This document shows, one piece after another, positions 1 through 57,328 of a stretch of DNA of 57,328 nucleotides. This stretch comes from Coriobacteriaceae bacterium (GTDB lineage: Bacteria; Actinomycetota; Coriobacteriia; Coriobacteriales; Atopobiaceae): assembly GCA_003862195.1 (NCBI GenBank), contig QOUO01000010.1:1-57328 (forward strand), written 5' to 3'. Positions within the stretch are counted from its first letter, which is position 1. Every line of letters starts with the position of its first letter. Position numbers and translations under genes: made by a program. Under the pieces are notes generated by a model. It made no database searches. It was given only the letters and a program-made list of their open reading frames with translations, and had not been told where the DNA came from.

Positions 1-324
1 CCGCAGAACCTCTCCGGCGGCCAGCAGCAGCGCGTCGCCATCGCGCGCGCCCTCTGCACCAAGCAGCCCATCATGCTGCTGGACGAGCCCACCTCCGCCC
101 TCGACCCCGAGATGGTGAGCGAGGTCCTCAACGTCATGATCGAGCTCGCGCAGGAGAACATCACCATGATCTGCGTCACGCACGAGATGGGCTTCGCGCG
201 CCAGGTGGCCGACCGCGTCGTCTTCATGGAGGACGGCCAGATTCTGGAGCAGGGCACGCCGGAGCACTTCTTCACGCACCCCGACAACCCGAGGTGCCAG
301 GCGTTTCTCGACAAGATCCTGTAG
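1..324 (+). CDS. Polar amino-acid ABC transporter ATP-binding protein (5' truncated)
   Basis: The frame is open from base 1, so only the C-terminal 107 residues are in the window. Visible are the ABC signature (LSGGQQQR), Walker B with its catalytic Glu ([12 protein letters not shown]), the D-loop and the H-loop His (CVTHEMGFA). The ending [10 protein letters not shown] is typical of the GlnQ/ArtP group of polar amino-acid importers. It energises uptake by the receptor and two permeases that follow directly, so it is the first visible gene of a four-gene operon. The Walker A part lies outside the window. Family call is firm; the substrate cannot be read from this piece. Confidence 0.93.
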
Positions 325-332
325 GAGTGGGT

Positions 333-1271
333 ATGAGAAGAACGCACATTCCCGCGTCCGACGCCAGCCTTGCGCGCGGCACCGCCGTCGCGGGCGGCGC
401 CACAGCCCCGGGCGGCCGTGGCATCACGAGGCGCGGCTTCGTGTCGCTGGCGGGCGCCCTCGCGCTGGGCGCCGCGGCATCGTCCACGCTCGCGCTCGCG
501 GGCTGCTCGGGCTCCGGCTCCTCGTCGGGGCAGGGCCTCAAGGCCATCAAGAGCCGCGGCTACCTCAACTGCGGCGTCAAGACCGACGTCATGGGCTACG
601 GCTACCAGGACACCGCGACCGGCAAGTTCACCGGTATGGAGATCGACATCTGCTACGCCATCGCGGCCAAGGTGTTTGGCGTGAGCTCCGCCACGGCGCG
701 CAGGCGCGACCTGGTCAAGTTCACGGGCGTGACCGCCAAGACGCGCGGCCCGCTGGTCGATTCCGGCCAGGTGGACCTGGTATGCGCCACCTACACGATC
801 ACGCCCGAGCGCAAGCAGTCGTGGAACTTCTCGGACCCGTACTACACGGACTCCATCGGCATGCTCGTGCTCAAGAGCTCGGGCATAAAGAGCGTGGCCG
901 ACCTTGACGGCAAGATCGTGGGCGTGGGCGAGGGGGCGGACACCAAGGCGCAGGTGCAGGCCATGCTCAAGAGCCAGGGCCACGGCGACTTCAAGGTGAG
1001 CTACCCGCAGTACCTGGACTATCCCACGCTCGCGGCGGCGCTCGCGTCGGGCAACATCGACGTCTTCGCCATCGACCGCTCGATCATCCGCACGTACGTG
1101 AACGACTCCAACGAGCTGCTCGAGCCAAAGCTCGTGTTTGGCAAGCAGCAGTACGGCGTGTGCACGGCAAAGTCGTCAACCGAGCTCACGAGGCTCGTCA
1201 ACGGCGTCGTGGGCACGCTCGTCTCGTCCGGCGACATCGCGCGCTGGGCCAAGAAGTACAAGCTCCTGTAG
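333..1271 (+). CDS. Amino-acid ABC transporter substrate-binding lipoprotein (SBP_bac_3 family)
   Basis: A 312-residue extracytoplasmic receptor. The ATG at 333 is chosen because AGGAG lies just upstream; an in-frame ATG at 294 would overlap the previous gene by 31 bases. The N-terminus has a twin-arginine motif (R33-R34-G-F) and a lipobox ending at C58 (LALAGC), so it is probably exported by Tat and lipid-anchored. The mature part has family-3 solute-binding features (LNCGVKTDVMGYGY, GMEIDICYAIA, NFSDPYYTDSIGMLV). It would pass its ligand to the permeases encoded next. Glutamate, glutamine or another polar amino acid is likely from the family; the exact ligand is not evident. Confidence 0.92.
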   Translation: MRRTHIPASDASLARGTAVAGGATAPGGRGITRRGFVSLAGALALGAAASSTLALAGCSGSGSSSGQGLKAIKSRGYLNCGVKTDVMGYGYQDTATGKFTGMEIDICYAIAAKVFGVSSATARRRDLVKFTGVTAKTRGPLVDSGQVDLVCATYTITPERKQSWNFSDPYYTDSIGMLVLKSSGIKSVADLDGKIVGVGEGADTKAQVQAMLKSQGHGDFKVSYPQYLDYPTLAAALASGNIDVFAIDRSIIRTYVNDSNELLEPKLVFGKQQYGVCTAKSSTELTRLVNGVVGTLVSSGDIARWAKKYKLL

Positions 1272-1279
1272 GAGGTCGC

Positions 1280-2023
1280 ATGGAACTCTTCGATCCTGGG
1301 CGCTGGGCCCAGACGCTTTCCAACTCGGACCTGCTCTGGCAGGGCTTCTTCTTCACGATCCAGGTCTCGCTCGCGGGGCTTCTGGTCTCGCTCGTCATGG
1401 GCACGCTGCTGGGCGTGTTCTCCACCACGCGCTCGCGCGTGCTGCGCGCAATCGCCCGCGTCTACGTGGAGTTCTTCCAGAACACGCCCATCGTGGTGCA
1501 GGTCTTCTTTGTCTACACGGCGGGCCCCATGCTGCTGCAGGCCATCACGGGCGCGTCGCACGTGGTGAGGATCGCGCCCTTCGTGCTCGTGGTCATCTGC
1601 GTGGGCCTCTACCACGGCGCGTACGTGGCCGAGGTCATCCGCACCGGCATCGAGGCCATCCCGCGCGGCCAGATGGAGGCCACGCAGTCGCAGGGCTTCA
1701 CCCGCGTGCAGGGCTATCGCTACGTGATCCTGCCGCAGACGTTCAGGATCATCCTGCCTCCGCTGGCCAACCAGGCGCTCAACCTGGTCAAGAACACCTC
1801 GGTCCTCGCGCTCATCGCGGGCGGCGACCTCATGTACCAGGCCGACATCATCGTGGCCGACAGCGGCTACCTGCAGGGCTACATCGTGTGCTGCGCCATG
1901 TACTTCCTGATCTGCTTCCCGCTCGCCATGCTCGTCACCTGGCTCGAGAAGCGCTCCAAGGCGCCCCGCAAGGCAAAGGCCACTCACGCCGTGCCCGCCG
2001 CGACCGCGGACGGGGAGGTGTAG
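1280..2023 (+). CDS. Amino-acid ABC transporter permease 1 (HisM/GlnP family)
   Basis: A 247-residue inner-membrane permease. GGAGG at 1271-1275 sets the ATG at 1280, nine bases after the receptor stop. The start QGFFFTIQVSLAGLLVSL is the usual first helix. The EAA loop is visible as EATQSQGFTRVQGYR followed by VILPQTFRIILPPLANQ, the contact to the ATPase. It forms a heterodimer with the next permease, four bases downstream. The short tail after the last helix is basic and alanine-rich. Confidence 0.93.
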   Translation: MELFDPGRWAQTLSNSDLLWQGFFFTIQVSLAGLLVSLVMGTLLGVFSTTRSRVLRAIARVYVEFFQNTPIVVQVFFVYTAGPMLLQAITGASHVVRIAPFVLVVICVGLYHGAYVAEVIRTGIEAIPRGQMEATQSQGFTRVQGYRYVILPQTFRIILPPLANQALNLVKNTSVLALIAGGDLMYQADIIVADSGYLQGYIVCCAMYFLICFPLAMLVTWLEKRSKAPRKAKATHAVPAATADGEV

Positions 2024-2026
2024 CGC

Positions 2027-2674
2027 ATGCAGGTCTTCACCCCAAGCAACGTCGCCTTCATGATGCAGGGCTTCCTCAACACCATCATCATCTCCGCGGC
2101 GTCCATCGTGCTCTCCATCATCTTCGGCACGCTGCTGGCGCTCGCCAAGTCGTACTGCCGCGGCCGCTGGGCCTGGCTCAAGTGGCTCGTGACCGCCTAC
2201 ATCGAGCTCTTCCGCTGCACGCCCAACCTGCTGTGGATCCTCATCTTCCGCTTCACGGTGCAGGGCGACAACATCCTCGTGTCGATCCTCACGTTCACGG
2301 TCTTCACGTCGGCCGTCATGGCCGAGATCGTCCGCGGCGGCCTGAACGCCCTGCCCAAGGGCCAGTTCGAGGCGGCGCAGTCCCAGGGCTTCGGCTTTGT
2401 GGACACGATGCGCCTCGTGGTGCTGCCGCAGGCGTTCAAGATGATCGTGCCGGCGCTGTTCAGCCAGTGCACCACGGTCATCAAGGACACCTCCTACCTG
2501 CGCGGCATCGACGTCCACGAGTTCATGCGCAACTCCGCCGTCGTCATGGGCCAGGCCTCCACGCTGGCACAGATCCTGCTGCTCTATGGGTTCGTCCTTC
2601 TCACCTACTTCGTGCTGAACTTCGCGATCTCCCTCATGGTTAGGGCATACCAGCGCAAGACCGCCGCGGCGTAG
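2027..2674 (+). CDS. Amino-acid ABC transporter permease 2 (HisM/GlnP family)
   Basis: A 215-residue membrane protein starting at ATG 2027, behind a GGGGAGG Shine-Dalgarno that lies inside the end of permease 1. It has the same architecture: a first helix within GFLNTIIISAASIVLSII, an EAA loop (EAAQSQGFGFVDTMR) and LVVLPQAFKMIVPALFSQ. It pairs with permease 1 to form the channel. It is the last gene of the operon; a long perfect hairpin follows at 2716. Confidence 0.93.
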   Translation: MQVFTPSNVAFMMQGFLNTIIISAASIVLSIIFGTLLALAKSYCRGRWAWLKWLVTAYIELFRCTPNLLWILIFRFTVQGDNILVSILTFTVFTSAVMAEIVRGGLNALPKGQFEAAQSQGFGFVDTMRLVVLPQAFKMIVPALFSQCTTVIKDTSYLRGIDVHEFMRNSAVVMGQASTLAQILLLYGFVLLTYFVLNFAISLMVRAYQRKTAAA

Positions 2675-2715
2675 CGGCCGTGACCGCCGCGGCGCAGCGG
2701 CCGGCGGCACACCAA

Positions 2716-2762
2716 GCGGCCGAGAAGGGCTACCCTGTGAGGGGACGGCCCTTCTCGGCCGC
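2716..2762 (+). terminator. Perfect 15-bp hairpin after the amino-acid transporter operon
   Basis: GCGGCCGAGAAGGGC at 2716-2730 is exactly complementary to 2748-2762, with a 17-base loop. It has no clear T-run (GCAAAAC follows), so termination is inferred from stem strength and position between genes. Both arms contain GAGAAGG / CCTTCTC, close to the dispersed word GGCGAGAAGR described elsewhere. Confidence 0.6.
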
Positions 2763-2797
2763 GGCAAAACCACTATCGACACGATCGAAAGGCAAGC

Positions 2798-3472
2798 ATG
2801 CCAACCACGAACGCATACGACGCCAGGCACAGCGCGGACGTCGCCGGCTCAGCCAACCCCGCCAACCAGGAGCCCATCGTCATCTCCATCGCGCGCGACT
2901 ACGGCGCGGAGGGGCACGAGGTGGGCAAGCTCCTCAGCGTGATGCTGGGGATTCCCCTGTACGACAACGAGCTGCTGGTCCGCTCCGCGGCGCGTACCGG
3001 GGTCGACGTCGACCAGCTCGCCGCGGTGGACGAGCGACCGCAGCACGGGCCGCTCGCGTTCCTGCCCGACAGCATGGACCAGCGCTCGGGCGCGGACCGG
3101 GCGTTCCAGGCGATCCGCCAGGTCATCCTGGACCTGGGCAGCACGCGCCCGTGCATCATCGAGGGCCGGCTTTCCGACTACATCCTGCGGCGCAACCCCA
3201 ACCTCATATCCGTGCTGGTCACGGCGCCGCTCGACGTGCGCGTGGAGATCGTGCGCGCAAAGCACGGCATGACCACGCACGACGCGAGCGCCTTCGTGCG
3301 CAAGCGCCAGCACGAGCGCGAGCGCTTCTACACGCGATACAGCAACGGCAAGTGGGACATGTACACGGACAAAGACCTGGTGGTGGACCGCTCCGTGTTC
3401 GGGCGCGAGGGCGCGGCCAAAATCATCGCCGCGGCGTACCGCCTCAAGGAGGAGCAGCTCGGCAGGGCGTAG
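2798..3472 (+). CDS. Cytidylate-kinase-like family protein
   Basis: A 224-residue protein that begins its domain with EPIVISIARDYGAEGHEVG, the form of P-loop seen in the cytidylate-kinase-like (Cytidylate_kin2) family, followed by GIPLYDNELL. Later FIEGRLSDYIL-like and VTAPLDVRVEIV segments match the same fold, and a basic region (RKRQHERERFYTRY) fits the LID/NMP part. The family is common in anaerobic Gram-positives, but its physiological substrate is not established, and true CMP kinase activity should not be assumed. It stands alone between two hairpins. ATG 2798 is preceded by GAAAGG. Confidence 0.8.
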   Translation: MPTTNAYDARHSADVAGSANPANQEPIVISIARDYGAEGHEVGKLLSVMLGIPLYDNELLVRSAARTGVDVDQLAAVDERPQHGPLAFLPDSMDQRSGADRAFQAIRQVILDLGSTRPCIIEGRLSDYILRRNPNLISVLVTAPLDVRVEIVRAKHGMTTHDASAFVRKRQHERERFYTRYSNGKWDMYTDKDLVVDRSVFGREGAAKIIAAAYRLKEEQLGRA

Positions 3473-3507
3473 CGGGCGGCAACGATAACACAGCTTTGGA
3501 CTGATGG

Positions 3508-3551
3508 CCGGGCTCTGTGCCGGAGACGCTGGCACAGAACCCGGGCTTTTT
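3508..3551 (+). terminator. Rho-independent terminator built from the first two array repeats
   Basis: Bases 3508-3521 pair with 3531-3544 (one mismatch, C-A), around a 9-base loop, and TTTTT follows at 3547-3551. The two arms are the first forward (3510-3521) and first reverse (3531-3542) copies of the 12-mer that fills the next 900 bases. It sits 36 bases after the kinase-like gene and should end its transcript. Confidence 0.7.
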
Positions 3552-4420
3552 GGGTGCAGCCTGGCAGCGGGGCTGGGTCCTGTGCCACGACGCGGCCGAC
3601 CCCTGCACAGAACCCACTGGACCTTGCCCGGCCGAGCAATAACGACTGGGTTCTGTGTCATGTCCGGACGGCCGATGCGAGTTGTGGCCGGTTCTGTACC
3701 AAGCCATAAACTTCTTTACATATGGTGCGAGGCGTCTACCTCTGATCATGTGTTTCTTAAGCAGTCGGCTTTGCACAGAACCCTGAGTATCTTGCTGCGG
3801 GGTGGTACAGAACCCAAGGCTTTCGGTCGGGGACAGGTCGAAGCCGCACAGATCCCAATGGATTTCACCGGGCCGCGCAAAGTGAGCGGGGTTCTGTACC
3901 AAGGGCCGATGACGAAGCGCACAGAACCCTGTGAACCTTGCACTGGGGCGCAAGGACGTTGGGGTTCTGTGTCGCTGCCGGGATGCGCGTGCCAGTATTG
4001 GGCGGTTCTGTGCCCGTCATAAGCACCTTAATTTGTGTCGCGGGATCGCTACCTTGAGACATATGTTTTTGAATCGGATGCCGCCGCACAGAACCCTACC
4101 GATTTTGCGGATTGGTGGTACAGAACCCCGTCCTTGCAATCTGGGGCGTCTCCCCACCGCACAGAACCCTCTCGAGTCTCACAAGCCGCGCCAACAGGTT
4201 GGGGTTCTGTGCCGCTATCGCCTGGGCACGTGGTACAGAACCGAGGCGACCTTGCGGGCGCTGCGGGCAACGGCGGATTCTGTGCCACGCTGGGGTTCGC
4301 GTATGGTACAGAACCCAGTCGGCCTTTGTGGCTCACGCAAGGTGGGGAGGGTTCTGTGCGGTGCCGATGGTACAGAACCCGTCCGGTTGGGCAACGGGCG
4401 AGAAGGGCGGGTCCTGTGCC
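3510..4420. repeat. Array of about 23 alternating 12-mers (GGGTTCTGTGCC / GGCACAGAACCC)
   Basis: No gene is supported between 3473 and 4515. The block holds copies of GGGTTCTGT(G/A)CC (F) and its complement (R). F starts: 3510, 3575, 3648, 3689, 3889, 3962, 4003, 4202, 4275, 4349, 4409. R starts: 3531, 3604, 3772, 3804, 3845, 3918, 4085, 4117, 4158, 4232, 4305, 4369. R-to-F steps are about 44 bases, F-to-R steps about 29. Most positions recur at +313/314 (3531, 3845, 4158; 3575, 3889, 4202), so the block is a diverged tandem repeat in which the 12-mers are kept far better than the sequence between them. Two AT-richer gaps (about 3701-3771 and 4015-4084) are also related to each other. Adjacent F and R copies can form hairpins. 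Short frames through the block only read the repeat (VQNP, GTEP, GVLC). Confidence 0.9.
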
Positions 4421-4515
4421 AGCCGCCTGCCACGGCCCGGCGGCGTTCGCATCGAGCGCAATTTGCGTCCGCGTCCCGCGCTACGATAGATGCCGTCAAT
4501 CGAAGGGGAGGACTC

Positions 4516-7500
4516 ATGCCGCTCAACATCGTCACCACGGAGGACCAGAGGCTCGTTGGCGCGCCCGCGCTGGCGGCGTTGCGAAGGGCCGTGGGCGAGA
4601 AGGGCCGCGCGACGCTGCTGGTGCCGGACTTTGACAGGCAGCTCGACGCCTGCCGGGAGCTCGCGGCGCAGGGCCTCTCGCTTGGCGTGACTGTGACCAC
4701 GCCCGGTGCCTGGGTGCGCGAGCGTTGGCAGGTGTGGGGCGACGGCACCAACGTCGTGGAGCCGCTCGCGCGCACCGTCGCGCTGCAGTCGTCGCTGGCC
4801 GCCGCGGCGCGCGAGGGCACCCCCGACGCGCCCGCCTACAACGCCGGCACGGTCCGCGTGCTCTCGACGCTCGCGTCCGCCGCGCTGCCCTGGGTCCCCC
4901 TCCGCGAGGACGGCACCGTGGATGCGGACGCGCTCCTCGAACTGGGCCTCACGCGGGCGGAGGCAAACGTCGTCCGCGTGCTCGACCGCTACGTGGCGCT
5001 GCTGCGCGAGTCCTCCTACACGGAGGAGTCCGTCGCCATGGCGAGCGTGGTCGAGCGCGTGTGCGCGGCCGGCGCGCAGGCGTCGCTCTGGCCCACGGCG
5101 TTCGTTGGCTTCGACGAGCTGTCCAAGCCGCAGCGCGAGCTCGCGCTGTCCCTCGCCGCGCACACGGACGTGACTGCGGTCTTCCTTTCGGCAAACGAGG
5201 CCGCGGCCGCGGGGGCATCCCGCGCGGCGGCGTCCCTTGAGGATGCCTGCGCCAAGCGGGGCATCCCGTGCACGCAAACGGGCGAGAAGGGCGACGCCCC
5301 GGGGTCGGGTCACGCTCTGGAGCCCGGCCCCATCCCGGTACCGGACCGCGTCCCGGAGCTGTGGCACCTGCTCGAGGCCCTGTTCCGGGGCGACGAGCGC
5401 GTCGCGGCGGAGGGCGCCGTGTCTCTCGCCCTGCCCGCCGGCCCGCTGGCGGAGGCGGAGGCCGTCACGCAGGAGGTGCTCTCGCTCGCGGCGGACAGCT
5501 GCCGCAGCGTGGTCGTGGTGGCGCCGGACACCGTGCGCGCCTGGCGCGAGCTCGTGCCCAAGCTCGTCGCGCGCGGCTGCAGCGTGCGCGGGCGGGTCTC
5601 CGTGCCCGCCGCGAGCCTCGAGGCCCTGCGCGCGTACCTGGAGTTCGCGAGCTCCGTCGCCGTGCTGGCGGAGCTTGACGCCACGTGGCCCGAGCCCGAG
5701 CGCACGGAGGAGGGCACCATCGTCCACCTGGGCGACATGAGCTGGTGGCCGCCGCGGCACGTGACGGACTTCCTGCTGTGCGACGTGGCGCACGTCCCCA
5801 CGGCTCGCGCGTGGAACCTCGACCGCGCGTGGCGCGCAAACCGCCTGCTCACGCCCGCGGACGTGCTGCGGACGCTGCAGAACCCCGGTGCGACCTCACC
5901 CGAGGTTGCCGCGGCCACGCGCGAGCTGCTGCGCGGCCGGCTCGGATCGGCGGCGTCCAAGCTGTTGCAGCCGTACGTCGCGCGGCTGGCGCCGGTGTCT
6001 TCCGCCGCGGCGGGGGAGAAGGACGGCGGTCCCGCCGGCAGCGCCAACCCCGCCGGCACTCGTGCCGCCGCCAGCGCGCGCCCGGTCGACTACGTGACCG
6101 ACGACGACGGCAACGTCGCCGTCACGTGGACGCGCGAGGACGACCCGATGGCGGACGTCTGCGCCATGGGTTCGCTGCTGGCCGTGCTCAACGTGGCAGG
6201 CACCCTCAAGGAACTGCACTTCTCCGCGGATCCCAAGGCGGAGGACCGCGTGTCGCTGGCAGACCTGGTGCAGCGCTCGCGGGAGGCGCTCGCGGGCGTG
6301 TCTGTGCGGCTGCGTCCGGGTGTGGAGGCCAAGGGTGCATCGCCCGTCGCAAACGTGCAGGTCATGGGACCTGCGGATGTGGCTCGGCTGGCGGTCGGCT
6401 CCGTGGATGCGGTCATCGTGTGCGGGCAGAGCGCGGCGGAGTCGCCCGTGGAGCCCGCGGACGACGTGGCGAGCGCCCTGACCGAGGCCATCTGCCGCGA
6501 GCCCGCGCCCGACACCATGGCGCAGGCACGCGCAAGGTTCTGGCGCCAGATCGCCGCGGCGCGCCGGCACGTGACGCTCGAGCGCAGCGGCAACGACGCC
6601 GCGTCCAAGCCGCGCTACCCCTCCGTCATGCTGACGGAGCTGCTCGCGTGCTACGACGCCGCGGACGACGGCACGTCCAAGAGCGAGAAGGACGAGCATG
6701 ACGACACCAAGCCCAAGCGGGTCCTGGCCTGCCGCGCGCAGGCGGAGACCGAGGCCGTCGCCAACCTCAACCCGAGCGGCACGGCGCCTGCTGAACCGGT
6801 CGCGCGCGAGGGCGTGGCGCCGGCCGGGCGCGTGACGGACGCGGCGGCGCGGGCGCTCGTCAACGTGCCGGTCGAAGGCAAGCCCGAGCTGTTGGACGGC
6901 AGGCCGTACCTCTCGGCCTCGCAGATCGAGTCCTACCTGGAGTGCCCGTACAAGTGGTTCAGCCTGCGGCGGCTGCGCCTGCGCGACTCGGACGCGGGCT
7001 TTGGCCCGATGGAGATGGGCACGTTCGCGCACCACGTGATGGAGGTCACGCACCGCACGCTGCTGGAGGAAGGCCTGGCCGCCATGGAGGCGCGCGGCGA
7101 GGTCGTGCCGGACGTGGCCCAGGACCTGACGACGCCCGTGCCCGGTTCGCGCGTGAGCCTGGACGACCCGGCGGGGCTCGAGCACGCCAAGGAGCTCTTG
7201 CACCAGATGCTGGCCGCGGACCTGCGCGCGCAGTTCATCAGCACCGGGCGCCACGACCGCAGCCAGGCCTTCGTGCCGCACACCGCACAGGACGAGGGCC
7301 AGCTCCGCACGCTCGAGCGCGACCTCTGTACCGCGCTCGACTACGAGGCGGGGCTGCTCGACGGCTTCGAGCCGCGGCTCTTCGAGTGGGACTTCGGCCA
7401 CAAGGGCGACCTGGTGGAGTACGCGGGCGCCTGGCTCAACGGCACGGTCGACCGCGTGGACGTGGACGCCCACGGCGGCGCCGTCGTGATCGACTACAAG

Positions 7501-7965
7501 CACAAGGGGTTCAACGGCTTCGCGCGGGAGTATGCCGCGTTCGCCGGCGCGGACGACGGCAACGGGGGCGCGCCCTTCTCGCTCCCACGGCGCGTGCAGG
7601 CGCTCATCTACGCGCAGGTGGTGCGCCGGCACTTCCCCAACCTGGCCATCCGCGGCGCGACGTACCTCAACACCCGCGGACAGGACCACGTGCTGGCGGG
7701 CGCGGTGGACGAGGGCCAGATGGAGCGCGTGTTTGGCGTGCACCAGCCCAAGAAGGCCGCGGCAAAGGCCATGGCGGTGGAGAGGAACGCGGGCTTTGGC
7801 ACGGAGCACGCCCGGGGCATGGACGCCCTGCTCGACGCGACGGAGGAGGCCATCCGCGCCGCCGTGGCGCGCATGATGGAGGGCGACATCGAGGCGGCGC
7901 CCGTGGACGCGAGCGCCTGCGAGCACTGCCCGGTCATGAACTGCGAGAGGAAGATCACCAAGTGA
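4516..7965 (+). CDS. addB: AddB-like helicase-nuclease subunit (PD-(D/E)XK, Fe-S type)
   Basis: A protein of 1149 residues. The ATG at 4516 is used because GGGGAGG lies at 4506-4512; the frame is open further upstream only through the repeat array. The N-terminal two thirds are a divergent helicase-like region without a clear Walker A, as is common in AddB. The C-terminus is a RecB-type nuclease: ASQIESYLECPYKWF with C810, AVVIDYKHKGF with D993 and K995, and a closing cysteine set C1135-x2-C1138-x4-C1143. With C810 this matches the AddB 4Fe-4S staple. It overlaps addA by four bases. The pair resects double-strand breaks for recombination. Linkers contain GEKGD, GEKDG and SEKDE, copies or variants of the dispersed word. 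Confidence 0.85.
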   Translation: MPLNIVTTEDQRLVGAPALAALRRAVGEKGRATLLVPDFDRQLDACRELAAQGLSLGVTVTTPGAWVRERWQVWGDGTNVVEPLARTVALQSSLAAAAREGTPDAPAYNAGTVRVLSTLASAALPWVPLREDGTVDADALLELGLTRAEANVVRVLDRYVALLRESSYTEESVAMASVVERVCAAGAQASLWPTAFVGFDELSKPQRELALSLAAHTDVTAVFLSANEAAAAGASRAAASLEDACAKRGIPCTQTGEKGDAPGSGHALEPGPIPVPDRVPELWHLLEALFRGDERVAAEGAVSLALPAGPLAEAEAVTQEVLSLAADSCRSVVVVAPDTVRAWRELVPKLVARGCSVRGRVSVPAASLEALRAYLEFASSVAVLAELDATWPEPERTEEGTIVHLGDMSWWPPRHVTDFLLCDVAHVPTARAWNLDRAWRANRLLTPADVLRTLQNPGATSPEVAAATRELLRGRLGSAASKLLQPYVARLAPVSSAAAGEKDGGPAGSANPAGTRAAASARPVDYVTDDDGNVAVTWTREDDPMADVCAMGSLLAVLNVAGTLKELHFSADPKAEDRVSLADLVQRSREALAGVSVRLRPGVEAKGASPVANVQVMGPADVARLAVGSVDAVIVCGQSAAESPVEPADDVASALTEAICREPAPDTMAQARARFWRQIAAARRHVTLERSGNDAASKPRYPSVMLTELLACYDAADDGTSKSEKDEHDDTKPKRVLACRAQAETEAVANLNPSGTAPAEPVAREGVAPAGRVTDAAARALVNVPVEGKPELLDGRPYLSASQIESYLECPYKWFSLRRLRLRDSDAGFGPMEMGTFAHHVMEVTHRTLLEEGLAAMEARGEVVPDVAQDLTTPVPGSRVSLDDPAGLEHAKELLHQMLAADLRAQFISTGRHDRSQAFVPHTAQDEGQLRTLERDLCTALDYEAGLLDGFEPRLFEWDFGHKGDLVEYAGAWLNGTVDRVDVDAHGGAVVIDYKHKGFNGFAREYAAFAGADDGNGGAPFSLPRRVQALIYAQVVRRHFPNLAIRGATYLNTRGQDHVLAGAVDEGQMERVFGVHQPKKAAAKAMAVERNAGFGTEHARGMDALLDATEEAIRAAVARMMEGDIEAAPVDASACEHCPVMNCERKITK

Positions 7966-10900
7966 GCGGCTTCGACCTTGAAGGACTGAACGACGAGCAG
8001 CGCAAGATCGTGACGACCCTGGAGGAGCCGCTGTTTGTGGAGGCGGGCGCGGGGTCCGGCAAGACCTTCACCCTCACGCGGAGGGTGGCGTGGGCGCTCT
8101 CGCCCGGCTCCGGCACGGACGGCAGGCCTTTTCTGGACGACCTGTCGCAGGTGCTCGTGATCACGTTCACGGACGCCGCCGCGCAGGAGATCCGCGAGCG
8201 CGTGCGCTCCACGCTGCGCGAGTGCGGCATGCGCGAGCAGACGCTCCAGGTGGACTCCGCCTGGATCAGCACCATCCACGGCATGTGCGGGCGCATCCTC
8301 AGGCGCCACGCCTTCGAGCTGGGGCTCGACCCGCAGTTCAAGATCGTGGAGGGAAACGACGCCAGCGCCATCGAGGCGACGGCCCTGGAGCAGGTGGTGG
8401 GCGGCGCCTACCACGACGCGCGCGGCGCGCGGGAGGGCTCGCCCCTGCGCGAGGCCTTTGCGGAGTACACGCTCGGCACGGCCTCGGCCGATGGCTGCAC
8501 GGGGCTCATGGGCGTGGTGCAGGACGTGCGCGCCGCGGCCCGCTCCGTGCCGGATGGCTACAAGGGCCTGACGTTTCCGCAGGCAGACAGCGTGTCTGAG
8601 GTCATGGCGCGCCTCGCGGAGGAGCTGGAGTCCCTTGCGGCGCAAAAGCTCTCGGACGCGGCGGAAAGGAAGGTCAAGCCCTCCCTGGACGCCGTGAGGG
8701 GGTTCATGGAGCTCGCGCCGGGCAGGCGCACGGCGGCCGCGGCGCGCGACACGCTTGCGGCGGTGACGCTGCCGGCGCGCGGGGGCAAGGCCTTCCAGGA
8801 GCAGCTGGACGTGGCCAAGGACGCGCTCGCCGAGGCGAGGGCGTGCGTCCTTCTCGCCCGTCCGCGCGCGTGGGTGGATGACATCGTGGCGCTGGCGCAG
8901 CGGGTGGACGAGCGCGTGGCCGAGCTCGAGCGCGAGGCCGGCGTGCTTTCAAACGACGAGGTCGTGAGCCTGGCGCTTAGGGCCGTGCGCGACAACGACA
9001 CGGTGCGGAGCGACTACGCGGGCCGCTTTAAGCTCGTGATGGTGGACGAGTTCCAGGACACGGACGCCACGCAGCTCGAGCTCATCGGCCTGCTGGCAGG
9101 AAAGGATGCCCAGCACCTGGCCACCGTGGGCGACGCCCAGCAGTCGATCTACCGCTTCCGCGGTGCGGACGTGGGCGTGTTCCACGGCAGGGGAGAAGAG
9201 CTGCCCCCGTCGCAGCACGTGCGCCTTGCCGTCAACTACCGCAGCCACCGCGACGTGCTGAGGCTGGTGGACAGGGTCTGCGGCGGGCAGAACGGCGTGC
9301 TCAAGGGCTTCATGCACTTGGACGCCAACCCCAAGCGCGACGACAAGTACCGCGCCCGCGACCTGCCGCGCATCGACGTGGAGGTCACGCGCGGCTCGGG
9401 CACGCGCGGCCAGGTGAGCGCCACGCAGGCGGGCGTGGCCGCGGCCGCCATCGCGGACAGGCTCGCGGAGTACGCGGCCCACGGCGAGCGGCCGGGCGAC
9501 ATGGCGCTCCTCTTGGGCACCACGACCAAGGCCGCGGACTACATCGACGCCATCCGCGCGCGCGGACTCGAGTGCGTGGTCACGGGCGGCTCCACGTTCA
9601 CGAGGGCGCCCGAGGTCAAGGTCATGGCGAAGCTCCTGCACGTGCTCGCGAACCCCAAGGACACGAAGGCGGGGCTCTTCCCGCTGCTCACGAGCGAGAT
9701 GTTCGAGCTCGACGCGAGCGACCTCGTGCAGCTGGGCACGCGCGCACAGCGCGAGCTGGACGCGCCCACGATGCGCTCGATCGACCGCGGGCTCGAGACC
9801 ATGGCGTTCTTCCATGACGCCACGCCGTCCGCGCGGCTCTCCCACGCGCACGACGTGCTCGCGCGGGCGCGCCTCGCCCTCAGGACCAGGCCCGTGGCGG
9901 ACGTGTGCCTGCAGGTCGCCCGCGAGTCCGGCTGGCTCTCGCGCCTCGAGGCGGAGGGTGCGGCAGGCGTCGCGCGCGAGGCAAACGTGCTCGCGGCGGT
10001 GGACCACATCCGCGACCTCACGCAGTCCATGGGGCTCGGGCCCGCGCGCGCCGCGGCGGAGTTCGACCTCTGGCTCCAGGTCTCCAAGGTCGCGCCCGCG
10101 TCGCTTTCCGGCGGACCGGACAGCTCCGTCCGCGTGATGACGATCCACGCGTCCAAGGGCCTGGAGTTCCCAGTCACGGCAGTGGCGGAGTGCTGGGCCA
10201 CCCGTCCCGAGGGCGGCAAGCTGCGCCGACTCTCCACCGGGCGCGGCAGCGCGTGCGTCCTCATGCCGCAGCAGTCCCTTGCGAGCGACCTCAAGCGCGT
10301 CGAGGCCACGGACGACCCGTCCACGCTCGCGGAGTGGGCGCGCTACATCAAGGATGCAAACGACGAGGCCGCGGCGGCCGAGAAGACCAGGCTCCTCTAC
10401 GTGGCGCTCACCCGCGCCCGCGAGGCTCTCATCGTGGGCTGCAACGTGTCCACGAGCAAGGGCGCGGAGACGAAGCCCGAGCTCGCAGCGGGCTTCCTGA
10501 ACGCCCTGGTGCCCTCGGGCGTCGGGGCGCCGGGGGAGCGCCGCCTGCACCTCGACGTGGGCGACGGCCCGGACGACCCGCTCGACGTTGCGCTGCGCGT
10601 GATCGACGTGAGCAAGGAGGACGGCACGTTCACGGTGGACTCCGCGGGCTCGCTCGAGGGCGTGGACGGCACCATTGACGCCGCGGCCGACGACCAGCAG
10701 GATGCGCCCGACGGCCCCGGCGCCGCCGACGCGCCCGCGACCTACGACATCTACGCGAGCGAGCCCGACCCCTCCACGGCGCACGTCGAGTTCTGGAAGC
10801 CGCGCGAGGGCGTGTACAGCTTCTCGAGCGCGCATGAGCTCATGCGCGAGCGCTTTGCGGAGGGCGCCCCCATGGGCGAGAAGGACGCGGCCCCGTCCGA

Positions 10901-11546
10901 GGGCGCCAACCTGGGGAGGCCCGTCGCCGTGCGGGTCCCGACCCGCGCCGAGCGCGACGCGGAGCAGGAGGGTGCGCCCGTGACGGACGACGAGGACCGT
11001 GCCACGAACTTTGGCTCGGCCTTCCACGAGCTGGCGCAGTGCCTGGTGGAGCTGGGCAACGGCCTCGACGACCCGCTCGCCGTGCGCCTGCCCGACGCCC
11101 GCATCGAGGCGACGGCGGACCTCTGGCGGCTCTCGCCCAGGAACCGCACCCGCCTGAGGCAAGCGCTCGAGCGGTGGAGCGGCTCGGCTGTGCGTGCGGA
11201 GGCGCTCGGGCACAGGGTCGTCCGCGCCGAGGTCCCGTTCTTCTCAGCCGCGGACTCGGAGTTCGGCTCGTACGTGGAGGGCGCGATCGACCTTTTGGCC
11301 ACGGACCCCGGCTCGCGCGAGGCGTTCCTCGTGGACTACAAGACGGGCGACCGCGGGCTCACGGCCGCGCAGATCCACGCGCGCCACGAGATGCAGGCCA
11401 ACTTCTACGCGTCCGTGCTGATGGCGCAGGGGTTCGAGGCGGTGGAGTGCCGGTTCGTGTGCGTGGAGCTTGAGGACGCGGACGCCCCCGGCGAGCCGTT
11501 CTGCGCGCGATACCGCTTCGACGCGGGGCGTCGCCCTCGCATATAG
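7962..11546 (+). CDS. addA: AddA-type UvrD/RecB helicase-nuclease
   Basis: A protein of 1194 residues starting at GTG 7962 inside the addB stop (GTGA overlap), which argues for translational coupling. Walker A is EAGAGSGKTFTLTRR (K34). Other helicase motifs are VMVDEFQDTDATQ (motif II), VGDAQQSIYRFRGADV (III), MTIHASKGLEFPV (V) and LLYVALTRAREAL (VI). The C-terminal nuclease has GSAFHELAQ and FLVDYKTGD (D1125, K1127). This is the 3'-5' helicase plus nuclease half of AddAB. The acidic stretch before the nuclease contains GEKDAAP, again the dispersed word. Confidence 0.92.
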   Translation: MSGFDLEGLNDEQRKIVTTLEEPLFVEAGAGSGKTFTLTRRVAWALSPGSGTDGRPFLDDLSQVLVITFTDAAAQEIRERVRSTLRECGMREQTLQVDSAWISTIHGMCGRILRRHAFELGLDPQFKIVEGNDASAIEATALEQVVGGAYHDARGAREGSPLREAFAEYTLGTASADGCTGLMGVVQDVRAAARSVPDGYKGLTFPQADSVSEVMARLAEELESLAAQKLSDAAERKVKPSLDAVRGFMELAPGRRTAAAARDTLAAVTLPARGGKAFQEQLDVAKDALAEARACVLLARPRAWVDDIVALAQRVDERVAELEREAGVLSNDEVVSLALRAVRDNDTVRSDYAGRFKLVMVDEFQDTDATQLELIGLLAGKDAQHLATVGDAQQSIYRFRGADVGVFHGRGEELPPSQHVRLAVNYRSHRDVLRLVDRVCGGQNGVLKGFMHLDANPKRDDKYRARDLPRIDVEVTRGSGTRGQVSATQAGVAAAAIADRLAEYAAHGERPGDMALLLGTTTKAADYIDAIRARGLECVVTGGSTFTRAPEVKVMAKLLHVLANPKDTKAGLFPLLTSEMFELDASDLVQLGTRAQRELDAPTMRSIDRGLETMAFFHDATPSARLSHAHDVLARARLALRTRPVADVCLQVARESGWLSRLEAEGAAGVAREANVLAAVDHIRDLTQSMGLGPARAAAEFDLWLQVSKVAPASLSGGPDSSVRVMTIHASKGLEFPVTAVAECWATRPEGGKLRRLSTGRGSACVLMPQQSLASDLKRVEATDDPSTLAEWARYIKDANDEAAAAEKTRLLYVALTRAREALIVGCNVSTSKGAETKPELAAGFLNALVPSGVGAPGERRLHLDVGDGPDDPLDVALRVIDVSKEDGTFTVDSAGSLEGVDGTIDAAADDQQDAPDGPGAADAPATYDIYASEPDPSTAHVEFWKPREGVYSFSSAHELMRERFAEGAPMGEKDAAPSEGANLGRPVAVRVPTRAERDAEQEGAPVTDDEDRATNFGSAFHELAQCLVELGNGLDDPLAVRLPDARIEATADLWRLSPRNRTRLRQALERWSGSAVRAEALGHRVVRAEVPFFSAADSEFGSYVEGAIDLLATDPGSREAFLVDYKTGDRGLTAAQIHARHEMQANFYASVLMAQGFEAVECRFVCVELEDADAPGEPFCARYRFDAGRRPRI

Positions 11547-11606
11547 CTGCGGCCTGGCCGCCTGCGACTTGTGGACGGAATCTGGAGCGACGCCACATTC
11601 TGCGTG

Positions 11607-11647
11607 CCCCCGCTGACCTGCGGATACGTACCGCGGGGCAGCGGGGG
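11607..11647. other. Inverted repeat between addA and dnaE
   Basis: CCCCCGCTG (11607-11615) pairs with CAGCGGGGG (11639-11647), with an inner GC-rich arm. No T-run follows, so it may be a weak terminator for addBA or a structural element ahead of the dnaE control region. Confidence 0.4.
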
Positions 11648-11674
11648 TGCAGCTCAGGGGGCGTGTCCGAGGAT

Positions 11675-11688
11675 AGAACACGTGTTCT
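11675..11688. promoter_or_regulatory. LexA-type SOS box upstream of dnaE
   Basis: AGAACACGTGTTCT is a perfect 14-bp palindrome and contains GAAC-N4-GTTC, the core of the Gram-positive LexA/DinR box. It lies 74 bases before the dnaE ATG and upstream of a possible -10 (TATGAT, 11718-11723) whose -35 is poor. A copy of the word GGCGAGAAGA (minus strand, 11686-11695) overlaps its right end. Control of dnaE by LexA is inferred. Confidence 0.6.
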
Positions 11689-11761
11689 TCTCGCCCGCGC
11701 GGGCCCGCTGCGTGGGGTATGATGGTGCCCTAAAACGAGGACTTGCCAACGGAGGTTGCAC

Positions 11762-14700
11762 ATGGCTTTCGTCCACCTTCACAACCACTCGGACTTCTCC
11801 ATCCTGGACGGCGCGACGCGCATCCCGGACATGGTCAAGCGCGCCGTGGACCTGGGGATGCCCGCCGTCTCCATAACGGACCACGGTTACATGTTTGGCG
11901 TGCCGGAGCTCGACCTGGAGTGCCGCAAGTACAACGACGGCCAGAAGAACATGAAGCAGTGGCGCCACGACGTCGAGTGCTTCAAGAAGGAGTGGAAGCT
12001 CGAGGAGCCGGACCCGGACGCGGACGACGCGGACTACTTCGACCGCGTGCACGACCAGTGGGCCTCGGATGTGGACGTGTGGGAGAAGAGCGGGCATGAC
12101 CTCTCGGCGGTCGAGGCCAACCGGCCGCGCCTCAAGATCAAGCCGATCTTTGGCTGCGAGGCGTACTTCATTCCCGGCGACCACGTGGAGCGCGGCCACC
12201 GCGAGAAGCGCTACCACCTCATCCTGCTGGCCAAGAACTCGACCGGCTACCACAACCTGATCAAGTGCATGTCGGAGGCCGCCGGCCACGAGATGATGTA
12301 CTACGGCAAGCCGCACACGGTCTTCAGCATGCTCGAGCGCTACCACGAGGGCATCATCTGCCAGAGCGCCTGCGTGCAGGGCATCATCCAGCAGTGCGTG
12401 CTCGACGGGCAGTTCGACGAGGCGCGCGACTGGACGCGCAAGTTCCACGGCCTGTTTGGCGACGACTTCTACATGGAGATCCAGGACCACGGGCTCACGT
12501 TCCGCAACGGCTGGGACGACCGCAAGCTCGACGAGTACCTGGTCAAGCTCGCGCACGAGGAGGGCATCAAGGTCGTCTGCACCAACGACTTCCACTACCT
12601 CACGCGCGACGACGCGCCCACGCAGGACATCCTCTCGTGCATCGGCAAGGCGACCACGCTTGATGACCCCAATCGCATGCGCATGGAGGGCACCGAGTTC
12701 TACATGAAGAGCGAGGAGGAGATGCGCGAGCTCTTCTCGTGGTGCCCCGAGGCCGCGGACACGACGCTCGAGATCGCGGACAAGTGCAACTTCGAGCTCG
12801 ATTGGTCGAGCATGTACCTGCCCGAGTACCCTGGCCTCCGTCCCGGCGAGACGGCCGAGCAGCGCTTCCGCGAGGAGTGCGAGAAGGGCCTCGCGCGCCG
12901 CTACGGCGAGGACTGGCGCAACGTCACCATCGGCGACTGGAACGTCAAGGACCGCTTCGAGCACGAGTACAAGATCATCACGGAGAAGGGCTTCGCGAAC
13001 TACTTCCTGATCGTCCAGGACTACGTGCAGTGGGCCAAGGACAACGGCATCGGCGTCGGCCCGGGCCGTGGCTCCGCGGCGGGCGCCATCGTCGCGTACG
13101 CCATGAACATCACGAACTTCGACCCGCTCGAGAACGGGCTCATGTTCGAGAGGTTCCTCTCGCCCCAGCGTACCGAGATGCCCGATATCGACATGGACTT
13201 CGACGACGAGCACCTGCAGGACGTCCTGCAGCACGTGCGCGACGTCTACGGCGAGGACCACGTCTGCAAGGTCATCACGTACTCGACCATCAAGGCGAAG
13301 CAGGCCATCAACGACGCGAACCGCGTGCTGGGCTTCCCGGTCTTCATGGGTCAGAAGCTCTCGAAGATGCTGTCGAACGACCCCAAGCTCACGCTGCCCA
13401 ACGCCCTGCACAAGAACGAGAAGAAGCCCGACCAGTACTCCCCGGACTTCGAGGAGGCCTACAACAAGGACCCCGACGCGCACCGCATCATCGATGCGGC
13501 CATGTCCATCGAGGGCTTCATGCGCGGCGAGGGCGTCCACGCGTGCGCGACGCTCATCGCGCCGACACCCGTCACGGACCACGTGCCCACCAAGCTCGAC
13601 ACCAAGGGCAACGTCACCATCACGCAGTACGAGGGCCACTCGGTCGCGGACATGGGCCTGCTCAAGATGGACTTCCTGGGCCTGCGCACGCTGACGGTCA
13701 TCAACAAGGCCCTTGCCAACATCAAGCGCAGGTACCCCACGACCGCGGACATCGACCGCGTGCCGGAGTCGGTGCGCCGCTGCATCAAGGACGGGGCCAC
13801 CTGCGTCGACATCGACGTGGACAAGATCGACTTCTCGGACCCGAAGATCTACGAGCTCCTGGGCTCGGGCCAGACGGCCGGCGTGTTCCAGGTCGAGTCC
13901 GGCGGCATGACCGCGACCATCAAGAACATGCAGCCCAACCAGTACAAGCAGATCGTCGCTCTCATCGCGCTCTACCGCCCGGGCCCGCTCGGCGCCGGCA
14001 TGGTCGACAGCTACATCAAGCGCATGCACGGCGAGGAGAAGATCTCGTACTACGATGACCGCCTCAAGCCGATCCTGGAGGAGACCTACGGCACCATGGT
14101 CTACCAGGAGCAGGTCATGCAGATCTCCATGAAGATGTCCGGCTTCACGCCCGGTGAGTCCGACTCCCGCATGCGCAAGCCGGTCGCCAAGAAGAAGATC
14201 AAGATGCTGACCGACCAGATCTTCCACTGGGAGAAGACCGGCGCGGACGAGACGATCTACGACCACTGGATGAACGGCGCCGTCGCCAACGGCTACAAGC
14301 GCGAGATCGCGCAGGAGATCTGGGACAACGTCCTCGAGTTCGCGTCCTACGCGTTCAACAAGTCGCACTCCGCCGGCTACGCCATCCTGGTCATGCAGAC
14401 GGCCTGGCTGAAGGCCTACTTCCCCAAGGAGTACATGGCCTCCGTCCTCACGTCCTACATGGGCAAGACGGACAAGATCGTCCACTACGTCACGGCGTGC
14501 AACCACGACGGCACCAAGGTCCTCCCGCCAGACATCAACGAGTCCGGCAAGGACTTCACGGCCACCGACGAGGGCATCCGCTTCGGCTTCGCCGGCATCC
14601 GCGGCGTGGGCGAGGGTCCCGCCGAGGCCATCATGGCGGAGCGCTCCGCGAACGGACCGTTCAAGAGCCTGCACGACTTCTGCGAGCGCGTCGACACGAC

Positions 14701-15673
14701 CCAGGCAAACCGCCGCGTGGTCGAGGCGCTCATCAAGGCAGGCGCGTTCGACTCGACGGGCTACCCGCGCAAGCAGCTCATGGAGTTCGTGGACAAGAAC
14801 AACCCCGCGAACATCATCGACGCCGCCGCGAAGAGGCAGAAGGACAAGGCCTGCGGACAGGTCTCCATGTTCGACATGTTCGCGGACGTCCAGGGCTCCG
14901 GCTTTGCGGAGGACATCCCCGCGCCGAACCCGGACGACGAATGGGACCGCCACATCAAGCTGCAGCAGGAGCACGACGTCCTGGGCCTCTACGTCTCGGA
15001 CCACCCGCTCAGGCCGTTCGAGTACGCCCTCTCAAAGGCGAGGGACTGCACCATCAGCGAGGCCATGGCCTCCGAGGACTACGTGGACCCCGTGACGGGC
15101 GCCACGTCCCAGCGCTTCAAGGTCGAGGACGGCAAGACCATCCGCCTCGCGGGCATGGTGCCCACGGGCGGCGTCGCCAAGAAGGTCACCAAGAAGGGCG
15201 ACCAGATGGCCATCGTGACGCTCGAGGACATGGAGGGCGAGATCTCGCTCGTGGTCTTCCCGAAGACCTACAAGGAGTGCGCCCCGGCCCTCGAGGGTGA
15301 GGTCGACCCCGACACGGGCGAGCGCATCGGCGACGTCTTCATCCAGGCGACGGGCAAGATCGAGCACGGCGACCGTGGCGACCAGCTCATCTGCTCGCAC
15401 ATCGAGGCGCTCGAGCTGAACGAGAAGACCAACCGTCCCAAGGTCGTGGAGGTCTACATCCCCTCCAAGATGCTCTCGATGGACAGGATGGAGACCCTGC
15501 AGTCGATCTTCGACCGCTACGACGGCCTCGACCGCATCGAGCTCATGGTCGAGAGCTCGTGCGGCGACATGATGAGGATGGAGCTCCCGACGAAGGTCGA
15601 TGCCAAGAACATGGTCCTTCTCGCCGAGGTGAAGGACTTCGTGGGCCGCGAGGGCCACGTGCAGATAGCCTAG
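11762..15673 (+). CDS. dnaE: DNA polymerase III subunit alpha
   Basis: A protein of 1303 residues, somewhat long for DnaE. ATG 11762 has GGAGG six bases upstream; a TTG six bases earlier is in frame but poorly placed. The order is: PHP domain (FVHLHNHSDFSILDGA, SITDHGYMFG), an acidic charged insert near residues 50-120 before KPIFGCEAYF, the polymerase core with catalytic PDIDMDFDDEH (D475, D477, D479), GVFQVESGGM, LYRPGPLGAGMVD and YQEQVMQIS, a helix-hairpin-helix part (GIRGVGEGPAEAI), then an OB-fold. It is the chromosomal replicase catalytic subunit. No PolC is seen here. The SOS box upstream suggests damage control. Confidence 0.96.
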   Translation: MAFVHLHNHSDFSILDGATRIPDMVKRAVDLGMPAVSITDHGYMFGVPELDLECRKYNDGQKNMKQWRHDVECFKKEWKLEEPDPDADDADYFDRVHDQWASDVDVWEKSGHDLSAVEANRPRLKIKPIFGCEAYFIPGDHVERGHREKRYHLILLAKNSTGYHNLIKCMSEAAGHEMMYYGKPHTVFSMLERYHEGIICQSACVQGIIQQCVLDGQFDEARDWTRKFHGLFGDDFYMEIQDHGLTFRNGWDDRKLDEYLVKLAHEEGIKVVCTNDFHYLTRDDAPTQDILSCIGKATTLDDPNRMRMEGTEFYMKSEEEMRELFSWCPEAADTTLEIADKCNFELDWSSMYLPEYPGLRPGETAEQRFREECEKGLARRYGEDWRNVTIGDWNVKDRFEHEYKIITEKGFANYFLIVQDYVQWAKDNGIGVGPGRGSAAGAIVAYAMNITNFDPLENGLMFERFLSPQRTEMPDIDMDFDDEHLQDVLQHVRDVYGEDHVCKVITYSTIKAKQAINDANRVLGFPVFMGQKLSKMLSNDPKLTLPNALHKNEKKPDQYSPDFEEAYNKDPDAHRIIDAAMSIEGFMRGEGVHACATLIAPTPVTDHVPTKLDTKGNVTITQYEGHSVADMGLLKMDFLGLRTLTVINKALANIKRRYPTTADIDRVPESVRRCIKDGATCVDIDVDKIDFSDPKIYELLGSGQTAGVFQVESGGMTATIKNMQPNQYKQIVALIALYRPGPLGAGMVDSYIKRMHGEEKISYYDDRLKPILEETYGTMVYQEQVMQISMKMSGFTPGESDSRMRKPVAKKKIKMLTDQIFHWEKTGADETIYDHWMNGAVANGYKREIAQEIWDNVLEFASYAFNKSHSAGYAILVMQTAWLKAYFPKEYMASVLTSYMGKTDKIVHYVTACNHDGTKVLPPDINESGKDFTATDEGIRFGFAGIRGVGEGPAEAIMAERSANGPFKSLHDFCERVDTTQANRRVVEALIKAGAFDSTGYPRKQLMEFVDKNNPANIIDAAAKRQKDKACGQVSMFDMFADVQGSGFAEDIPAPNPDDEWDRHIKLQQEHDVLGLYVSDHPLRPFEYALSKARDCTISEAMASEDYVDPVTGATSQRFKVEDGKTIRLAGMVPTGGVAKKVTKKGDQMAIVTLEDMEGEISLVVFPKTYKECAPALEGEVDPDTGERIGDVFIQATGKIEHGDRGDQLICSHIEALELNEKTNRPKVVEVYIPSKMLSMDRMETLQSIFDRYDGLDRIELMVESSCGDMMRMELPTKVDAKNMVLLAEVKDFVGREGHVQIA

Positions 15674-15710
15674 TTACCCAGGCGGCCTTGGGCGGCGGCC
15701 TTGCGGGACG

Positions 15711-16625
15711 CTAGATTCCCGCGAGGTGCGTCCGCTCGAGGTCGCGGGCGATCAGGGGGCTCTTGGCGGAGTAGTCGGCCACGAGCGTCTCGATGCCACC
15801 CACGAGGTGCGCGAGGTCGCTCGGGTCGAGGAAGCGCGCGACCATGCCGACGAAGCCCACGTAGTCGACCGCGTCGTCGATTCCGACACGGGCGTCGTAC
15901 AGGCGCTCGCCGTGGGCGCAGAGGTTGCGGACGTCGACGATCGCCTCGAGGTCGCGCTCGAGCTCGCGCGGCGTGAGGGTGCCCTTGGGGCCCGCCTGCG
16001 AGATGCGGGCGAGGCCGTCGCACACGCAGAGCTGCTCGTCCCGCCTGAGCAGCGCGAAGAGGTACTTGAGGTTGCCGAAGGTGAGCTCGTCCACGAGGAC
16101 CCAGAGGGGCACGGTGTCGTGCTTGTCCTGGAAGTGGGCGACGCGGACGTCACGGCCGGGGCCGCGTGGGTCGCGCTCGCGCGAGCGCGCGTGGTGCTCC
16201 AGCGTGTCGATCATCCACCTGAGGTCGCCCTCGTACTCGTCCTCGCCGCGGATGTAGTCGCGGCGCTGCGTGAAGTTGTTGGGGTCGAGGTATGCCTCGG
16301 GCTTGGGGTGGCGCGAGCAGAACGCGTAGCTGGTGAGCGAGCGGAGCGTGGCCTCGACCATCATGAGGTGGCGAAACGTGAGGGCGCGCAGGCCGCGGTC
16401 GAAGCGGAAGAGCGCGTACACGTCCGAGAAGGACGTGCCCTCGAGGTAGCGGTCCTCTCCCTCGAAGGAGGTCGCCGCGACGTCGAGGAACGGCCGCTTG
16501 TAGCCGTTGACGACGGCGTAGTAGCCCTCGCGCAGGAGCGTGAGCTCGGTATCCCGGTCGCAGCGCATGCCGCGGGACTCGAGGAGCCTGACCTGCTCGT
16601 CGATGGTGAGGAAGCGCTTCTCCAT
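15711..16625 (-). CDS. Abi family protein (AbiD/AbiF-like)
   Basis: A 304-residue soluble protein. ATG at 16625 follows a GGAGGC Shine-Dalgarno; the longer frame to 16808 has no such signal. The start KRFLTIDEQVRLLESRGM, then LREGYYAVVNGYKRPFL and SFSDVYALFRFDRGLRAL, match the Abi_2 family, whose founding members abort lactococcal phage infection. The C-terminal half keeps the family's RNxCAHGERLYD-like segment (VRNLCAHGERLYDAR), a HEPN-like R-x4-H signature that suggests RNase activity. It is a lone gene facing away from dfx and convergent with dnaE, with no partner antitoxin seen. A defence role is inferred from the family only. Confidence 0.8.
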   Translation of the reverse strand: MEKRFLTIDEQVRLLESRGMRCDRDTELTLLREGYYAVVNGYKRPFLDVAATSFEGEDRYLEGTSFSDVYALFRFDRGLRALTFRHLMMVEATLRSLTSYAFCSRHPKPEAYLDPNNFTQRRDYIRGEDEYEGDLRWMIDTLEHHARSRERDPRGPGRDVRVAHFQDKHDTVPLWVLVDELTFGNLKYLFALLRRDEQLCVCDGLARISQAGPKGTLTPRELERDLEAIVDVRNLCAHGERLYDARVGIDDAVDYVGFVGMVARFLDPSDLAHLVGGIETLVADYSAKSPLIARDLERTHLAGI

Positions 16626-16826
16626 GTTGCCTCCGGGCGGTGGTGTTGGGACTGCACGACGTGACTCTACCACGCGGCGCTGCCCGCGGCTGGCGGATGG
16701 CCGGGTTCTGCCGTTTGCGGCGGGAGGGGAATAGAGCGCCGCGAGGCGGGAACAATAGACCAGAAGGGCGCCCACGCGACGCCCGAGGCGTGGTTTGAGA
16801 GGACCCACTTACAAGGAGGAAAGCGT

Positions 16827-17207
16827 ATGGCAGAGCTTACGTTCTATCGTTGCAACAAGTGCGGGAACCTGGTCATGGTGCTTGACAAGGGCGCATGCAC
16901 GCCTATGTGCTGCGGCGAGCCCATGGAGAAGCTCGAGGCCGGTTCGACCGACGCCGCCGCCGAGAAGCACGTGCCCGTGGTCGAGTTTGACGACAAGCAC
17001 ATGACCGTCAAGGTCGGCGAGGTCGCGCACCCCATGACCGAGGAGCACTACATCGAGTGGATCGTCGTCGCGGCAGAGGGCAAGACGGTCATCAAGCACC
17101 TGAAGCCGGGCGAGGAGCCCCAGAGGACGTTCTGCAAGAAGTTTGCGGAGCACGGCACCGTGTACGCCTACTGCAACCTGCATGGACTCTGGAAGGCAGA
17201 GTTCTAG
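16827..17207 (+). CDS. dfx: Desulfoferrodoxin (superoxide reductase, two-centre type)
   Basis: A 126-residue protein. The N-terminal desulforedoxin domain has C9-x2-C12 and C28-C29 for a rubredoxin-like iron centre. The catalytic neelaredoxin domain has E46, H48, H68, H74, C116 and H119 in the expected spacing (AEKHVP, VAHPM, EEHYIEW, AYCNLHGLW). It reduces superoxide to peroxide in the cytoplasm, a marker of an oxygen-sensitive anaerobe. AGGAGG at 16816 sets the ATG. It appears monocistronic, ending at a hairpin that runs up to the next gene. Confidence 0.97.
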   Translation: MAELTFYRCNKCGNLVMVLDKGACTPMCCGEPMEKLEAGSTDAAAEKHVPVVEFDDKHMTVKVGEVAHPMTEEHYIEWIVVAAEGKTVIKHLKPGEEPQRTFCKKFAEHGTVYAYCNLHGLWKAEF

Positions 17208-17254
17208 ACCCAGTTTGACGGACGGGTTGCCCCGCGGGGCGACCCGAGGGCATC

Positions 17255-17309
17255 TCCCTCCGTCGGGCGTCGACCCCATGGTGGGCGTGCCCGACGGAGG
17301 GATTTCTTT
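17255..17309 (+). terminator. 14-bp hairpin after dfx, overlapping the next Shine-Dalgarno
   Basis: TCCCTCCGTCGGGC (17255-17268) pairs perfectly with 17289-17302; TTTCTTTC follows. It looks like the dfx terminator, but its 3' arm contains GGAGGG, the only Shine-Dalgarno candidate for the gene at 17313. Read-through transcripts would therefore have that site paired. Confidence 0.75.
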
Positions 17310-17312
17310 CAC

Positions 17313-19226
17313 ATGAGGATAGGCATCGCACAGATCGACACGCGCGCGGGCGACTTCGAGGCCACGGCGGGGAGGATGATCGGGCTCTCCGCGCGGGCGG
17401 CGCGAGAGGGGGCCGACCTTCTCGTCTTCCCGATGACGTCGCTCACGGGACCGACCCCCGTTCGCGAGAGCGAGGAGGACGACTTCCTGGTGGACGCCAT
17501 GGAGGCGCTGGTCAGGATGTCCGAGGAGGTCTCGTGTCCCTGCATCGTGCCCGTGGTTGGCTCGGTCGACGGTGAGCCGACGCCCGAGGCGGTGCTCATG
17601 GGCGAGGGCAAGCTCGTGCCGCTCAAGATGCGGGCGTACGCCGACTCCGTGTCGCGTGGCGTGACCGCCGACGAGGACGGACCGGCGCCCGACCTGCCGA
17701 CCGTGGAGATCGCAGGCATGAGGCTGGGCGTCGCCTTTACCTCCGACGACCTGGACGACTACGACGACTTCGACATTCCCGTGGATGCGGTGGCCTACAT
17801 CGCGGGCTACGGCTACGCCATGGACGACCCGGACTCGGCCCTGGGCGCGAACCTCGCGGAGGGACGCTATGTGTCTGACGCGCGCACGACGGGCGCCTGG
17901 ATCGTGGGCGTGGGTTCGCTCGGCGGCTACGGGACGTCCGTGCACACAGGGTCGAGCTTTGTGCTATCGCCCAAGGGCGACCTCATGTGCTCGCTTCCCT
18001 CCTTTGAGGAGGACCTGCAGGTGTGCGAGCTGGCGGATGACGATGACGCGGCGCCGCTCACGCCCGAGGTGTGGAACGGCCCGCTCTACACCTGGCAGGC
18101 CCTGGTGCTGGGGCTTGGCGACTACCTGCGCAAGCTCGACAAGCGGCAGGCGGTGCTCGCGCTTGACGGCAGCGTGGGCTCCATGGTGGTCGCGGCGCTC
18201 GCGACGGACGCGCTCGGCCCGACAAACGTGCACGCCATCGTGGACGTGCCGGGCGACGTGGCGCGCGAGGCGTGCTGCCAGCGCCTGGCCAGAAACCTCA
18301 GGATCGACGTGCGCGACGCACAGGACATGCGTGCGGCGCAGGTGGTGACCGACGCGCGCGACGCGACGCTGCGCCGGGGCATCGTGGGCGCCTACCTGGC
18401 CGCCTGGGCCGAGGAGCTGGACGCCCTGGTGCTTTCCGGCGCGGACAAGACGGCGCTCGCGCTGGGCGAGAGGCGCTTTGTCCCGGAGGCGGACGCCCTG
18501 AAGCCAGTGGGCGACGTCTACCGCTCCGACCTGCTGGAGCTCATGCGGATGAGGAACACCATGAGCCCGGTGTTCCCTGCGGTGCGGCTGTGGGAGCGCG
18601 AGGTCCCCATGGCGGGGGAGCGCGACGAGTCCGTTGCGGAGGAGTCCTGGTGCCAGCAGGTCGACCAGGTGCTGGCGGACCACATCGAGTACGGGCGCAG
18701 CGTGACGGAGGTCGCGGCAGCGGCGGGCGACGGCGACCTCGCGCAGCGCGTCCTGCGACGCCTGGACCAGAGCGAGCCGTGGCGCATCGGGCGTGGGCTC
18801 TACCTCATGGTCTCGAGCGTGACGCTCTTCGACGCGCGGAGGCCCCTCGGCATGGCGTGGGAGAACCGCGTCCGCACGGAGGCGGAGCTCGACCACAGCC
18901 GCGAGGTGGAGCGGCTGGCCTCGCGCATGGACAGGACGCTCGGCATGGCGGCGCTGCAGGCACGCGGCACGGGGGACGGCGACTCGTCCCTCTCGCCCGC
19001 GGAGCGCGCCGCATCCGCCGAAGGGGGCGAGAAGGGCGGCACGTCTCGGCAGGGTGACGACCGCAAGATGCGGGAGGCGTTGTCCTTCCTGCGGGACTTC
19101 TCGTACTTTGGCGGGTTCAAGCCCAAGGGCGACGGGACGTCCGGGAGCGAGGGGGCCGGAGGCGGCCAGGGAGGCTTCGAGGGCTCCGACGGTCGCAAGT
19201 GGCCGAGCCCGTTTTCCGAGAACTGA
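17313..19226 (+). CDS. NAD synthetase (NadE)-like protein with degenerate catalytic sites
   Basis: A protein of 637 residues with the layout of glutamine-dependent NAD synthetase: nitrilase-type amidase, then a PP-loop synthetase. Key residues differ. The amidase Glu is Met (FPM41), the Cys of the usual CED is Thr (FT143-S-D), and the PP-loop SGGxDS reads DGSVGS (285-290). The later LVLSGADKTALALGERRF and PVGDVYRSDLLELMRMRN are still clearly NadE-like. The C-terminal tail is Gly/Ser-rich and contains GEKGG. A true NadE is probably elsewhere in the genome. This is either a pseudoenzyme or an enzyme with another substrate. It stands between dfx and ruvC. Confidence 0.75.
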   Translation: MRIGIAQIDTRAGDFEATAGRMIGLSARAAREGADLLVFPMTSLTGPTPVRESEEDDFLVDAMEALVRMSEEVSCPCIVPVVGSVDGEPTPEAVLMGEGKLVPLKMRAYADSVSRGVTADEDGPAPDLPTVEIAGMRLGVAFTSDDLDDYDDFDIPVDAVAYIAGYGYAMDDPDSALGANLAEGRYVSDARTTGAWIVGVGSLGGYGTSVHTGSSFVLSPKGDLMCSLPSFEEDLQVCELADDDDAAPLTPEVWNGPLYTWQALVLGLGDYLRKLDKRQAVLALDGSVGSMVVAALATDALGPTNVHAIVDVPGDVAREACCQRLARNLRIDVRDAQDMRAAQVVTDARDATLRRGIVGAYLAAWAEELDALVLSGADKTALALGERRFVPEADALKPVGDVYRSDLLELMRMRNTMSPVFPAVRLWEREVPMAGERDESVAEESWCQQVDQVLADHIEYGRSVTEVAAAAGDGDLAQRVLRRLDQSEPWRIGRGLYLMVSSVTLFDARRPLGMAWENRVRTEAELDHSREVERLASRMDRTLGMAALQARGTGDGDSSLSPAERAASAEGGEKGGTSRQGDDRKMREALSFLRDFSYFGGFKPKGDGTSGSEGAGGGQGGFEGSDGRKWPSPFSEN

Positions 19227-19252
19227 CACACGGCCTGCGGGGCACTGTGATA

Positions 19253-19274
19253 CTATAGAACGAACGTTCTATAG
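19253..19274. promoter_or_regulatory. LexA-type SOS box over the ruvCAB promoter
   Basis: Perfect 9-bp arms CTATAGAAC and GTTCTATAG flank the spacer GAAC, giving GAAC-N4-GTTC at 19258-19269. The left arm overlaps an extended -10 (TGA-TACTAT, 19248-19256). A bound repressor would cover the -10 and start site. The ruvC GTG follows 24 bases later. This is the stronger of the two SOS boxes in the window. Confidence 0.75.
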
Positions 19275-19297
19275 TTCGACACTGCTTTGGGGACGAC

Positions 19298-19951
19298 GTG
19301 ATCATTCTTGGCATTGACCCGGGACTGGCGCACACCGGGTGGGGCATCGTGGAGACGCGCGGGCCGGTCTGCCGCGCCCGCGCCTACGGCTGCGTCACCA
19401 CGAAGGCGTCCGAGCCCATCGACCAGCGCCTGGGAAGGATCTTCGACGACCTGACGGAGGTCATCGCGCGCTACCAGCCCTCCCAGCTCTCGATCGAGAA
19501 GATCTTCTTTGGCGAGAACACGCGCTCGGCCATTGCGACGGCGCACGCGCGCGGGGCCGCCATCGTGGCATGCTCCAACGCGGGCCTCGCGGTGGGCGAG
19601 TTCACGCCCATGCAGATAAAGCAGGCCGTCGTGGGCACGGGGTCGGCGGACAAGCGCCAGGTGATCTACATGGTGCGCAACATACTGGACCTCGACCACG
19701 ACCCAAAGCCCGACCACGCGGCGGACGCCCTTGCGGCGGCCGTGTGCTACGCGAACCTCAACAGGACCAAGAGCATCACGCGCAGGGTCGCGGCCGAGCA
19801 GGTGCGCGAGCAGGAGGCCGCCCAGCGCGTGGCCGACGCCGCCGCGGCGAGGCAGGTTACCGCCGCCGCGACCGCCGCGAACGTGGCGCGCGCCCACGGC
19901 AGGCAGGACCAGCTCTTCTCGACACGGACGAGCAGAAGGAGCAGCAAATGA
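19298..19951 (+). CDS. ruvC: Holliday junction endonuclease RuvC
   Basis: A 217-residue protein, GTG start at 19298 behind GGGGACG. The acidic catalytic residues are present: D7 (GIDPGLAHTGWG), E67 (LSIEKIFFG), and H140/D143 in DHAADALA. RuvC cuts Holliday junctions delivered by RuvAB. The C-terminus runs about 50 residues beyond the core as an Ala/Arg/Gln-rich, probably helical tail. Its stop overlaps the ruvA ATG (ATGA). Confidence 0.97.
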   Translation: MIILGIDPGLAHTGWGIVETRGPVCRARAYGCVTTKASEPIDQRLGRIFDDLTEVIARYQPSQLSIEKIFFGENTRSAIATAHARGAAIVACSNAGLAVGEFTPMQIKQAVVGTGSADKRQVIYMVRNILDLDHDPKPDHAADALAAAVCYANLNRTKSITRRVAAEQVREQEAAQRVADAAAARQVTAAATAANVARAHGRQDQLFSTRTSRRSSK

Positions 19952-20592
19952 TCGTACGGCTTACGGGAACGCTGGTGGAGGCGCTGCCCACGCGTGTCGT
20001 GCTCGACGTCGGCGGCGTGGGCTACGAGCTCGGCGTGTCCGCCAACACCGCCGCGGCGCTGCCTGCCGTGGGCGAGGCGGGCGTCACCCTGCTCACGAGG
20101 CTCATCGTGCGCGAGGACGCCATGGAGCTGTACGGCTTCAGCAGTCGTGAGGAGCGCGCACTGTTCGACAGGCTCGTCGCGATATCGGGCGTGGGTCCCA
20201 AGCTCGCGCTCTCCGTGCTGTCGACGTTCACGCCGCAGGCGCTCGCCACCGTCGTGGCGACGCAGGACGTGAGTCGCATGAGCCAGGTGCCGGGTGTGGG
20301 CAAGAAGAAGGCGCAGCGGCTGCTCGTGGACTTGGAGGGCGTCTTCCAGAAGGACGCGGAGCTCAGGAGCCTCGTGGGACTGACCGGCCCCACGGACGGG
20401 ACCGTGTCCGTAAAGGCTGCCGGCGTCGCCCCCGCAGTTTCGGTCGAGGCCGAGGCGACGGATGCGCTCCTCTCCATGGGATTCACGTCGCAGGAGGTGG
20501 AGCTCGCGCTCGATGGCTTCGAGGAGGCGGGCGCCAACACGATCCAGAAGGTGCTGTCGTACGCGCTCAAGCGTCTGGGAAGCGGGGCCTAG
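19948..20592 (+). CDS. ruvA: Holliday junction branch-migration protein RuvA
   Basis: A 214-residue protein. ATG 19948 overlaps the ruvC stop. Domain I is an OB-fold (MIVRLTGTLVEALPTRVVLD). Domain II has two helix-hairpin-helix motifs (ISGVGPKLALSVLS and VPGVGKKKAQRLL). Domain III is a UBA-like end (LLSMGFTSQEVELALDG). RuvA tetramers hold the junction and dock RuvB. Confidence 0.97.
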   Translation: MIVRLTGTLVEALPTRVVLDVGGVGYELGVSANTAAALPAVGEAGVTLLTRLIVREDAMELYGFSSREERALFDRLVAISGVGPKLALSVLSTFTPQALATVVATQDVSRMSQVPGVGKKKAQRLLVDLEGVFQKDAELRSLVGLTGPTDGTVSVKAAGVAPAVSVEAEATDALLSMGFTSQEVELALDGFEEAGANTIQKVLSYALKRLGSGA

Positions 20593-20595
20593 CCT

Positions 20596-21663
20596 ATGTG
20601 GGAAGCTGACAAGGACGACCTCTTTGGGGATGCGGCGGAAGGCCGAGCGGCTCACACCGCGGGGCCTCGCTCGGTGACGGGCGAGCTCACGGCCGACGAC
20701 CTCGAGGTCGACCGCACGCTCCGCCCCAAGACTCTGGACGACTACTGCGGCCAGGAGCGCGTGCGCGAGAACCTGCGCGTGCTCATCCAGGCTGCGAAGG
20801 AGAGGAACGAGCCCCTCGACCACGTGATCTTCTCGGGTCCCCCGGGCCTGGGCAAGACGACGCTCGCGGGCATCGTCGCGAACGAGATGGGGGCGAAGCT
20901 CCACACCACGTCCGGCCCTGCCATCGAGCGTACGGGTGACCTCGCGGCCATCCTCACGAACCTCGAGGAGGGCGACGTCCTCTTTGTGGACGAGATCCAC
21001 CGCCTGAACCACCAGGTGGAGGAGGTGCTCTATCCGGCGATGGAGGACTTCTTCCTCGACATCGTCATCGGCAAGGGACCCGCCGCCAGGTCGATCAGGC
21101 TCGACGTGCCGAGGTTCACGCTCATCGGCGCGACCACGAGGACGGGACTCCTCACGGGGCCGCTGCGCGACCGCTTTGGCATCAGCTACCGACTCGACTA
21201 CTACTCGGTCGAGGAGCTCGCGCGCATCGTGACACGCTCGGCGGGCATCCTGGGCGTCGACATCGACGAGCAGGGCGCCCTCGAGATCGCGTCGCGGTCG
21301 AGGGGCACGCCGCGCCTCGCGAACCGCCTGCTCAAACGCGTGCGCGACTATGCCCAGGTCAAAGCCGAGGGAAGCATCACCTGGGACGTCGCGGCCGAGG
21401 CGCTGGGGTTCTTCGAGATTGACGAGATGGGTCTCGACTGGATGGACGTCAAGATCCTGACGGCGCTTGCGAAGACGTTCCGCGGGCGCCCGGTTGGCCT
21501 TACCACGATTGCGAGCGCCGTGGGCGAGGACCCCTCGACCCTCGAGGACGTGTACGAGCCCTACCTGCTGCAGAAGGGCCTCATCATCAGGACGCCCCAG
21601 GGCAGGCAGGCGACGCCGCTTGCCTTCGAGCACCTTGGCATCGTCCCGCCGCCTACGAAGTGA
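20596..21663 (+). CDS. ruvB: Holliday junction helicase RuvB
   Basis: A 355-residue AAA+ ATPase. It shows [18 protein letters not shown], Walker [14 protein letters not shown], Walker [12 protein letters not shown], sensor [17 protein letters not shown] and the winged-helix part ending [13 protein letters not shown]. It begins three bases after ruvA, third gene of the SOS-box operon, and drives branch migration with RuvA. Confidence 0.98.
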
Positions 21664-21768
21664 CGGGGGCCAAGGCCGCCGTACTTCTCCCCTGGGGAGT
21701 ATGCTTCTATCGTTTGACGGACACGCGGCAGGCGTGCCCAGAGTGATGCCCTTGGGCGGGAGGTTCTG

Positions 21769-22158
21769 ATGCTTCAGCATGACTATCTGCTAGAGATCAT
21801 CGGCAGGTTCGTGGAGTCCGTGAGCGACGCGCTCACGTGCATGCTCCGGGACGGCGACATGAGCCGCGCGGGCGAGGTCGAGGACGCCATCGGCGAGCTG
21901 CTCGACCTGGACGCGCACACGGCGATGGCGCTGTCGCCGCAGTCGCTCGTGACGATGATGACGTTGAGCGGCGTGGGGGAGTCCGTCGCGGGGTACGTGT
22001 CCTACGCGCTCGACAAGCTAGCGAGGGCGTACGAGAAGGACGGGGACGAGCGGGTCGCAGCCGTTAGGAAGGCCCAGGCCCAGGCGATAGCCCAGGCGTT
22101 CCATTCTGGCGGAGAGGTGCCTCCGGAGTTCGAGACCCTCGAGGAGACGCTCTCCTAG
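21769..22158 (+). CDS. Small helical protein of unknown function
   Basis: A 129-residue acidic protein, predicted all-helical (DYLLEIIGRFVESVSDALT at the start; AYEKDGDERVAAVRKAQAQ later). It resembles small helical domains of unknown function in anaerobic Gram-positives, but I cannot name the family with confidence. GGGAGG precedes ATG 21769. It is 105 bases after ruvB. A short inverted repeat (around 21684-21703) and a TATGCT lie in the gap, so it may have its own promoter. No signal peptide, membrane segment or catalytic motif is seen. Confidence 0.7.
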   Translation: MLQHDYLLEIIGRFVESVSDALTCMLRDGDMSRAGEVEDAIGELLDLDAHTAMALSPQSLVTMMTLSGVGESVAGYVSYALDKLARAYEKDGDERVAAVRKAQAQAIAQAFHSGGEVPPEFETLEETLS

Positions 22159-22350
22159 CCGACTTTGGGGGAGCCTCCCATCGGAATCGGCTCGGGGACT
22201 AATTTTGTCCGCAAGCGGTTTGTTGGACAGACGCGTTCCCCAATGGGGTAACATATCCCTCGTGACGCGCCCGAGGGCAACTCACGACTTGTATCGCGCG
22301 AAAGCGCAGCGTTTATGTCCCCAACCGGGGGCAAGAAAGAAAGGCACGAC

Positions 22351-22554
22351 ATGGCTCAGGGTACTGTGAAGTGGTTCAACGCCGACAAGGGCTACGGCTT
22401 CATCTCTCGCGAGGATGGCGACGACCTGTTCGTCCACTACTCCGAGATTCAGATGGACGGCTACAAGACTCTTGACGAGGGTCAGGCTGTCGAGTTCGAC
22501 ATCACCACTGGCCAGAACGGCAAGCTCCAGGCTTCCAACGTCCGCAAGCTCTAG
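22351..22554 (+). CDS. cspA: Cold-shock protein (CspA family)
   Basis: A 67-residue single CSD protein with both RNA-binding motifs (KGYGFI and DLFVHY). Start is ATG 22351 with GAAAGG upstream; an earlier in-frame ATG at 22315 would add 12 non-conserved residues. It acts as an RNA chaperone. Codons are unlike its neighbours, using GCT, GGT and ACT where nearby genes use C- or G-ending ones, as expected for a very highly expressed gene. About 190 bases upstream are non-coding and probably include a long leader. Confidence 0.96.
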
Positions 22555-22596
22555 TTCTAGAATCGCTCAGGCGCAGGCTTCTGCCTGCAGGTGATT

Positions 22597-22636
22597 CCGC
22601 GGCCCGTCGTGCAGTGCACGGTGGGCCGCGGTTTTG
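22597..22636 (+). terminator. Terminator of the cold-shock gene
   Basis: CCGCGGCCC (22597-22605) pairs with GGGCCGCGG (22623-22631), followed directly by TTTTG. A strong Rho-independent terminator. Confidence 0.88.
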
Positions 22637-22737
22637 TATGTCCGAGGGCCGTGGCTGGCCCAGGCGCGCCCGTGCGCCACGGGCGGCGCTACGTGTACCA
22701 TGGGATGCGATACCGAACTCAGACGATTGGGGGACCC

Positions 22738-24165
22738 GTGTCAGACGAGGAACTGAAGCGCGAGGCGGACGCGTACGTGGACGAGGTGTGGGAGGACGTC
22801 GTGGCGGACATCCGCACCCTGGTGAGGATTCCGTCCGTGAGGGACCGCGAGGGCGCCAAGCCGGGCATGCCCTGGGGCAAGGCGAGCCACGACGCGCTGG
22901 TGGCGGCGCTCGGCATCGCGTCGCGCCTGGGGCTCGACGCGCACGAGTGCGAGGGCTACATCGGCTACGCGGACCTCAAGGGCGCGTCGGACACCCAGAT
23001 CGCGACCATCGCGCACACGGACGTGGTGCCCGAGGGCCTGGGCTGGACCGTCGACCCCTTTGACGTGACGCGTCGCGAGGGCTACCTCCTCGGCCGCGGC
23101 GTGCTGGACGACAAGGGCCCGCTCGTGCTGTCGCTCTACGCGGCCAACTTCTTCAGGCGCAAGGTCGAGGCGACGGGCAAGCCCCTGCCGTACACGCTGC
23201 GCTGCCTCGTGGGCAACGAGGAGGAGTGCGAGATGGGCGACCTCAAGTGGTACCTCAAGCACTATCCCGAGCCTGCCTTCTGCTTCACGCCCGACGCCGA
23301 CTTCCCGCTCATCTGCGGCGAGAAGGGCGTCTTCCACGGCCACTTCACGACCGGCAGGCTCGCGGACGAGCCGGGCGCCAGGATCGTGAGCCTGGATGCG
23401 GGCACCGTCGCCAACGCGATCCCCGGCCAGGCGGAGGCCGTCGTGCGCTCGGGCGCCGGCGAGCTCAAACCGCGCGAGGGCGTCGAGGTGGAGGAGAAGG
23501 GCGACGGCACGTTCCTGGTGCGTGCCCACGGCATCGGCGGCCACGCGTCGCTTCCCGCGGGGACGCGCAACGCCATCGGCATGCTGGCCGACTACCTGCT
23601 CGACAACGGCGTCTGCAACGAGCCCGAGCGCTCGTTCCTCTCGCTCGAGCATCTGCTCTGCGCTGCGTCGACGGACGGCTCGAGCCTGGGCATCGCATCC
23701 GCGGACGAGAAGTTCGGCCCCCTCACGTGCATCGGCGGCACGGTGCGCACCGTGGATGGCGGCTTTGTGCAGACGATGGACGCCCGCTATCCCACGTCCA
23801 TCACGGACGGGCAGATCGAGGAGGTGCTCTCCAGACTCGCGGCCGAGCACGGCTGCGCGTTCGACGTGGACGGCGTGAAGGTGCCGTTCTACATCGACCC
23901 GTCCTCCGCGCCCATCAAGATGCTGCTCGACACGTACGCCGAGTACTCCGGCCAGCCCGCCGAGGCCCAGGTCATCGGCGGCGGCACGTACGCGCGCAAC
24001 TTCACGTGCGCCTGCGCGTTTGGCGCGAACGACCCCACGGCCAAGCTGCCCAGCTGGGTCGGCCCCGAGCACGGCCCCGACGAGGGCATTGCGGAGGACA
24101 CGCTCAAGCAGGCGCTCAGGATCTACATCGTGTCCATTGCGAGGCTCATGCGCCTCAAGTTCTAA
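22738..24165 (+). CDS. M20 family dipeptidase (PepV-like), copy 1
   Basis: A 475-residue zinc peptidase. GTG 22738 (then SDEELK) is favoured by GGGGGA just upstream and by the aligned start of the paralogue at 26697 (TDEELK). Metal and catalytic signatures are IAHTDVVPEG, GRGVLDDKGPL, GNEEECEMGDLKWYL and a late PEHGPDEG. The lid region (CFTPDADFPLICGEKGVFHG) is typical of PepV/Sapep-type dipeptidases. Cytoplasmic hydrolysis of dipeptides is expected. The GEKG here belongs to a conserved family segment, so this copy of the dispersed word could be coincidental. Confidence 0.9.
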   Translation: MSDEELKREADAYVDEVWEDVVADIRTLVRIPSVRDREGAKPGMPWGKASHDALVAALGIASRLGLDAHECEGYIGYADLKGASDTQIATIAHTDVVPEGLGWTVDPFDVTRREGYLLGRGVLDDKGPLVLSLYAANFFRRKVEATGKPLPYTLRCLVGNEEECEMGDLKWYLKHYPEPAFCFTPDADFPLICGEKGVFHGHFTTGRLADEPGARIVSLDAGTVANAIPGQAEAVVRSGAGELKPREGVEVEEKGDGTFLVRAHGIGGHASLPAGTRNAIGMLADYLLDNGVCNEPERSFLSLEHLLCAASTDGSSLGIASADEKFGPLTCIGGTVRTVDGGFVQTMDARYPTSITDGQIEEVLSRLAAEHGCAFDVDGVKVPFYIDPSSAPIKMLLDTYAEYSGQPAEAQVIGGGTYARNFTCACAFGANDPTAKLPSWVGPEHGPDEGIAEDTLKQALRIYIVSIARLMRLKF

Positions 24166-24216
24166 TCGCGGGAGGGGCCCGGGCGGCCGCGCCAGCGTTG
24201 CCGGCCGTCAGCAGCC

Positions 24217-24236
24217 CCGCCTGTCACGACAGGCGG
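24217..24236. terminator. Hairpin between the convergent peptidase and HAD genes
   Basis: CCGCCTGT and ACAGGCGG form a perfect 8-bp stem with a CACG loop, overlapping the stop of the minus-strand HAD gene. It could terminate transcription from either side; there is no T-run. Confidence 0.4.
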
Positions 24237-24925
24237 ATGTCCCGCCAGTCCCACAGGAGGAGGTCCGCCGCGGCGCGGACCTCCTTCACGTCCTGTGTGG
24301 GATCGTTCGACACGACGCCGCAGGTCAGCATGCCCGCACCGGACGCGCTGCGGATGCCGGCCACCAGGTCCTCGAACACGATGCACTCCCGCGGCGCCAC
24401 GCCCACCCTGCGCGCCGCCTCGAGGTAGATGTCCGGCTTGGTCTTGGGCACGGGCACGTCCTTCCCGTGCACGCGCACGTCAAACAGGCTGTCCATGTCG
24501 ATCCCGCGCATGGAGTTCAGCACGTCGGGGTCGTTCGTGGTCGCGAGCGCGATGCGCACGCCGCGATCGCGCAGCGCCTGGACGTACTCGCGCACGCCGG
24601 GAAGCAGCCTCGCCTCGTCGCGGTACAGCGCGCGGCCCATGGCGTTCCACTCGTCGCAGATCTCCTGCACGCTGTCGTGCAGGCCAAAGCGCTCGATCGT
24701 GTAGCGCGCTCCCGCCTCGAACCCCAGGGTCGACATCTTGCGCGCGTAGTCCTCGGGCACGGCGTGGCCGCGCGAGCCCAAAAAGGCCTCGTCTACGCGC
24801 TGCCAAAGGCTCGCCGTGTCGGATATGGTGCCGTCGAAGTCGAATATCGCGGCCTTGAAGCGCGGCGGCCACAGCTCCGCGGGCGCCTCGTGTTCCGGAA
24901 CGTACCCTGCCGTGCCCTGCACCAT
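24224..24925 (-). CDS. HAD-family hydrolase (beta-phosphoglucomutase-like subgroup)
   Basis: A 233-residue protein. HAD motif I is FDFDGT (D29, D31) after an N-terminal extension of about 24 residues, followed by a helical cap. Motif II is ALATTNDPD, and motifs III/IV lie around KTKPDIYLEAAR and CIVFEDLVAGIRSA. This order is typical of phosphatases and phosphomutases acting on small phosphorylated metabolites; the substrate is not evident. ATG 24925 has GGGAGG upstream. It is divergent from the transporter gene at 25074, so the gap between them carries both promoters. Confidence 0.88.
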   Translation of the reverse strand: MVQGTAGYVPEHEAPAELWPPRFKAAIFDFDGTISDTASLWQRVDEAFLGSRGHAVPEDYARKMSTLGFEAGARYTIERFGLHDSVQEICDEWNAMGRALYRDEARLLPGVREYVQALRDRGVRIALATTNDPDVLNSMRGIDMDSLFDVRVHGKDVPVPKTKPDIYLEAARRVGVAPRECIVFEDLVAGIRSASGAGMLTCGVVSNDPTQDVKEVRAAADLLLWDWRDIRLS

Positions 24926-25015
24926 ATCCCTCCCGACGTCATGGGTCCCCGCGCGGGCGCGCGGGCGGCCGTCGATATGCTAGTCTAACCAACGCGCGGC
25001 GCACAGGGCGCCGGC

Positions 25016-25065
25016 CGAGCAGTTCGGGTCCTAAATCCTGCTCGTAAAACCTAAAACCAAGGGAG
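25016..25065 (+). promoter_or_regulatory. Candidate preQ1-I riboswitch ahead of the VUT transporter
   Basis: CGAGCAG (25016-25022) and CTGCTCG (25038-25044) form a 7-bp stem around the 15-base loop TTCGGGTCCTAAATC. An A-rich tail (TAAAACCTAAAACC, 25045-25058) leads directly into the Shine-Dalgarno AGGGAG. GGG in the loop can pair with CCT in the tail, giving the H-type pseudoknot of preQ1-I aptamers, and the UUC at the loop start is also as expected. The next gene is a queuosine-precursor transporter type, the classical target. The loop is three bases longer than in the Bacillus example. Control of translation initiation is inferred. Confidence 0.6.
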
Positions 25066-25073
25066 AAGAACAC

Positions 25074-25844
25074 ATGCTCAAGAAGACGCTCGAGGACTAC
25101 CGGCTGCTCTTGCGAAGCGTGCCCAGCACCAACGTCGCGCTGTTCACGCTCAGCGTCGTCCTCATGAACCTGCTCGCCAACAAGGAGCTCGTATCGCTCC
25201 CGTACCTCGCACTCGACTGCGGCATCACGCTGAGCTGGGTGTCGTTCCTGTGCATGGACATGATCACCAAGCGCTTTGGCGCGCGCGCCTCGATCATGGT
25301 ATCGGTCTTCGCGCTCGTCACCAACCTCGCCGTGGCCGTCCTCCTCTGGCTCGTGAGCCTCGCGCCCGGCCACTGGGGTGCCTACTACACCTCGGGCCTC
25401 TCGGCCGTGGACCAGGGCCTCAACGCCACCATCGCGGGCAGCTGGTTCGTGGTGTTTGGCAGCTCGGTGTCCATGCTCTTCTCGTCCGCCACAAACTCCC
25501 TGCTCAACCAGTTCATCGGCCGCAGGCTCGCCAGCAACGAGGGCTTTGGCTCCTTTGCCAAGCGCGTGTACGCGTCCACGCTCGTGGGGCAGCTGGTCGA
25601 CAACCTCACGTTCGCCATCATCGTGAGCCACACGTTCTTTGGCTGGACGTGGGCGCAGGTCGTCAGCTGCTCCATCACGGGCGCCCTGGTCGAGCTCCTG
25701 TGCGAGGTCGTGCTGAGCCCCGTGGGCTACCGCGCGGTCCGCGCGTGGGAGCGCGACGGCGTGGGTGCCGCCTGGCTCGCCGCGCACCCCACGGAGGGCG
25801 ACGGCGCCCAGTCCAGGTCCGCCTCGACGGTGGGGGAGGCCTAG
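25074..25844 (+). CDS. VUT family transporter (probable queuosine precursor, YhhQ-like)
   Basis: A 256-residue membrane protein with about six hydrophobic helices. Family segments are LMNLLANKELVSLP near the start, DMITKRFGARAS, ATNSLLNQFIGRR and TFAIIVSHTFFGWTWAQV. VUT proteins import preQ0/preQ1 or queuine. The preQ1-like aptamer in its leader supports that substrate. The C-terminal 35 residues are polar and variable. The stop is one base before the SDR start codon. Confidence 0.85.
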   Translation: MLKKTLEDYRLLLRSVPSTNVALFTLSVVLMNLLANKELVSLPYLALDCGITLSWVSFLCMDMITKRFGARASIMVSVFALVTNLAVAVLLWLVSLAPGHWGAYYTSGLSAVDQGLNATIAGSWFVVFGSSVSMLFSSATNSLLNQFIGRRLASNEGFGSFAKRVYASTLVGQLVDNLTFAIIVSHTFFGWTWAQVVSCSITGALVELLCEVVLSPVGYRAVRAWERDGVGAAWLAAHPTEGDGAQSRSASTVGEA

Positions 25845-25845
25845 C

Positions 25846-26544
25846 ATGAGCGTGCTGGTCACGGGCGCGTCGGGCGGCATCGGCCGCGCCATCGCGGATG
25901 TCTTCCTCGAGCGCGGGCACGAGGTGGACGGCATCGACGTGCGCGAGGCCCCGTTCGAGCGCGCGGGCTACTGCCACCACGTGGCGGACGTGCGCGATGC
26001 CGCGGCGCTGCCCCAGCTCCCCGCTCCCGCCGTCATCGTCAACTGCGCGGGCGTGCAGGACACCGCGGATGACATCGACGTCAACCTCAAGGGGACCATC
26101 AACGTGTGCGAGCGCTACGGCTTCGCGAGCATGTCGCAGCCCACGCCGGAGCTCCGCTCCATCGTGAACGTTGGTTCTTCCTCCGGCCACAACGGCTCGG
26201 AGTTCCCGCAGTACGCGGCCAGCAAGGGCGGCGTCATCGCGTACACCAAGAACCTGGCGCTCCGCGTGGCGCCGCAGGCCATCGCCAACAGCGTCGACCC
26301 CGGCGGCGTCCTGACCGAGCTCAACCGTCCCGTCATGGAGGACGAGGCCCTCTGGTCGCGCATCATGTCGCTCACGCCGCTGCGCCGCTGGGCCACGCCG
26401 CAGGAGATTGCGGAGTGGGTCTACTTCGTGGGCGTGACCAACCGCTTCATGACCGGCCAGAGCCTCCTCATCGACGGGGGAGAGGCGGGCAACGCGGAGT
26501 TCGTCTGGCCCGACGTCACGGTCGGCACCAAGCACGCGGAGTAG
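25846..26544 (+). CDS. Short-chain dehydrogenase/reductase
   Basis: A 232-residue Rossmann enzyme. The cofactor motif is TGASGGIG, then VNCAGV, the catalytic Ser region NVGSSSGH, YAASK (catalytic Tyr and Lys), and the closing RWATPQEIAEWVYF...GQSLLIDGGEA. It starts one base after the transporter stop, with GGGGGAGG inside the end of that gene, so the two are probably co-translated. Substrate unknown. It is slightly short for the family, with a compact segment between the nucleotide-binding motif and NCAG. Confidence 0.88.
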   Translation: MSVLVTGASGGIGRAIADVFLERGHEVDGIDVREAPFERAGYCHHVADVRDAAALPQLPAPAVIVNCAGVQDTADDIDVNLKGTINVCERYGFASMSQPTPELRSIVNVGSSSGHNGSEFPQYAASKGGVIAYTKNLALRVAPQAIANSVDPGGVLTELNRPVMEDEALWSRIMSLTPLRRWATPQEIAEWVYFVGVTNRFMTGQSLLIDGGEAGNAEFVWPDVTVGTKHAE

Positions 26545-26597
26545 CCACGGGCGGGCGCGGCTGGTCGCCCCTGCCGTCGGTCGCGCACGCGGCCGCC

Positions 26598-26614
26598 CCG
26601 CATACCGTATGCGG
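26598..26614. other. Inverted repeat between the SDR and the second peptidase
   Basis: CCGCATA and TATGCGG flank a 3-base loop. It could be a weak terminator for the SDR or an operator; a possible -10 (TACACT, 26645-26650) lies just downstream. Confidence 0.35.
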
Positions 26615-26696
26615 AGGCGTTCGTGCCAAATGTTGCCAGAATGTTACACTACACAGGTGTTGCAATCCAACCATACGTACGCATCCGGAGGTCGCC

Positions 26697-28109
26697 ATGA
26701 CAGACGAGGAACTGAAGGCCCGCGCAAAGGAGTTCGCGGAGAAGAACTGGGACGCCATCGTCGAGGACATCGACACGCTCGTGCAGGTCAACTCGGTCGA
26801 GGACCTGGACCACGCCGAGCCGGGCAAGCCCTACGGCCCCGCCCCCTACGAGGCGCTCTCCCGCGCGCTCGGCATCGCGTCGCGCCTCGGGCTCGACGCG
26901 CACGACTGCGACGGCCACATCGGCTACGCGGACGTGCCCGGCGCCTCGGCCAAGCAGATCGCGACCATCGGCCACACGGACGTCGTCCCGGCCGGCACGG
27001 GCTGGCGCTACGACCCGTTCAAGGTGACGCGCAAGGACGGCTACCTCATCGGCCGCGGCGTGCTGGATGACAAGGGCCCGACCACGCTCTCGCTCTGGGC
27101 CGCCAAGTTCTTCGCGGACCTCGCGCGCGAGACCGGCGAGCAGCTGCCGTACACCCTGCGCTGCATCATCGGCAACAACGAGGAGACCAACATGGCCGAC
27201 GTCGAGTGGTACCTCGACCACTACGACCAGCCCGAGTTCCTCTTCTCGCCCGATGCGGACTTCCCCCTCATCTACGGCGAGAAGGGCGGCTGGTCCGCGA
27301 CGGTCATCTCCTCGGACGTGGCGGACGCCATCGTGGACATCCAGGGCGGCACCGTGGGCAACGCCGTCGCCGGCGAGGCGACCGCGCTCGTGAGGCCGGG
27401 CGCGCACAAGCTCGAGCCCGCGGAGCGCATCGACGTGGAGTACGCGGAGGACGGCCTGGTCAGGCTCACGGCCCACGGCATCGGCGCGCACGCGTCCACG
27501 CCGCAGGGCTCGATCAACGCCATCGGTCTTCTTGTCAACTACCTGCTGGACAACGACGTGTGCCAGGGCGCGGAGCGCGAGTTCCTGGAGTTCGAGCGCA
27601 TCGTGTTTGCCTCCACGGACGGCTCGAGCCTGGGCATCGCGTGCCAGGACGAGTACTTTGACCCCCTGACCTGCATCGGCGGCACCATCGCCAAGGTGGG
27701 GGAGCACTTCGAGCAGACGCTCGACAGCCGCTATCCCACCTGCATCACCGGGGACGAGATCACGCGCCGCGTGGGCGAGCTCGCGGCCAAGTACGGCTGC
27801 ACCGTGCGCGTCGACCTCGACATGGTGCCGTTCCTGACCGACCCCAAGACGCCCGCCATGCAGACGCTCGTGCGGACGTACAACGAGTACACCGGCCGCG
27901 ACGCCCAGGGCTTCTGCATCGGCGGCGGCACGTACGCGCGCCACTTCAAGGCGGGCGGCTCGTTTGGTCCCAACGACCCGGCGTTCCCCATGCCGGACTG
28001 GGTGGGCGCGGAGCACTCCGCGGACGAGGGCTTCAGCGAGGAGCAGTTCAAGCGCGCGCTGCAGATCTACATCGTGTCGATCGCGCGCCTGATGCGGCTC
28101 GACTTCTAA
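26697..28109 (+). CDS. M20 family dipeptidase (PepV-like), copy 2
   Basis: A 470-residue paralogue of the gene at 22738, alignable from the first residues (TDEELKARAKEF) to the last (IYIVSIARLMRLDF). Metal-site segments are IGHTDVVPAG, GRGVLDDKGP and GNNEETNMADVEWYL, and the lid FSPDADFPLIYGEKGG. ATG 26697 has CGGAGG upstream. The two copies differ mainly in the lid domain, which suggests different dipeptide preferences. It ends 53 bases before a terminator. Confidence 0.9.
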   Translation: MTDEELKARAKEFAEKNWDAIVEDIDTLVQVNSVEDLDHAEPGKPYGPAPYEALSRALGIASRLGLDAHDCDGHIGYADVPGASAKQIATIGHTDVVPAGTGWRYDPFKVTRKDGYLIGRGVLDDKGPTTLSLWAAKFFADLARETGEQLPYTLRCIIGNNEETNMADVEWYLDHYDQPEFLFSPDADFPLIYGEKGGWSATVISSDVADAIVDIQGGTVGNAVAGEATALVRPGAHKLEPAERIDVEYAEDGLVRLTAHGIGAHASTPQGSINAIGLLVNYLLDNDVCQGAEREFLEFERIVFASTDGSSLGIACQDEYFDPLTCIGGTIAKVGEHFEQTLDSRYPTCITGDEITRRVGELAAKYGCTVRVDLDMVPFLTDPKTPAMQTLVRTYNEYTGRDAQGFCIGGGTYARHFKAGGSFGPNDPAFPMPDWVGAEHSADEGFSEEQFKRALQIYIVSIARLMRLDF

Positions 28110-28161
28110 CCACAGACAACTGCAAGCCGTCGGCGTCGCGTGCGCAGGCGGTGGACGAGAA

Positions 28162-28200
28162 GGGCGGCGCGCCGGCTTGTGGCCGGTACGCCGCCCCTTT
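28162..28200 (+). terminator. Terminator after the second peptidase, with adjoining word copy
   Basis: GGGCGGCG (28162-28169) pairs with CGCCGCCC (28189-28196), with an inner CCGGC/GCCGG stem, then TTT. The 5' arm is directly preceded by GACGAGAAG, a one-mismatch form of the dispersed word. Confidence 0.75.
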
Positions 28201-28255
28201 GCATGGCGATGGGTCGTGACCCCGCTGGCCCGTGGCCCGCGGTGGCCGCGTGCGC

Positions 28256-31027
28256 CTACTGGTCCGGCTCGCTTCCCAGCGAGTCCATCACGTCGAGCGT
28301 GACGTCGTCCTGGTCAAACGCCGCGAGCACGTTCACGAAGTTGCGGGCCACGGGGAAGACCTCCGCGTCGACCGAGGCGCGCGTGCACTCCATGACGGTC
28401 TGGGAGACCTGCGGCGTGGGCGCGACGGGGATGTCGTGGTAGCCGAGCGTGGCCTCGATCTCCTCCTGCGAGAGGGGCTGCGTGAGCGGCCTGATGGCGC
28501 CCTGCTGGGCCGGGCTGCCCAGCACCTGCGCGGACTGCGCGTCCGCGGGGGCCTGCGCGTCGGGGGCGTCGTCCTTCTCGCCTGCGTCGCCCGAGGCGTC
28601 ATCGGCGGGGGATTGGGCGTCCTGGGCGTCCTGGGCGTCCGTGCCGGCGACCTGCGTGACCTGCGGCTGCTGCAAGCCCGCGACCTCCATCACCACGATG
28701 GGCGTGATGGAGGGCATGAAGCTTATGGCGCTCTGGTAGCACGCCTGCGCGGCCAGGAGGTTGCCCTTGTTCCACATGAACGAGGCCATGCGGTAGTAGC
28801 CGAGGCCGATGGACTCCGGGTCGTGCGCGTCGCGCAGGAAGCCGGTCAGGACCTCCTGGGCCTCGTCCATGCTGCCGCACTCCTCCAGGCAGCGCACGAG
28901 TTGGAGCACCGCGTGGTTGTCGAGCGGCGCGAGCTCCACGAGCCTGCGCGCGTGCGTGAGGGCGCGCTGCGGGTGGTGCAACATGACCTGCGCCACGGAC
29001 GCGTAGAAGAGCGCCGCAAAGTAGGAGTCGGGCGCGAGCAGGAGGGCGCGGCCGTCGGACGCGTACTTGCGGTTGTAGAGCGCGCGGTCCACGTAGCTGC
29101 CAAAGTAGCGCCACACCACGCCCTTGCCGTCCGCATAGGCGCCCGTCCTGTCCAGGTGGTCGAGCACGGGCTCCAGCACGGCGACGGCGCCCGCCGCGTC
29201 GCGCTTGGACAGGAGGTCGCGCCCGCGCTCCGCGGCGCGGCTCAGGGGGTCGCCAAACACGAGCTCGTGGCCGATGGCCTCGGGGTCCGTGGGGCTCGTG
29301 CCGCTCACCATGGACTTGACCAGGCGCTCGCCCGCGTCGCGGACGGTGGGGTCGGGGTCGTCCCGCGTGAAGTCGAGCACGGTGCGGACGTTCCTTTGGG
29401 TGGCGTCCTTCTCGCCCGCGTCCGCGAGGTGCAGCAGGATGTTGCCAGCCACGATCTGGCGGTCGCTCGCCTCCTCGATCCCCAGGCCGGACACGCTCTG
29501 CGTGCCGAGCGCGGCCGCGGCCTCCTTGGGGAGCCTGCGGGAGGAAAGCTCGACGGGCATGAAGCGCCACGCGGGGCTGAAGCGGGCCTCGTCCAGGTCC
29601 GCGGTCTGCTCCACAGGGCGCAGGATGCCGTCCTCGACGCGCATGTTGGGGACGAAGGGACGCATGGCGCGGCGCAGGTCGTCCACGTGGGCGAGGTCGA
29701 GCCGCGCAAAGCGCCAGCGGTCGAAGTCGACGCAGAGGTAGCAGCGGTGCGTGGTCGCGTTGTCCACGGTGCCCACGACCCACGCGTGCTTGATGCGGCG
29801 CGACGAGCGGAAGGCCGTCGCGGCAAGCAGGATGGCGAGGCGCTGCGCGTAGGCCGAGGCCACCTTGCGGCGCATCTCGCGCGAGCTGTGCACGAGGCCG
29901 ATGCCGTCGACGTACATGGACGAGGGGAAGACCTGCTCGGGCGTGAGCGCCACCTGGAATACGACGTTGCCGTCCGCCACGTTGGTCCTGAAGTGCTGCT
30001 CGAGCCGGTAGGGAAGCTGCAGGGACTCGATCGCCGTGGCGATGGAGCGGCGCACGGCCCACTCGCCGTCGGGAACCTCGCCGGCCTCCAGGTCGAGCGG
30101 CTGGTCGATGGGGGCCGACTGCGCGCAGATGGAGTTGGCCAGGCTCTGCATGAGCCGGTAGCAGTCCTCCACCGTGGCCGACTGCGGGTCCTCGAAGTAC
30201 GCGCACGCGCGCTGGGCCGCCGCGAGCGCCGCCTCGAGCTTGAGCACGCGCAACCGCGCGAGGTAGCTGAGCTGCTCGTCCTGCACGCGCAGCCTGAGCG
30301 TGCCCGTGCGCGACGAGCGCGTCACGGCGATGCGGGGGAGCTTGACGTCCTTCTCGAACAGACCCGCCTCCACGAGCACGCGCGCGAAGAAGCGCTCGAT
30401 ACCGCTGGGGGAAAGCGTCGCCTGCGCCTGCGAGCCGGACTCGCCGTCGACCTGCGCCATGCGCGTGCGGATGTCGCCCACCACGAGCTTGAGCTCGTCC
30501 ATGGGGTCCGCGCTCGCCTGGAGGCGCTGCGCCACGGACTCGAAGTCGAGCTGCGACTCCGCGGGCGCCTGGGGCGAGGACTCTGCCGGGACGACCTCCA
30601 CGGTCTGGGTGGCAGGCTCGGCCACGTCCGTGGCGTCGGCGGCTTCGGTTGCGTCCGCATTGTCATCCGGGTGAGAAGAACGGGGCGCCTGGGCCGCGAG
30701 CGCGTCGTTGGACTGGGCCTCCGCCTTGGCTGCGGCCGAGGGGGTCGCGTCCTTCTCGCCTGCGGGAGCCTGGTCCTTGCGCGTGGCCGCGGCTGTCTGC
30801 GCCGCCGTGACATCCGTTGCGCCTGACTGCTCCTCCTGCGACCCGGCGCCGAGCGTCGCCGCGAACACGCCCACCAGCGCCGCCGCCACGCAGGCCGCGA
30901 TCGCCACGAGCGCCCACGCGACGCTGCCGAGCGTTAGCGCGCGGACGATGCCCACGACCGCGACGACCGCGAGGACGACGACCGACGATGTGAGAACCCG
31001 CCTTATGGGCGAACGGAACTGAGCCAT
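28256..31027 (-). CDS. Large membrane-anchored protein with TPR-like region, function unknown
   Basis: A 923-residue protein I do not recognise. ATG at 31027 has AGGTGG upstream; a TTG 21 bases earlier is possible. Two adjacent hydrophobic helices near residues 14-30 and 35-60 (VLTSSVVVLAVVAVVGIV, then WALVAIAACVAAALVGVF) anchor it. A low-complexity Ala/Asp/Glu/Gln linker follows to about residue 165, then a long soluble region ending in tetratricopeptide-like repeats (ALTHARRLVELAPLDNHAVL; YYRMASFMWNKGNLLAAQACYQSA), then another disordered linker. GEKDAT, GEKDAT and GEKDDA occur in the linkers. It is a single gene with GC-rich flanks. A scaffold role is possible, but nothing shows catalysis. 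Confidence 0.85.
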   Translation of the reverse strand: MAQFRSPIRRVLTSSVVVLAVVAVVGIVRALTLGSVAWALVAIAACVAAALVGVFAATLGAGSQEEQSGATDVTAAQTAAATRKDQAPAGEKDATPSAAAKAEAQSNDALAAQAPRSSHPDDNADATEAADATDVAEPATQTVEVVPAESSPQAPAESQLDFESVAQRLQASADPMDELKLVVGDIRTRMAQVDGESGSQAQATLSPSGIERFFARVLVEAGLFEKDVKLPRIAVTRSSRTGTLRLRVQDEQLSYLARLRVLKLEAALAAAQRACAYFEDPQSATVEDCYRLMQSLANSICAQSAPIDQPLDLEAGEVPDGEWAVRRSIATAIESLQLPYRLEQHFRTNVADGNVVFQVALTPEQVFPSSMYVDGIGLVHSSREMRRKVASAYAQRLAILLAATAFRSSRRIKHAWVVGTVDNATTHRCYLCVDFDRWRFARLDLAHVDDLRRAMRPFVPNMRVEDGILRPVEQTADLDEARFSPAWRFMPVELSSRRLPKEAAAALGTQSVSGLGIEEASDRQIVAGNILLHLADAGEKDATQRNVRTVLDFTRDDPDPTVRDAGERLVKSMVSGTSPTDPEAIGHELVFGDPLSRAAERGRDLLSKRDAAGAVAVLEPVLDHLDRTGAYADGKGVVWRYFGSYVDRALYNRKYASDGRALLLAPDSYFAALFYASVAQVMLHHPQRALTHARRLVELAPLDNHAVLQLVRCLEECGSMDEAQEVLTGFLRDAHDPESIGLGYYRMASFMWNKGNLLAAQACYQSAISFMPSITPIVVMEVAGLQQPQVTQVAGTDAQDAQDAQSPADDASGDAGEKDDAPDAQAPADAQSAQVLGSPAQQGAIRPLTQPLSQEEIEATLGYHDIPVAPTPQVSQTVMECTRASVDAEVFPVARNFVNVLAAFDQDDVTLDVMDSLGSEPDQ

Positions 31028-31128
31028 GCGGAACCACCTAGGAGCCAAATCGGTACGGGCGACGCGCGCCCGGGACGTATCTTCCAGTCTTCTTACCCAA
31101 TGGCGGCCCGTTTGACGCGGGGGTGGCC

Positions 31129-31473
31129 CTAGCAGCCCTCAATCTCCTTTATCTCGACCTCGTTTCCCCGCAGCAGGTAGGTCTGGTCGCTTCCGCAGTA
31201 GGGGCAGACGCGGCCGTACTCGACCGTGGGGTACGTCCTGCCGCAGTCGTTGCAGACGGTCACCGCGTCGACGCGCTCGATCTTGAGCTCGGAGTCGCGC
31301 AGGAGGTCGTTCTTCTTCTGGGCCCAGTGCCAGCAGTCCGCAAAGTAGTCCTCCAGGATGCCCGAGACCTCGCCCAGGCGCATCGTGACGCTGCTGATGC
31401 GCGTGAGCTCGTTCTCCTTCGCTATGTCGTCAAGCGTGTCCATGGCCGCGAACACGACTCCCAGCTCATGCAT
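31129..31473 (-). CDS. hypA: Hydrogenase/urease nickel incorporation protein HypA
   Basis: A 114-residue metallochaperone. The MHE N-terminus supplies the nickel ligands (H2), and two CxxC pairs (C74/C77 and C90/C93) form the zinc knuckle. HypA passes nickel to [NiFe]-hydrogenase precursors together with HypB, encoded 33 bases upstream in the same direction. No hydrogenase or other hyp gene is in the window. Confidence 0.95.
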   Translation of the reverse strand: MHELGVVFAAMDTLDDIAKENELTRISSVTMRLGEVSGILEDYFADCWHWAQKKNDLLRDSELKIERVDAVTVCNDCGRTYPTVEYGRVCPYCGSDQTYLLRGNEVEIKEIEGC

Positions 31474-31506
31474 CTGCCTGCCCCCTCGCGCGACGCCGCG
31501 GCCCGA

Positions 31507-32178
31507 CTAGGCCTTCCACTCCCGGACGGCCTCCCTCAGCCAGTCCAGCCACTCGTCCATGCCCTCGCCCGTCTTGGCGGAGAGGTAGATGATCCGCGCG
31601 TTGGGGTTGCGCAGGCGCACGTTGCGCTCGAGCTTCTGCTTGTCGAAGTCAAAGTAGGACAGGGTGTCGATCTTGCTGATGAGCACGAGGTCGCTCACCT
31701 CGAACATGAGCGGGTACTTGAGCGGCTTGTCGTCGCCCTCGGGGACGGAGAGGATCATGACCTTCTTGCCGGCGCCCGTGTCGAACTCCGCGGGGCAGAT
31801 GAGGTTGCCCACGTTCTCGATCACGACGAGGTCCTGTCCCTCGAACCCGAGCTGCGCGAGCCCCTGCTCCGTCATCGCGGCGTCCAGGTGGCACATGCCG
31901 CCCGTGTGGAGCTGGATCGCCTTGGCGCCCGCCTCCTGCACGGTGTGGGCGTCCACGTCGGAATCGACGTCTGCCTCCATGATGGCGATGTTCATCTCGT
32001 CCGCGAGCGCGCGCGTCGTGGCGGAAAGCAGCGTCGTCTTGCCTGCGCCGGGCGAGCTCATGAGGTTGATCATCATCGTGCCTGCGTCGTGCATGCGCTG
32101 GCGCAGCGCCTCCGCCTCGCGGTCGTTGTTGCTGAAGACGCTTTCCTTTACCTCGATAACCTTGATCGGGTCCTGCAT
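31507..32178 (-). CDS. hypB: Hydrogenase nickel incorporation GTPase HypB
   Basis: A 223-residue SIMIBI GTPase. ATG 32178 is chosen for its AGGAGG; the frame extends to 32406 but without conserved sequence. Walker A is SSPGAGKTT (residues 41-49); other GTPase motifs are EADVDSDVDA, IENVGNLICPAEFD and ISKIDTL. GGMCHLD supplies the metal site at the dimer interface. There is no His-rich N-terminal stretch, so no nickel-storage function. First gene of a hypBA operon. Confidence 0.95.
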   Translation of the reverse strand: MQDPIKVIEVKESVFSNNDREAEALRQRMHDAGTMMINLMSSPGAGKTTLLSATTRALADEMNIAIMEADVDSDVDAHTVQEAGAKAIQLHTGGMCHLDAAMTEQGLAQLGFEGQDLVVIENVGNLICPAEFDTGAGKKVMILSVPEGDDKPLKYPLMFEVSDLVLISKIDTLSYFDFDKQKLERNVRLRNPNARIIYLSAKTGEGMDEWLDWLREAVREWKA

Positions 32179-32451
32179 CTGGCTCCTCCTTTGGCATGGC
32201 TTTCTCAACCATGATACAGGAGCCGTCGCTGGCTGGCGCCCGCGGGTGAGGCGGCGTCCTTCTCGCCCGCCTGCGCGCGCAGGGGCCACGGCGGATCCCA
32301 CCGCTCGCCGATGCCGCCCCATTCGCATAATAGTTTGATTTAAGAGACTGCCGTGAGGACGCGGCATCGCGCTATGTGACGCGATGAATAAACGGAATGC
32401 ACGCACTTCTCACCTGCAGATTTGTTGGGCAAGAAACACGTGGAAACATAC
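32179..32451. other. Non-coding gap upstream of hypB
   Basis: No gene is supported. It holds a copy of the dispersed word on the minus strand (32258-32267) beside a GC-rich hairpin-prone stretch, and an AT-richer part near 32321-32345 with a TATTAT on the minus strand that could be a hypB -10. Nothing else stands out. Confidence 0.5.
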
Positions 32452-32480
32452 TTGAAACATAAATTTAGAGCGTGTATAAC
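32452..32480 (+). promoter_or_regulatory. Sigma-70-type promoter for the small membrane protein
   Basis: TTGAAA (32452-32457) and TATAAC (32475-32480) are separated by exactly 17 bases in an AT-rich setting that contrasts with the GC-rich surroundings. It is the best consensus housekeeping promoter I found in the window. The transcript would have a leader of about 45 bases. Confidence 0.75.
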
Positions 32481-32533
32481 GAAGCCGTAAGGCACGCTGG
32501 CGCGTGCGGTCCAACCACATGTCTGGAGGGTCT

Positions 32534-32719
32534 ATGGGAGCGTTCTCTGCGCAGACGGTACTGTTCATCACCTACACGATGCTCGGCTTCGTCGCGGCCT
32601 TGGCCGCGCTGATGGCGGTCGTGGGCATCGTCAGGTACGTGGTGCGAAAGGCACTTGGCAGGAAGGAGCCTGACCCCAATGCGACGACGTATCCGACCGA
32701 GGTCCCTCGCATCGCATAG
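32534..32719 (+). CDS. Small single-pass membrane protein, function unknown
   Basis: A protein of 61 residues. One hydrophobic helix (roughly residues 7-31, with LFITYTMLGFVAALAALM) is followed by a basic patch (RYVVRKALGRK) and a polar tail with prolines, so the C-terminus is probably cytoplasmic. ATG 32534 follows GGAGGG at short spacing; an ATG at 32519 is an alternative. It has its own strong promoter and a terminator, so it is a well-expressed independent unit. I do not recognise a family. Confidence 0.7.
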   Translation: MGAFSAQTVLFITYTMLGFVAALAALMAVVGIVRYVVRKALGRKEPDPNATTYPTEVPRIA

Positions 32720-32764
32720 GCGACGCGAGGCGGCAATGCCGACCGCGGACGAGGAAGTTACGTG

Positions 32765-32804
32765 ACAGCCCCCGCAACCTGACGTGGTAGCGGGGGCTGT
32801 CCTT
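32765..32804 (+). terminator. Terminator of the small membrane protein gene
   Basis: ACAGCCCCCGC (32765-32775) pairs perfectly with 32790-32800, followed by CCTTGT. A strong stem with a poor T-run. It also lies between two convergent genes. Confidence 0.75.
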
Positions 32805-32826
32805 GTGTGGCGTGTCGTCGCGGGCG

Positions 32827-34191
32827 CTAGGCGTCGCCCAGCTCCGTTGGCCAGACGGTTCCCTCGGGCATCTTGGCGTTGCCGGACTGGATGGACGAGG
32901 GGATGGTGCTGTCGGACGCCATCAGCTCGTCGATGGTCACGAGGGTGTAGCCGTTCTTCTGGAGCGCCTCGATGATCTTGGGCAGCGCCTGGACGTCCTG
33001 GTCGCGGTTGCCGCCGCCGTCGTGCATGAGGATGATGTCGCCCGACTTAACGTTCAGCAGGGCATTGCTCACGATCTGGTCCACGCCGGGGAGCTTCCAG
33101 TCCTTGGAGTCCTGCGTCCACGTGATGGAGGCCGACGCGATGCCGGCGGACTTGACCCACGTGGTCTCGCGGAAGTCGCCGTAGGGCGGACGGAAGACCG
33201 TCGTCTCCACGCCCGTGGCGGACGATATCGCCTTGAAGCCGGAGCTCAGCTCGGACTGGACCTCCGCGGCGTCGAGCGTCGTGAGCTGCTTGTGGTCCTG
33301 CGTGTGGTTGGCGATCTGGGAGCCCTGCTTGACGATGGCCTTTGCGAGCTCGGGGTACTGCTGCACGTTCTTGCCCAGGCAGAAGAACGTCGCCTTGGCG
33401 TGGTACTTGTTGAGGATGTCCAGGTACTGCTGGGTGTACTTGTCGCTCGGGCCGTCGTCGAACGTGAGCGCCACGAGCTGCTTGCCGCCCTCTGGCACCG
33501 GCGTCCTGAGGTAGATCTCGGCGTCGGTGGCCTTCTTGGTCACGACCTCGGCCGTCTGCTTGGAGCGCTTGCCTTTGAGCACCTTGGCGCTGCCGGCCTT
33601 GCCGTAGTTTCTCACGTACGCGACGGGGCCAAAGCCGCCCTTCATCACGAGCTTGGGCGCCACGGACGTGGTCGAGGTCGTGTGGGGCTCCATGATGTTC
33701 TTGCCCTTGGCGAGCACGATGGTGTCGCCCTGGCTCACACGGTAGCGCTCGCCCTGCCTGCCGGGGAGGCTTTTGCCGTTGACGGTCGCCGTGAACGCGT
33801 AGCCGCCGCCCCGCTTGAGCACGTCGCCCTTCACGCTCACGAGGTTGCCGCGCCTGACCTTGAGGGAGAGGTCCCGTGCGGCGTCCTTGAGCGTGCTGTC
33901 GATCTTGACCTGGTAGCTGGAGCCGTTGATGGTCACGGGCACCTTGCGGTTGCTCCACAGGTGCCAGGCGACCCCTCCCAGCACCAGGATGAGCGCGAGC
34001 GCCAGCAGCGCGGGTACCTTGCTCCTGCTACTGCGCTCCTCCGTGGAGGCCGCCTTCTCGCGTCCGCCCTCGGCGCCGCTCACGCGCTGCGTGGTGGGGA
34101 TGTAGTACACCCCGGTCGCGTTCTTCTCGTCCTGTTTTGCCTGCCTCTGCCCTGCCTTGTGGCGTGCCGGGTTCGAGTTCTGCTCTGCCAT
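32827..34191 (-). CDS. Membrane-anchored polysaccharide deacetylase (NodB domain, CE4)
   Basis: A 454-residue protein. The N-terminal about 57 residues are cytoplasmic, polar and low-complexity, with DEKNAT and GREKAAS (variants of the dispersed word). One transmembrane helix follows (about 59-76), then a beta-rich linker region to about residue 165, then the NodB domain. Its motifs are TFDDGP (D245, D246), the metal site HTQDH (H296, H300) and RPPYGDF (residues 334-340). It is probably a cell-surface peptidoglycan or polysaccharide N-acetyl deacetylase, as in lysozyme-resistance enzymes. ATG 34191 or the GTG two codons earlier could start it. TATAGT on the minus strand at 34322-34317 may be its -10. 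Confidence 0.9.
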   Translation of the reverse strand: MAEQNSNPARHKAGQRQAKQDEKNATGVYYIPTTQRVSGAEGGREKAASTEERSSRSKVPALLALALILVLGGVAWHLWSNRKVPVTINGSSYQVKIDSTLKDAARDLSLKVRRGNLVSVKGDVLKRGGGYAFTATVNGKSLPGRQGERYRVSQGDTIVLAKGKNIMEPHTTSTTSVAPKLVMKGGFGPVAYVRNYGKAGSAKVLKGKRSKQTAEVVTKKATDAEIYLRTPVPEGGKQLVALTFDDGPSDKYTQQYLDILNKYHAKATFFCLGKNVQQYPELAKAIVKQGSQIANHTQDHKQLTTLDAAEVQSELSSGFKAISSATGVETTVFRPPYGDFRETTWVKSAGIASASITWTQDSKDWKLPGVDQIVSNALLNVKSGDIILMHDGGGNRDQDVQALPKIIEALQKNGYTLVTIDELMASDSTIPSSIQSGNAKMPEGTVWPTELGDA

Positions 34192-34405
34192 GGTCACTGG
34201 TCCGTTCCAAGCTTCGTTTCGTGTGCCGCCGAACTAGGATAGCCGCCTCAGTGGGCGGTGCGTGCAATCACAAAGTCTTCAGAGTCCGTTAAGCGTTGGG
34301 CCGCAAAGGTCCTCTTACTATACGGGCGGCGGCCGCGATCCTGACCAAGAATTTGGAAGTCTTTAAGGTTATTTCTGCCACGTTCTGGCATCCGCGGGCG
34401 AGAAG

Positions 34406-34433
34406 CGCCGCGACCCTGGCTGGGGCCGCGGCG
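34406..34433 (-). terminator. Hairpin after the serine operon, beside a word copy
   Basis: CGCCGCG and CGCGGCG form a 7-bp stem with an inner CCC/GGG. It lies 35 bases downstream of the DUF1015 stop on the minus strand. GGGCGAGAAGCGCC, a variant of the dispersed word, adjoins it. No T-run. Confidence 0.4.
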
Positions 34434-34467
34434 TGCGTTAGCGCGCTATGGAGTTATCGCCTTCGTG

Positions 34468-35718
34468 CTAGCGGATCTTGCGGATGAAGAGCCCGCTCCT
34501 GAGCTTGGGCTCGAACCAGGTCGACTTGGGCGGCATCAGGAGCCCGGCGTCGGACACGGCCATGAGCTCGTCCACGGAGGTGGGGTACAGCCTGAAGGCC
34601 ACGCCCTTCTCGCCCGCGTAGGACTCCAGCGCCTCGGGACCCTCTATGCCGCCCACAAAGCGGATGCGGGGGTTCGTGCGCGGGTCGTCGATGCCCAGGA
34701 CAGGCGCGAGCACGCGGTCCTGCAGGATGGACACGTCGAGCGTGGCCACGGGGTCGTCCCCGAGCGCTGCCGCCTCGGGCGAGAGGGACATGGCGTGCCA
34801 GCCGTCGGCAAGGTAGAGGCCAAACTCGTGGCGGGCTGTGGGGGAGAAGGGCTCCTCCTGCGCGGGACCGACCTCGAAGCCGGCGTGGCGGATCTTCTCG
34901 ATGAGCTCGTCCGCGGAAAGGCCGTTGGTGTCCGCCACGACGCGGTTGTATGCCATGACCTTGAGCTGGCTCGCGGGGAAGAGAACCGCGAGGAAGCCGT
35001 TGTAGGGGGCGTCCTCGGAGGACTCGCCGCGCTCGGCCGCCTGCGCGCGGAGCTCCTGGCTCACGCGCACGGCGGATGCGGCGCGATGGTGGCCGTCTGC
35101 GATGTAGGCGTGCTCCACGGTCGCGAACGTCGCCTGCAGCGCCTCCACGGCGGCCGGACGGGCCACGCGCCACACGCACTGGCGCACGCCGTACTCGTCC
35201 GTGAAGTCGTAGAGCGGCTCGGCCGTGGAGGCGAGGCCCACCAGGGTGTCGATGGCGAAGTTGTCCCTATACGTCAGGAAGATGGGGCCGGTCTGGGCGC
35301 CCGTCGCCCTGATGTGCTCCACGCGGTCCTGCTCCTTCTCGGGACGGGTGTTCTCGTGGCGGCGGATCGTGCCGTCAAGGTACTCGTCCACGGAGCAGGC
35401 GCACACCACGCCCGTCTGGGCGCGACCGTCCTGCTCCAGGCGGTACACGTAGTAGCAGGGCGTGTCGTCGCGCAGGAGCGTGCCGTCGCTGGCGGCCTTG
35501 CGGATGAGCTCGGCCGCCTTGGCGTACACGTCTGGGGCGTACATGTCGTGGTCGGGGGAGAAGGACGTCTCCGGCCGGTCGATGGCCAGAAACGACCCCG
35601 GGTGGGCCTTCACGTAGGAGGCCGCCTGCGCGCGGTCGAACACGTCATAGGGAAGCGACGCGAACGTGGCCGCCTTGTCCGGTGCCGGACGGAAGCAGCG
35701 TATGGGGTCTGCGCGCAT
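34468..35718 (-). CDS. DUF1015 family protein in the serine operon
   Basis: A 416-residue protein. Family hallmarks are LPYDVFDRAQA, SFLAIDRPE, RHENTRPEKEQDR and AYIADGHHRAASA. DUF1015 proteins frequently adjoin serA and serC in anaerobic bacteria and archaea. Related proteins have been linked to serine phosphorylation, so a serine-kinase or regulatory role is plausible but not shown here. It is the last gene of serC-serA-DUF1015, starting 33 bases after serA. SFSPDHD and PFSPTAR are antisense readings of the dispersed word's G-rich variant. Confidence 0.88.
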   Translation of the reverse strand: MRADPIRCFRPAPDKAATFASLPYDVFDRAQAASYVKAHPGSFLAIDRPETSFSPDHDMYAPDVYAKAAELIRKAASDGTLLRDDTPCYYVYRLEQDGRAQTGVVCACSVDEYLDGTIRRHENTRPEKEQDRVEHIRATGAQTGPIFLTYRDNFAIDTLVGLASTAEPLYDFTDEYGVRQCVWRVARPAAVEALQATFATVEHAYIADGHHRAASAVRVSQELRAQAAERGESSEDAPYNGFLAVLFPASQLKVMAYNRVVADTNGLSADELIEKIRHAGFEVGPAQEEPFSPTARHEFGLYLADGWHAMSLSPEAAALGDDPVATLDVSILQDRVLAPVLGIDDPRTNPRIRFVGGIEGPEALESYAGEKGVAFRLYPTSVDELMAVSDAGLLMPPKSTWFEPKLRSGLFIRKIR

Positions 35719-35750
35719 GGGGTCTCCTTAGGTTGTGAGGTTGCGGCGAG

Positions 35751-36941
35751 CTACCTGGTGATCGCGGGGACGATCTGCCTGATGCGGTACACGCCGGGGA
35801 TGGCGCGCAGCGCGGCCATGGTCTCGGCGTCCACCGGCTGGTCGGTATCGATAAGAGTATAGGCGCTGCCGTCCTGGGCCTCGTTGGACATGCGCTGGAT
35901 GTTGGCGTTGGACTTGGCGAGGGCGCCCGAGATCTGGCCGATCATGTTGGGGACGTTCGCGTGCAGCGCCGCGATACGGCCGCCCGTGTGGCACGGGCCC
36001 ATGTCGCAGTCGGGGTAGTTGACGGAGTTCCTGATGGTGCCCTGCTCCAGGTAGTCCTTCATCTCCCTCACGGCCATGGTGGCGCAGTTGGCCTCGGCCT
36101 CGGCTGTGCAGGCGCCCATGTGCGGGGTGATGATCGTGTTGGGCATCTTGGTGGTCATGGGCGTCGCGAAGTCGCACACGAAGCGGCAGAGCTTGCCGGA
36201 GCGCAGCGCCGCGTCCACGGCGGGCTCGTCCACGATGTCGGCACGCGCGTAGTTGAGCAGCATCGCGCCGTCGGACATGAGCGAGATCATCTCGGTGCCC
36301 ATCATGTGGCGCGTGTCGTCCTTGGAGGGGACGTGCAGCGTCACGTAGTCGGCGTTGCGGCAGAGCTCCGCCATGGAGTCGACGCGCTTGATGTTGCGGT
36401 TGAGCTGCCAGGCGTGCTCGACGGACAGGTACGGGTCGTAGCCGTACACGTCCAGGCCCAGCGCCTCGAGGGCATTCGCGACCTTCGAGCCGACGGCGCC
36501 CAGGCCCACGACGCCGACCTTGCGCCCGATGGCCTCGCGTCCGACGAAGGCCTTCTTGTTCTTCTCGGCATCCTTCACGATCTGCGGGTCATCGGCGTTC
36601 TTCTGCACCCAGTTCATACCGTCGAGCGTGCCGCGGGAGTTCACGAGGATCATGCCCACGACGAGCTCCTTCACGGCGTTGGAGTTGCCGCCCGGCGTGT
36701 TGAAGACCACGATGCCCTGCTTGGCGCAGCGCTCGATGGGGATGTTGTTGTAGCCCGCGCCGGAACGCGAGATGCAGCGCACGTTGGGCCCAAAGTCCAC
36801 GTCGCGGATGTCGGAGGCCCTCACCAGGACGGCGTCCGCCTTCTGCACGTCGTCGGTCTTCTCGTAGCCATCGCCCAGCTCGGCCACGCCGTCGCGGGTG
36901 ATGGTCTTGGCGATGTTGTCATAAATCCTTACGTAACGCAT
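35751..36941 (-). CDS. serA: D-3-phosphoglycerate dehydrogenase with ACT domain
   Basis: A 396-residue enzyme of the short SerA form. It has a substrate domain (SRSGAGYNNIPIERC), NAD-binding VVGLGAVGSKVAN, catalytic Arg in NYARADIVDE and His in TPHMGACTAEAE. A C-terminal ACT domain (about residues 325-396; ALHANVPNMIGQISGAL) probably senses serine. It oxidises 3-phosphoglycerate, the first step of serine synthesis. The gap to serC is pyrimidine-rich and GC-rich, with no clear terminator. Confidence 0.96.
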   Translation of the reverse strand: MRYVRIYDNIAKTITRDGVAELGDGYEKTDDVQKADAVLVRASDIRDVDFGPNVRCISRSGAGYNNIPIERCAKQGIVVFNTPGGNSNAVKELVVGMILVNSRGTLDGMNWVQKNADDPQIVKDAEKNKKAFVGREAIGRKVGVVGLGAVGSKVANALEALGLDVYGYDPYLSVEHAWQLNRNIKRVDSMAELCRNADYVTLHVPSKDDTRHMMGTEMISLMSDGAMLLNYARADIVDEPAVDAALRSGKLCRFVCDFATPMTTKMPNTIITPHMGACTAEAEANCATMAVREMKDYLEQGTIRNSVNYPDCDMGPCHTGGRIAALHANVPNMIGQISGALAKSNANIQRMSNEAQDGSAYTLIDTDQPVDAETMAALRAIPGVYRIRQIVPAITR

Positions 36942-37016
36942 GGTGTCTCCCTCTGCGTGTGTTCGCTTCTCTTTGGTTTGTCTTGCGCCTGGCGCGCCGG
37001 CGCGGCCGGCCCGCCC

Positions 37017-38123
37017 TTAGGCGTCCGTGCGGCAGTCCGCCCTGTGGGCCGCCTCGAAGGACTCCATGTACGCCAGCAGCGCCTCCACGGCCTCCTTGGG
37101 GACCGCGTTGTAGCAGCTCGCGCGCATGCCGCCCAGGACCCTGTGCCCGCCGACGTTCAGGATGTTGTGCTCCGCGGCGCCCGCCACGAACTCCTTATCC
37201 AGCTCCTTGGAGGGGCAGCGGAACGTGACGTTGGCGATGGAGCGCGAGTCCCTCTTTGCGATGGGCGAGAAGAGCCTGCTCTGGTCCAGGTAGTCGTACA
37301 GGAGGTTCACCTTGTCCCAGTTGCGGCGCTCCATGGCGTCCAGGCCGCCCGTGTCCTCCACCCAGTGGAAGATCTTGCCGCACATGTAGATGCCCCAGGT
37401 GTTGGGCGTGTTGAGCAGCGAGTCCTTGTCCGCCTGGACGCGGTAGCCCATGTAGGTGGGCACGACGTCGCCCAGAGCGGGGCCGTCGCCCAGCAGGTCG
37501 TCGCGGCAGATCAGCACCACGTTGCCCGCGGGGCCGGCGTTCTTCTGCACGCCGGCGTAGATCAGCCCGTAGCGCTCCACGGGCACGGGGCAGGATAGGA
37601 ACATGCTCGACACGTCCGCCACGATGGGCACGTTGCCCGTCTGCGGGAGCTCGCGCGTCATGGTGCCGTAGACCGTCTCGTTCTGGCAGAGGTAGACGTA
37701 GTCCAGGTCCTGGTCGACGGGACCCTCGAGCGTCGCCGTGCGGTCGAAGCCCGTCGGCTCGCTCGTGGCCAGCACGTCGACCGTGCCGTACTTCTCGGCC
37801 TCCTTGGCCGCCTTCTTGGACCAGTTGCCGGACACGATGTAGCCCGCGTGGCGCGTGCGCATGAGGTTCATGGGCACGCCGGCAAACTGGAGCGTTGCGC
37901 CGCCCTGCAGGAACATAACGCGGTAGTTCTCGGGGATGCCCATCAGGCGCCTCAGCGTGGCCTCGGCGTCGTCGATGATCGACTGGAAGGCACTAGATCG
38001 ATGGCTCATCTCCATTACGGACATTCCGGTGCCCTTGTAGTCGAGCATCTCGGCGGCGGCCTCCTTCAGGACGCTCTCGGGAATCGCCGAGGGCCCTGCG
38101 GAAAAGTTGTACGCGCGTGCCAT
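37017..38123 (-). CDS. serC: Phosphoserine aminotransferase
   Basis: A 368-residue class V PLP enzyme. ATG 38123 with GGGAGG begins ARAYNFSAGPSAIPESVL, the conserved SerC start. PLP lysine is in YAGVQKNAGPAG. Other family segments are FLQGGATLQFAGVPMN and ADVSSMFLSCP. It makes phosphoserine from 3-phosphohydroxypyruvate and glutamate. First gene of the serine operon, divergent from the HAD gene at 38350. No phosphoserine phosphatase is evident unless one of the HAD proteins serves. Confidence 0.96.
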   Translation of the reverse strand: MARAYNFSAGPSAIPESVLKEAAAEMLDYKGTGMSVMEMSHRSSAFQSIIDDAEATLRRLMGIPENYRVMFLQGGATLQFAGVPMNLMRTRHAGYIVSGNWSKKAAKEAEKYGTVDVLATSEPTGFDRTATLEGPVDQDLDYVYLCQNETVYGTMTRELPQTGNVPIVADVSSMFLSCPVPVERYGLIYAGVQKNAGPAGNVVLICRDDLLGDGPALGDVVPTYMGYRVQADKDSLLNTPNTWGIYMCGKIFHWVEDTGGLDAMERRNWDKVNLLYDYLDQSRLFSPIAKRDSRSIANVTFRCPSKELDKEFVAGAAEHNILNVGGHRVLGGMRASCYNAVPKEAVEALLAYMESFEAAHRADCRTDA

Positions 38124-38311
38124 CCAAACCTCCCAATCATCAAGCTGTGGGCCTTGCCCCGCCGCACCCCCATGGCGCGGCATTTCGCATCAGGTTACCC
38201 TCTTCGTGTTTCAGGTGTGGAAACTAATTCCCACCGCGTGTAAGGGATATGACCGACGCCCACAATGGTTGCCGACATCCGTACATTCCATACAGTATTC
38301 CAAACTTTTAT

Positions 38312-38335
38312 CGGTCCCGCACGCGCGCGGGACCG
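38312..38335 (+). other. Hairpin just upstream of a HAD gene start
   Basis: CGGTCCCGC and GCGGGACCG form a perfect 9-bp stem with a 6-base loop, ending 14 bases before the GTG at 38350. Between it and serC lies AT-rich sequence with TTGCCG-N16-TACAGT (38269-38296) as a possible plus-strand promoter. The hairpin would lie in that leader. Confidence 0.45.
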
Positions 38336-38349
38336 GGAACGGGGGCAAC

Positions 38350-39072
38350 GTGGGCGAGAAGGACAACTCCCAGGCGCGCGGCGCGGCCGTGGCGCCGCAG
38401 GCGCTGCGCGAGGCGGACCCGAGCGTGCGCGGCGTGGTCGTGTTCGACTTCGACGGGACCATCGCGGACAGCATGCCGAGCATCGTCGCCACGGCGACGC
38501 GCGTGCTGACGGACTGGGGGCTTCCCCGGGAGCGCATGGCCGACGTGCCCAAGCTCGTGGGCCCGCCCTTCCCGCAGGCGTTCAGCATGGTCTTCGGCAT
38601 GTCCGACGCGGACGCGCGCGAGGTGACGCGGCGCTACCGCGAGGCGTACGAGAAGATCGGCGCCTCCGCGTGGCCGGCGTTCCCCGGCATGGCGGAGCTC
38701 CTCGACAACCTGCGCGCCGCCGGCAGGACGCTCGCCGTCGCAAGCTCCAAGCGCACGAGGCTCCTCAGGCGCGGCCTTTCCGACCAGGGGATCCTCGACC
38801 GCTTCGAGGTGGTGCTCGGCAAGGAGACCGACGCCCCGCAGACCAAGGCCCAGACGCTCGCGGAGGTGCTGCGCCGCCTTGGCGCCAGCCCGGACGACGC
38901 CGTCATGGTGGGCGACCGCCTCTACGACGTGAACGCGGCCACGGCCTGCGGCATGCCCTGCGTGGGCGTCACGTACGGGCACACGGCCCCGCGCTCGGAG
39001 CTCGATGACGCAGGCGCGTGCGCCGTGGCCAAAAGCGTCGGGGAGCTTGGCCGCGTCCTTCTCGGCCGCTAG
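38350..39072 (+). CDS. HAD-family phosphatase (phosphoglycolate phosphatase-like)
   Basis: A 240-residue protein. GTG 38350 with GGGGG upstream is the best start: no ATG fits, and the frame upstream runs through non-conserved promoter sequence. The first residues are GEKDNSQAR, a copy of the dispersed word at the very N-terminus. HAD motif I is FDFDGT (D33, D35), then motif II VASSKRTRL, motif III Lys near APQTKAQT and motif IV MVGDRLYDVNAA. The cap matches the Gph/PpaX subgroup. Divergent from serC, so a phosphoserine phosphatase role is conceivable, but the subgroup argues more for phosphoglycolate or pyrophosphate. Confidence 0.85.
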   Translation: MGEKDNSQARGAAVAPQALREADPSVRGVVVFDFDGTIADSMPSIVATATRVLTDWGLPRERMADVPKLVGPPFPQAFSMVFGMSDADAREVTRRYREAYEKIGASAWPAFPGMAELLDNLRAAGRTLAVASSKRTRLLRRGLSDQGILDRFEVVLGKETDAPQTKAQTLAEVLRRLGASPDDAVMVGDRLYDVNAATACGMPCVGVTYGHTAPRSELDDAGACAVAKSVGELGRVLLGR

Positions 39073-39218
39073 GGTCGCTCACGCAGGGCATTCGCTTGGG
39101 ACGCGCCTGCAATGCCGTTTGTGGAGCCGGGCGTTTAGCGCCTGCTCGCTTGGGGTAAAGCAAGGCTATAACCATGCGGGTCCCGCGGGGCCCGCCCATC
39201 GCGTTGAGAGGGGTCGGC

Positions 39219-39569
39219 ATGTCTGGTTTTGACGATTTGGGCGAGGGCGTCCGCAAGCTCTTCCTGCTTGGCGTGGGCACCGTCGCGACCGGTGCGGAGA
39301 AGTCGACGGAGATCGTGAACAAGCTGGTCGAGAAGGGCGAGCTCACGGTCGCGCAGGGCAAGGCCGTGAACGAGGAGCTCAAGCACACGATCCATGACGC
39401 CGCGGACGGCTCGTCCGACGCCGTGCTGCGCGCGAAGCTCAAGTCCCTCACGCCCGAGCAGCGCGCCGCCTGGGTCAAGAACGCCCAGAAGATCGCCGAG
39501 GACCTGGACGCCGAGCCCGTCGAGGTCGAGGTAGAGGACGGCGACGAGAAGGACGAGCCCAAGAAGTAG
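39219..39569 (+). CDS. Phasin-like small helical protein
   Basis: A 116-residue protein. GFDDLGEGVRKLFLLGVGTVATGAEKSTE and the following helices match the phasin-type/PhaI-PhaF-like small proteins often paired with UbiB kinases. The tail is acidic then basic (EVEVEDGDEKDEPKK) and includes DEKDE, a variant of the dispersed word. ATG 39219 has GAGGGG upstream; TATAAC at 39167-39172 is a good -10 without a clear -35. It starts a two-gene unit with the UbiB-like gene 15 bases downstream. A granule or membrane-lipid role is only suggested by the family. Confidence 0.75.
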   Translation: MSGFDDLGEGVRKLFLLGVGTVATGAEKSTEIVNKLVEKGELTVAQGKAVNEELKHTIHDAADGSSDAVLRAKLKSLTPEQRAAWVKNAQKIAEDLDAEPVEVEVEDGDEKDEPKK

Positions 39570-39584
39570 GGAAGAGCCACTCAC

Positions 39585-41351
39585 TTGTCAAACGACACGG
39601 GCCAGGACCCGCAGCGCGCGTCCGGGGGCTTCGACATCAATGACATAGACGACGTCGAGTACCTCGGCAAGTGGTACGAGGACGTCTCCAAGGTGCACAC
39701 CCGGGATGCCGGAACCATCGGCATCCTGGGCGGGCGCAGTGCGGACACCGGACCGTACCGCATCACCCGTGCCAAGAAGGCGGCCCGCCTGCACGAGATC
39801 CTGCGCATCGCGAGCCACTACGACGTTCTGCACGGACTCACGCCGAAGACGCTGCGGAGCCTGCTCGAGGAGCTTGGCCCGACGTTCGTGAAGGCGGGAC
39901 AGATCCTCTCCATGAGGTCCGAGATCCTGCCTCAGAGCTTTTGCGACGAGCTCACGAAGCTCCGGACCAACGTCGAGCCGATGGACCGCGACCTCGTCCT
40001 GGACACGCTCCGGATGGAGTACGACACGCCGATCGAGGAGATATTCGACGCGATAGACGACGTCCCCCTCGGCTCGGCCTCCGTGGCGCAGGTCCACAAG
40101 GCGCGCCTCGTGACGGGGGAGACCGTCGCCATCAAAGTGCAGCGCCCCCACGTGCAGGAGATCATGGCGCAGGACATATCCATCATGCGCTCGCTCGCGA
40201 AGCACAGCTCCGCCGTGATGGGCAACGAGCAGGTGCTGGACCTCCAGTCCGTGGTGGACGAGCTCTGGCAGTCGTTCCGCGAGGAGACGGACTTCCTGGT
40301 GGAGGCCCGCAGCCTCGAGGAGTTCAGGCGCAACAACGCGGACTGCAAGTTCGTGGACTGCCCCAAGCCATACCCGAGGCTCTGCACGGAGCACGTCGTG
40401 GTGATGGACTACGTCGAGGGCATCCCCATCGACAACACGAAGGCGCTCAAGGCGGCGGGCTACGACCTGTCCGAGATCGGCGAGAAGCTCGTCGACAACT
40501 ACACCACCCAGATGCTGGACGACGGGTTCTTCCACGCGGACCCGCATCCGGGCAACCTCGTCATCCACGACGGCAAGATCGTCTACCTCGACCTGGGCAT
40601 CATGGGGCGCCTCTCGTCCCACGACCGCAAGGCACTCACGGACATGGTGTCCGCCGTGGCCGCGCACGATGCCGTCGGCCTCAAGAACGGGCTCCTGAGG
40701 TTCTCCGTGTCCGAGCCCGAGCTCGTGGATCATCCCGGGCTCCTGGCCGACCTGGACGCAATCCTGGACGAGTACGGCGAGGCCGACCTGTCTGACCTGG
40801 ACATCGGCGCGTTCCTGAATGCGCTCATTTCGATGGCGAGAAAGAACGGGATCGAGCTGCCCGGCACCGTCACGATGCTCGCGCGCTCCCTGGTGACGCT
40901 CGAGGGCGTGGTTGACGAGTTTCTCCCCGGCACCTCGATGATCGATATCGTGAGGGCGCACATCAAGTCGCACACGGACCCGGTGCAGCTTACGAAGAAG
41001 CAGCTCAGGCAGCTCGCGCGCGAGTCCGTGACCGCGACGCACGGCCTTTTGGACGCGGCGTCGCAGGCGTCGACCGCCATGAACATGCTGACGCGCGGGC
41101 AGCTTAGGATGAACCTCGGGCTCGACGGGTACCAGGACCCCATCGGCGACATGTCGAGGGCCGCGGACCGCCTCACCATGGGAATCATCATCGCGGGACT
41201 CTTCATCGGGTCGTCCGTCGTGTACTACGCACGCATCAAGCCCGTCGTCTTTGGCATACCCGTCATCGGGTTCTTTGGCTACATGCTCGCGCTGGTGCTG
41301 GGGCTCTGGGTCGTGCGCCAGGTTGTGCGCGAGGGGCGCCGCCGCAAGTAG
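39585..41351 (+). CDS. AarF/UbiB-family atypical kinase, membrane protein
   Basis: A 588-residue protein. TTG 39585 is the probable start, since no ATG lies near the conserved region. Family features are the KxGQ motif (FVKAGQILSMRSEILP), ATP Lys in VAIKVQRP, catalytic HADPHPGNL, the DLG of YLDLGIMGRL, and two C-terminal transmembrane helices (GIIIAGLFIGSSVVYYA and the following one). UbiB/ABC1 proteins support isoprenoid quinone metabolism or lipid homeostasis; no ubiquinone is expected in this group. Coupled to the phasin-like gene. Confidence 0.92.
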   Translation: MSNDTGQDPQRASGGFDINDIDDVEYLGKWYEDVSKVHTRDAGTIGILGGRSADTGPYRITRAKKAARLHEILRIASHYDVLHGLTPKTLRSLLEELGPTFVKAGQILSMRSEILPQSFCDELTKLRTNVEPMDRDLVLDTLRMEYDTPIEEIFDAIDDVPLGSASVAQVHKARLVTGETVAIKVQRPHVQEIMAQDISIMRSLAKHSSAVMGNEQVLDLQSVVDELWQSFREETDFLVEARSLEEFRRNNADCKFVDCPKPYPRLCTEHVVVMDYVEGIPIDNTKALKAAGYDLSEIGEKLVDNYTTQMLDDGFFHADPHPGNLVIHDGKIVYLDLGIMGRLSSHDRKALTDMVSAVAAHDAVGLKNGLLRFSVSEPELVDHPGLLADLDAILDEYGEADLSDLDIGAFLNALISMARKNGIELPGTVTMLARSLVTLEGVVDEFLPGTSMIDIVRAHIKSHTDPVQLTKKQLRQLARESVTATHGLLDAASQASTAMNMLTRGQLRMNLGLDGYQDPIGDMSRAADRLTMGIIIAGLFIGSSVVYYARIKPVVFGIPVIGFFGYMLALVLGLWVVRQVVREGRRRK

Positions 41352-41505
41352 CGTCGACGTCGGAAACGACGAGAATTTTGTGCGGTTTGCATGTGTTAAC
41401 TTCCGTTGGCGTCTGCTGAATAACCGTCCGCCGAAAGTGGCAACATTGTTGTTGCAGGGGAAGCGCGGATGCGCGTCAGACGGCTAGCGATGGAGGTCGC
41501 GTCAC

Positions 41506-43749
41506 ATGGACCAGGATCCCAGGTTTCAGATCGCATGGAGGGTGCCGGGAGGAGGCCAGAGAACCACCTATGTGTCCCGGCAGGTTCCCACCTTCGGGCC
41601 GGACTGCCGCGACCTGGACGTGAGCGTCGAGCGCGACGGCGACGTCTGGCACGTGTGGGTGGACCCGGAGTACGACCTCACCGTCGAGAACGCCTCCGCG
41701 ACCGTGTCTGTGGACCTCGAGCATGCGGACGCGCTGTACCTCAACGGGTACGACTCCAAGACCAACTCGTGGGAGTGCTCGCCGCGCGTGGGCATGCGCG
41801 GCCTGTGGGGCATCCCCGGCTTTGTGGCGGACCACTGGGCGCTGGACGCCGAGGGCGACTACCGCATCGCGAGGCAGGACCCGCGGCCCGGCAGGCAGCA
41901 TGGCTCTGGATACGGCTACGTGAGGAACGGCCGCGCCGTGACGCTCTTTGGCGAGTGCCGGCCGGACACGGGCCTCACGTCGGTATACGAGGACCTGTCC
42001 ACGGGCTCGGTCACGCTCACGAAGGAGGGTCCCGCGCGGAGGCTCGCGGCGGGGGAGCGCGTCGAGCTCCTCACGCTCCTGGTCACGACGGGCACGCTTC
42101 AGGAGGCGTTCGGGCGCCTCGCGTCCCTCATGGGGGTGGAGCGCCGCCCGGCGCTGCCGCTCGTGGGCTTCACGAGCTGGTTCCGCCATGGTGACGATAT
42201 AGACGAGCCAACGCTCGAGAGGGACCTCGTGGGCGTGGCCGACGTACTTCTCGCCCAGCCGCTCGAGGACGTGCTGCCGGTGTTCGCGGTGGACTCCGGC
42301 TACGCGCGCATGGGCGACTGGCTCGCGCCGGATGAGAGGCGCTTCCCGAGGGGCATGGGTTCCCTCGCGACGTCCGTGCGGGCGGCCGGCCTCGTGCCGG
42401 GGCTGTGGCTCGCGCCCTTCGTGTGCGAGAGGGGCTCGCGCACCTATGCCGAGCACCCCGGCTGGCTGCTGCGCGACGCAGACGGACGGCCGGTCAAGGC
42501 CGGCTCGCAGGGGGGTGGCGTGTACGCCCTCGACACGAGGAACGACGAGGTGAGGGAGTACGTCAGGAGCGTCCTGGGCGTCGCGACCCATGACTGGGGC
42601 TATGGGCTGCTCAAGCTCGACTGGCTCTTTGCGGCGGCCATGCTGCCGCACGACGGGATGAACCGCGGACAGCTCATGGCCGACGCGCTCGACCTGCTGC
42701 GCTCCGCCGTGCCCGAGGGCACGCCGCTCGACTTCTGCGGGGTGCCCGTCGTGAGCGCGATGGGCCGCTGCGAGTACTGCCGCATCAGCTGCGACGTGAG
42801 CCCGGACTGGGACGGCAAGCCCCTCGAGCGCATGCTGGGACGCGAGCGCGTGAGCACCTGGAACAGCCTGCGCGACACGGAGGGACGCTCGCACCTGAAC
42901 GGCGTGGCGTTCCTGAACGACCCGGGCGTCTACTACCTGCGCCGCGACGTGGCGATCACCAACTCCCAGCGCACGCGCCTGCTTTCCGCGGACGCGCTCC
43001 TGGGCGGGGCGCTCGTCACGTCCGACGACATGGGCGCGTGGGACCAGCGGCAGTGCTCCATCTTCCGGAACGCGCTCGAGACCTTTGTGCAGCGCAACAG
43101 GGAGCGTGGCCTGACGGAGGTCACGGTTCCCGGAAGCGAGGAGGAGCCGGCCCCGCTGGCGCTCCTGGCGCCAGAGGCCGTGGACGAGGCCGAGGGGGAC
43201 CAGGGCGAGCCCGGGGCTGCCGAGGATGCGCCCGCGGCCGAGGCCGAGCGCGAGCCCGAGAACGTCATGCAGCTTGCAAAGAGCGAGGAGACCCAGGTCT
43301 GGGACGACTCCAACGTCACGAGCGTGGTGCCGGTTCCCGGCCCGGACGTGACGGTGGTCGACCGGCCGCTGATGGCCGCGATCGAGGCTGCCGGCATCGA
43401 GGTGCCGAAGGAGGCTGCCAAGGACGAGGCCGAGGAGCCGGGGGAGAAGGACGCCCCCGAGGCCGAGGGCGATGCCAAGTCCGAGGAAGAGCCTGCCGAG
43501 GACGCGAATGCCCAGGGCGACGCGGACGAGGCGCCCGACAAGGACGGTGCGGATGACGAGGACGAGAAGAGCGACCGTCCCGAGGGCGTGGACGAGCCCA
43601 CGGTGCTGGCACCGCCGCTGGCTGCCGAGGTGGCCGACGCCGCCCAGGGGGAGACCGAGGTGTACGTGATGACGCCGGAGGACCTCGCGCCGGACGACCT
43701 GAGGTCCGCCTGCGCCGAGACCGTGGACGAGGGACCGACGGAGATCTGA
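41506..43749 (+). CDS. GH36-like alpha-galactosidase-type glycosidase with acidic C-terminal tail
   Basis: A 747-residue protein without a signal peptide. The catalytic barrel has GFTSWFRHG, VFAVDSGYARMGDW, the nucleophile in LLKLDW (D372), and CRISCDVSPDW with the R-x-S-x-D acid/base (D430). These match GH36. After about residue 545 comes a strongly acidic, low-complexity tail of about 200 residues (runs of Glu/Asp/Ala/Pro, with GEKDAPE and DEKSD), unusual for the family. The substrate is probably an alpha-galactoside, but no sugar-transport gene is adjacent. Upstream, 41352-41505 is AT-richer and should hold the promoter. Confidence 0.85.
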   Translation: MDQDPRFQIAWRVPGGGQRTTYVSRQVPTFGPDCRDLDVSVERDGDVWHVWVDPEYDLTVENASATVSVDLEHADALYLNGYDSKTNSWECSPRVGMRGLWGIPGFVADHWALDAEGDYRIARQDPRPGRQHGSGYGYVRNGRAVTLFGECRPDTGLTSVYEDLSTGSVTLTKEGPARRLAAGERVELLTLLVTTGTLQEAFGRLASLMGVERRPALPLVGFTSWFRHGDDIDEPTLERDLVGVADVLLAQPLEDVLPVFAVDSGYARMGDWLAPDERRFPRGMGSLATSVRAAGLVPGLWLAPFVCERGSRTYAEHPGWLLRDADGRPVKAGSQGGGVYALDTRNDEVREYVRSVLGVATHDWGYGLLKLDWLFAAAMLPHDGMNRGQLMADALDLLRSAVPEGTPLDFCGVPVVSAMGRCEYCRISCDVSPDWDGKPLERMLGRERVSTWNSLRDTEGRSHLNGVAFLNDPGVYYLRRDVAITNSQRTRLLSADALLGGALVTSDDMGAWDQRQCSIFRNALETFVQRNRERGLTEVTVPGSEEEPAPLALLAPEAVDEAEGDQGEPGAAEDAPAAEAEREPENVMQLAKSEETQVWDDSNVTSVVPVPGPDVTVVDRPLMAAIEAAGIEVPKEAAKDEAEEPGEKDAPEAEGDAKSEEEPAEDANAQGDADEAPDKDGADDEDEKSDRPEGVDEPTVLAPPLAAEVADAAQGETEVYVMTPEDLAPDDLRSACAETVDEGPTEI

Positions 43750-43788
43750 CACCTCGCGATGCCACAGCAAAGGGCCGATACGACAATG

Positions 43789-43845
43789 CGCCCGCCCCAG
43801 TCCGCCAACGTGGCGCGACCGAGGCGGGCGTTCTTCTCGCCCTTT
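43789..43845 (+). terminator. Terminator of the GH36 gene with a word copy in its tail
   Basis: CGCCCGCC (43789-43796) pairs with GGCGGGCG (43823-43830), followed by TTCTTCTCGCCCTTT. The pyrimidine tail is the minus-strand word GGCGAGAAGA (43832-43841). Lies between convergent genes. Confidence 0.65.
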
Positions 43846-43859
43846 GTGTTACGGGACTG

Positions 43860-44537
43860 CTAGTCGACCATCTTGATGCTGGTGATGACGGGCTGGTTGT
43901 CCTTCGCGACGGTGCCGTTGCTGTCTTCGACTGGCGTGTCGTCGCAGATGGCGTCCACGACCTCCATGCCCGAGGTGACCTTGCCGAAGGCGGCGTACTG
44001 GCCGTCGAGGTTGCTCGAGTCCTCCTGCATGATGAAGAACTGCGAGCTGGCGGAGTCGTAGTCGTTGGAGCGGGCCATGCTGATGACGCCGCGCTTGTGC
44101 TGGATGGCATTGGTGACGCCGTTGGCGCTGAACTCGCCCTTGATGCGCTGGTTGGAGCCGCCGGTACCGTCGCCGTTGGGGTCGCCGCCCTGGATCATGA
44201 AGCCCTTGATGACGCGGTGGAACGTGAGGCCGTCGTAGAAGCCCTCGTTGGCGAGGCGCGCGAAGTTGCTGACCGTGATGGGCGTGTTGGTGGCGTTGAG
44301 CTCGAGCGTGATCGTGCCCCTGCCCTTGACGGTGATGGTCGCGTGGTGGATGCCGGTGGAGTAGCCGTTCTTGAGCGGCTTTGTGAGGACCGACGTGCCG
44401 ACGGAGCTCGAGGAGTCGTCGGTCTTTGAGGACGAGCCCGAGGACGATCTGTCTGTGCATGACGCGAGGATGAGGGACGCCGCGGCGGACGCGAAGGTCG
44501 CGAGGAAGCAGCGGCGGGTAATGTGGTCGTGGCTCAT
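43860..44537 (-). CDS. Cyclophilin-type peptidyl-prolyl isomerase lipoprotein
   Basis: A 225-residue protein. ATG 44537 (AGGAA upstream) gives a Tat-like start (TRRCF) and lipobox LASC with C27, then a Ser-rich linker. The cyclophilin domain shows GFYDGLTFHRVIKGFMIQGGDP, SSQFFIMQ and YAAFGKVTSGMEVVD. It should assist folding of exported proteins on the outer face of the membrane. Single gene; the upstream frame to 44576 is not supported. Confidence 0.93.
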   Translation of the reverse strand: MSHDHITRRCFLATFASAAASLILASCTDRSSSGSSSKTDDSSSSVGTSVLTKPLKNGYSTGIHHATITVKGRGTITLELNATNTPITVSNFARLANEGFYDGLTFHRVIKGFMIQGGDPNGDGTGGSNQRIKGEFSANGVTNAIQHKRGVISMARSNDYDSASSQFFIMQEDSSNLDGQYAAFGKVTSGMEVVDAICDDTPVEDSNGTVAKDNQPVITSIKMVD

Positions 44538-44750
44538 GGGTTCCTTTCCTTGGGGGAGGGCGGCTGGCCGCCACATGATCTGGTTAGCAAGCCCCCAAAG
44601 GTGCGGCTCGATGTGTCAACGGAGCCCATTTTACCAATTCTTTTAATAGTTTTCCAAGCGGCTTTGCGAACGGGGGAGCTGGCGGGCCGTGCGGCGCCTT
44701 GAATGTGCGAATAATGTGGCCGGAAGGGCCGCATTGCCGCGGCACGGGAA

Positions 44751-44782
44751 GGGCGCGCCGGCCTTGGTGGACCGACGCGCCC
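44751..44782 (-). terminator. Hairpin after the ABC exporter genes
   Basis: GGGCGCG and CGCGCCC form a 7-bp stem downstream of the minus-strand exporter operon. The tail on that strand is TTCCCG. TGGAGAAGGGCGC, a weak word variant, lies between the stem and the exporter stop. Confidence 0.5.
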
Positions 44783-44809
44783 TGGCGGTGCGTATGTTGG
44801 AGAAGGGCG

Positions 44810-46786
44810 CTACTCGAGCTCGAAGGCGCCCGTGTAGAGCTGGTAGTACGTGCCCCTCTGGGCGATTAGCTCGTCGTGCGTGCCCTTCTCGATGATGCGA
44901 CCGTGGTCGAGCACGATGATCACGTTCGAGTTGCGCACGGTGGAGAGCCTGTGCGCGATCACGAAGGTCGTGCGCCCGTACATGAGGGCGTCCATGCCCT
45001 TCTGGACGATCTGCTCGGTGCGCGTGTCGATGGAGGAGGTGGCCTCGTCCAGGATCATCGCAGGCGGGTCGGCCACGGCGGCGCGGGCGATGGAGAGGAG
45101 CTGGCGCTGGCCCTGCGAGAGCTGCGCGGCGTTGTCGGTCAGCATCGTGTCGTACCCCTCGGGAAGGCGCCTGATGAAGCTGTCGGCACCCGCGAGCTTG
45201 GCCGCGCCGATGCACTCCTCGTCCGTGGCATCCAGGCGCCCGTAGCGGATGTTGTCCATGACGGTGCCCGTGAACAGGTTCACGTCCTGGAGCACGATGC
45301 CGAGCGAGCGGCGCAGGTCGCCCTTCCTGATCTTGTTGATGTTGATGCCGTCGTAGCGGATCTTGCCGTCCGCAATGTCGTAGAAGCGGTTGATGAGGTT
45401 CGTGATCGTGGTCTTGCCGGCGCCCGTCGCGCCCACGAAGGCGACCTTCTGGCCGGGCTTCGCGAAGAGCGAGATGTCGTGCAGGACCATGTGGTCGGGG
45501 GTGTAGCCAAAGTCGACGTGCGAGAGGCGGATGTCCCCGGCGAGCGGGGTGTACGTGACGCTGCCGTCGTGGTGCGGGTGCTTCCATGCCCACATCTCGG
45601 TCCGCTCGGAGCACTCCTCGAGCTCGCCGTCGGCACCCTTGCGGACGTTCACCAGGGTGACGTAGCCGTCATCGGACTCGGGCTCCTCGTCGATGAGCGA
45701 GAAGATCCTCTCCGCGCCGGCGAGGCCCATGACCACGAAGTTGATCTGCTGCGACACCTGGCCGATGGAGCCGGCGAAGCGCTTCGTCATGTTCAGGAAC
45801 GGGACGACGACGGCGATGGAGAGCGCCATGCCGCTGATGGAGGGGTTGGGGAAACCCGTGGTGAGAAACGCGACCCCCGCGAGCGCGACGATGACGTAGG
45901 CGAGGTTGCCCATGTTCATGAGGACGGGCATGAGCGTGTTGCCGTAGGTGTTGGCGGTTCGGGACGCCTCGTACAGGGCGTCGTTCACGGCGTCGAACTC
46001 CTCGATGGTCTTGGCCTCGTGCGTGAAGACCTTGATGACCTTCTCGCCGTTCATGGCCTCCTCGGCAAAGCCCTCGGTGCGGGCGAGCTGCACCTGCTGG
46101 TCCAGGAAGTAGTGGGCGCTCCTTCCGCCGAGCACGCGCGTGGCGTAGACCATGCACGCGACCATGGCGAGGACCACGAGGGAGAGGGGGATGGAGTACC
46201 AAAGCATGATGACGAGCACCGAGACCATGGCGAACAGCATCGTGAGGAGGTTGGGGAGCGACTGGCCGATCAGCTGACGCAGCGTGTCCACGTCGTTGGT
46301 GTAGTGGCTCATGATGTCGCCGTGCTTGTTGGTGTCGAAGTAGCGGATGGGCAGGCTCTCCATGTGGTCGAACATCTGGTCGCGGACCTTCATGAGCGTG
46401 CCCTGGCAGACGATGGCGCCAAGCTGCGTGTAGGCGATGTTGGCGGCAAGGGCGATGACGTAGCAGGTGATAAGCCCGAGCGCGATGCCGGCGATCTTGG
46501 GGCCGGCAGAGGCCCAGTCGCCCGTGGGGAACGCGTGCTGCACCACGTCGATTGCCTGCTGCAGGAAGATCGACGGGACGGACGCGAGCACGGACGAGAC
46601 GATGATGCAGATCACCATGACCGTCGTGTGCACGGGGTAGTAGTGGAACACCATGCGGAGAATGCGCTTGAACGTGGCGCCGGGCCTCTGGGAGCCGCGG
46701 TGCCCGGAGGGAGCGCCCTCGCGTCCCGCCTGCGGCGTGGGCTCGGTGGTCGCGTTCTTCTCGGCGGAAGTGTCGTTGCTACTCAT
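44810..46786 (-). CDS. Heterodimeric multidrug ABC exporter, subunit with canonical ATP site
   Basis: A 658-residue half-transporter: a polar N-terminus with AEKNATTEP (a word variant), six transmembrane helices, then an ATPase domain. Walker A is VGATGAGKTT, the signature LSQGQRQLLSIARA, and Walker B MILDEATSSID with the catalytic Glu. A charged insertion before the ATPase (about residues 395-430) is longer than usual. Its start overlaps the upstream half-transporter by eight bases. The pair probably forms a BmrCD-like heterodimer that expels drugs or lipids. Confidence 0.93.
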   Translation of the reverse strand: MSSNDTSAEKNATTEPTPQAGREGAPSGHRGSQRPGATFKRILRMVFHYYPVHTTVMVICIIVSSVLASVPSIFLQQAIDVVQHAFPTGDWASAGPKIAGIALGLITCYVIALAANIAYTQLGAIVCQGTLMKVRDQMFDHMESLPIRYFDTNKHGDIMSHYTNDVDTLRQLIGQSLPNLLTMLFAMVSVLVIMLWYSIPLSLVVLAMVACMVYATRVLGGRSAHYFLDQQVQLARTEGFAEEAMNGEKVIKVFTHEAKTIEEFDAVNDALYEASRTANTYGNTLMPVLMNMGNLAYVIVALAGVAFLTTGFPNPSISGMALSIAVVVPFLNMTKRFAGSIGQVSQQINFVVMGLAGAERIFSLIDEEPESDDGYVTLVNVRKGADGELEECSERTEMWAWKHPHHDGSVTYTPLAGDIRLSHVDFGYTPDHMVLHDISLFAKPGQKVAFVGATGAGKTTITNLINRFYDIADGKIRYDGININKIRKGDLRRSLGIVLQDVNLFTGTVMDNIRYGRLDATDEECIGAAKLAGADSFIRRLPEGYDTMLTDNAAQLSQGQRQLLSIARAAVADPPAMILDEATSSIDTRTEQIVQKGMDALMYGRTTFVIAHRLSTVRNSNVIIVLDHGRIIEKGTHDELIAQRGTYYQLYTGAFELE

Positions 46787-48605
46787 GGTCTGCCTCCTTC
46801 TTCTCTTCCTCGTCCAGCTCGCTCATCTTGGCGTCGTGGGACTGCTTGTTCTGGGTCGTGTAGGTCTCGCGGTAGATGTCGTTGGTGCGCAGGAGCTCGT
46901 CGTGCGTGCCGATAGCGTCGATCTGACCGTCCTTCATGACCACAATGCGGTCGCAGCCCTCGATGGAGCTGGTGCGCTGTGCGATGATGATCTTGGTCGT
47001 GTCGGGGATGTAGCTGCGGAAGCCCTGCTGGATGAGCTTGTCGGTCTTGGTGTCGACCGCCGACGTGGAGTCGTCCAGGATGAGGACCTTGGGCTTCTTG
47101 AGGAGGGCGCGCGCGATGCACAGGCGCTGCTTCTGGCCGCCGGAGACGTTGGTGCCGCCCTGCTCAATGTAGGTGTCGTACTTCTGGGGGAGGCGCTGGA
47201 CGAACTCGTCCGCCTGGGCGAGCCTGCAGGCCTCGAGCATCTCGTCGTCGGTGGCCTGCTGGTTGCCCCAGCGCAGGTTGTCCTTGATGGTGCCGGAGAA
47301 GAGCACGTTGCGCTGCAGCACCACGGCCACCTGGTTGCGCAGGGTGTCGAGGTCGTAGTCGCGCACGTCGCGGCCGCCCACGCGGACCGTGCCCTGCGTC
47401 GCGTCGTACAGGCGGCTGATCAGCTGGATGAGCGTCGTCTTGGACGAGCCCGTGCCACCGAGGATGCCGATCGTCTCTCCGCTCTTGATGTGCAGGTCGA
47501 TGTCCTTGAGGGCCATGCGCTCGGCCTTCTTGGAGTACTCGAAGCTCACGTGGTCGAAGTCGACGGAGCCGTCGGCAACGGTCGTCACGGGATCCTCGGG
47601 GTTCGTGATGTCGCTCTTCTCCATCAGCACCTCGCAGATGCGGCGTGCGCCCTCCTCGGCCATCGTGACCATCACGAAGACCATCGAGAGCATCATGAGG
47701 CTCATGAGCATGGAGAAGCCGTACGTGATGAGCGCGGACATCTGGCCGACGCCCATGGCCTGGGCGCGGCTGCTCACGATTGTCATGGAGCCGAAGTAGA
47801 CGACGAAGAGGTAGATGACGTCGATCGAGACGGTCATGAGCGGCGTCATCCATGCGAGGATGCGCTCGACGTGGACAAAGTCATGGTAGAGCTCGCCGGA
47901 GGCGCGGTTGAACTTCTGCTTCTCGTACTCCTCGCGGACGAACGACTTGACGACGCGGATGCCGCTCACGTTCTCCTCCACGGAGTCGTTCAGGCGGTCG
48001 TACTTCTTGAAGATGCGCTTGAAGATGGGCATGACCACGAGGGAGATCTTGAAGACGGCATAGCCCAGCAGCACGGACACGACGACGAACGCCACTGCCA
48101 TGGGGCCGCCCGTGACGAACGCCATGATGATGGAGAACAGGATCATGAGCGGGGCGCGCACGACGAGGCGGAGCAGCATCATGTACGCCTGCTGGACGTT
48201 GTTGACGTCGGTCGTGAGCCTCGTGACGAGCGAGCTCGTGCTGAAGCGGTCGATGTTGCTGAACGAGAAGCGCTGGATCTGCGCGAAGATGTCGTGGCGT
48301 AGGTTGCGCGCGAAGCCGGTGGACGCCTTTGCGCAGCAGACGCCCGCCATGGTGCCGCAGAAGAGCGACACGAGCGCCATGAGCACGAGCGTCACGGCGT
48401 AGGGCGCGATGTCCTGGAACCCGCCGCCGAGCGAGATCTTGTCGATCAGGCTCGCGGTCTGGAACGGGATGAGGCACTCGATGACGACCTCTCCCAGGAC
48501 GAAGAGGGGCGACGCGATCGAGCTTCCCTTGAACTCGCGGATGCTTGCCCCGAGCGTCTTGAAGATCTGGCGGTACGTTAGCCCCTGTTGCTGTTGCTTC
48601 GGCAT
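46779..48605 (-). CDS. Heterodimeric multidrug ABC exporter, subunit with degenerate Walker B
   Basis: A 608-residue half-transporter. ATG 48605 with GGGAGAC is chosen, giving PKQQQQGLTYRQIF. Walker A is GGTGSSKTT, the signature VSGGQKQRL, but Walker B reads LILDDSTSAVD, with Asp where the catalytic Glu is expected. That is the usual mark of the non-hydrolysing site in heterodimeric exporters and fits pairing with the next gene, whose site is intact. Translationally linked to the MarR gene (28-base overlap). Confidence 0.93.
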   Translation of the reverse strand: MPKQQQQGLTYRQIFKTLGASIREFKGSSIASPLFVLGEVVIECLIPFQTASLIDKISLGGGFQDIAPYAVTLVLMALVSLFCGTMAGVCCAKASTGFARNLRHDIFAQIQRFSFSNIDRFSTSSLVTRLTTDVNNVQQAYMMLLRLVVRAPLMILFSIIMAFVTGGPMAVAFVVVSVLLGYAVFKISLVVMPIFKRIFKKYDRLNDSVEENVSGIRVVKSFVREEYEKQKFNRASGELYHDFVHVERILAWMTPLMTVSIDVIYLFVVYFGSMTIVSSRAQAMGVGQMSALITYGFSMLMSLMMLSMVFVMVTMAEEGARRICEVLMEKSDITNPEDPVTTVADGSVDFDHVSFEYSKKAERMALKDIDLHIKSGETIGILGGTGSSKTTLIQLISRLYDATQGTVRVGGRDVRDYDLDTLRNQVAVVLQRNVLFSGTIKDNLRWGNQQATDDEMLEACRLAQADEFVQRLPQKYDTYIEQGGTNVSGGQKQRLCIARALLKKPKVLILDDSTSAVDTKTDKLIQQGFRSYIPDTTKIIIAQRTSSIEGCDRIVVMKDGQIDAIGTHDELLRTNDIYRETYTTQNKQSHDAKMSELDEEEKKEADHE

Positions 48606-49081
48606 TCGGTCTCCCTTCCCATGTTCTCTCTTTCCTCCCAGTGCGCGCGGACGCGTTCGAGCAGACTCTGCAGCTCGCGCTTCTCGTCCTCGGTCAGGAC
48701 GGAGAGCGAGTCTGCCTCGAAGCGCCGCTTGGTCTCGAGCATGTCCCTCGCGCACGCCTCTCCCTCCTGCGTGAGCACCACGTCGAGCTGGCGGCGGTCC
48801 TGTGCACTGCGCGTGCGCGCGATGAGCCCCTCCGATTCGAGCTTGGCGAGCACCTCTGACAGCGCGGCCGATGTGATGTGGGAGCGCTCGAGCACCTCTC
48901 TCTGCGGCAGCCTGCCACCGTTCAGGAGCAGGAGCACGAGGATCGCGTGCTTGCCGCCCCGACCCCCGGCATGCCAGTAGAGGTAGTGGCCAAAGAAGCC
49001 GAGGTCGCGAAGGACCTGGCGCTCCAGCGTGACGGGCGCGTCCGACCAGGGACCGCCCGTTCCAACGTCTCTTTCAGACAA
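48578..49081 (-). CDS. MarR-family transcriptional regulator
   Basis: A 167-residue protein. TTG at 49081 is chosen: GGAGGT lies six bases upstream, and the longer frame to 49243 would run through the promoter. The winged-helix core is visible (LPQREVLERSHITSAALSEVLAKLE, then RTRSAQDRRQLDVVLTQEG with the wing Asp-Arg-Arg), flanked by dimerisation helices. It precedes and overlaps the exporter genes, so it probably autoregulates the operon in response to an effector. Twin AGGTACCT sites lie over the promoter. Confidence 0.92.
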   Translation of the reverse strand: MSERDVGTGGPWSDAPVTLERQVLRDLGFFGHYLYWHAGGRGGKHAILVLLLLNGGRLPQREVLERSHITSAALSEVLAKLESEGLIARTRSAQDRRQLDVVLTQEGEACARDMLETKRRFEADSLSVLTEDEKRELQSLLERVRAHWEERENMGRETECRSNSNRG

Positions 49082-49113
49082 AATGTGACCTCCAACGTTT
49101 TCCGGACGCAAGA

Positions 49114-49170
49114 ATACTAGGTACCTAGCGAATTGCTTGCAAGGGGAAATCGCATATTGCAAGGTACCTT
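49114..49170 (-). promoter_or_regulatory. Promoter with twin palindromic operators for the MarR/exporter operon
   Basis: On the minus strand TTGCAA (49142-49137) and TAGTAT (49119-49114) are 17 bases apart. CTAGGTACCTAG (49117-49128), a perfect palindrome, overlaps the -10. A second, AAGGTACCTT (49161-49170), lies upstream of the -35. Both share the core AGGTACCT, with centres 43 bases apart, about four helical turns. They are the best candidates for MarR binding. Confidence 0.7.
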
Positions 49171-49340
49171 CATATTTGGTCCCGAAGGGACTGCCGCTGG
49201 CATGCCGCTGCCTTCTTGCCCTGCCGTTGTGACGTGGCAGCATGGCGTCCCAGATGGGCGAGAAGGACGAGCTCCCTCGGCGGCAACATCATCCAAGTGC
49301 GGAGTGGGCGTTTCTCACCTGCGACTTTACAAAGCGATGA
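49171..49340. other. Non-coding stretch between the exporter and phosphate promoters
   Basis: No gene is supported. It contains one exact dispersed word (GGCGAGAAGG, 49257-49266) and nothing else that I can assign; a GC-rich part gives way to AT-richer sequence near the Pho box. Confidence 0.5.
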
Positions 49341-49362
49341 CCAAATGTAAGCCAAACGTAAG
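49341..49362 (+). promoter_or_regulatory. Pho box upstream of pstS
   Basis: CCAAATGTAAG and CCAAACGTAAG are back-to-back 11-bp direct repeats with one mismatch, the spacing expected for a PhoB/PhoP-type winged-helix dimer. A TAAGTG at 49380-49385 could be the -10. The pstS start is 136 bases further on. The response regulator encoded at 54584 is the likely binder. Confidence 0.65.
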
Positions 49363-49497
49363 CAAGCATCACGAGCGGGTAAGTGCGGCCAAATCACGCG
49401 GAAAGGCACCTTCCAGGGCCATAGCATCCTAGTCGACACGAGCCGTACCGCGGCCAGACGGCGGCGGGCAGGCTCACAGCCAATTGGAAGGAAAGAT

Positions 49498-50451
49498 ATG
49501 TCTAAGAGCATCTCTCGTCGTAACTTCGTGACGCTCGCCGGCGCCTCCGTGGCCGCCTTCGCGGGCCTGGGCCTCGCCGCCTGCGGTGGCAGCTCCAGCT
49601 CCTCCGACAGCTCCAGCTCTTCTAGCTCCTCCAGCTCCTCTTCCAGCAAGGACGTCTCCGGCAACATCACCGCAGTCGGCTCCACCGCCCTCCAGCCCCT
49701 CGTCGAGGCCGCTGCCGAGCAGTTCATGAACGAGAACCCCGGCGTCCAGATCACCGTCCAGGGTGGCGGCTCCGGCCAGGGCATCACCCAGATCGCCCAG
49801 GGCGCCGTCCAGATCGGCGACTCCGACGTCTTCGCCGAGACCAAGCTCGACAACGCCGACGACGCCAAGAAGCTCATCGACAACAAGGTCGCCGTCGTCG
49901 GCATGGGCCCTGTCGTCAACTCCAAGGTCAGCGTCGACAACCTCACACTCGACCAGCTCAAGGGCATCTTCACCGGCAAGATTACCAACTGGAAGGACTG
50001 CGGCGGCGACGACGCCGACATCGTAGTCATCAACCGTGCCTCCGGCTCCGGCACCCGCGCGACCTTCGAGGACGCCGTACTCGGCGGCGACAAGGTCCCC
50101 GAGGACTTCAAGCCGCAGGAGCAGGACTCCTCGGGCACCGTCCAGAAGATGATCGCCGAGACCCCCAACTCCATCAGCTACCTCGCCTTCTCGTACTTCT
50201 CCGATGACATCAAGTCCCTCAAGGTCGAGGGCGTCGAGCCCAAGGACGCCAACGTCGAGACCAACAAGTGGACCATCTGGGCCTACGAGCACATGTACAC
50301 CGCCAAGAAGCCGGATGCCGCGACCAAGGCGTTCATCAAGTACATGCTCGGTGACGAGGTCCAGGGCACGCTCGTCAAGAAGACCGGCTACATCTCGATG
50401 AAGGGCATGAAGGTCGAGAAGGACGCCTCCGGCAAGGTGACCAAGCTTTAA
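49498..50451 (+). CDS. pstS: Phosphate ABC transporter substrate-binding lipoprotein
   Basis: A 317-residue protein. Twin-arginine signal (S-R7-R8-N-F) and lipobox LAAC with C29, followed by a poly-serine linker. Phosphate-binding segments include VGSTALQPLVEA, GGGSGQGITQIAQGAVQIGDSD and NRASGSGTRATFED. It binds inorganic phosphate outside the membrane. GGAAGG precedes ATG 49498. First gene of the pst operon behind the Pho box. Its tail carries VEKDAS, a variant of the dispersed word. Confidence 0.96.
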   Translation: MSKSISRRNFVTLAGASVAAFAGLGLAACGGSSSSSDSSSSSSSSSSSSSKDVSGNITAVGSTALQPLVEAAAEQFMNENPGVQITVQGGGSGQGITQIAQGAVQIGDSDVFAETKLDNADDAKKLIDNKVAVVGMGPVVNSKVSVDNLTLDQLKGIFTGKITNWKDCGGDDADIVVINRASGSGTRATFEDAVLGGDKVPEDFKPQEQDSSGTVQKMIAETPNSISYLAFSYFSDDIKSLKVEGVEPKDANVETNKWTIWAYEHMYTAKKPDAATKAFIKYMLGDEVQGTLVKKTGYISMKGMKVEKDASGKVTKL

Positions 50452-51410
50452 TGACTGCAATTGGGGAGAAGACCGTGTCTAACAAGTCCGAGTCCACGGC
50501 CGAGGTCGTGGGCGTCTCCCCCAAGCGAGGCATCGAGCGCAGGGGCCAGATCATCACTGGCCTCTGCGTTACTCTTGTCGTCGTCTTGGTGGTGACACTT
50601 ATCTTCATGGTGTGCTCGCGAGGGCTCGCCACGTTCACCAAGGACGGAATCCCCCTGGGGTCCTTCTTTGGCGGAACTACCTGGAACCCGCACCAGAACG
50701 GTGCAGACGGAGTGCCCCTGGTCGGTGCGCTGCCCATGATCGTGGGCTCGTTCTCCGTCACGCTGCTGTCCTGCCTGATCGCGCTCCCGTTTGCGCTCGG
50801 CGCCTCGATCTTCGTGGTCGAGATCGCCCCCGGCTTCGGCAGCAAGATCTTCCGTCCGCTCACCGAGGTCCTCGTCGGCATCCCGTCCGTCGTGTTCGGC
50901 CTCGTCGGCCTGGGCATCATCGTCCCGTGGATGCGCGGCCTCGTCGGCGGCACGGGCTACGGCATCCTGTCCGCGTCCATCGTGCTCGCGTTCATGATCC
51001 TGCCCACCATCACGTCGCTGTCCACCGACGCGCTCGCCGCGGTTCCCAACAGCTACCGCGACGGCTCGTACGGCCTGGGCTGCACCCGCTGGCAGACCAT
51101 CGTCGGCGTCGTGCTTCCCTCCGCGCTGCCCGGCATCCTCACGGCCATCATCATGGGCATGAGCCGCGCCTTCGGCGAGGCGCTGGCCGTCCAGATGGTC
51201 ATCGGCAACGCCGCACAGATGCCGCAGGGCCTCTTCACCCCCGCGTCCACGCTCACGTCGGTCCTGACCATGGGCATGGGCAACGAGGCAATGGGCACGC
51301 TCCCCAACGACGTGCTCTGGGCACTGGCCATGGTCCTTCTCATCATGTCCCTTGTGTTCATCCTGATCGTCCACCTCATCGGCAGGAAGGGGGCCGCAAA
51401 GAATGACTAG
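50451..51410 (+). CDS. pstC: Phosphate ABC transporter permease PstC
   Basis: A 319-residue membrane protein. Its ATG overlaps the pstS stop by one base (TAATG). A polar N-terminus with GEKTVS precedes about six helices. Permease signatures are GIPSVVFGLVGLG and the EAA-like loop NSYRDGSYGLGCTRWQT. Forms the channel with PstA. Confidence 0.96.
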   Translation: MTAIGEKTVSNKSESTAEVVGVSPKRGIERRGQIITGLCVTLVVVLVVTLIFMVCSRGLATFTKDGIPLGSFFGGTTWNPHQNGADGVPLVGALPMIVGSFSVTLLSCLIALPFALGASIFVVEIAPGFGSKIFRPLTEVLVGIPSVVFGLVGLGIIVPWMRGLVGGTGYGILSASIVLAFMILPTITSLSTDALAAVPNSYRDGSYGLGCTRWQTIVGVVLPSALPGILTAIIMGMSRAFGEALAVQMVIGNAAQMPQGLFTPASTLTSVLTMGMGNEAMGTLPNDVLWALAMVLLIMSLVFILIVHLIGRKGAAKND

Positions 51411-52374
51411 CGCACAGGAAACCGCTGTCGCGGGCGAGAAGAACGCGCCCAACCAGTCCATGCCCAATGCCGACTACACGGCCACCGCTCACAAGGCCCG
51501 CGTGCAGGACAAGGTCGCCACGGGCATCCTCGCCGCCATCGTCGGCGTCATCATCGTGGCCCTCGTCGCGATCATCGTCTACATCCTGGCGTCCGGCGCC
51601 TCCAAGCTCGTGGACGTCCACTTCCTGACGGCAAAGCCCGAGCAGTTCAAGGCGGGCGGCGGCATCGGCCCCGAGCTCTTCAACTCGTTCTACCTGCTCG
51701 TGCTCACGCTGCTCATCTCGGTCCCCATCTCGCTTGGCGCGGCCATCTTCCTCACGCAGTACGCGCCGCAGGGCAGGATCACCAACATCGCCAAGACGGC
51801 AATCGAGACACTGTCGAGCCTTCCCTCCATCGTCGTTGGCCTCTTCGGCATGCTAACCTTCGTCCTCACGCTGCACTGGGGCTTCTCCATCCTCTCCGGC
51901 GCCCTTGCGCTCACGATGTTCAACATCCCCATCCTCGTCCGCGTGATCCAGCAGGCGCTCGAGGCCGTCCCGCGCGACCAGCGCGACGCCGCCCTGGCGC
52001 TCGGCCTCACCCGCTGGGAGGCCACCATGCACGTGCTCGTGCCGGCAGCCATGCCCGCCATCGTCACGGGCGTCGTCCTCTCTGCAGGCCGCGTCTTCGG
52101 CGAGGCGGCAGCGCTCATCTACACTGCCGGCCAGTCCGCACCCGTGCTCAGCTGGTCCGCTCCCATCTGGAGCCTCTCCAACCCGCTGAACGTCTTCCGT
52201 CCGGCCGAGACCCTGGCCGTGCACATCTGGAAGATAAACTCCGAGGGCGTCGTGCCCGACCTCTCGGCAGTCTCCGCCGGCACCGCAGCCGTCCTGATGG
52301 TCTGCATCCTGGCATTCGACATCATCGCGCGTGTCGCCGGACGCGCGCTCGAGAGGAAGCTGACGGCAGAATGA
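51403..52374 (+). CDS. pstA: Phosphate ABC transporter permease PstA
   Basis: A 323-residue membrane protein overlapping pstC by eight bases. N-terminal AGEKNAP is a copy of the dispersed word. Signatures are [15 protein letters not shown] and the loop [18 protein letters not shown]. Partner of PstC. Confidence 0.96.
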
Positions 52375-53165
52375 CAGACACCACGAAGCTCACCTCGAGC
52401 ACGGTACAGAACCCGGTGCTCCACACGCACGACGTAACGGTCGACTACTCGGGCAAGCGCGCCCTCAACGAGACGAGCCTCTCGTTCGAGAGCGGCACCG
52501 TGACGGCACTCATCGGCCCCTCCGGCTGCGGCAAGTCCACGTTCCTGCGCTGCATCAACCTGATGAACCGCGAGATCCCGGGCTGCGTCGTCGGTGGCAA
52601 GATCGTCTACCACGACATCAACGTCAACACCAAGGGAATCGACACCCTGTGGCTGCGCAAGCGCGTCGGCATGGTGTTCCAGCAGCCCAACCCGTTCCGC
52701 AAGTCCATCTACGAGAACGTCGCGTTCGCCCTCAAGAGCCATGGCATGACCAAGAAGGAAGAGCTGGACGAGCGGGTGGAGAAGAGCCTGCGCGCCGCGG
52801 CGCTGTGGGACGAGGTAAAGGACAAGCTGCGCGACTCCGCCTACGCGCTCTCCGGCGGCCAGCAGCAGCGCCTCTGCATCGCCCGCACGCTCGCGCTCCA
52901 GCCGGACGTCGTCCTCATGGACGAGCCCTGCTCCGCGCTCGACCCCATCGCGACCTTCGCGATCGAGGAGACCATCTCCAGCATCGCGCGCAACGGCATC
53001 TGCGTCGTCATCGTCACGCACAACATGGAGCAGGCCACGCGCGTCTCCAACAAGACCGCGTTCTTCTACCTTGGCCACATGGTCGAGTTCGGCGACACCG
53101 CGCAGATCTTCGGCGCGCCGAAGGACCAGCGCCTCAACGACTATCTGAACGGGAGGTTCGGCTAA
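52371..53165 (+). CDS. pstB: Phosphate ABC transporter ATPase, first copy
   Basis: A 264-residue ATPase; ATGA overlap with pstA. Walker [10 protein letters not shown], signature [14 protein letters not shown], Walker [13 protein letters not shown]. Compared with the second copy it has an N-terminal extension of about 12 residues that includes TVQNPV, encoded by an exact GGTACAGAACCC, the 12-mer of the distant array. Confidence 0.95.
52403..52414. repeat. Isolated copy of the array 12-mer inside pstB
   Basis: GGTACAGAACCC at 52403-52414 is identical to several R copies of the 3510-4420 array (for example 3804 and 4117). It is the only full copy I noticed outside the array. Confidence 0.6.
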
Positions 53166-53917
53166 TGGCAGAGAGCATGTCGGTCAAGGACCTCAACCTC
53201 TACTACGGCGACCACCAGGCACTCAAGGACATCACGCTCGACATGCCGGCGGGAAAGGTCACCGCGTTCATCGGTCCCTCCGGCTGCGGCAAGTCGACGC
53301 TCCTGCGCTGCCTCAACCGCATGAACGACCGCATCGAGGGCTGCCGCGTCGAGGGCACCGTGAAGCTGGGCGACACGGACGTCTACGAGAACTACGACGT
53401 CTACGAGCTCCGTCGCCGCGTGGGCATGGTCTTCCAGAAGCCCAACCCGTTCCCGCTGTCCATCTACGACAACGTGGCGTACGGTCCCAGGCACCACGGC
53501 AAGCCCAGCAAGGCGGAGCTCGACCAGATCGTCGAGACCACCCTCACGGACGTGGGCCTCTGGGACGAGGTGAAGGACAAGCTCGACCACTCGGGCCTCT
53601 CCCTCTCGGGCGGCCAGGCGCAGCGACTCTGCATCGCACGCGCCCTCGCCGTGAACCCGGGCGTCCTTCTCATGGACGAGCCCACCTCCGCGCTCGACCC
53701 CATCTCGACGGGGCTCGTTGAGGAGCTCGCCGTCAAGGTCGCCAAGGAGCACACGGTCATCATCGTCACGCACAACATGCAGCAGGCGACGCGCATCTCC
53801 ACCAAGTGCGCCTTCTTCTACCTGGGAGAGCTCGTGGAGGCGGCGCCCACGGCGCAGCTCTTCTCCACGCCAAAGGACAAGAGGACCGAGGACTACCTCA
53901 CGGGAAGGTTTGGATAA
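53165..53917 (+). CDS. pstB: Phosphate ABC transporter ATPase, second copy
   Basis: A 250-residue ATPase starting in the stop of the first copy (TAATG). Walker [10 protein letters not shown], signature [14 protein letters not shown], Walker [13 protein letters not shown]. Tandem pstB genes occur in several Gram-positives. The copies are clearly diverged, so they may form a heterodimer or serve at different phosphate levels. Confidence 0.95.
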
Positions 53918-54591
53918 TGATCAAGACGAGAAGTGCCTACACCAAGCAGATCAAGCAACTCGACGGACACGTCTCCGTCATCGGCCAGGCGGTCGTCGAG
54001 GACATCGAGAACACCGCCAAGGCCATCGGCGACGGCAACAAGGACGCCGCGCAGGAGACCATCGACGGCCACGACTCCTTCGAGCGCCTGCACAGGAACG
54101 TCGAGGACACCTGCATGACCCTCATGCTCCTGCAGCAGCCCATGGCGAGCGACCTCCGCCTCGTCACCGCATCCTTCCGCGCGATCAGCGACCTCGCGCG
54201 CATCGACGAGATGGCGTACGAGACCGCCCTCCTCACCGAGGAGATCGACCTCACCGTCCCCAAGGAGCTTGCCGATTTGCTCGTCTCCATGGCGGACAAG
54301 GCAGCTACAATGGTGAGGCAGGCAGTGGTCTCCTTCGGCAACGGCGACGTTGCCGACGCAGAGAAGGTCTTCGAGGAGGACGATGCCCTCGACGCGCTGT
54401 ACGAGCAGGTTCGCGTCAAGGTGATCGAGTACCTCAAGAACGGCACGGAGTCCGCGACGGCGGCGCCTGAGTTCCTTTCCGTCGCAAAGTACTTCGAGCG
54501 CATGGGCGACCACGCACAGAGCGTCGCGGATTGGTCCATCTTCCGCGCAACCGGTTCGTACCGCGGCCGCACCATGGGGGAGAATGACTGA
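53917..54591 (+). CDS. phoU: Phosphate transport regulator PhoU
   Basis: A 224-residue helical protein with two PhoU repeats; metal-binding signature residues lie around RIDEMAYETA and RMGDHAQSVADW. It links the Pst transporter to the sensor kinase and restrains signalling when phosphate is ample. Its ATG overlaps the previous stop; its end overlaps the response regulator by eight bases. Confidence 0.95.
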   Translation: MIKTRSAYTKQIKQLDGHVSVIGQAVVEDIENTAKAIGDGNKDAAQETIDGHDSFERLHRNVEDTCMTLMLLQQPMASDLRLVTASFRAISDLARIDEMAYETALLTEEIDLTVPKELADLLVSMADKAATMVRQAVVSFGNGDVADAEKVFEEDDALDALYEQVRVKVIEYLKNGTESATAAPEFLSVAKYFERMGDHAQSVADWSIFRATGSYRGRTMGEND

Positions 54592-55270
54592 CGTGGTCTA
54601 CTACGTCGAGGATGACACGAACATACGCGAGCTCACGGTCTACGCGCTCCGCCAGGCGGGCATCGAGTCCGAGGGCTTCTCGGACGACGCCGAGTTTCGT
54701 GTCGCGTGCGCAAAGCGCACCCCCGACGCAGTACTTCTCGACATCATGCTCCCGGACACGGACGGGCTCCAGATACTCAAGCGTATCAGGCGCACGCCAG
54801 GGTTGGAGAACGTCCCGGTCATGATGCTCACCGCAAAGGACACGGAGCTCGACACGGTCCGCGCCCTCGACAACGGTGCCGACGACTACCTCGCCAAGCC
54901 CTTCGGCATGATGGAGATGGTGAGTCGCGTGCGCGCGCTCCTGCGCCGCGCGGGCCGCTCCACCACGGGCGAGAAGAACGAGGTGCTCTCGCTGGGGCCG
55001 CTCACGCTCTGGCCAAAGCGCCGCGAGGTGACGCTCGAGGGAGTCGAGCTCAGCCTCACCCAGCGCGAGTTCGACCTGCTCGAGTTCCTCATGAGGTCTC
55101 CGGGCGAGGTGTTCAGCCGCGAGGAGCTGCTCCAGCGCGTCTGGGGCTGGGACTTCGACGGTGGCTCCCGCACGGTCGACGTGCACGTCCAGCAGCTACG
55201 CGCAAAGCTGGGCAAGCACTCGGACCTCATAGAGACGGTCCGTGGCGTAGGCTACAGGGCCAGGGGTTAG
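54584..55270 (+). CDS. Response regulator, OmpR/PhoB class
   Basis: A 228-residue protein. The receiver domain has acidic D10/D11, phospho-acceptor D53 (LLDIMLP), and Thr and Lys in MLTAKD and LAKPFG. The effector is a winged helix (LTQREFDLLEFLM, SRTVDVHVQQLRAKLG). The linker between the domains reads TTGEKNEV, an exact copy of the dispersed word. By position it is the PhoB/PhoP of this pst operon and the probable Pho-box binder. Confidence 0.95.
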   Translation: MTDVVYYVEDDTNIRELTVYALRQAGIESEGFSDDAEFRVACAKRTPDAVLLDIMLPDTDGLQILKRIRRTPGLENVPVMMLTAKDTELDTVRALDNGADDYLAKPFGMMEMVSRVRALLRRAGRSTTGEKNEVLSLGPLTLWPKRREVTLEGVELSLTQREFDLLEFLMRSPGEVFSREELLQRVWGWDFDGGSRTVDVHVQQLRAKLGKHSDLIETVRGVGYRARG

Positions 55271-55279
55271 ACAGGACGG

Positions 55280-55316
55280 GGTCGCGCGCCTCTTGGGGTG
55301 CGCGACCTCTTTCTTC
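55280..55316 (+). terminator. Terminator between the response regulator and the sensor kinase
   Basis: GGTCGCGC (55280-55287) pairs with GCGCGACC (55300-55307), then TCTTTCTTC. A good terminator inside what is otherwise one operon, so kinase expression may be lower than that of the genes before it. Confidence 0.7.
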
Positions 55317-55338
55317 GCCAGGAATGTAAGGACTCAAC

Positions 55339-56784
55339 ATGGCGGTTCCCATTACAGAAGGAAAGGCAATCGCGGGGCAGGCGCCGGGGGAGAAGCGCAG
55401 GGCCTCTCTCGCGAGGCGAATCTTTGCGGCGGTGGCGATCGTGGCCGTCGCGTCGTGCGTCCTCGTCTCCGTCGCATCCGCCTTCGTCTACCAGAAGTCC
55501 ATCATCGAGGATGCGCAGACCGGCCTCGGCCATGAGTGTGCCCTTGTCTCGTCGATGCTCAACGCCACCGGCAATGGCAGCGCCGGCGAGGTGGCCGCGC
55601 TCAAGGAGACCGAGTTCGGCGACGTCCGCGTCACGCTCGCCGCAAAGAGCGGCAAGGTCCTCTATGACAGCCAGGTCGAGGCCTCGACCCTTCCCAACCA
55701 CGCCTCGCGTCCGGAGATTGCCCAGGCGCTTCGCCATGGCACGGGCGAGTCCGAGCGCGACAGCACCACCGTCGGCTACCTCAGCGTGTACCACGCCGAG
55801 CGCCTCGAGTCCGGCAACGTGATCAGGCTCTCCGAGGACCGCGACGGCATCCTGCGTGTCATCGGAAGCGCGCTCTGGCCCATGGTCGGTATCGTCGCGC
55901 TCGTCGTGGCCGTGGCGTGGATCGTCGCGCAGCGCTTCTCCGACCTGCTCGTGAGGCCGATTCTCAAGATCGACACCTCCTCGGGCAACGCAGAGTCGCC
56001 CTACCAGGAGCTCGACCCGCTCGTGTCCCACCTCAACGAGCAGCAGGCGGAGCTGCAGAAGCGCATGAACGACATCGTGGACGCGGACGCCATGAGGCAG
56101 GAGTTCACCGCGAACGTGACGCACGAGCTCAAGACCCCCATCGCGGCGATCTCGGGTGCGTCGGAGCTGCTGCGCGACGGGCTCGTCCGTCCCGAGGACG
56201 TCCGGGAGTTCGCGAGCAGGATCTACGGTGACGCGCAGCGCCTCTCGAGCCTCGTGTCGGACATCCTCACACTCTCGAAGCTCGACGAGTCCGAGCGCGT
56301 GGGCGACCAGGCGCTCTTTGGCGAGCCCTCGCAGGTCGACCTCTACACCGTTGCGCAGGACGTGGCGGACCGCCTTGAGGAGAAGGCCGCCAAGGCCAAC
56401 GTCTCGCTCAGGGTGCAGGGTGCCTCGGTCTTCGTGAACGGCTACCCGCGCCTCCTGGACGAGATGATCCGCAACCTTTGCGACAACGCCATCCGCTACA
56501 ACCGCACGGGCGGCTCCGTCCACGTGTTCGTGCTGCCCGTCAACGGGCATCCCACGGTACGCGTGAGCGACACCGGCGTCGGCATCTCCAAGCAGGACCA
56601 GTCAAAGGTGTTCGAGCGCTTCTACCGCGTGGACAAGAGCAGGTCGCGCGAGACCGGAGGCACGGGCCTGGGACTCGCCATCGTCAAGCACGCGGCGGCC
56701 CTCCACAAGGCGACCATCGACCTCGAGAGCGAGCTCGGCCGCGGCACGGCCATCACGGTCACGTTCCCCGCCGAGTCGGAGTAG
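55339..56784 (+). CDS. Phosphate sensor histidine kinase (PhoR-like)
   Basis: A 481-residue membrane kinase: an N-terminal tail with GEKRRA, a first helix (about 31-52), an extracytoplasmic sensor region of about 125 residues, a second helix (about 178-200), then the phospho-acceptor H262 (FTANVTHELKTPI) and ATP-binding motifs (N-box NLCDNAIRYN, VSDTGVGIS, GGTGLGLAIV). It should phosphorylate the response regulator encoded upstream and be controlled by PhoU/Pst. No clear Shine-Dalgarno is seen. Confidence 0.94.
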   Translation: MAVPITEGKAIAGQAPGEKRRASLARRIFAAVAIVAVASCVLVSVASAFVYQKSIIEDAQTGLGHECALVSSMLNATGNGSAGEVAALKETEFGDVRVTLAAKSGKVLYDSQVEASTLPNHASRPEIAQALRHGTGESERDSTTVGYLSVYHAERLESGNVIRLSEDRDGILRVIGSALWPMVGIVALVVAVAWIVAQRFSDLLVRPILKIDTSSGNAESPYQELDPLVSHLNEQQAELQKRMNDIVDADAMRQEFTANVTHELKTPIAAISGASELLRDGLVRPEDVREFASRIYGDAQRLSSLVSDILTLSKLDESERVGDQALFGEPSQVDLYTVAQDVADRLEEKAAKANVSLRVQGASVFVNGYPRLLDEMIRNLCDNAIRYNRTGGSVHVFVLPVNGHPTVRVSDTGVGISKQDQSKVFERFYRVDKSRSRETGGTGLGLAIVKHAAALHKATIDLESELGRGTAITVTFPAESE

Positions 56785-56793
56785 CCGTCCCGC

Positions 56794-56821
56794 CGACACA
56801 TCGGTCGAATCTGTCGTTTTT
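56794..56821 (+). terminator. Short hairpin with T-run after the sensor kinase
   Basis: CGACA and TGTCG form a short stem followed by TTTTTC. A weak but well-placed Rho-independent terminator. Confidence 0.45.
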
Positions 56822-56917
56822 CTCCCATGCCCCCACGCGGCGATGCGCTAAGAGCGTGAAGCCGCGCGTCCGATGCTATTCTTCTAAACAAGAGGAAAAC
56901 GCGACGACTGGGAGCGC

Positions 56918-57163
56918 ATGCGCGGGGACATCGTATCCATACGCGACGTGATCGCGGCAAACAATATGCTTGAGCAGCGGGGGAGCGGCCTTCGCGTCCA
57001 CATGCATGACGCGTGCGGAGGGCAGAGCTTCTCGCTGCGTGGCGACGCGGGCGAGAAGGGCACGGATGTCGACAGGCAGGCAGTGCTCGACTGCATGCGC
57101 TCGCTCGGCCACACGATGGAGTTTGCCGAGGACGGCGTCAACTTCTGGGTGGCTCGCGCATGA
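56918..57163 (+). CDS. Small protein of unknown function
   Basis: An 81-residue protein. ATG 56918 has GGGAG upstream. The sequence is compact (SIRDVIAANNMLEQRGSG, then RVHMHDACGGQSFSLRG), with an internal GDAGEKGTD copy of the dispersed word between two halves. His and Cys (HMHDAC) could bind metal, but I do not recognise a family. Its stop overlaps the start of the next gene (ATGA), so the two are probably co-translated. Confidence 0.7.
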   Translation: MRGDIVSIRDVIAANNMLEQRGSGLRVHMHDACGGQSFSLRGDAGEKGTDVDRQAVLDCMRSLGHTMEFAEDGVNFWVARA

Positions 57164-57328
57164 GCGCCGGAGGCGACGTGACGGGCGAGAAGAGCGAGGG
57201 CCTCGTACAGAAGGTCAAGGGCATGCTGAGCGAGCGCTTCACGAAGTTCGTGGGGTCGTCGCTCATCAGCACGCTCGTGGACCAGGTCATGGCCTTCCTG
57301 CTCTTTGGGTGGCTGCGCCCCGTCTTTG
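57160..57328 (+). CDS. GtrA-like membrane protein (3' truncated by window end)
   Basis: Only the first 56 residues are present. A polar N-terminus with TGEKSEG (an exact dispersed word) is followed by RFTKFVGSSLISTLVDQVMA, which resembles the first helix of GtrA/DPMS-related small membrane proteins (KFxxVGxxxTxVD). These take part in cell-surface polysaccharide export. The call rests on one segment. Confidence 0.55.
   Translation, partial: MSAGGDVTGEKSEGLVQKVKGMLSERFTKFVGSSLISTLVDQVMAFLLFGWLRPVF

Follow-up and report, generated by a model that had tools for sequence, protein, structure and literature searches.

Copies of a short word on a contig of an Atopobiaceae bacterium close to Parafannyhessea raise the question of whether its DNA carries a tag for uptake. 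Two Gram-negative families recognise the DNA of their own kind before uptake by such 'self' tags. An exact count of GGCGAGAAGR in the window, i.e. the whole stretch of 57,328 bases that was analysed, returned the 25 copies on both strands (14 plus, 11 minus) given in the earlier note, with the same first and last coordinates (Table 1). Dinucleotide shuffles of the window (n = 100) contained a mean of 0.42 and a maximum of 3 copies, in agreement with the expectation of well below one or two copies stated there. The 9-mer GGCGAGAAG occurs 28 times, the three copies beyond the GGCGAGAAGR set continuing with C or T. Seventeen of these 28 are in sense in frame 0, where they encode Gly-Glu-Lys, five are antisense and six are intergenic, which bears out the description of sense GEK peptides, antisense FSP or LLA and further copies between genes. 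The claim that several reading phases are used holds for the antisense copies, one phase of which gives LLA and another FSP/LFS, but not for the sense copies, which occupy a single phase in the window.

Table 1. Copies of GGCGAGAAGR in the window, and 9-mer copies followed by C or T
Feature	Coordinates	Strand	Context
GGCGAGAAGR	4397..4406	+	intergenic, between genes ending at 3472 and starting at 4516; borders another repeat array
GGCGAGAAGR	4594..4603	+	sense GEKG, CDS 4516-7965
GGCGAGAAGR	5281..5290	+	sense GEKG, CDS 4516-7965
GGCGAGAAGR	8849..8858	-	antisense (LLA), CDS 7962-11546
GGCGAGAAGR	10875..10884	+	sense GEKD, CDS 7962-11546
GGCGAGAAGR	11686..11695	-	intergenic, 11546 to 11762
GGCGAGAAGR	15616..15625	-	antisense (LLA), near C-terminus, CDS 11762-15673 (read as dnaE)
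GGCGAGAAGR	19026..19035	+	sense GEKG, CDS 17313-19226
GGCGAGAAGR	23317..23326	+	sense GEKG, CDS 22738-24165
GGCGAGAAGR	27241..27250	-	antisense (LFSP), CDS 26697-28109; inverted pair with 27276..27285
GGCGAGAAGR	27276..27285	+	sense GEKG, CDS 26697-28109; inverted pair with 27241..27250
GGCGAGAAGR	28573..28582	-	sense GEKD, CDS 28256-30955 (-)
GGCGAGAAGR	29407..29416	-	sense GEKD, CDS 28256-30955 (-)
GGCGAGAAGR	30751..30760	-	sense GEKD, CDS 28256-30955 (-)
GGCGAGAAGR	32258..32267	-	intergenic, 32178 to 32534
9-mer, next base C	34397..34406	+	intergenic, 34191 to 34468
GGCGAGAAGR	34605..34614	-	sense GEKG, CDS 34468-35718 (-)
GGCGAGAAGR	37264..37273	+	antisense (LFSP), CDS 37017-38123 (-)
GGCGAGAAGR	38353..38362	+	sense GEKD, residue 2, CDS 38350-39072
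9-mer, next base C	40479..40488	+	sense GEKL, CDS 39585-41351
9-mer, next base T	42246..42255	-	antisense (LLA), CDS 41506-43749
GGCGAGAAGR	43832..43841	-	intergenic, 43749 to 43860
GGCGAGAAGR	46039..46048	-	sense GEKV, CDS 44810-46786 (-)
GGCGAGAAGR	49257..49266	+	intergenic, 49081 to 49498
GGCGAGAAGR	51433..51442	+	sense GEKN, near N-terminus, CDS 51403-52374
GGCGAGAAGR	54968..54977	+	sense GEKN, CDS 54593-55270
GGCGAGAAGR	57050..57059	+	sense GEKG, short predicted CDS 56918-57163
GGCGAGAAGR	57184..57193	+	sense GEKS, predicted CDS, edge of window

Abundance and consensus of the word in the genome

In the 2.42 Mb genome, GGCGAGAAGRRC occurs 350 + 314 times and its reversed control 6 + 12 times (664 vs. 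18), and GGCGAGAAGG occurs 233 + 231 times against 7 + 4 for its control; the density of the 12-mer is about one per 3.6 kb. Counted over the full genome, the word has about the frequency that it has in the window, which discards a local peculiarity of the latter. A 421 kb sample contained 196 copies of the 9-mer, where 39.8 were expected from an order-4 Markov model whose training sequence itself contained the word, and in its 421,528 bases the top 12 over-represented words of length 10, of length 11 and of length 12 were all pieces of the consensus.

This consensus is GGSGAGAAGRRCG, where S is mostly C, built around the strict core GAGAA-NNN-C. Between genes, GAGAA is followed by C exactly three bases on in 200 of 243 cases, while seven other spacings gave 12 to 87, and C at +11 is 96 % conserved among 195 sites anchored on the 9-mer. 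When the rest of the word was held fixed, positions 4 to 7 were near-invariant between genes (69 copies, 2 variants) and position 8 varied little (5 G), whereas positions 1, 2, 3 and 9 were variable. CGAGAA was discarded as the strict core in favour of GAGAA-NNN-C, because the base before GAGAA is C in 69 and G in 26 intergenic copies.

Placement within and between genes

Genes were called with our own simple codon-usage caller, and coding and intergenic counts are thus approximate. In the 421 kb sample, 56 copies fell within 50,196 intergenic bases, where 2.3 were expected (25-fold excess), and 140 within coding sequence, where codon-order permutation gave 23.6 and synonymous shuffling 87.0; the latter preserves Gly-Glu-Lys peptides, so that the enriched peptide is retained in the control. 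Although about 70 % of the copies lie within coding sequence, the density of the word between genes is around three times higher. Antisense copies in coding sequence numbered 37, where synonymous shuffling gave about 5 and permutation 3, and 101 of the 103 sense copies were in frame 0, for which synonymous shuffles gave 81.6. The tripeptide GEK occurs 113 times against 27 expected and ranks first among tripeptides with at least 40 occurrences. The counts point to selection or drive on the DNA, both within and between genes; the earlier note had proposed selection on the DNA word and not on the peptide.

The spacing of the copies is close to random (CV 0.93), with a mild excess in the first tenth of genes. 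Inverted close pairs (<60 bases) number six in 569 kb, five in one arrangement and one in the other, and same-strand neighbours within 60 bases number three; the single inverted close pair of the window is inside a gene. Between same-direction genes, 34 of 51 copies point against transcription (p = 0.024). The excess declines with GC, from 26-fold at GC ≥0.70 to 7-fold at 0.58–0.62, and under 0.58, which amounts to just 12 kb, no copy was seen and 0.25 were expected. Uptake sequences would be expected to be scarce in foreign DNA and to serve core genes. Stretches bearing integrases are poor in the word, yet the longest stretch devoid of it (C3 38644-54200) contains what read as recA and further core genes, which counts against a role in uptake. 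Two of six words from window positions 6169-24887 are retained in L009 at 81 % identity, a comparison of few sites.

Dialects in related genera

The word occurs hundreds of times in genomes of certain relatives of the commensal Olsenella, and related genera contain either this word or a dialect of it, e.g. TGCCGAGAAACCC, CGAGAAGAGC, CGAGAAGATC and GCCGAGAAAA. Such words are enriched between genes in 9 of the 20 genus-level groups sampled. In a pool of eight Tractidigestivibacter-like loci, GCCGAGAAA was counted 18 times vs. 0.36; of eight named pools, this one alone showed clear enrichment and the others were mostly too small. The intergenic signal of group g38 is clear in genome G144 (6 vs. 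0.24) and amounts to 2 vs. 0.29 in G143. Groups g34 and g14 were not counted as dialects, being high in whole-genome or whole-sample words but not clearly so between genes. Whole-genome counts of GCCGAGAARNNC mix the dialect with Ala-Glu-Lys codons.

Dialects differ mostly at positions 1, 2, 3 and 9. Because CGAGAA or GAGAA served as the anchor of their logos, the anchor bases are in part constant by construction; unanchored word lists agree with the logos. A C three bases past GAGAA formed a clear peak in most of nine dialect groups and a weak one in g16; there was no peak in g24 or in the Tractidigestivibacter-like pool (27, below the 33 and 36 of two other distances), and some word-free groups displayed a mild peak too. 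Among 149 genomes of the phylum, the 13-mer reached 569 copies in the host, while two g33 genomes had 251 and 367. The 137 Actinomycetota genomes sampled from outside the order, with sizes up to 9.7 Mb, had no more than 16 copies each, which marks the word as specific to the clade. Dialects with a constant inner core in the relatives would fit an uptake sequence.

Competence genes

The host genome contains a comEA-comEC operon, dprA and a Tad pilus operon, whose TadA is its single T2SSE ATPase, whereas a search for N_methyl (type IVa) pilins found no match in this genome at E up to 0.1. A narrow literature search for natural transformation in these bacteria had no hits, and competence is thus deduced from the genes. 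Genera with and without the word cannot be told apart by these genes: 137 of 140 genomes of the family have ComEC, the same number have a T2SSE ATPase, and the Tad operon was present in each of the ten genomes read, including four that lack the word. A ComEA pattern was matched in 4 of 10 loci. In trees of Tad proteins (that of TadA comprising 8 of the 10 genomes, two having been missed by the selection rule), word-free genera neighbour word-bearing ones, so gains or losses of the word must be frequent. Presence and absence of Tad genes across the ten genomes yielded no receptor candidate, in a comparison in which the caller missed some operon genes (e.g. Flp in G058, and several in G028 and G055).

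A putative uptake sequence and its alternatives

We propose that GGSGAGAAGRRCG is an uptake sequence for natural transformation in this bacterium, and on sequence evidence we put the probability of this reading at roughly 0.77. The earlier note had described the word as behaving like a DNA-uptake sequence and had named three findings that would speak against it, namely counts near those of codon-preserving shuffles, a strong leading-strand skew and the absence of competence genes; the opposite was found for each, which supports that description. Points against an uptake role are the same machinery in word-free sister genera, the core genes in the longest word-free stretch, the orientation of copies between same-direction genes and the concentration of sense copies in one frame with favoured codons. 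A surface DNA receptor of the transformation machinery would prefer the word, and DNA from close relatives would thereby enter before other DNA. A Tad pseudopilin or ComEA would probably bind the word on double-stranded DNA, retraction of the pilus would deliver this DNA to ComEA/ComEC, and one strand would enter and recombine. Fragments bearing the word would enter more often, and copies could then spread by biased uptake and recombination (molecular drive), settling wherever genes tolerate them. Drift in the preference of the receptor would change the dialect, and loss of preference or of uptake would let the word decay. It also appears likely, with slightly less assurance, that this is a third, independently evolved system of self-DNA recognition for natural transformation, with no earlier case in Actinomycetota or any other Gram-positive lineage. 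It would comprise at least five dialects, sharing the GAGAA-NNN-C core, in Atopobiaceae and possibly in a neighbouring family, and its reader would be a Tad-pilus pseudopilin or ComEA and not a type IVa minor pilin.

It is unlikely that the word is instead bound by a nucleoid protein, a chromosome organiser or a global regulator with a specificity that drifted between genera. The near-random spacing is at odds with a site that has a set place, as are the predominance of coding copies and a tripeptide pushed to 4x expectation, even if a strict core with variable edges resembles a site read by a protein, and the higher intergenic density and the mild orientation preference between same-direction genes would suit one.

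We consider quite improbable a Chi-like recombination-control or replication-polar (KOPS) site, read one-way by a helicase-nuclease or translocase in repair or segregation. Like Chi and KOPS, the word is a dispersed, non-palindromic and abundant genome word, but those sites are strand-skewed. With the majority gene strand of each contig as a proxy for the leading strand, the copies divide 132 vs. 119 (p = 0.45 against half, 1.5e-14 against 75 %), and contig C1 contains 35 plus and 33 minus copies, though its minus strand bears 80 % of the coding bases. The complete same-genus chromosome G055 was left out of this test, because its contig start, judging from the first predicted genes, is seemingly not the origin. 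A polar signal is rejected by this proxy, and the argument of the earlier note that mixed orientation speaks against Chi- or KOPS-type signals is upheld. Moreover, the consensus of ~13 bases exceeds the known Chi sites, which are shorter, and neither the intergenic excess nor the dialects would be expected of such a site.

Slightly more improbable still, the word might mark self DNA in defence or DNA processing, e.g. to protect it from a nuclease, and have no part in uptake. Dialects would label lineages equally well, and dispersed self-specific words also serve in this way, as Chi does in CRISPR spacer acquisition; nevertheless, uptake sequences are the closer match in density, in placement on both strands and in the structure of core plus dialects. 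An effect of codons or peptides, given that a high-GC genome favours the codons GGC GAG AAG for Gly-Glu-Lys, would agree with the sense frame 0 of 101 of the 140 coding copies, but it is rejected by the intergenic, antisense and GEK counts and by the phylum-wide control, and we regard it as highly improbable. Two small tandem arrays (C1 77131, C36 15343) would suit a word that travelled with a mobile element or a repeat family, but this reading is dismissed, since the logo of 195 sites, codon periodicity excepted, has no conservation past ~14 bases and copies lie in frame within unrelated genes.

Comparison with known systems

If experiments confirm that the word is an uptake sequence, it would be the first such self-DNA tag known outside two Gram-negative families, and a third case, in a distant phylum and with another pilus, would imply that self-preference in DNA uptake evolves repeatedly. 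Natural competence would then be predicted for these commensals of animals and humans, geneticists would gain a tag for transforming them, and drive could be weighed against benefit on an independent replicate, in which sister genera possess the machinery but lack the word.

Neisseriaceae DUS dialects share an invariant core, CTG plus an A, according to PMC3630211. The Atopobiaceae word resembles them in its hundreds of copies of 10–14 bases on both strands, in dialects with an invariant core (here GAGAA-NNN-C) and in the existence of family members without an obvious word. It differs in its unrelated sequence, with no CTG-core word, in its Actinomycetota host and in its lower density there. 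The DUS receptor is the minor pilin ComP, and no ComP-type pilin was seen in the host, where the search for N-methylated type IVa pilins found none and the only T2SSE ATPase belongs to the Tad operon. The Pasteurellaceae USS, as described in PMC12616744, has a 9-base core, a genome-wide distribution and dialects with a constant inner core, features that the word shares; in contrast, the word is unrelated in sequence, without a GCGG core, belongs to another phylum and pilus, and in a 100-base logo of 195 host sites has no AT-rich flanking blocks such as those of the USS. As regards machinery, the term 'uptake sequence' has no match in PMC12849477 or PMC8513845, nor 'sequence specificity' in the former. 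The two papers link Tad pili to transformation, for which they are required in Micrococcus luteus (PMC12849477), and to DNA uptake in Liberibacter crescens (PMC8513845), and the host has the same kinds of genes as both, ComEA/ComEC and Tad in the first and Tad and ComEC in the second.

Abundance of the word

GGCGAGAAGR is present in the window in 25 exact copies, 14 on the plus and 11 on the minus strand, the same numbers as those claimed in the earlier note, against a mean of 0.42 and a maximum of 3 in 100 dinucleotide shuffles. Without its final R, the resulting 9-mer occurs 28 times in the window: 17 in sense orientation and frame 0, encoding Gly-Glu-Lys, 5 antisense and 6 intergenic. In the whole genome (2,422,853 bases in 155 contigs, 99.25% complete) there are 233 forward and 231 reverse copies of GGCGAGAAGG, versus 7 and 4 of the reversed word used as control. 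A sample of 421,528 bases (the window plus 364 kb) contains 196 copies of the 9-mer, where an order-4 Markov model fitted to that sample, with the word left in, predicts 39.8. The excess of the word is real.

Gene calls in this sample were made with our own codon-usage caller (351 genes). Intergenic copies number 56 in 50,196 bases, versus 2.3 predicted by a Markov model fitted to this intergenic sequence, and coding copies 140 in 371,559 bases, versus 23.6 when the codons of each gene are permuted and 87.0 when synonymous codons are shuffled; the latter leaves peptides unchanged, hence the Gly-Glu-Lys imprint stays in that control. Copies are denser between genes (1.1 per kb) than within them (0.38 per kb), and antisense copies in coding sequence reach 37, versus ca. 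5 (synonymous) or ca. 3 (permuted). Of the tripeptides with at least 40 occurrences, Gly-Glu-Lys shows the strongest over-representation (113 versus 27 expected), and this excess is the protein imprint of a DNA word.

Consensus and strict core

A logo of 195 sites reads C-G-GGCGAGAAG-R-R-C-G, with G preceding the word in 81% and C at +11 in 96% of sites; past ca. 14 bases nothing strong is seen, codon periodicity apart. The top over-represented words are pieces of this consensus (all 12 listed for each length from 10 to 12 bases, and the top eight 9-mers). One-mismatch forms of the 9-mer are in excess at positions 1, 2, 3 and 9, with little at 8 and none at 4–7. When one position at a time may vary and all others, the C at +11 included, are kept, intergenic sites comprise 69 consensus copies and 6, 23, 29, 1, 1, 0, 0, 5 and 10 variants at positions 1 to 9; the commonest variant replaces the C of position 3 by G (26 copies). 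A C lies exactly three bases past intergenic GAGAA in 200 of 243 cases, versus between 12 and 87 at each of seven other spacings. From these position-variation and C-spacing counts, the strict core is GAGAA-NNN-C and the full word GGSGAGAAGRRCG (S mostly C), of which the GGCGAGAAGR of the earlier note is the commonest form. Among these intergenic sites a second form, GGGGAGAAGNNC, has 26 copies versus 69 of GGCGAGAAGNNC.

Strand, spacing and base composition

A strand-polar signal of the Chi or KOPS kind, which the earlier note had argued against, is disfavoured by an even strand split: nine contig stretches (569,443 bases) carry 132 words on the strand with most coding bases, taken as a proxy for the leading strand, and 119 on its complement (p = 0.45 when tested against 50% and 1.5e-14 against 75%). 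Intergenic words alone divide 28 to 43, the larger number being on the opposite strand. The words are spaced almost at random (mean interval 2,142 bases over 242 intervals, coefficient of variation 0.93), and between same-direction genes 34 of 51 words point against transcription (p = 0.024).

In 2-kb windows there are no words in the 12,000 bases with GC below 0.58, 2.0 per 10 kb at GC 0.58–0.62 (40,000 bases), and 4.1, 4.6 and 6.0 per 10 kb in the further bins. Relative to order-2 expectations computed bin by bin, this corresponds to 0 seen with 0.25 expected, and then to 7-, 15-, 18- and 26-fold excess; since composition is already allowed for, the excess falls with GC beyond it. Three integrase-bearing contigs are word-poor in whole or in part, C102 having two words in 14 kb; the other two are tabulated, as is the longest word desert, whose genes do not read as foreign DNA. 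Contigs C22–C24 (L193–L195) have GC 0.00, without readable bases.

Features with coordinates, and enriched intergenic words in genus-level groups
Stretch or group	Position	Feature or word	Observed	Expected
Window	3530-4423	Non-coding stretch of ca. 900 bases with ACAGAACC, both strands	18	
Window	11762-15673	Protein read as DnaE		
L126, own genome	1025-3034	669-residue Tad-operon protein, pseudopilin-like N-terminus, no Pfam match		
C36 (L059)	near 15343	17-base word-bearing unit in tandem	three words running	
C122	382 and 9267 of 9,424	Integrase and two long genes	words only near ends	
C25	before 7282	Integrase region	0 words	
C3	38644-54200	Longest word desert: genes read as recA, RNase-Y-like, tRNA-modification		
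g1		GGCGAGAAG	64	2.8
g33		GGCGAGAAG	13	0.81
g27		GGCGAGAAG	11	0.51
g15		GGCGAGAAG	9	0.29
g38 (G144)		GGCGAGAAG	6	0.24
g16		Dialect TGCCGAGAAACCC, counted as GCCGAGAAA; GGCGAGAAG 0	11	0.26
g17		Dialect GCCGAGAAACCC, counted as CGAGAAACCC	6	0.07
g24		Dialect CGAGAAGAGC	7	0.04
g2		Dialect CGAGAAGATC	4	0.01

The tabulated ACAGAACC array has start-to-start spacings of 73 and 241 bases and many mutually inverted arms; three more copies occur elsewhere in 569 kb, and the matching gap in locus L009 is only ca. 200 bases.

Distribution and dialects in relatives

The DnaE-read protein has 95% full-length identity to its counterpart in Parafannyhessea umbonata strain 105184, and 26 further full or partial matches, from Olsenella, Tractidigestivibacter and records like these, are at 71–88%. 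Among the loci left over, two distant ones are at 34% and another aligns over just 50 residues. Because another record named P. umbonata, KHGC19 (87% DnaE identity), has just one word in 24 kb (L021), the species name is an unreliable guide.

GGCGAGAAGRRC was counted in 395 genomes of the order. There are 510–664 copies in three species of the window's genus and 344–1,005 in 30 of 31 species of g33, the exception being G087 with 80. Counts are 71–277 in g15, g27, g34, g20 and one member each of g24 and g25, 98–249 in four species of g38, a genus of another family, and 53–93 in a few others, e.g. G006, G009, G020 and G138, with no reversed control above 50; the rest have at most 47. Among 149 genomes of the phylum, the 13-mer GGGCGAGAAGRRC occurs 569 times in the window's genome and 251 and 367 times in two g33 genomes, while none of the 137 genomes from outside the order has more than 16.

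Intergenic bases of 20 genus-level groups (samples of 14–160 kb per relative) yielded enriched words of this kind in nine, as tabulated. No clear enriched intergenic word of this kind was found in g11, g13, g14, g19, g21, g26, g28, g34 and g35, nor in the small samples of g18 and g30. A pool of eight named loci grouped by DnaE similarity (Tractidigestivibacter, close Olsenella records and two others) has the common word GCCGAGAAAA, with GCCGAGAAA present 18 times versus 0.36 expected. At CGAGAA-anchored sites the base nine positions after the anchor start is C in 63–89% of cases in these word-bearing groups, versus 46–58% in those weak or word-free groups that had sufficient sites. When GAGAA is used without the C anchor, C three bases on peaks clearly in g1, g33, g27, g17, g2 and G144 and more narrowly in g15 and g16; it does not form the peak in g24 and in the named pool, and it is mildly raised in G052, G020 and g34, which were counted as word-free.

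Other frequent words were seen in these samples. In G144 (family f3, L160–L161) intergenic AAGCGATCG, which is reminiscent of cyanobacterial HIP1, has 8 copies versus 0.24 expected, and in g34 (L112–L115, L171–L174) intergenic GACAAAGGGA and ACAAAGGGAC have 9 and 8 versus ca. 0.1. In 80-kb samples, GACTGGTAAT, GTTTGATTAC and similar words of G036 (L092–L095; 31–32 copies) look like a CRISPR array, and G020 (L080–L083) has another frequent family, with AGTAGCGCTG 16 and GAGCGTGTAG 15 times.

Putative uptake machinery

The genome encodes DprA and a comEA-comEC operon (SLBB and helix-hairpin-helix; Competence and metallo-beta-lactamase domains), with a copy of the word near the comEA start. The type IVa pilin N-terminal family had no match in this genome at E up to 0.1. 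Its single T2SSE ATPase is the TadA of a Tad operon that also encodes SAF/RcpC-type (CpaB) and ParA-like (TadZ) proteins, two T2SSF proteins (TadB, TadC), a pilin that is Flp-like by sequence (Pfam match under the cut-off) and pseudopilin-like proteins. ComEC is present in 137 of 140 genomes of the family and in 101 of the 101 good ones, and the T2SSE ATPase likewise. All ten genomes read, six word-bearing and four word-free, have the Tad operon, in like order as far as the gene caller recovered the genes, and each has a counterpart (669–689 residues) of the 669-residue protein. Trees built from TadA (8 genomes) and from this protein (10) place word-free genera beside word-bearing genera, which indicates that the word trait turns over: G040 and G036 adjoin the window's genus in the Tad protein trees, and G058 adjoins G028 in that of TadA. 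PMC12849477 describes Tad loci as essential for transformation in M. luteus, and PMC8513845 ties Tad pili to DNA uptake in L. crescens.

Interpretation and comparison with known systems

As the earlier note proposed, an uptake sequence for natural transformation is the best reading of the word, which behaves as one in every sequence test that gave a decision. A Tad pseudopilin or ComEA would prefer double-stranded DNA carrying the word, and biased uptake with homologous recombination would then multiply it wherever tolerated; a change in receptor preference could create a new dialect, and with the preference lost the word would decay.

Full-text searches of published open-licence papers for an uptake sequence in Coriobacteri/Olsenella/Atopobi matched at most an unrelated gonococcal paper, and of eight papers that mention both DNA uptake sequences and actinobacteria, none has an actinobacterial one in its title or abstract start; GGCGAGAAGG itself occurs in 62 papers, and the titles of the 20 listed are unrelated. 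According to PMC12616744, such uptake preference is known from Neisseriaceae and Pasteurellaceae alone, and the word is neither DUS nor USS by descent. The likeness to Neisseriaceae is one of pattern: in PMC3630211, CTG plus one A is kept in all DUS dialects and five genomes of that family have no obvious DUS, so that there too a constant core runs across dialects and some members are without an obvious word.
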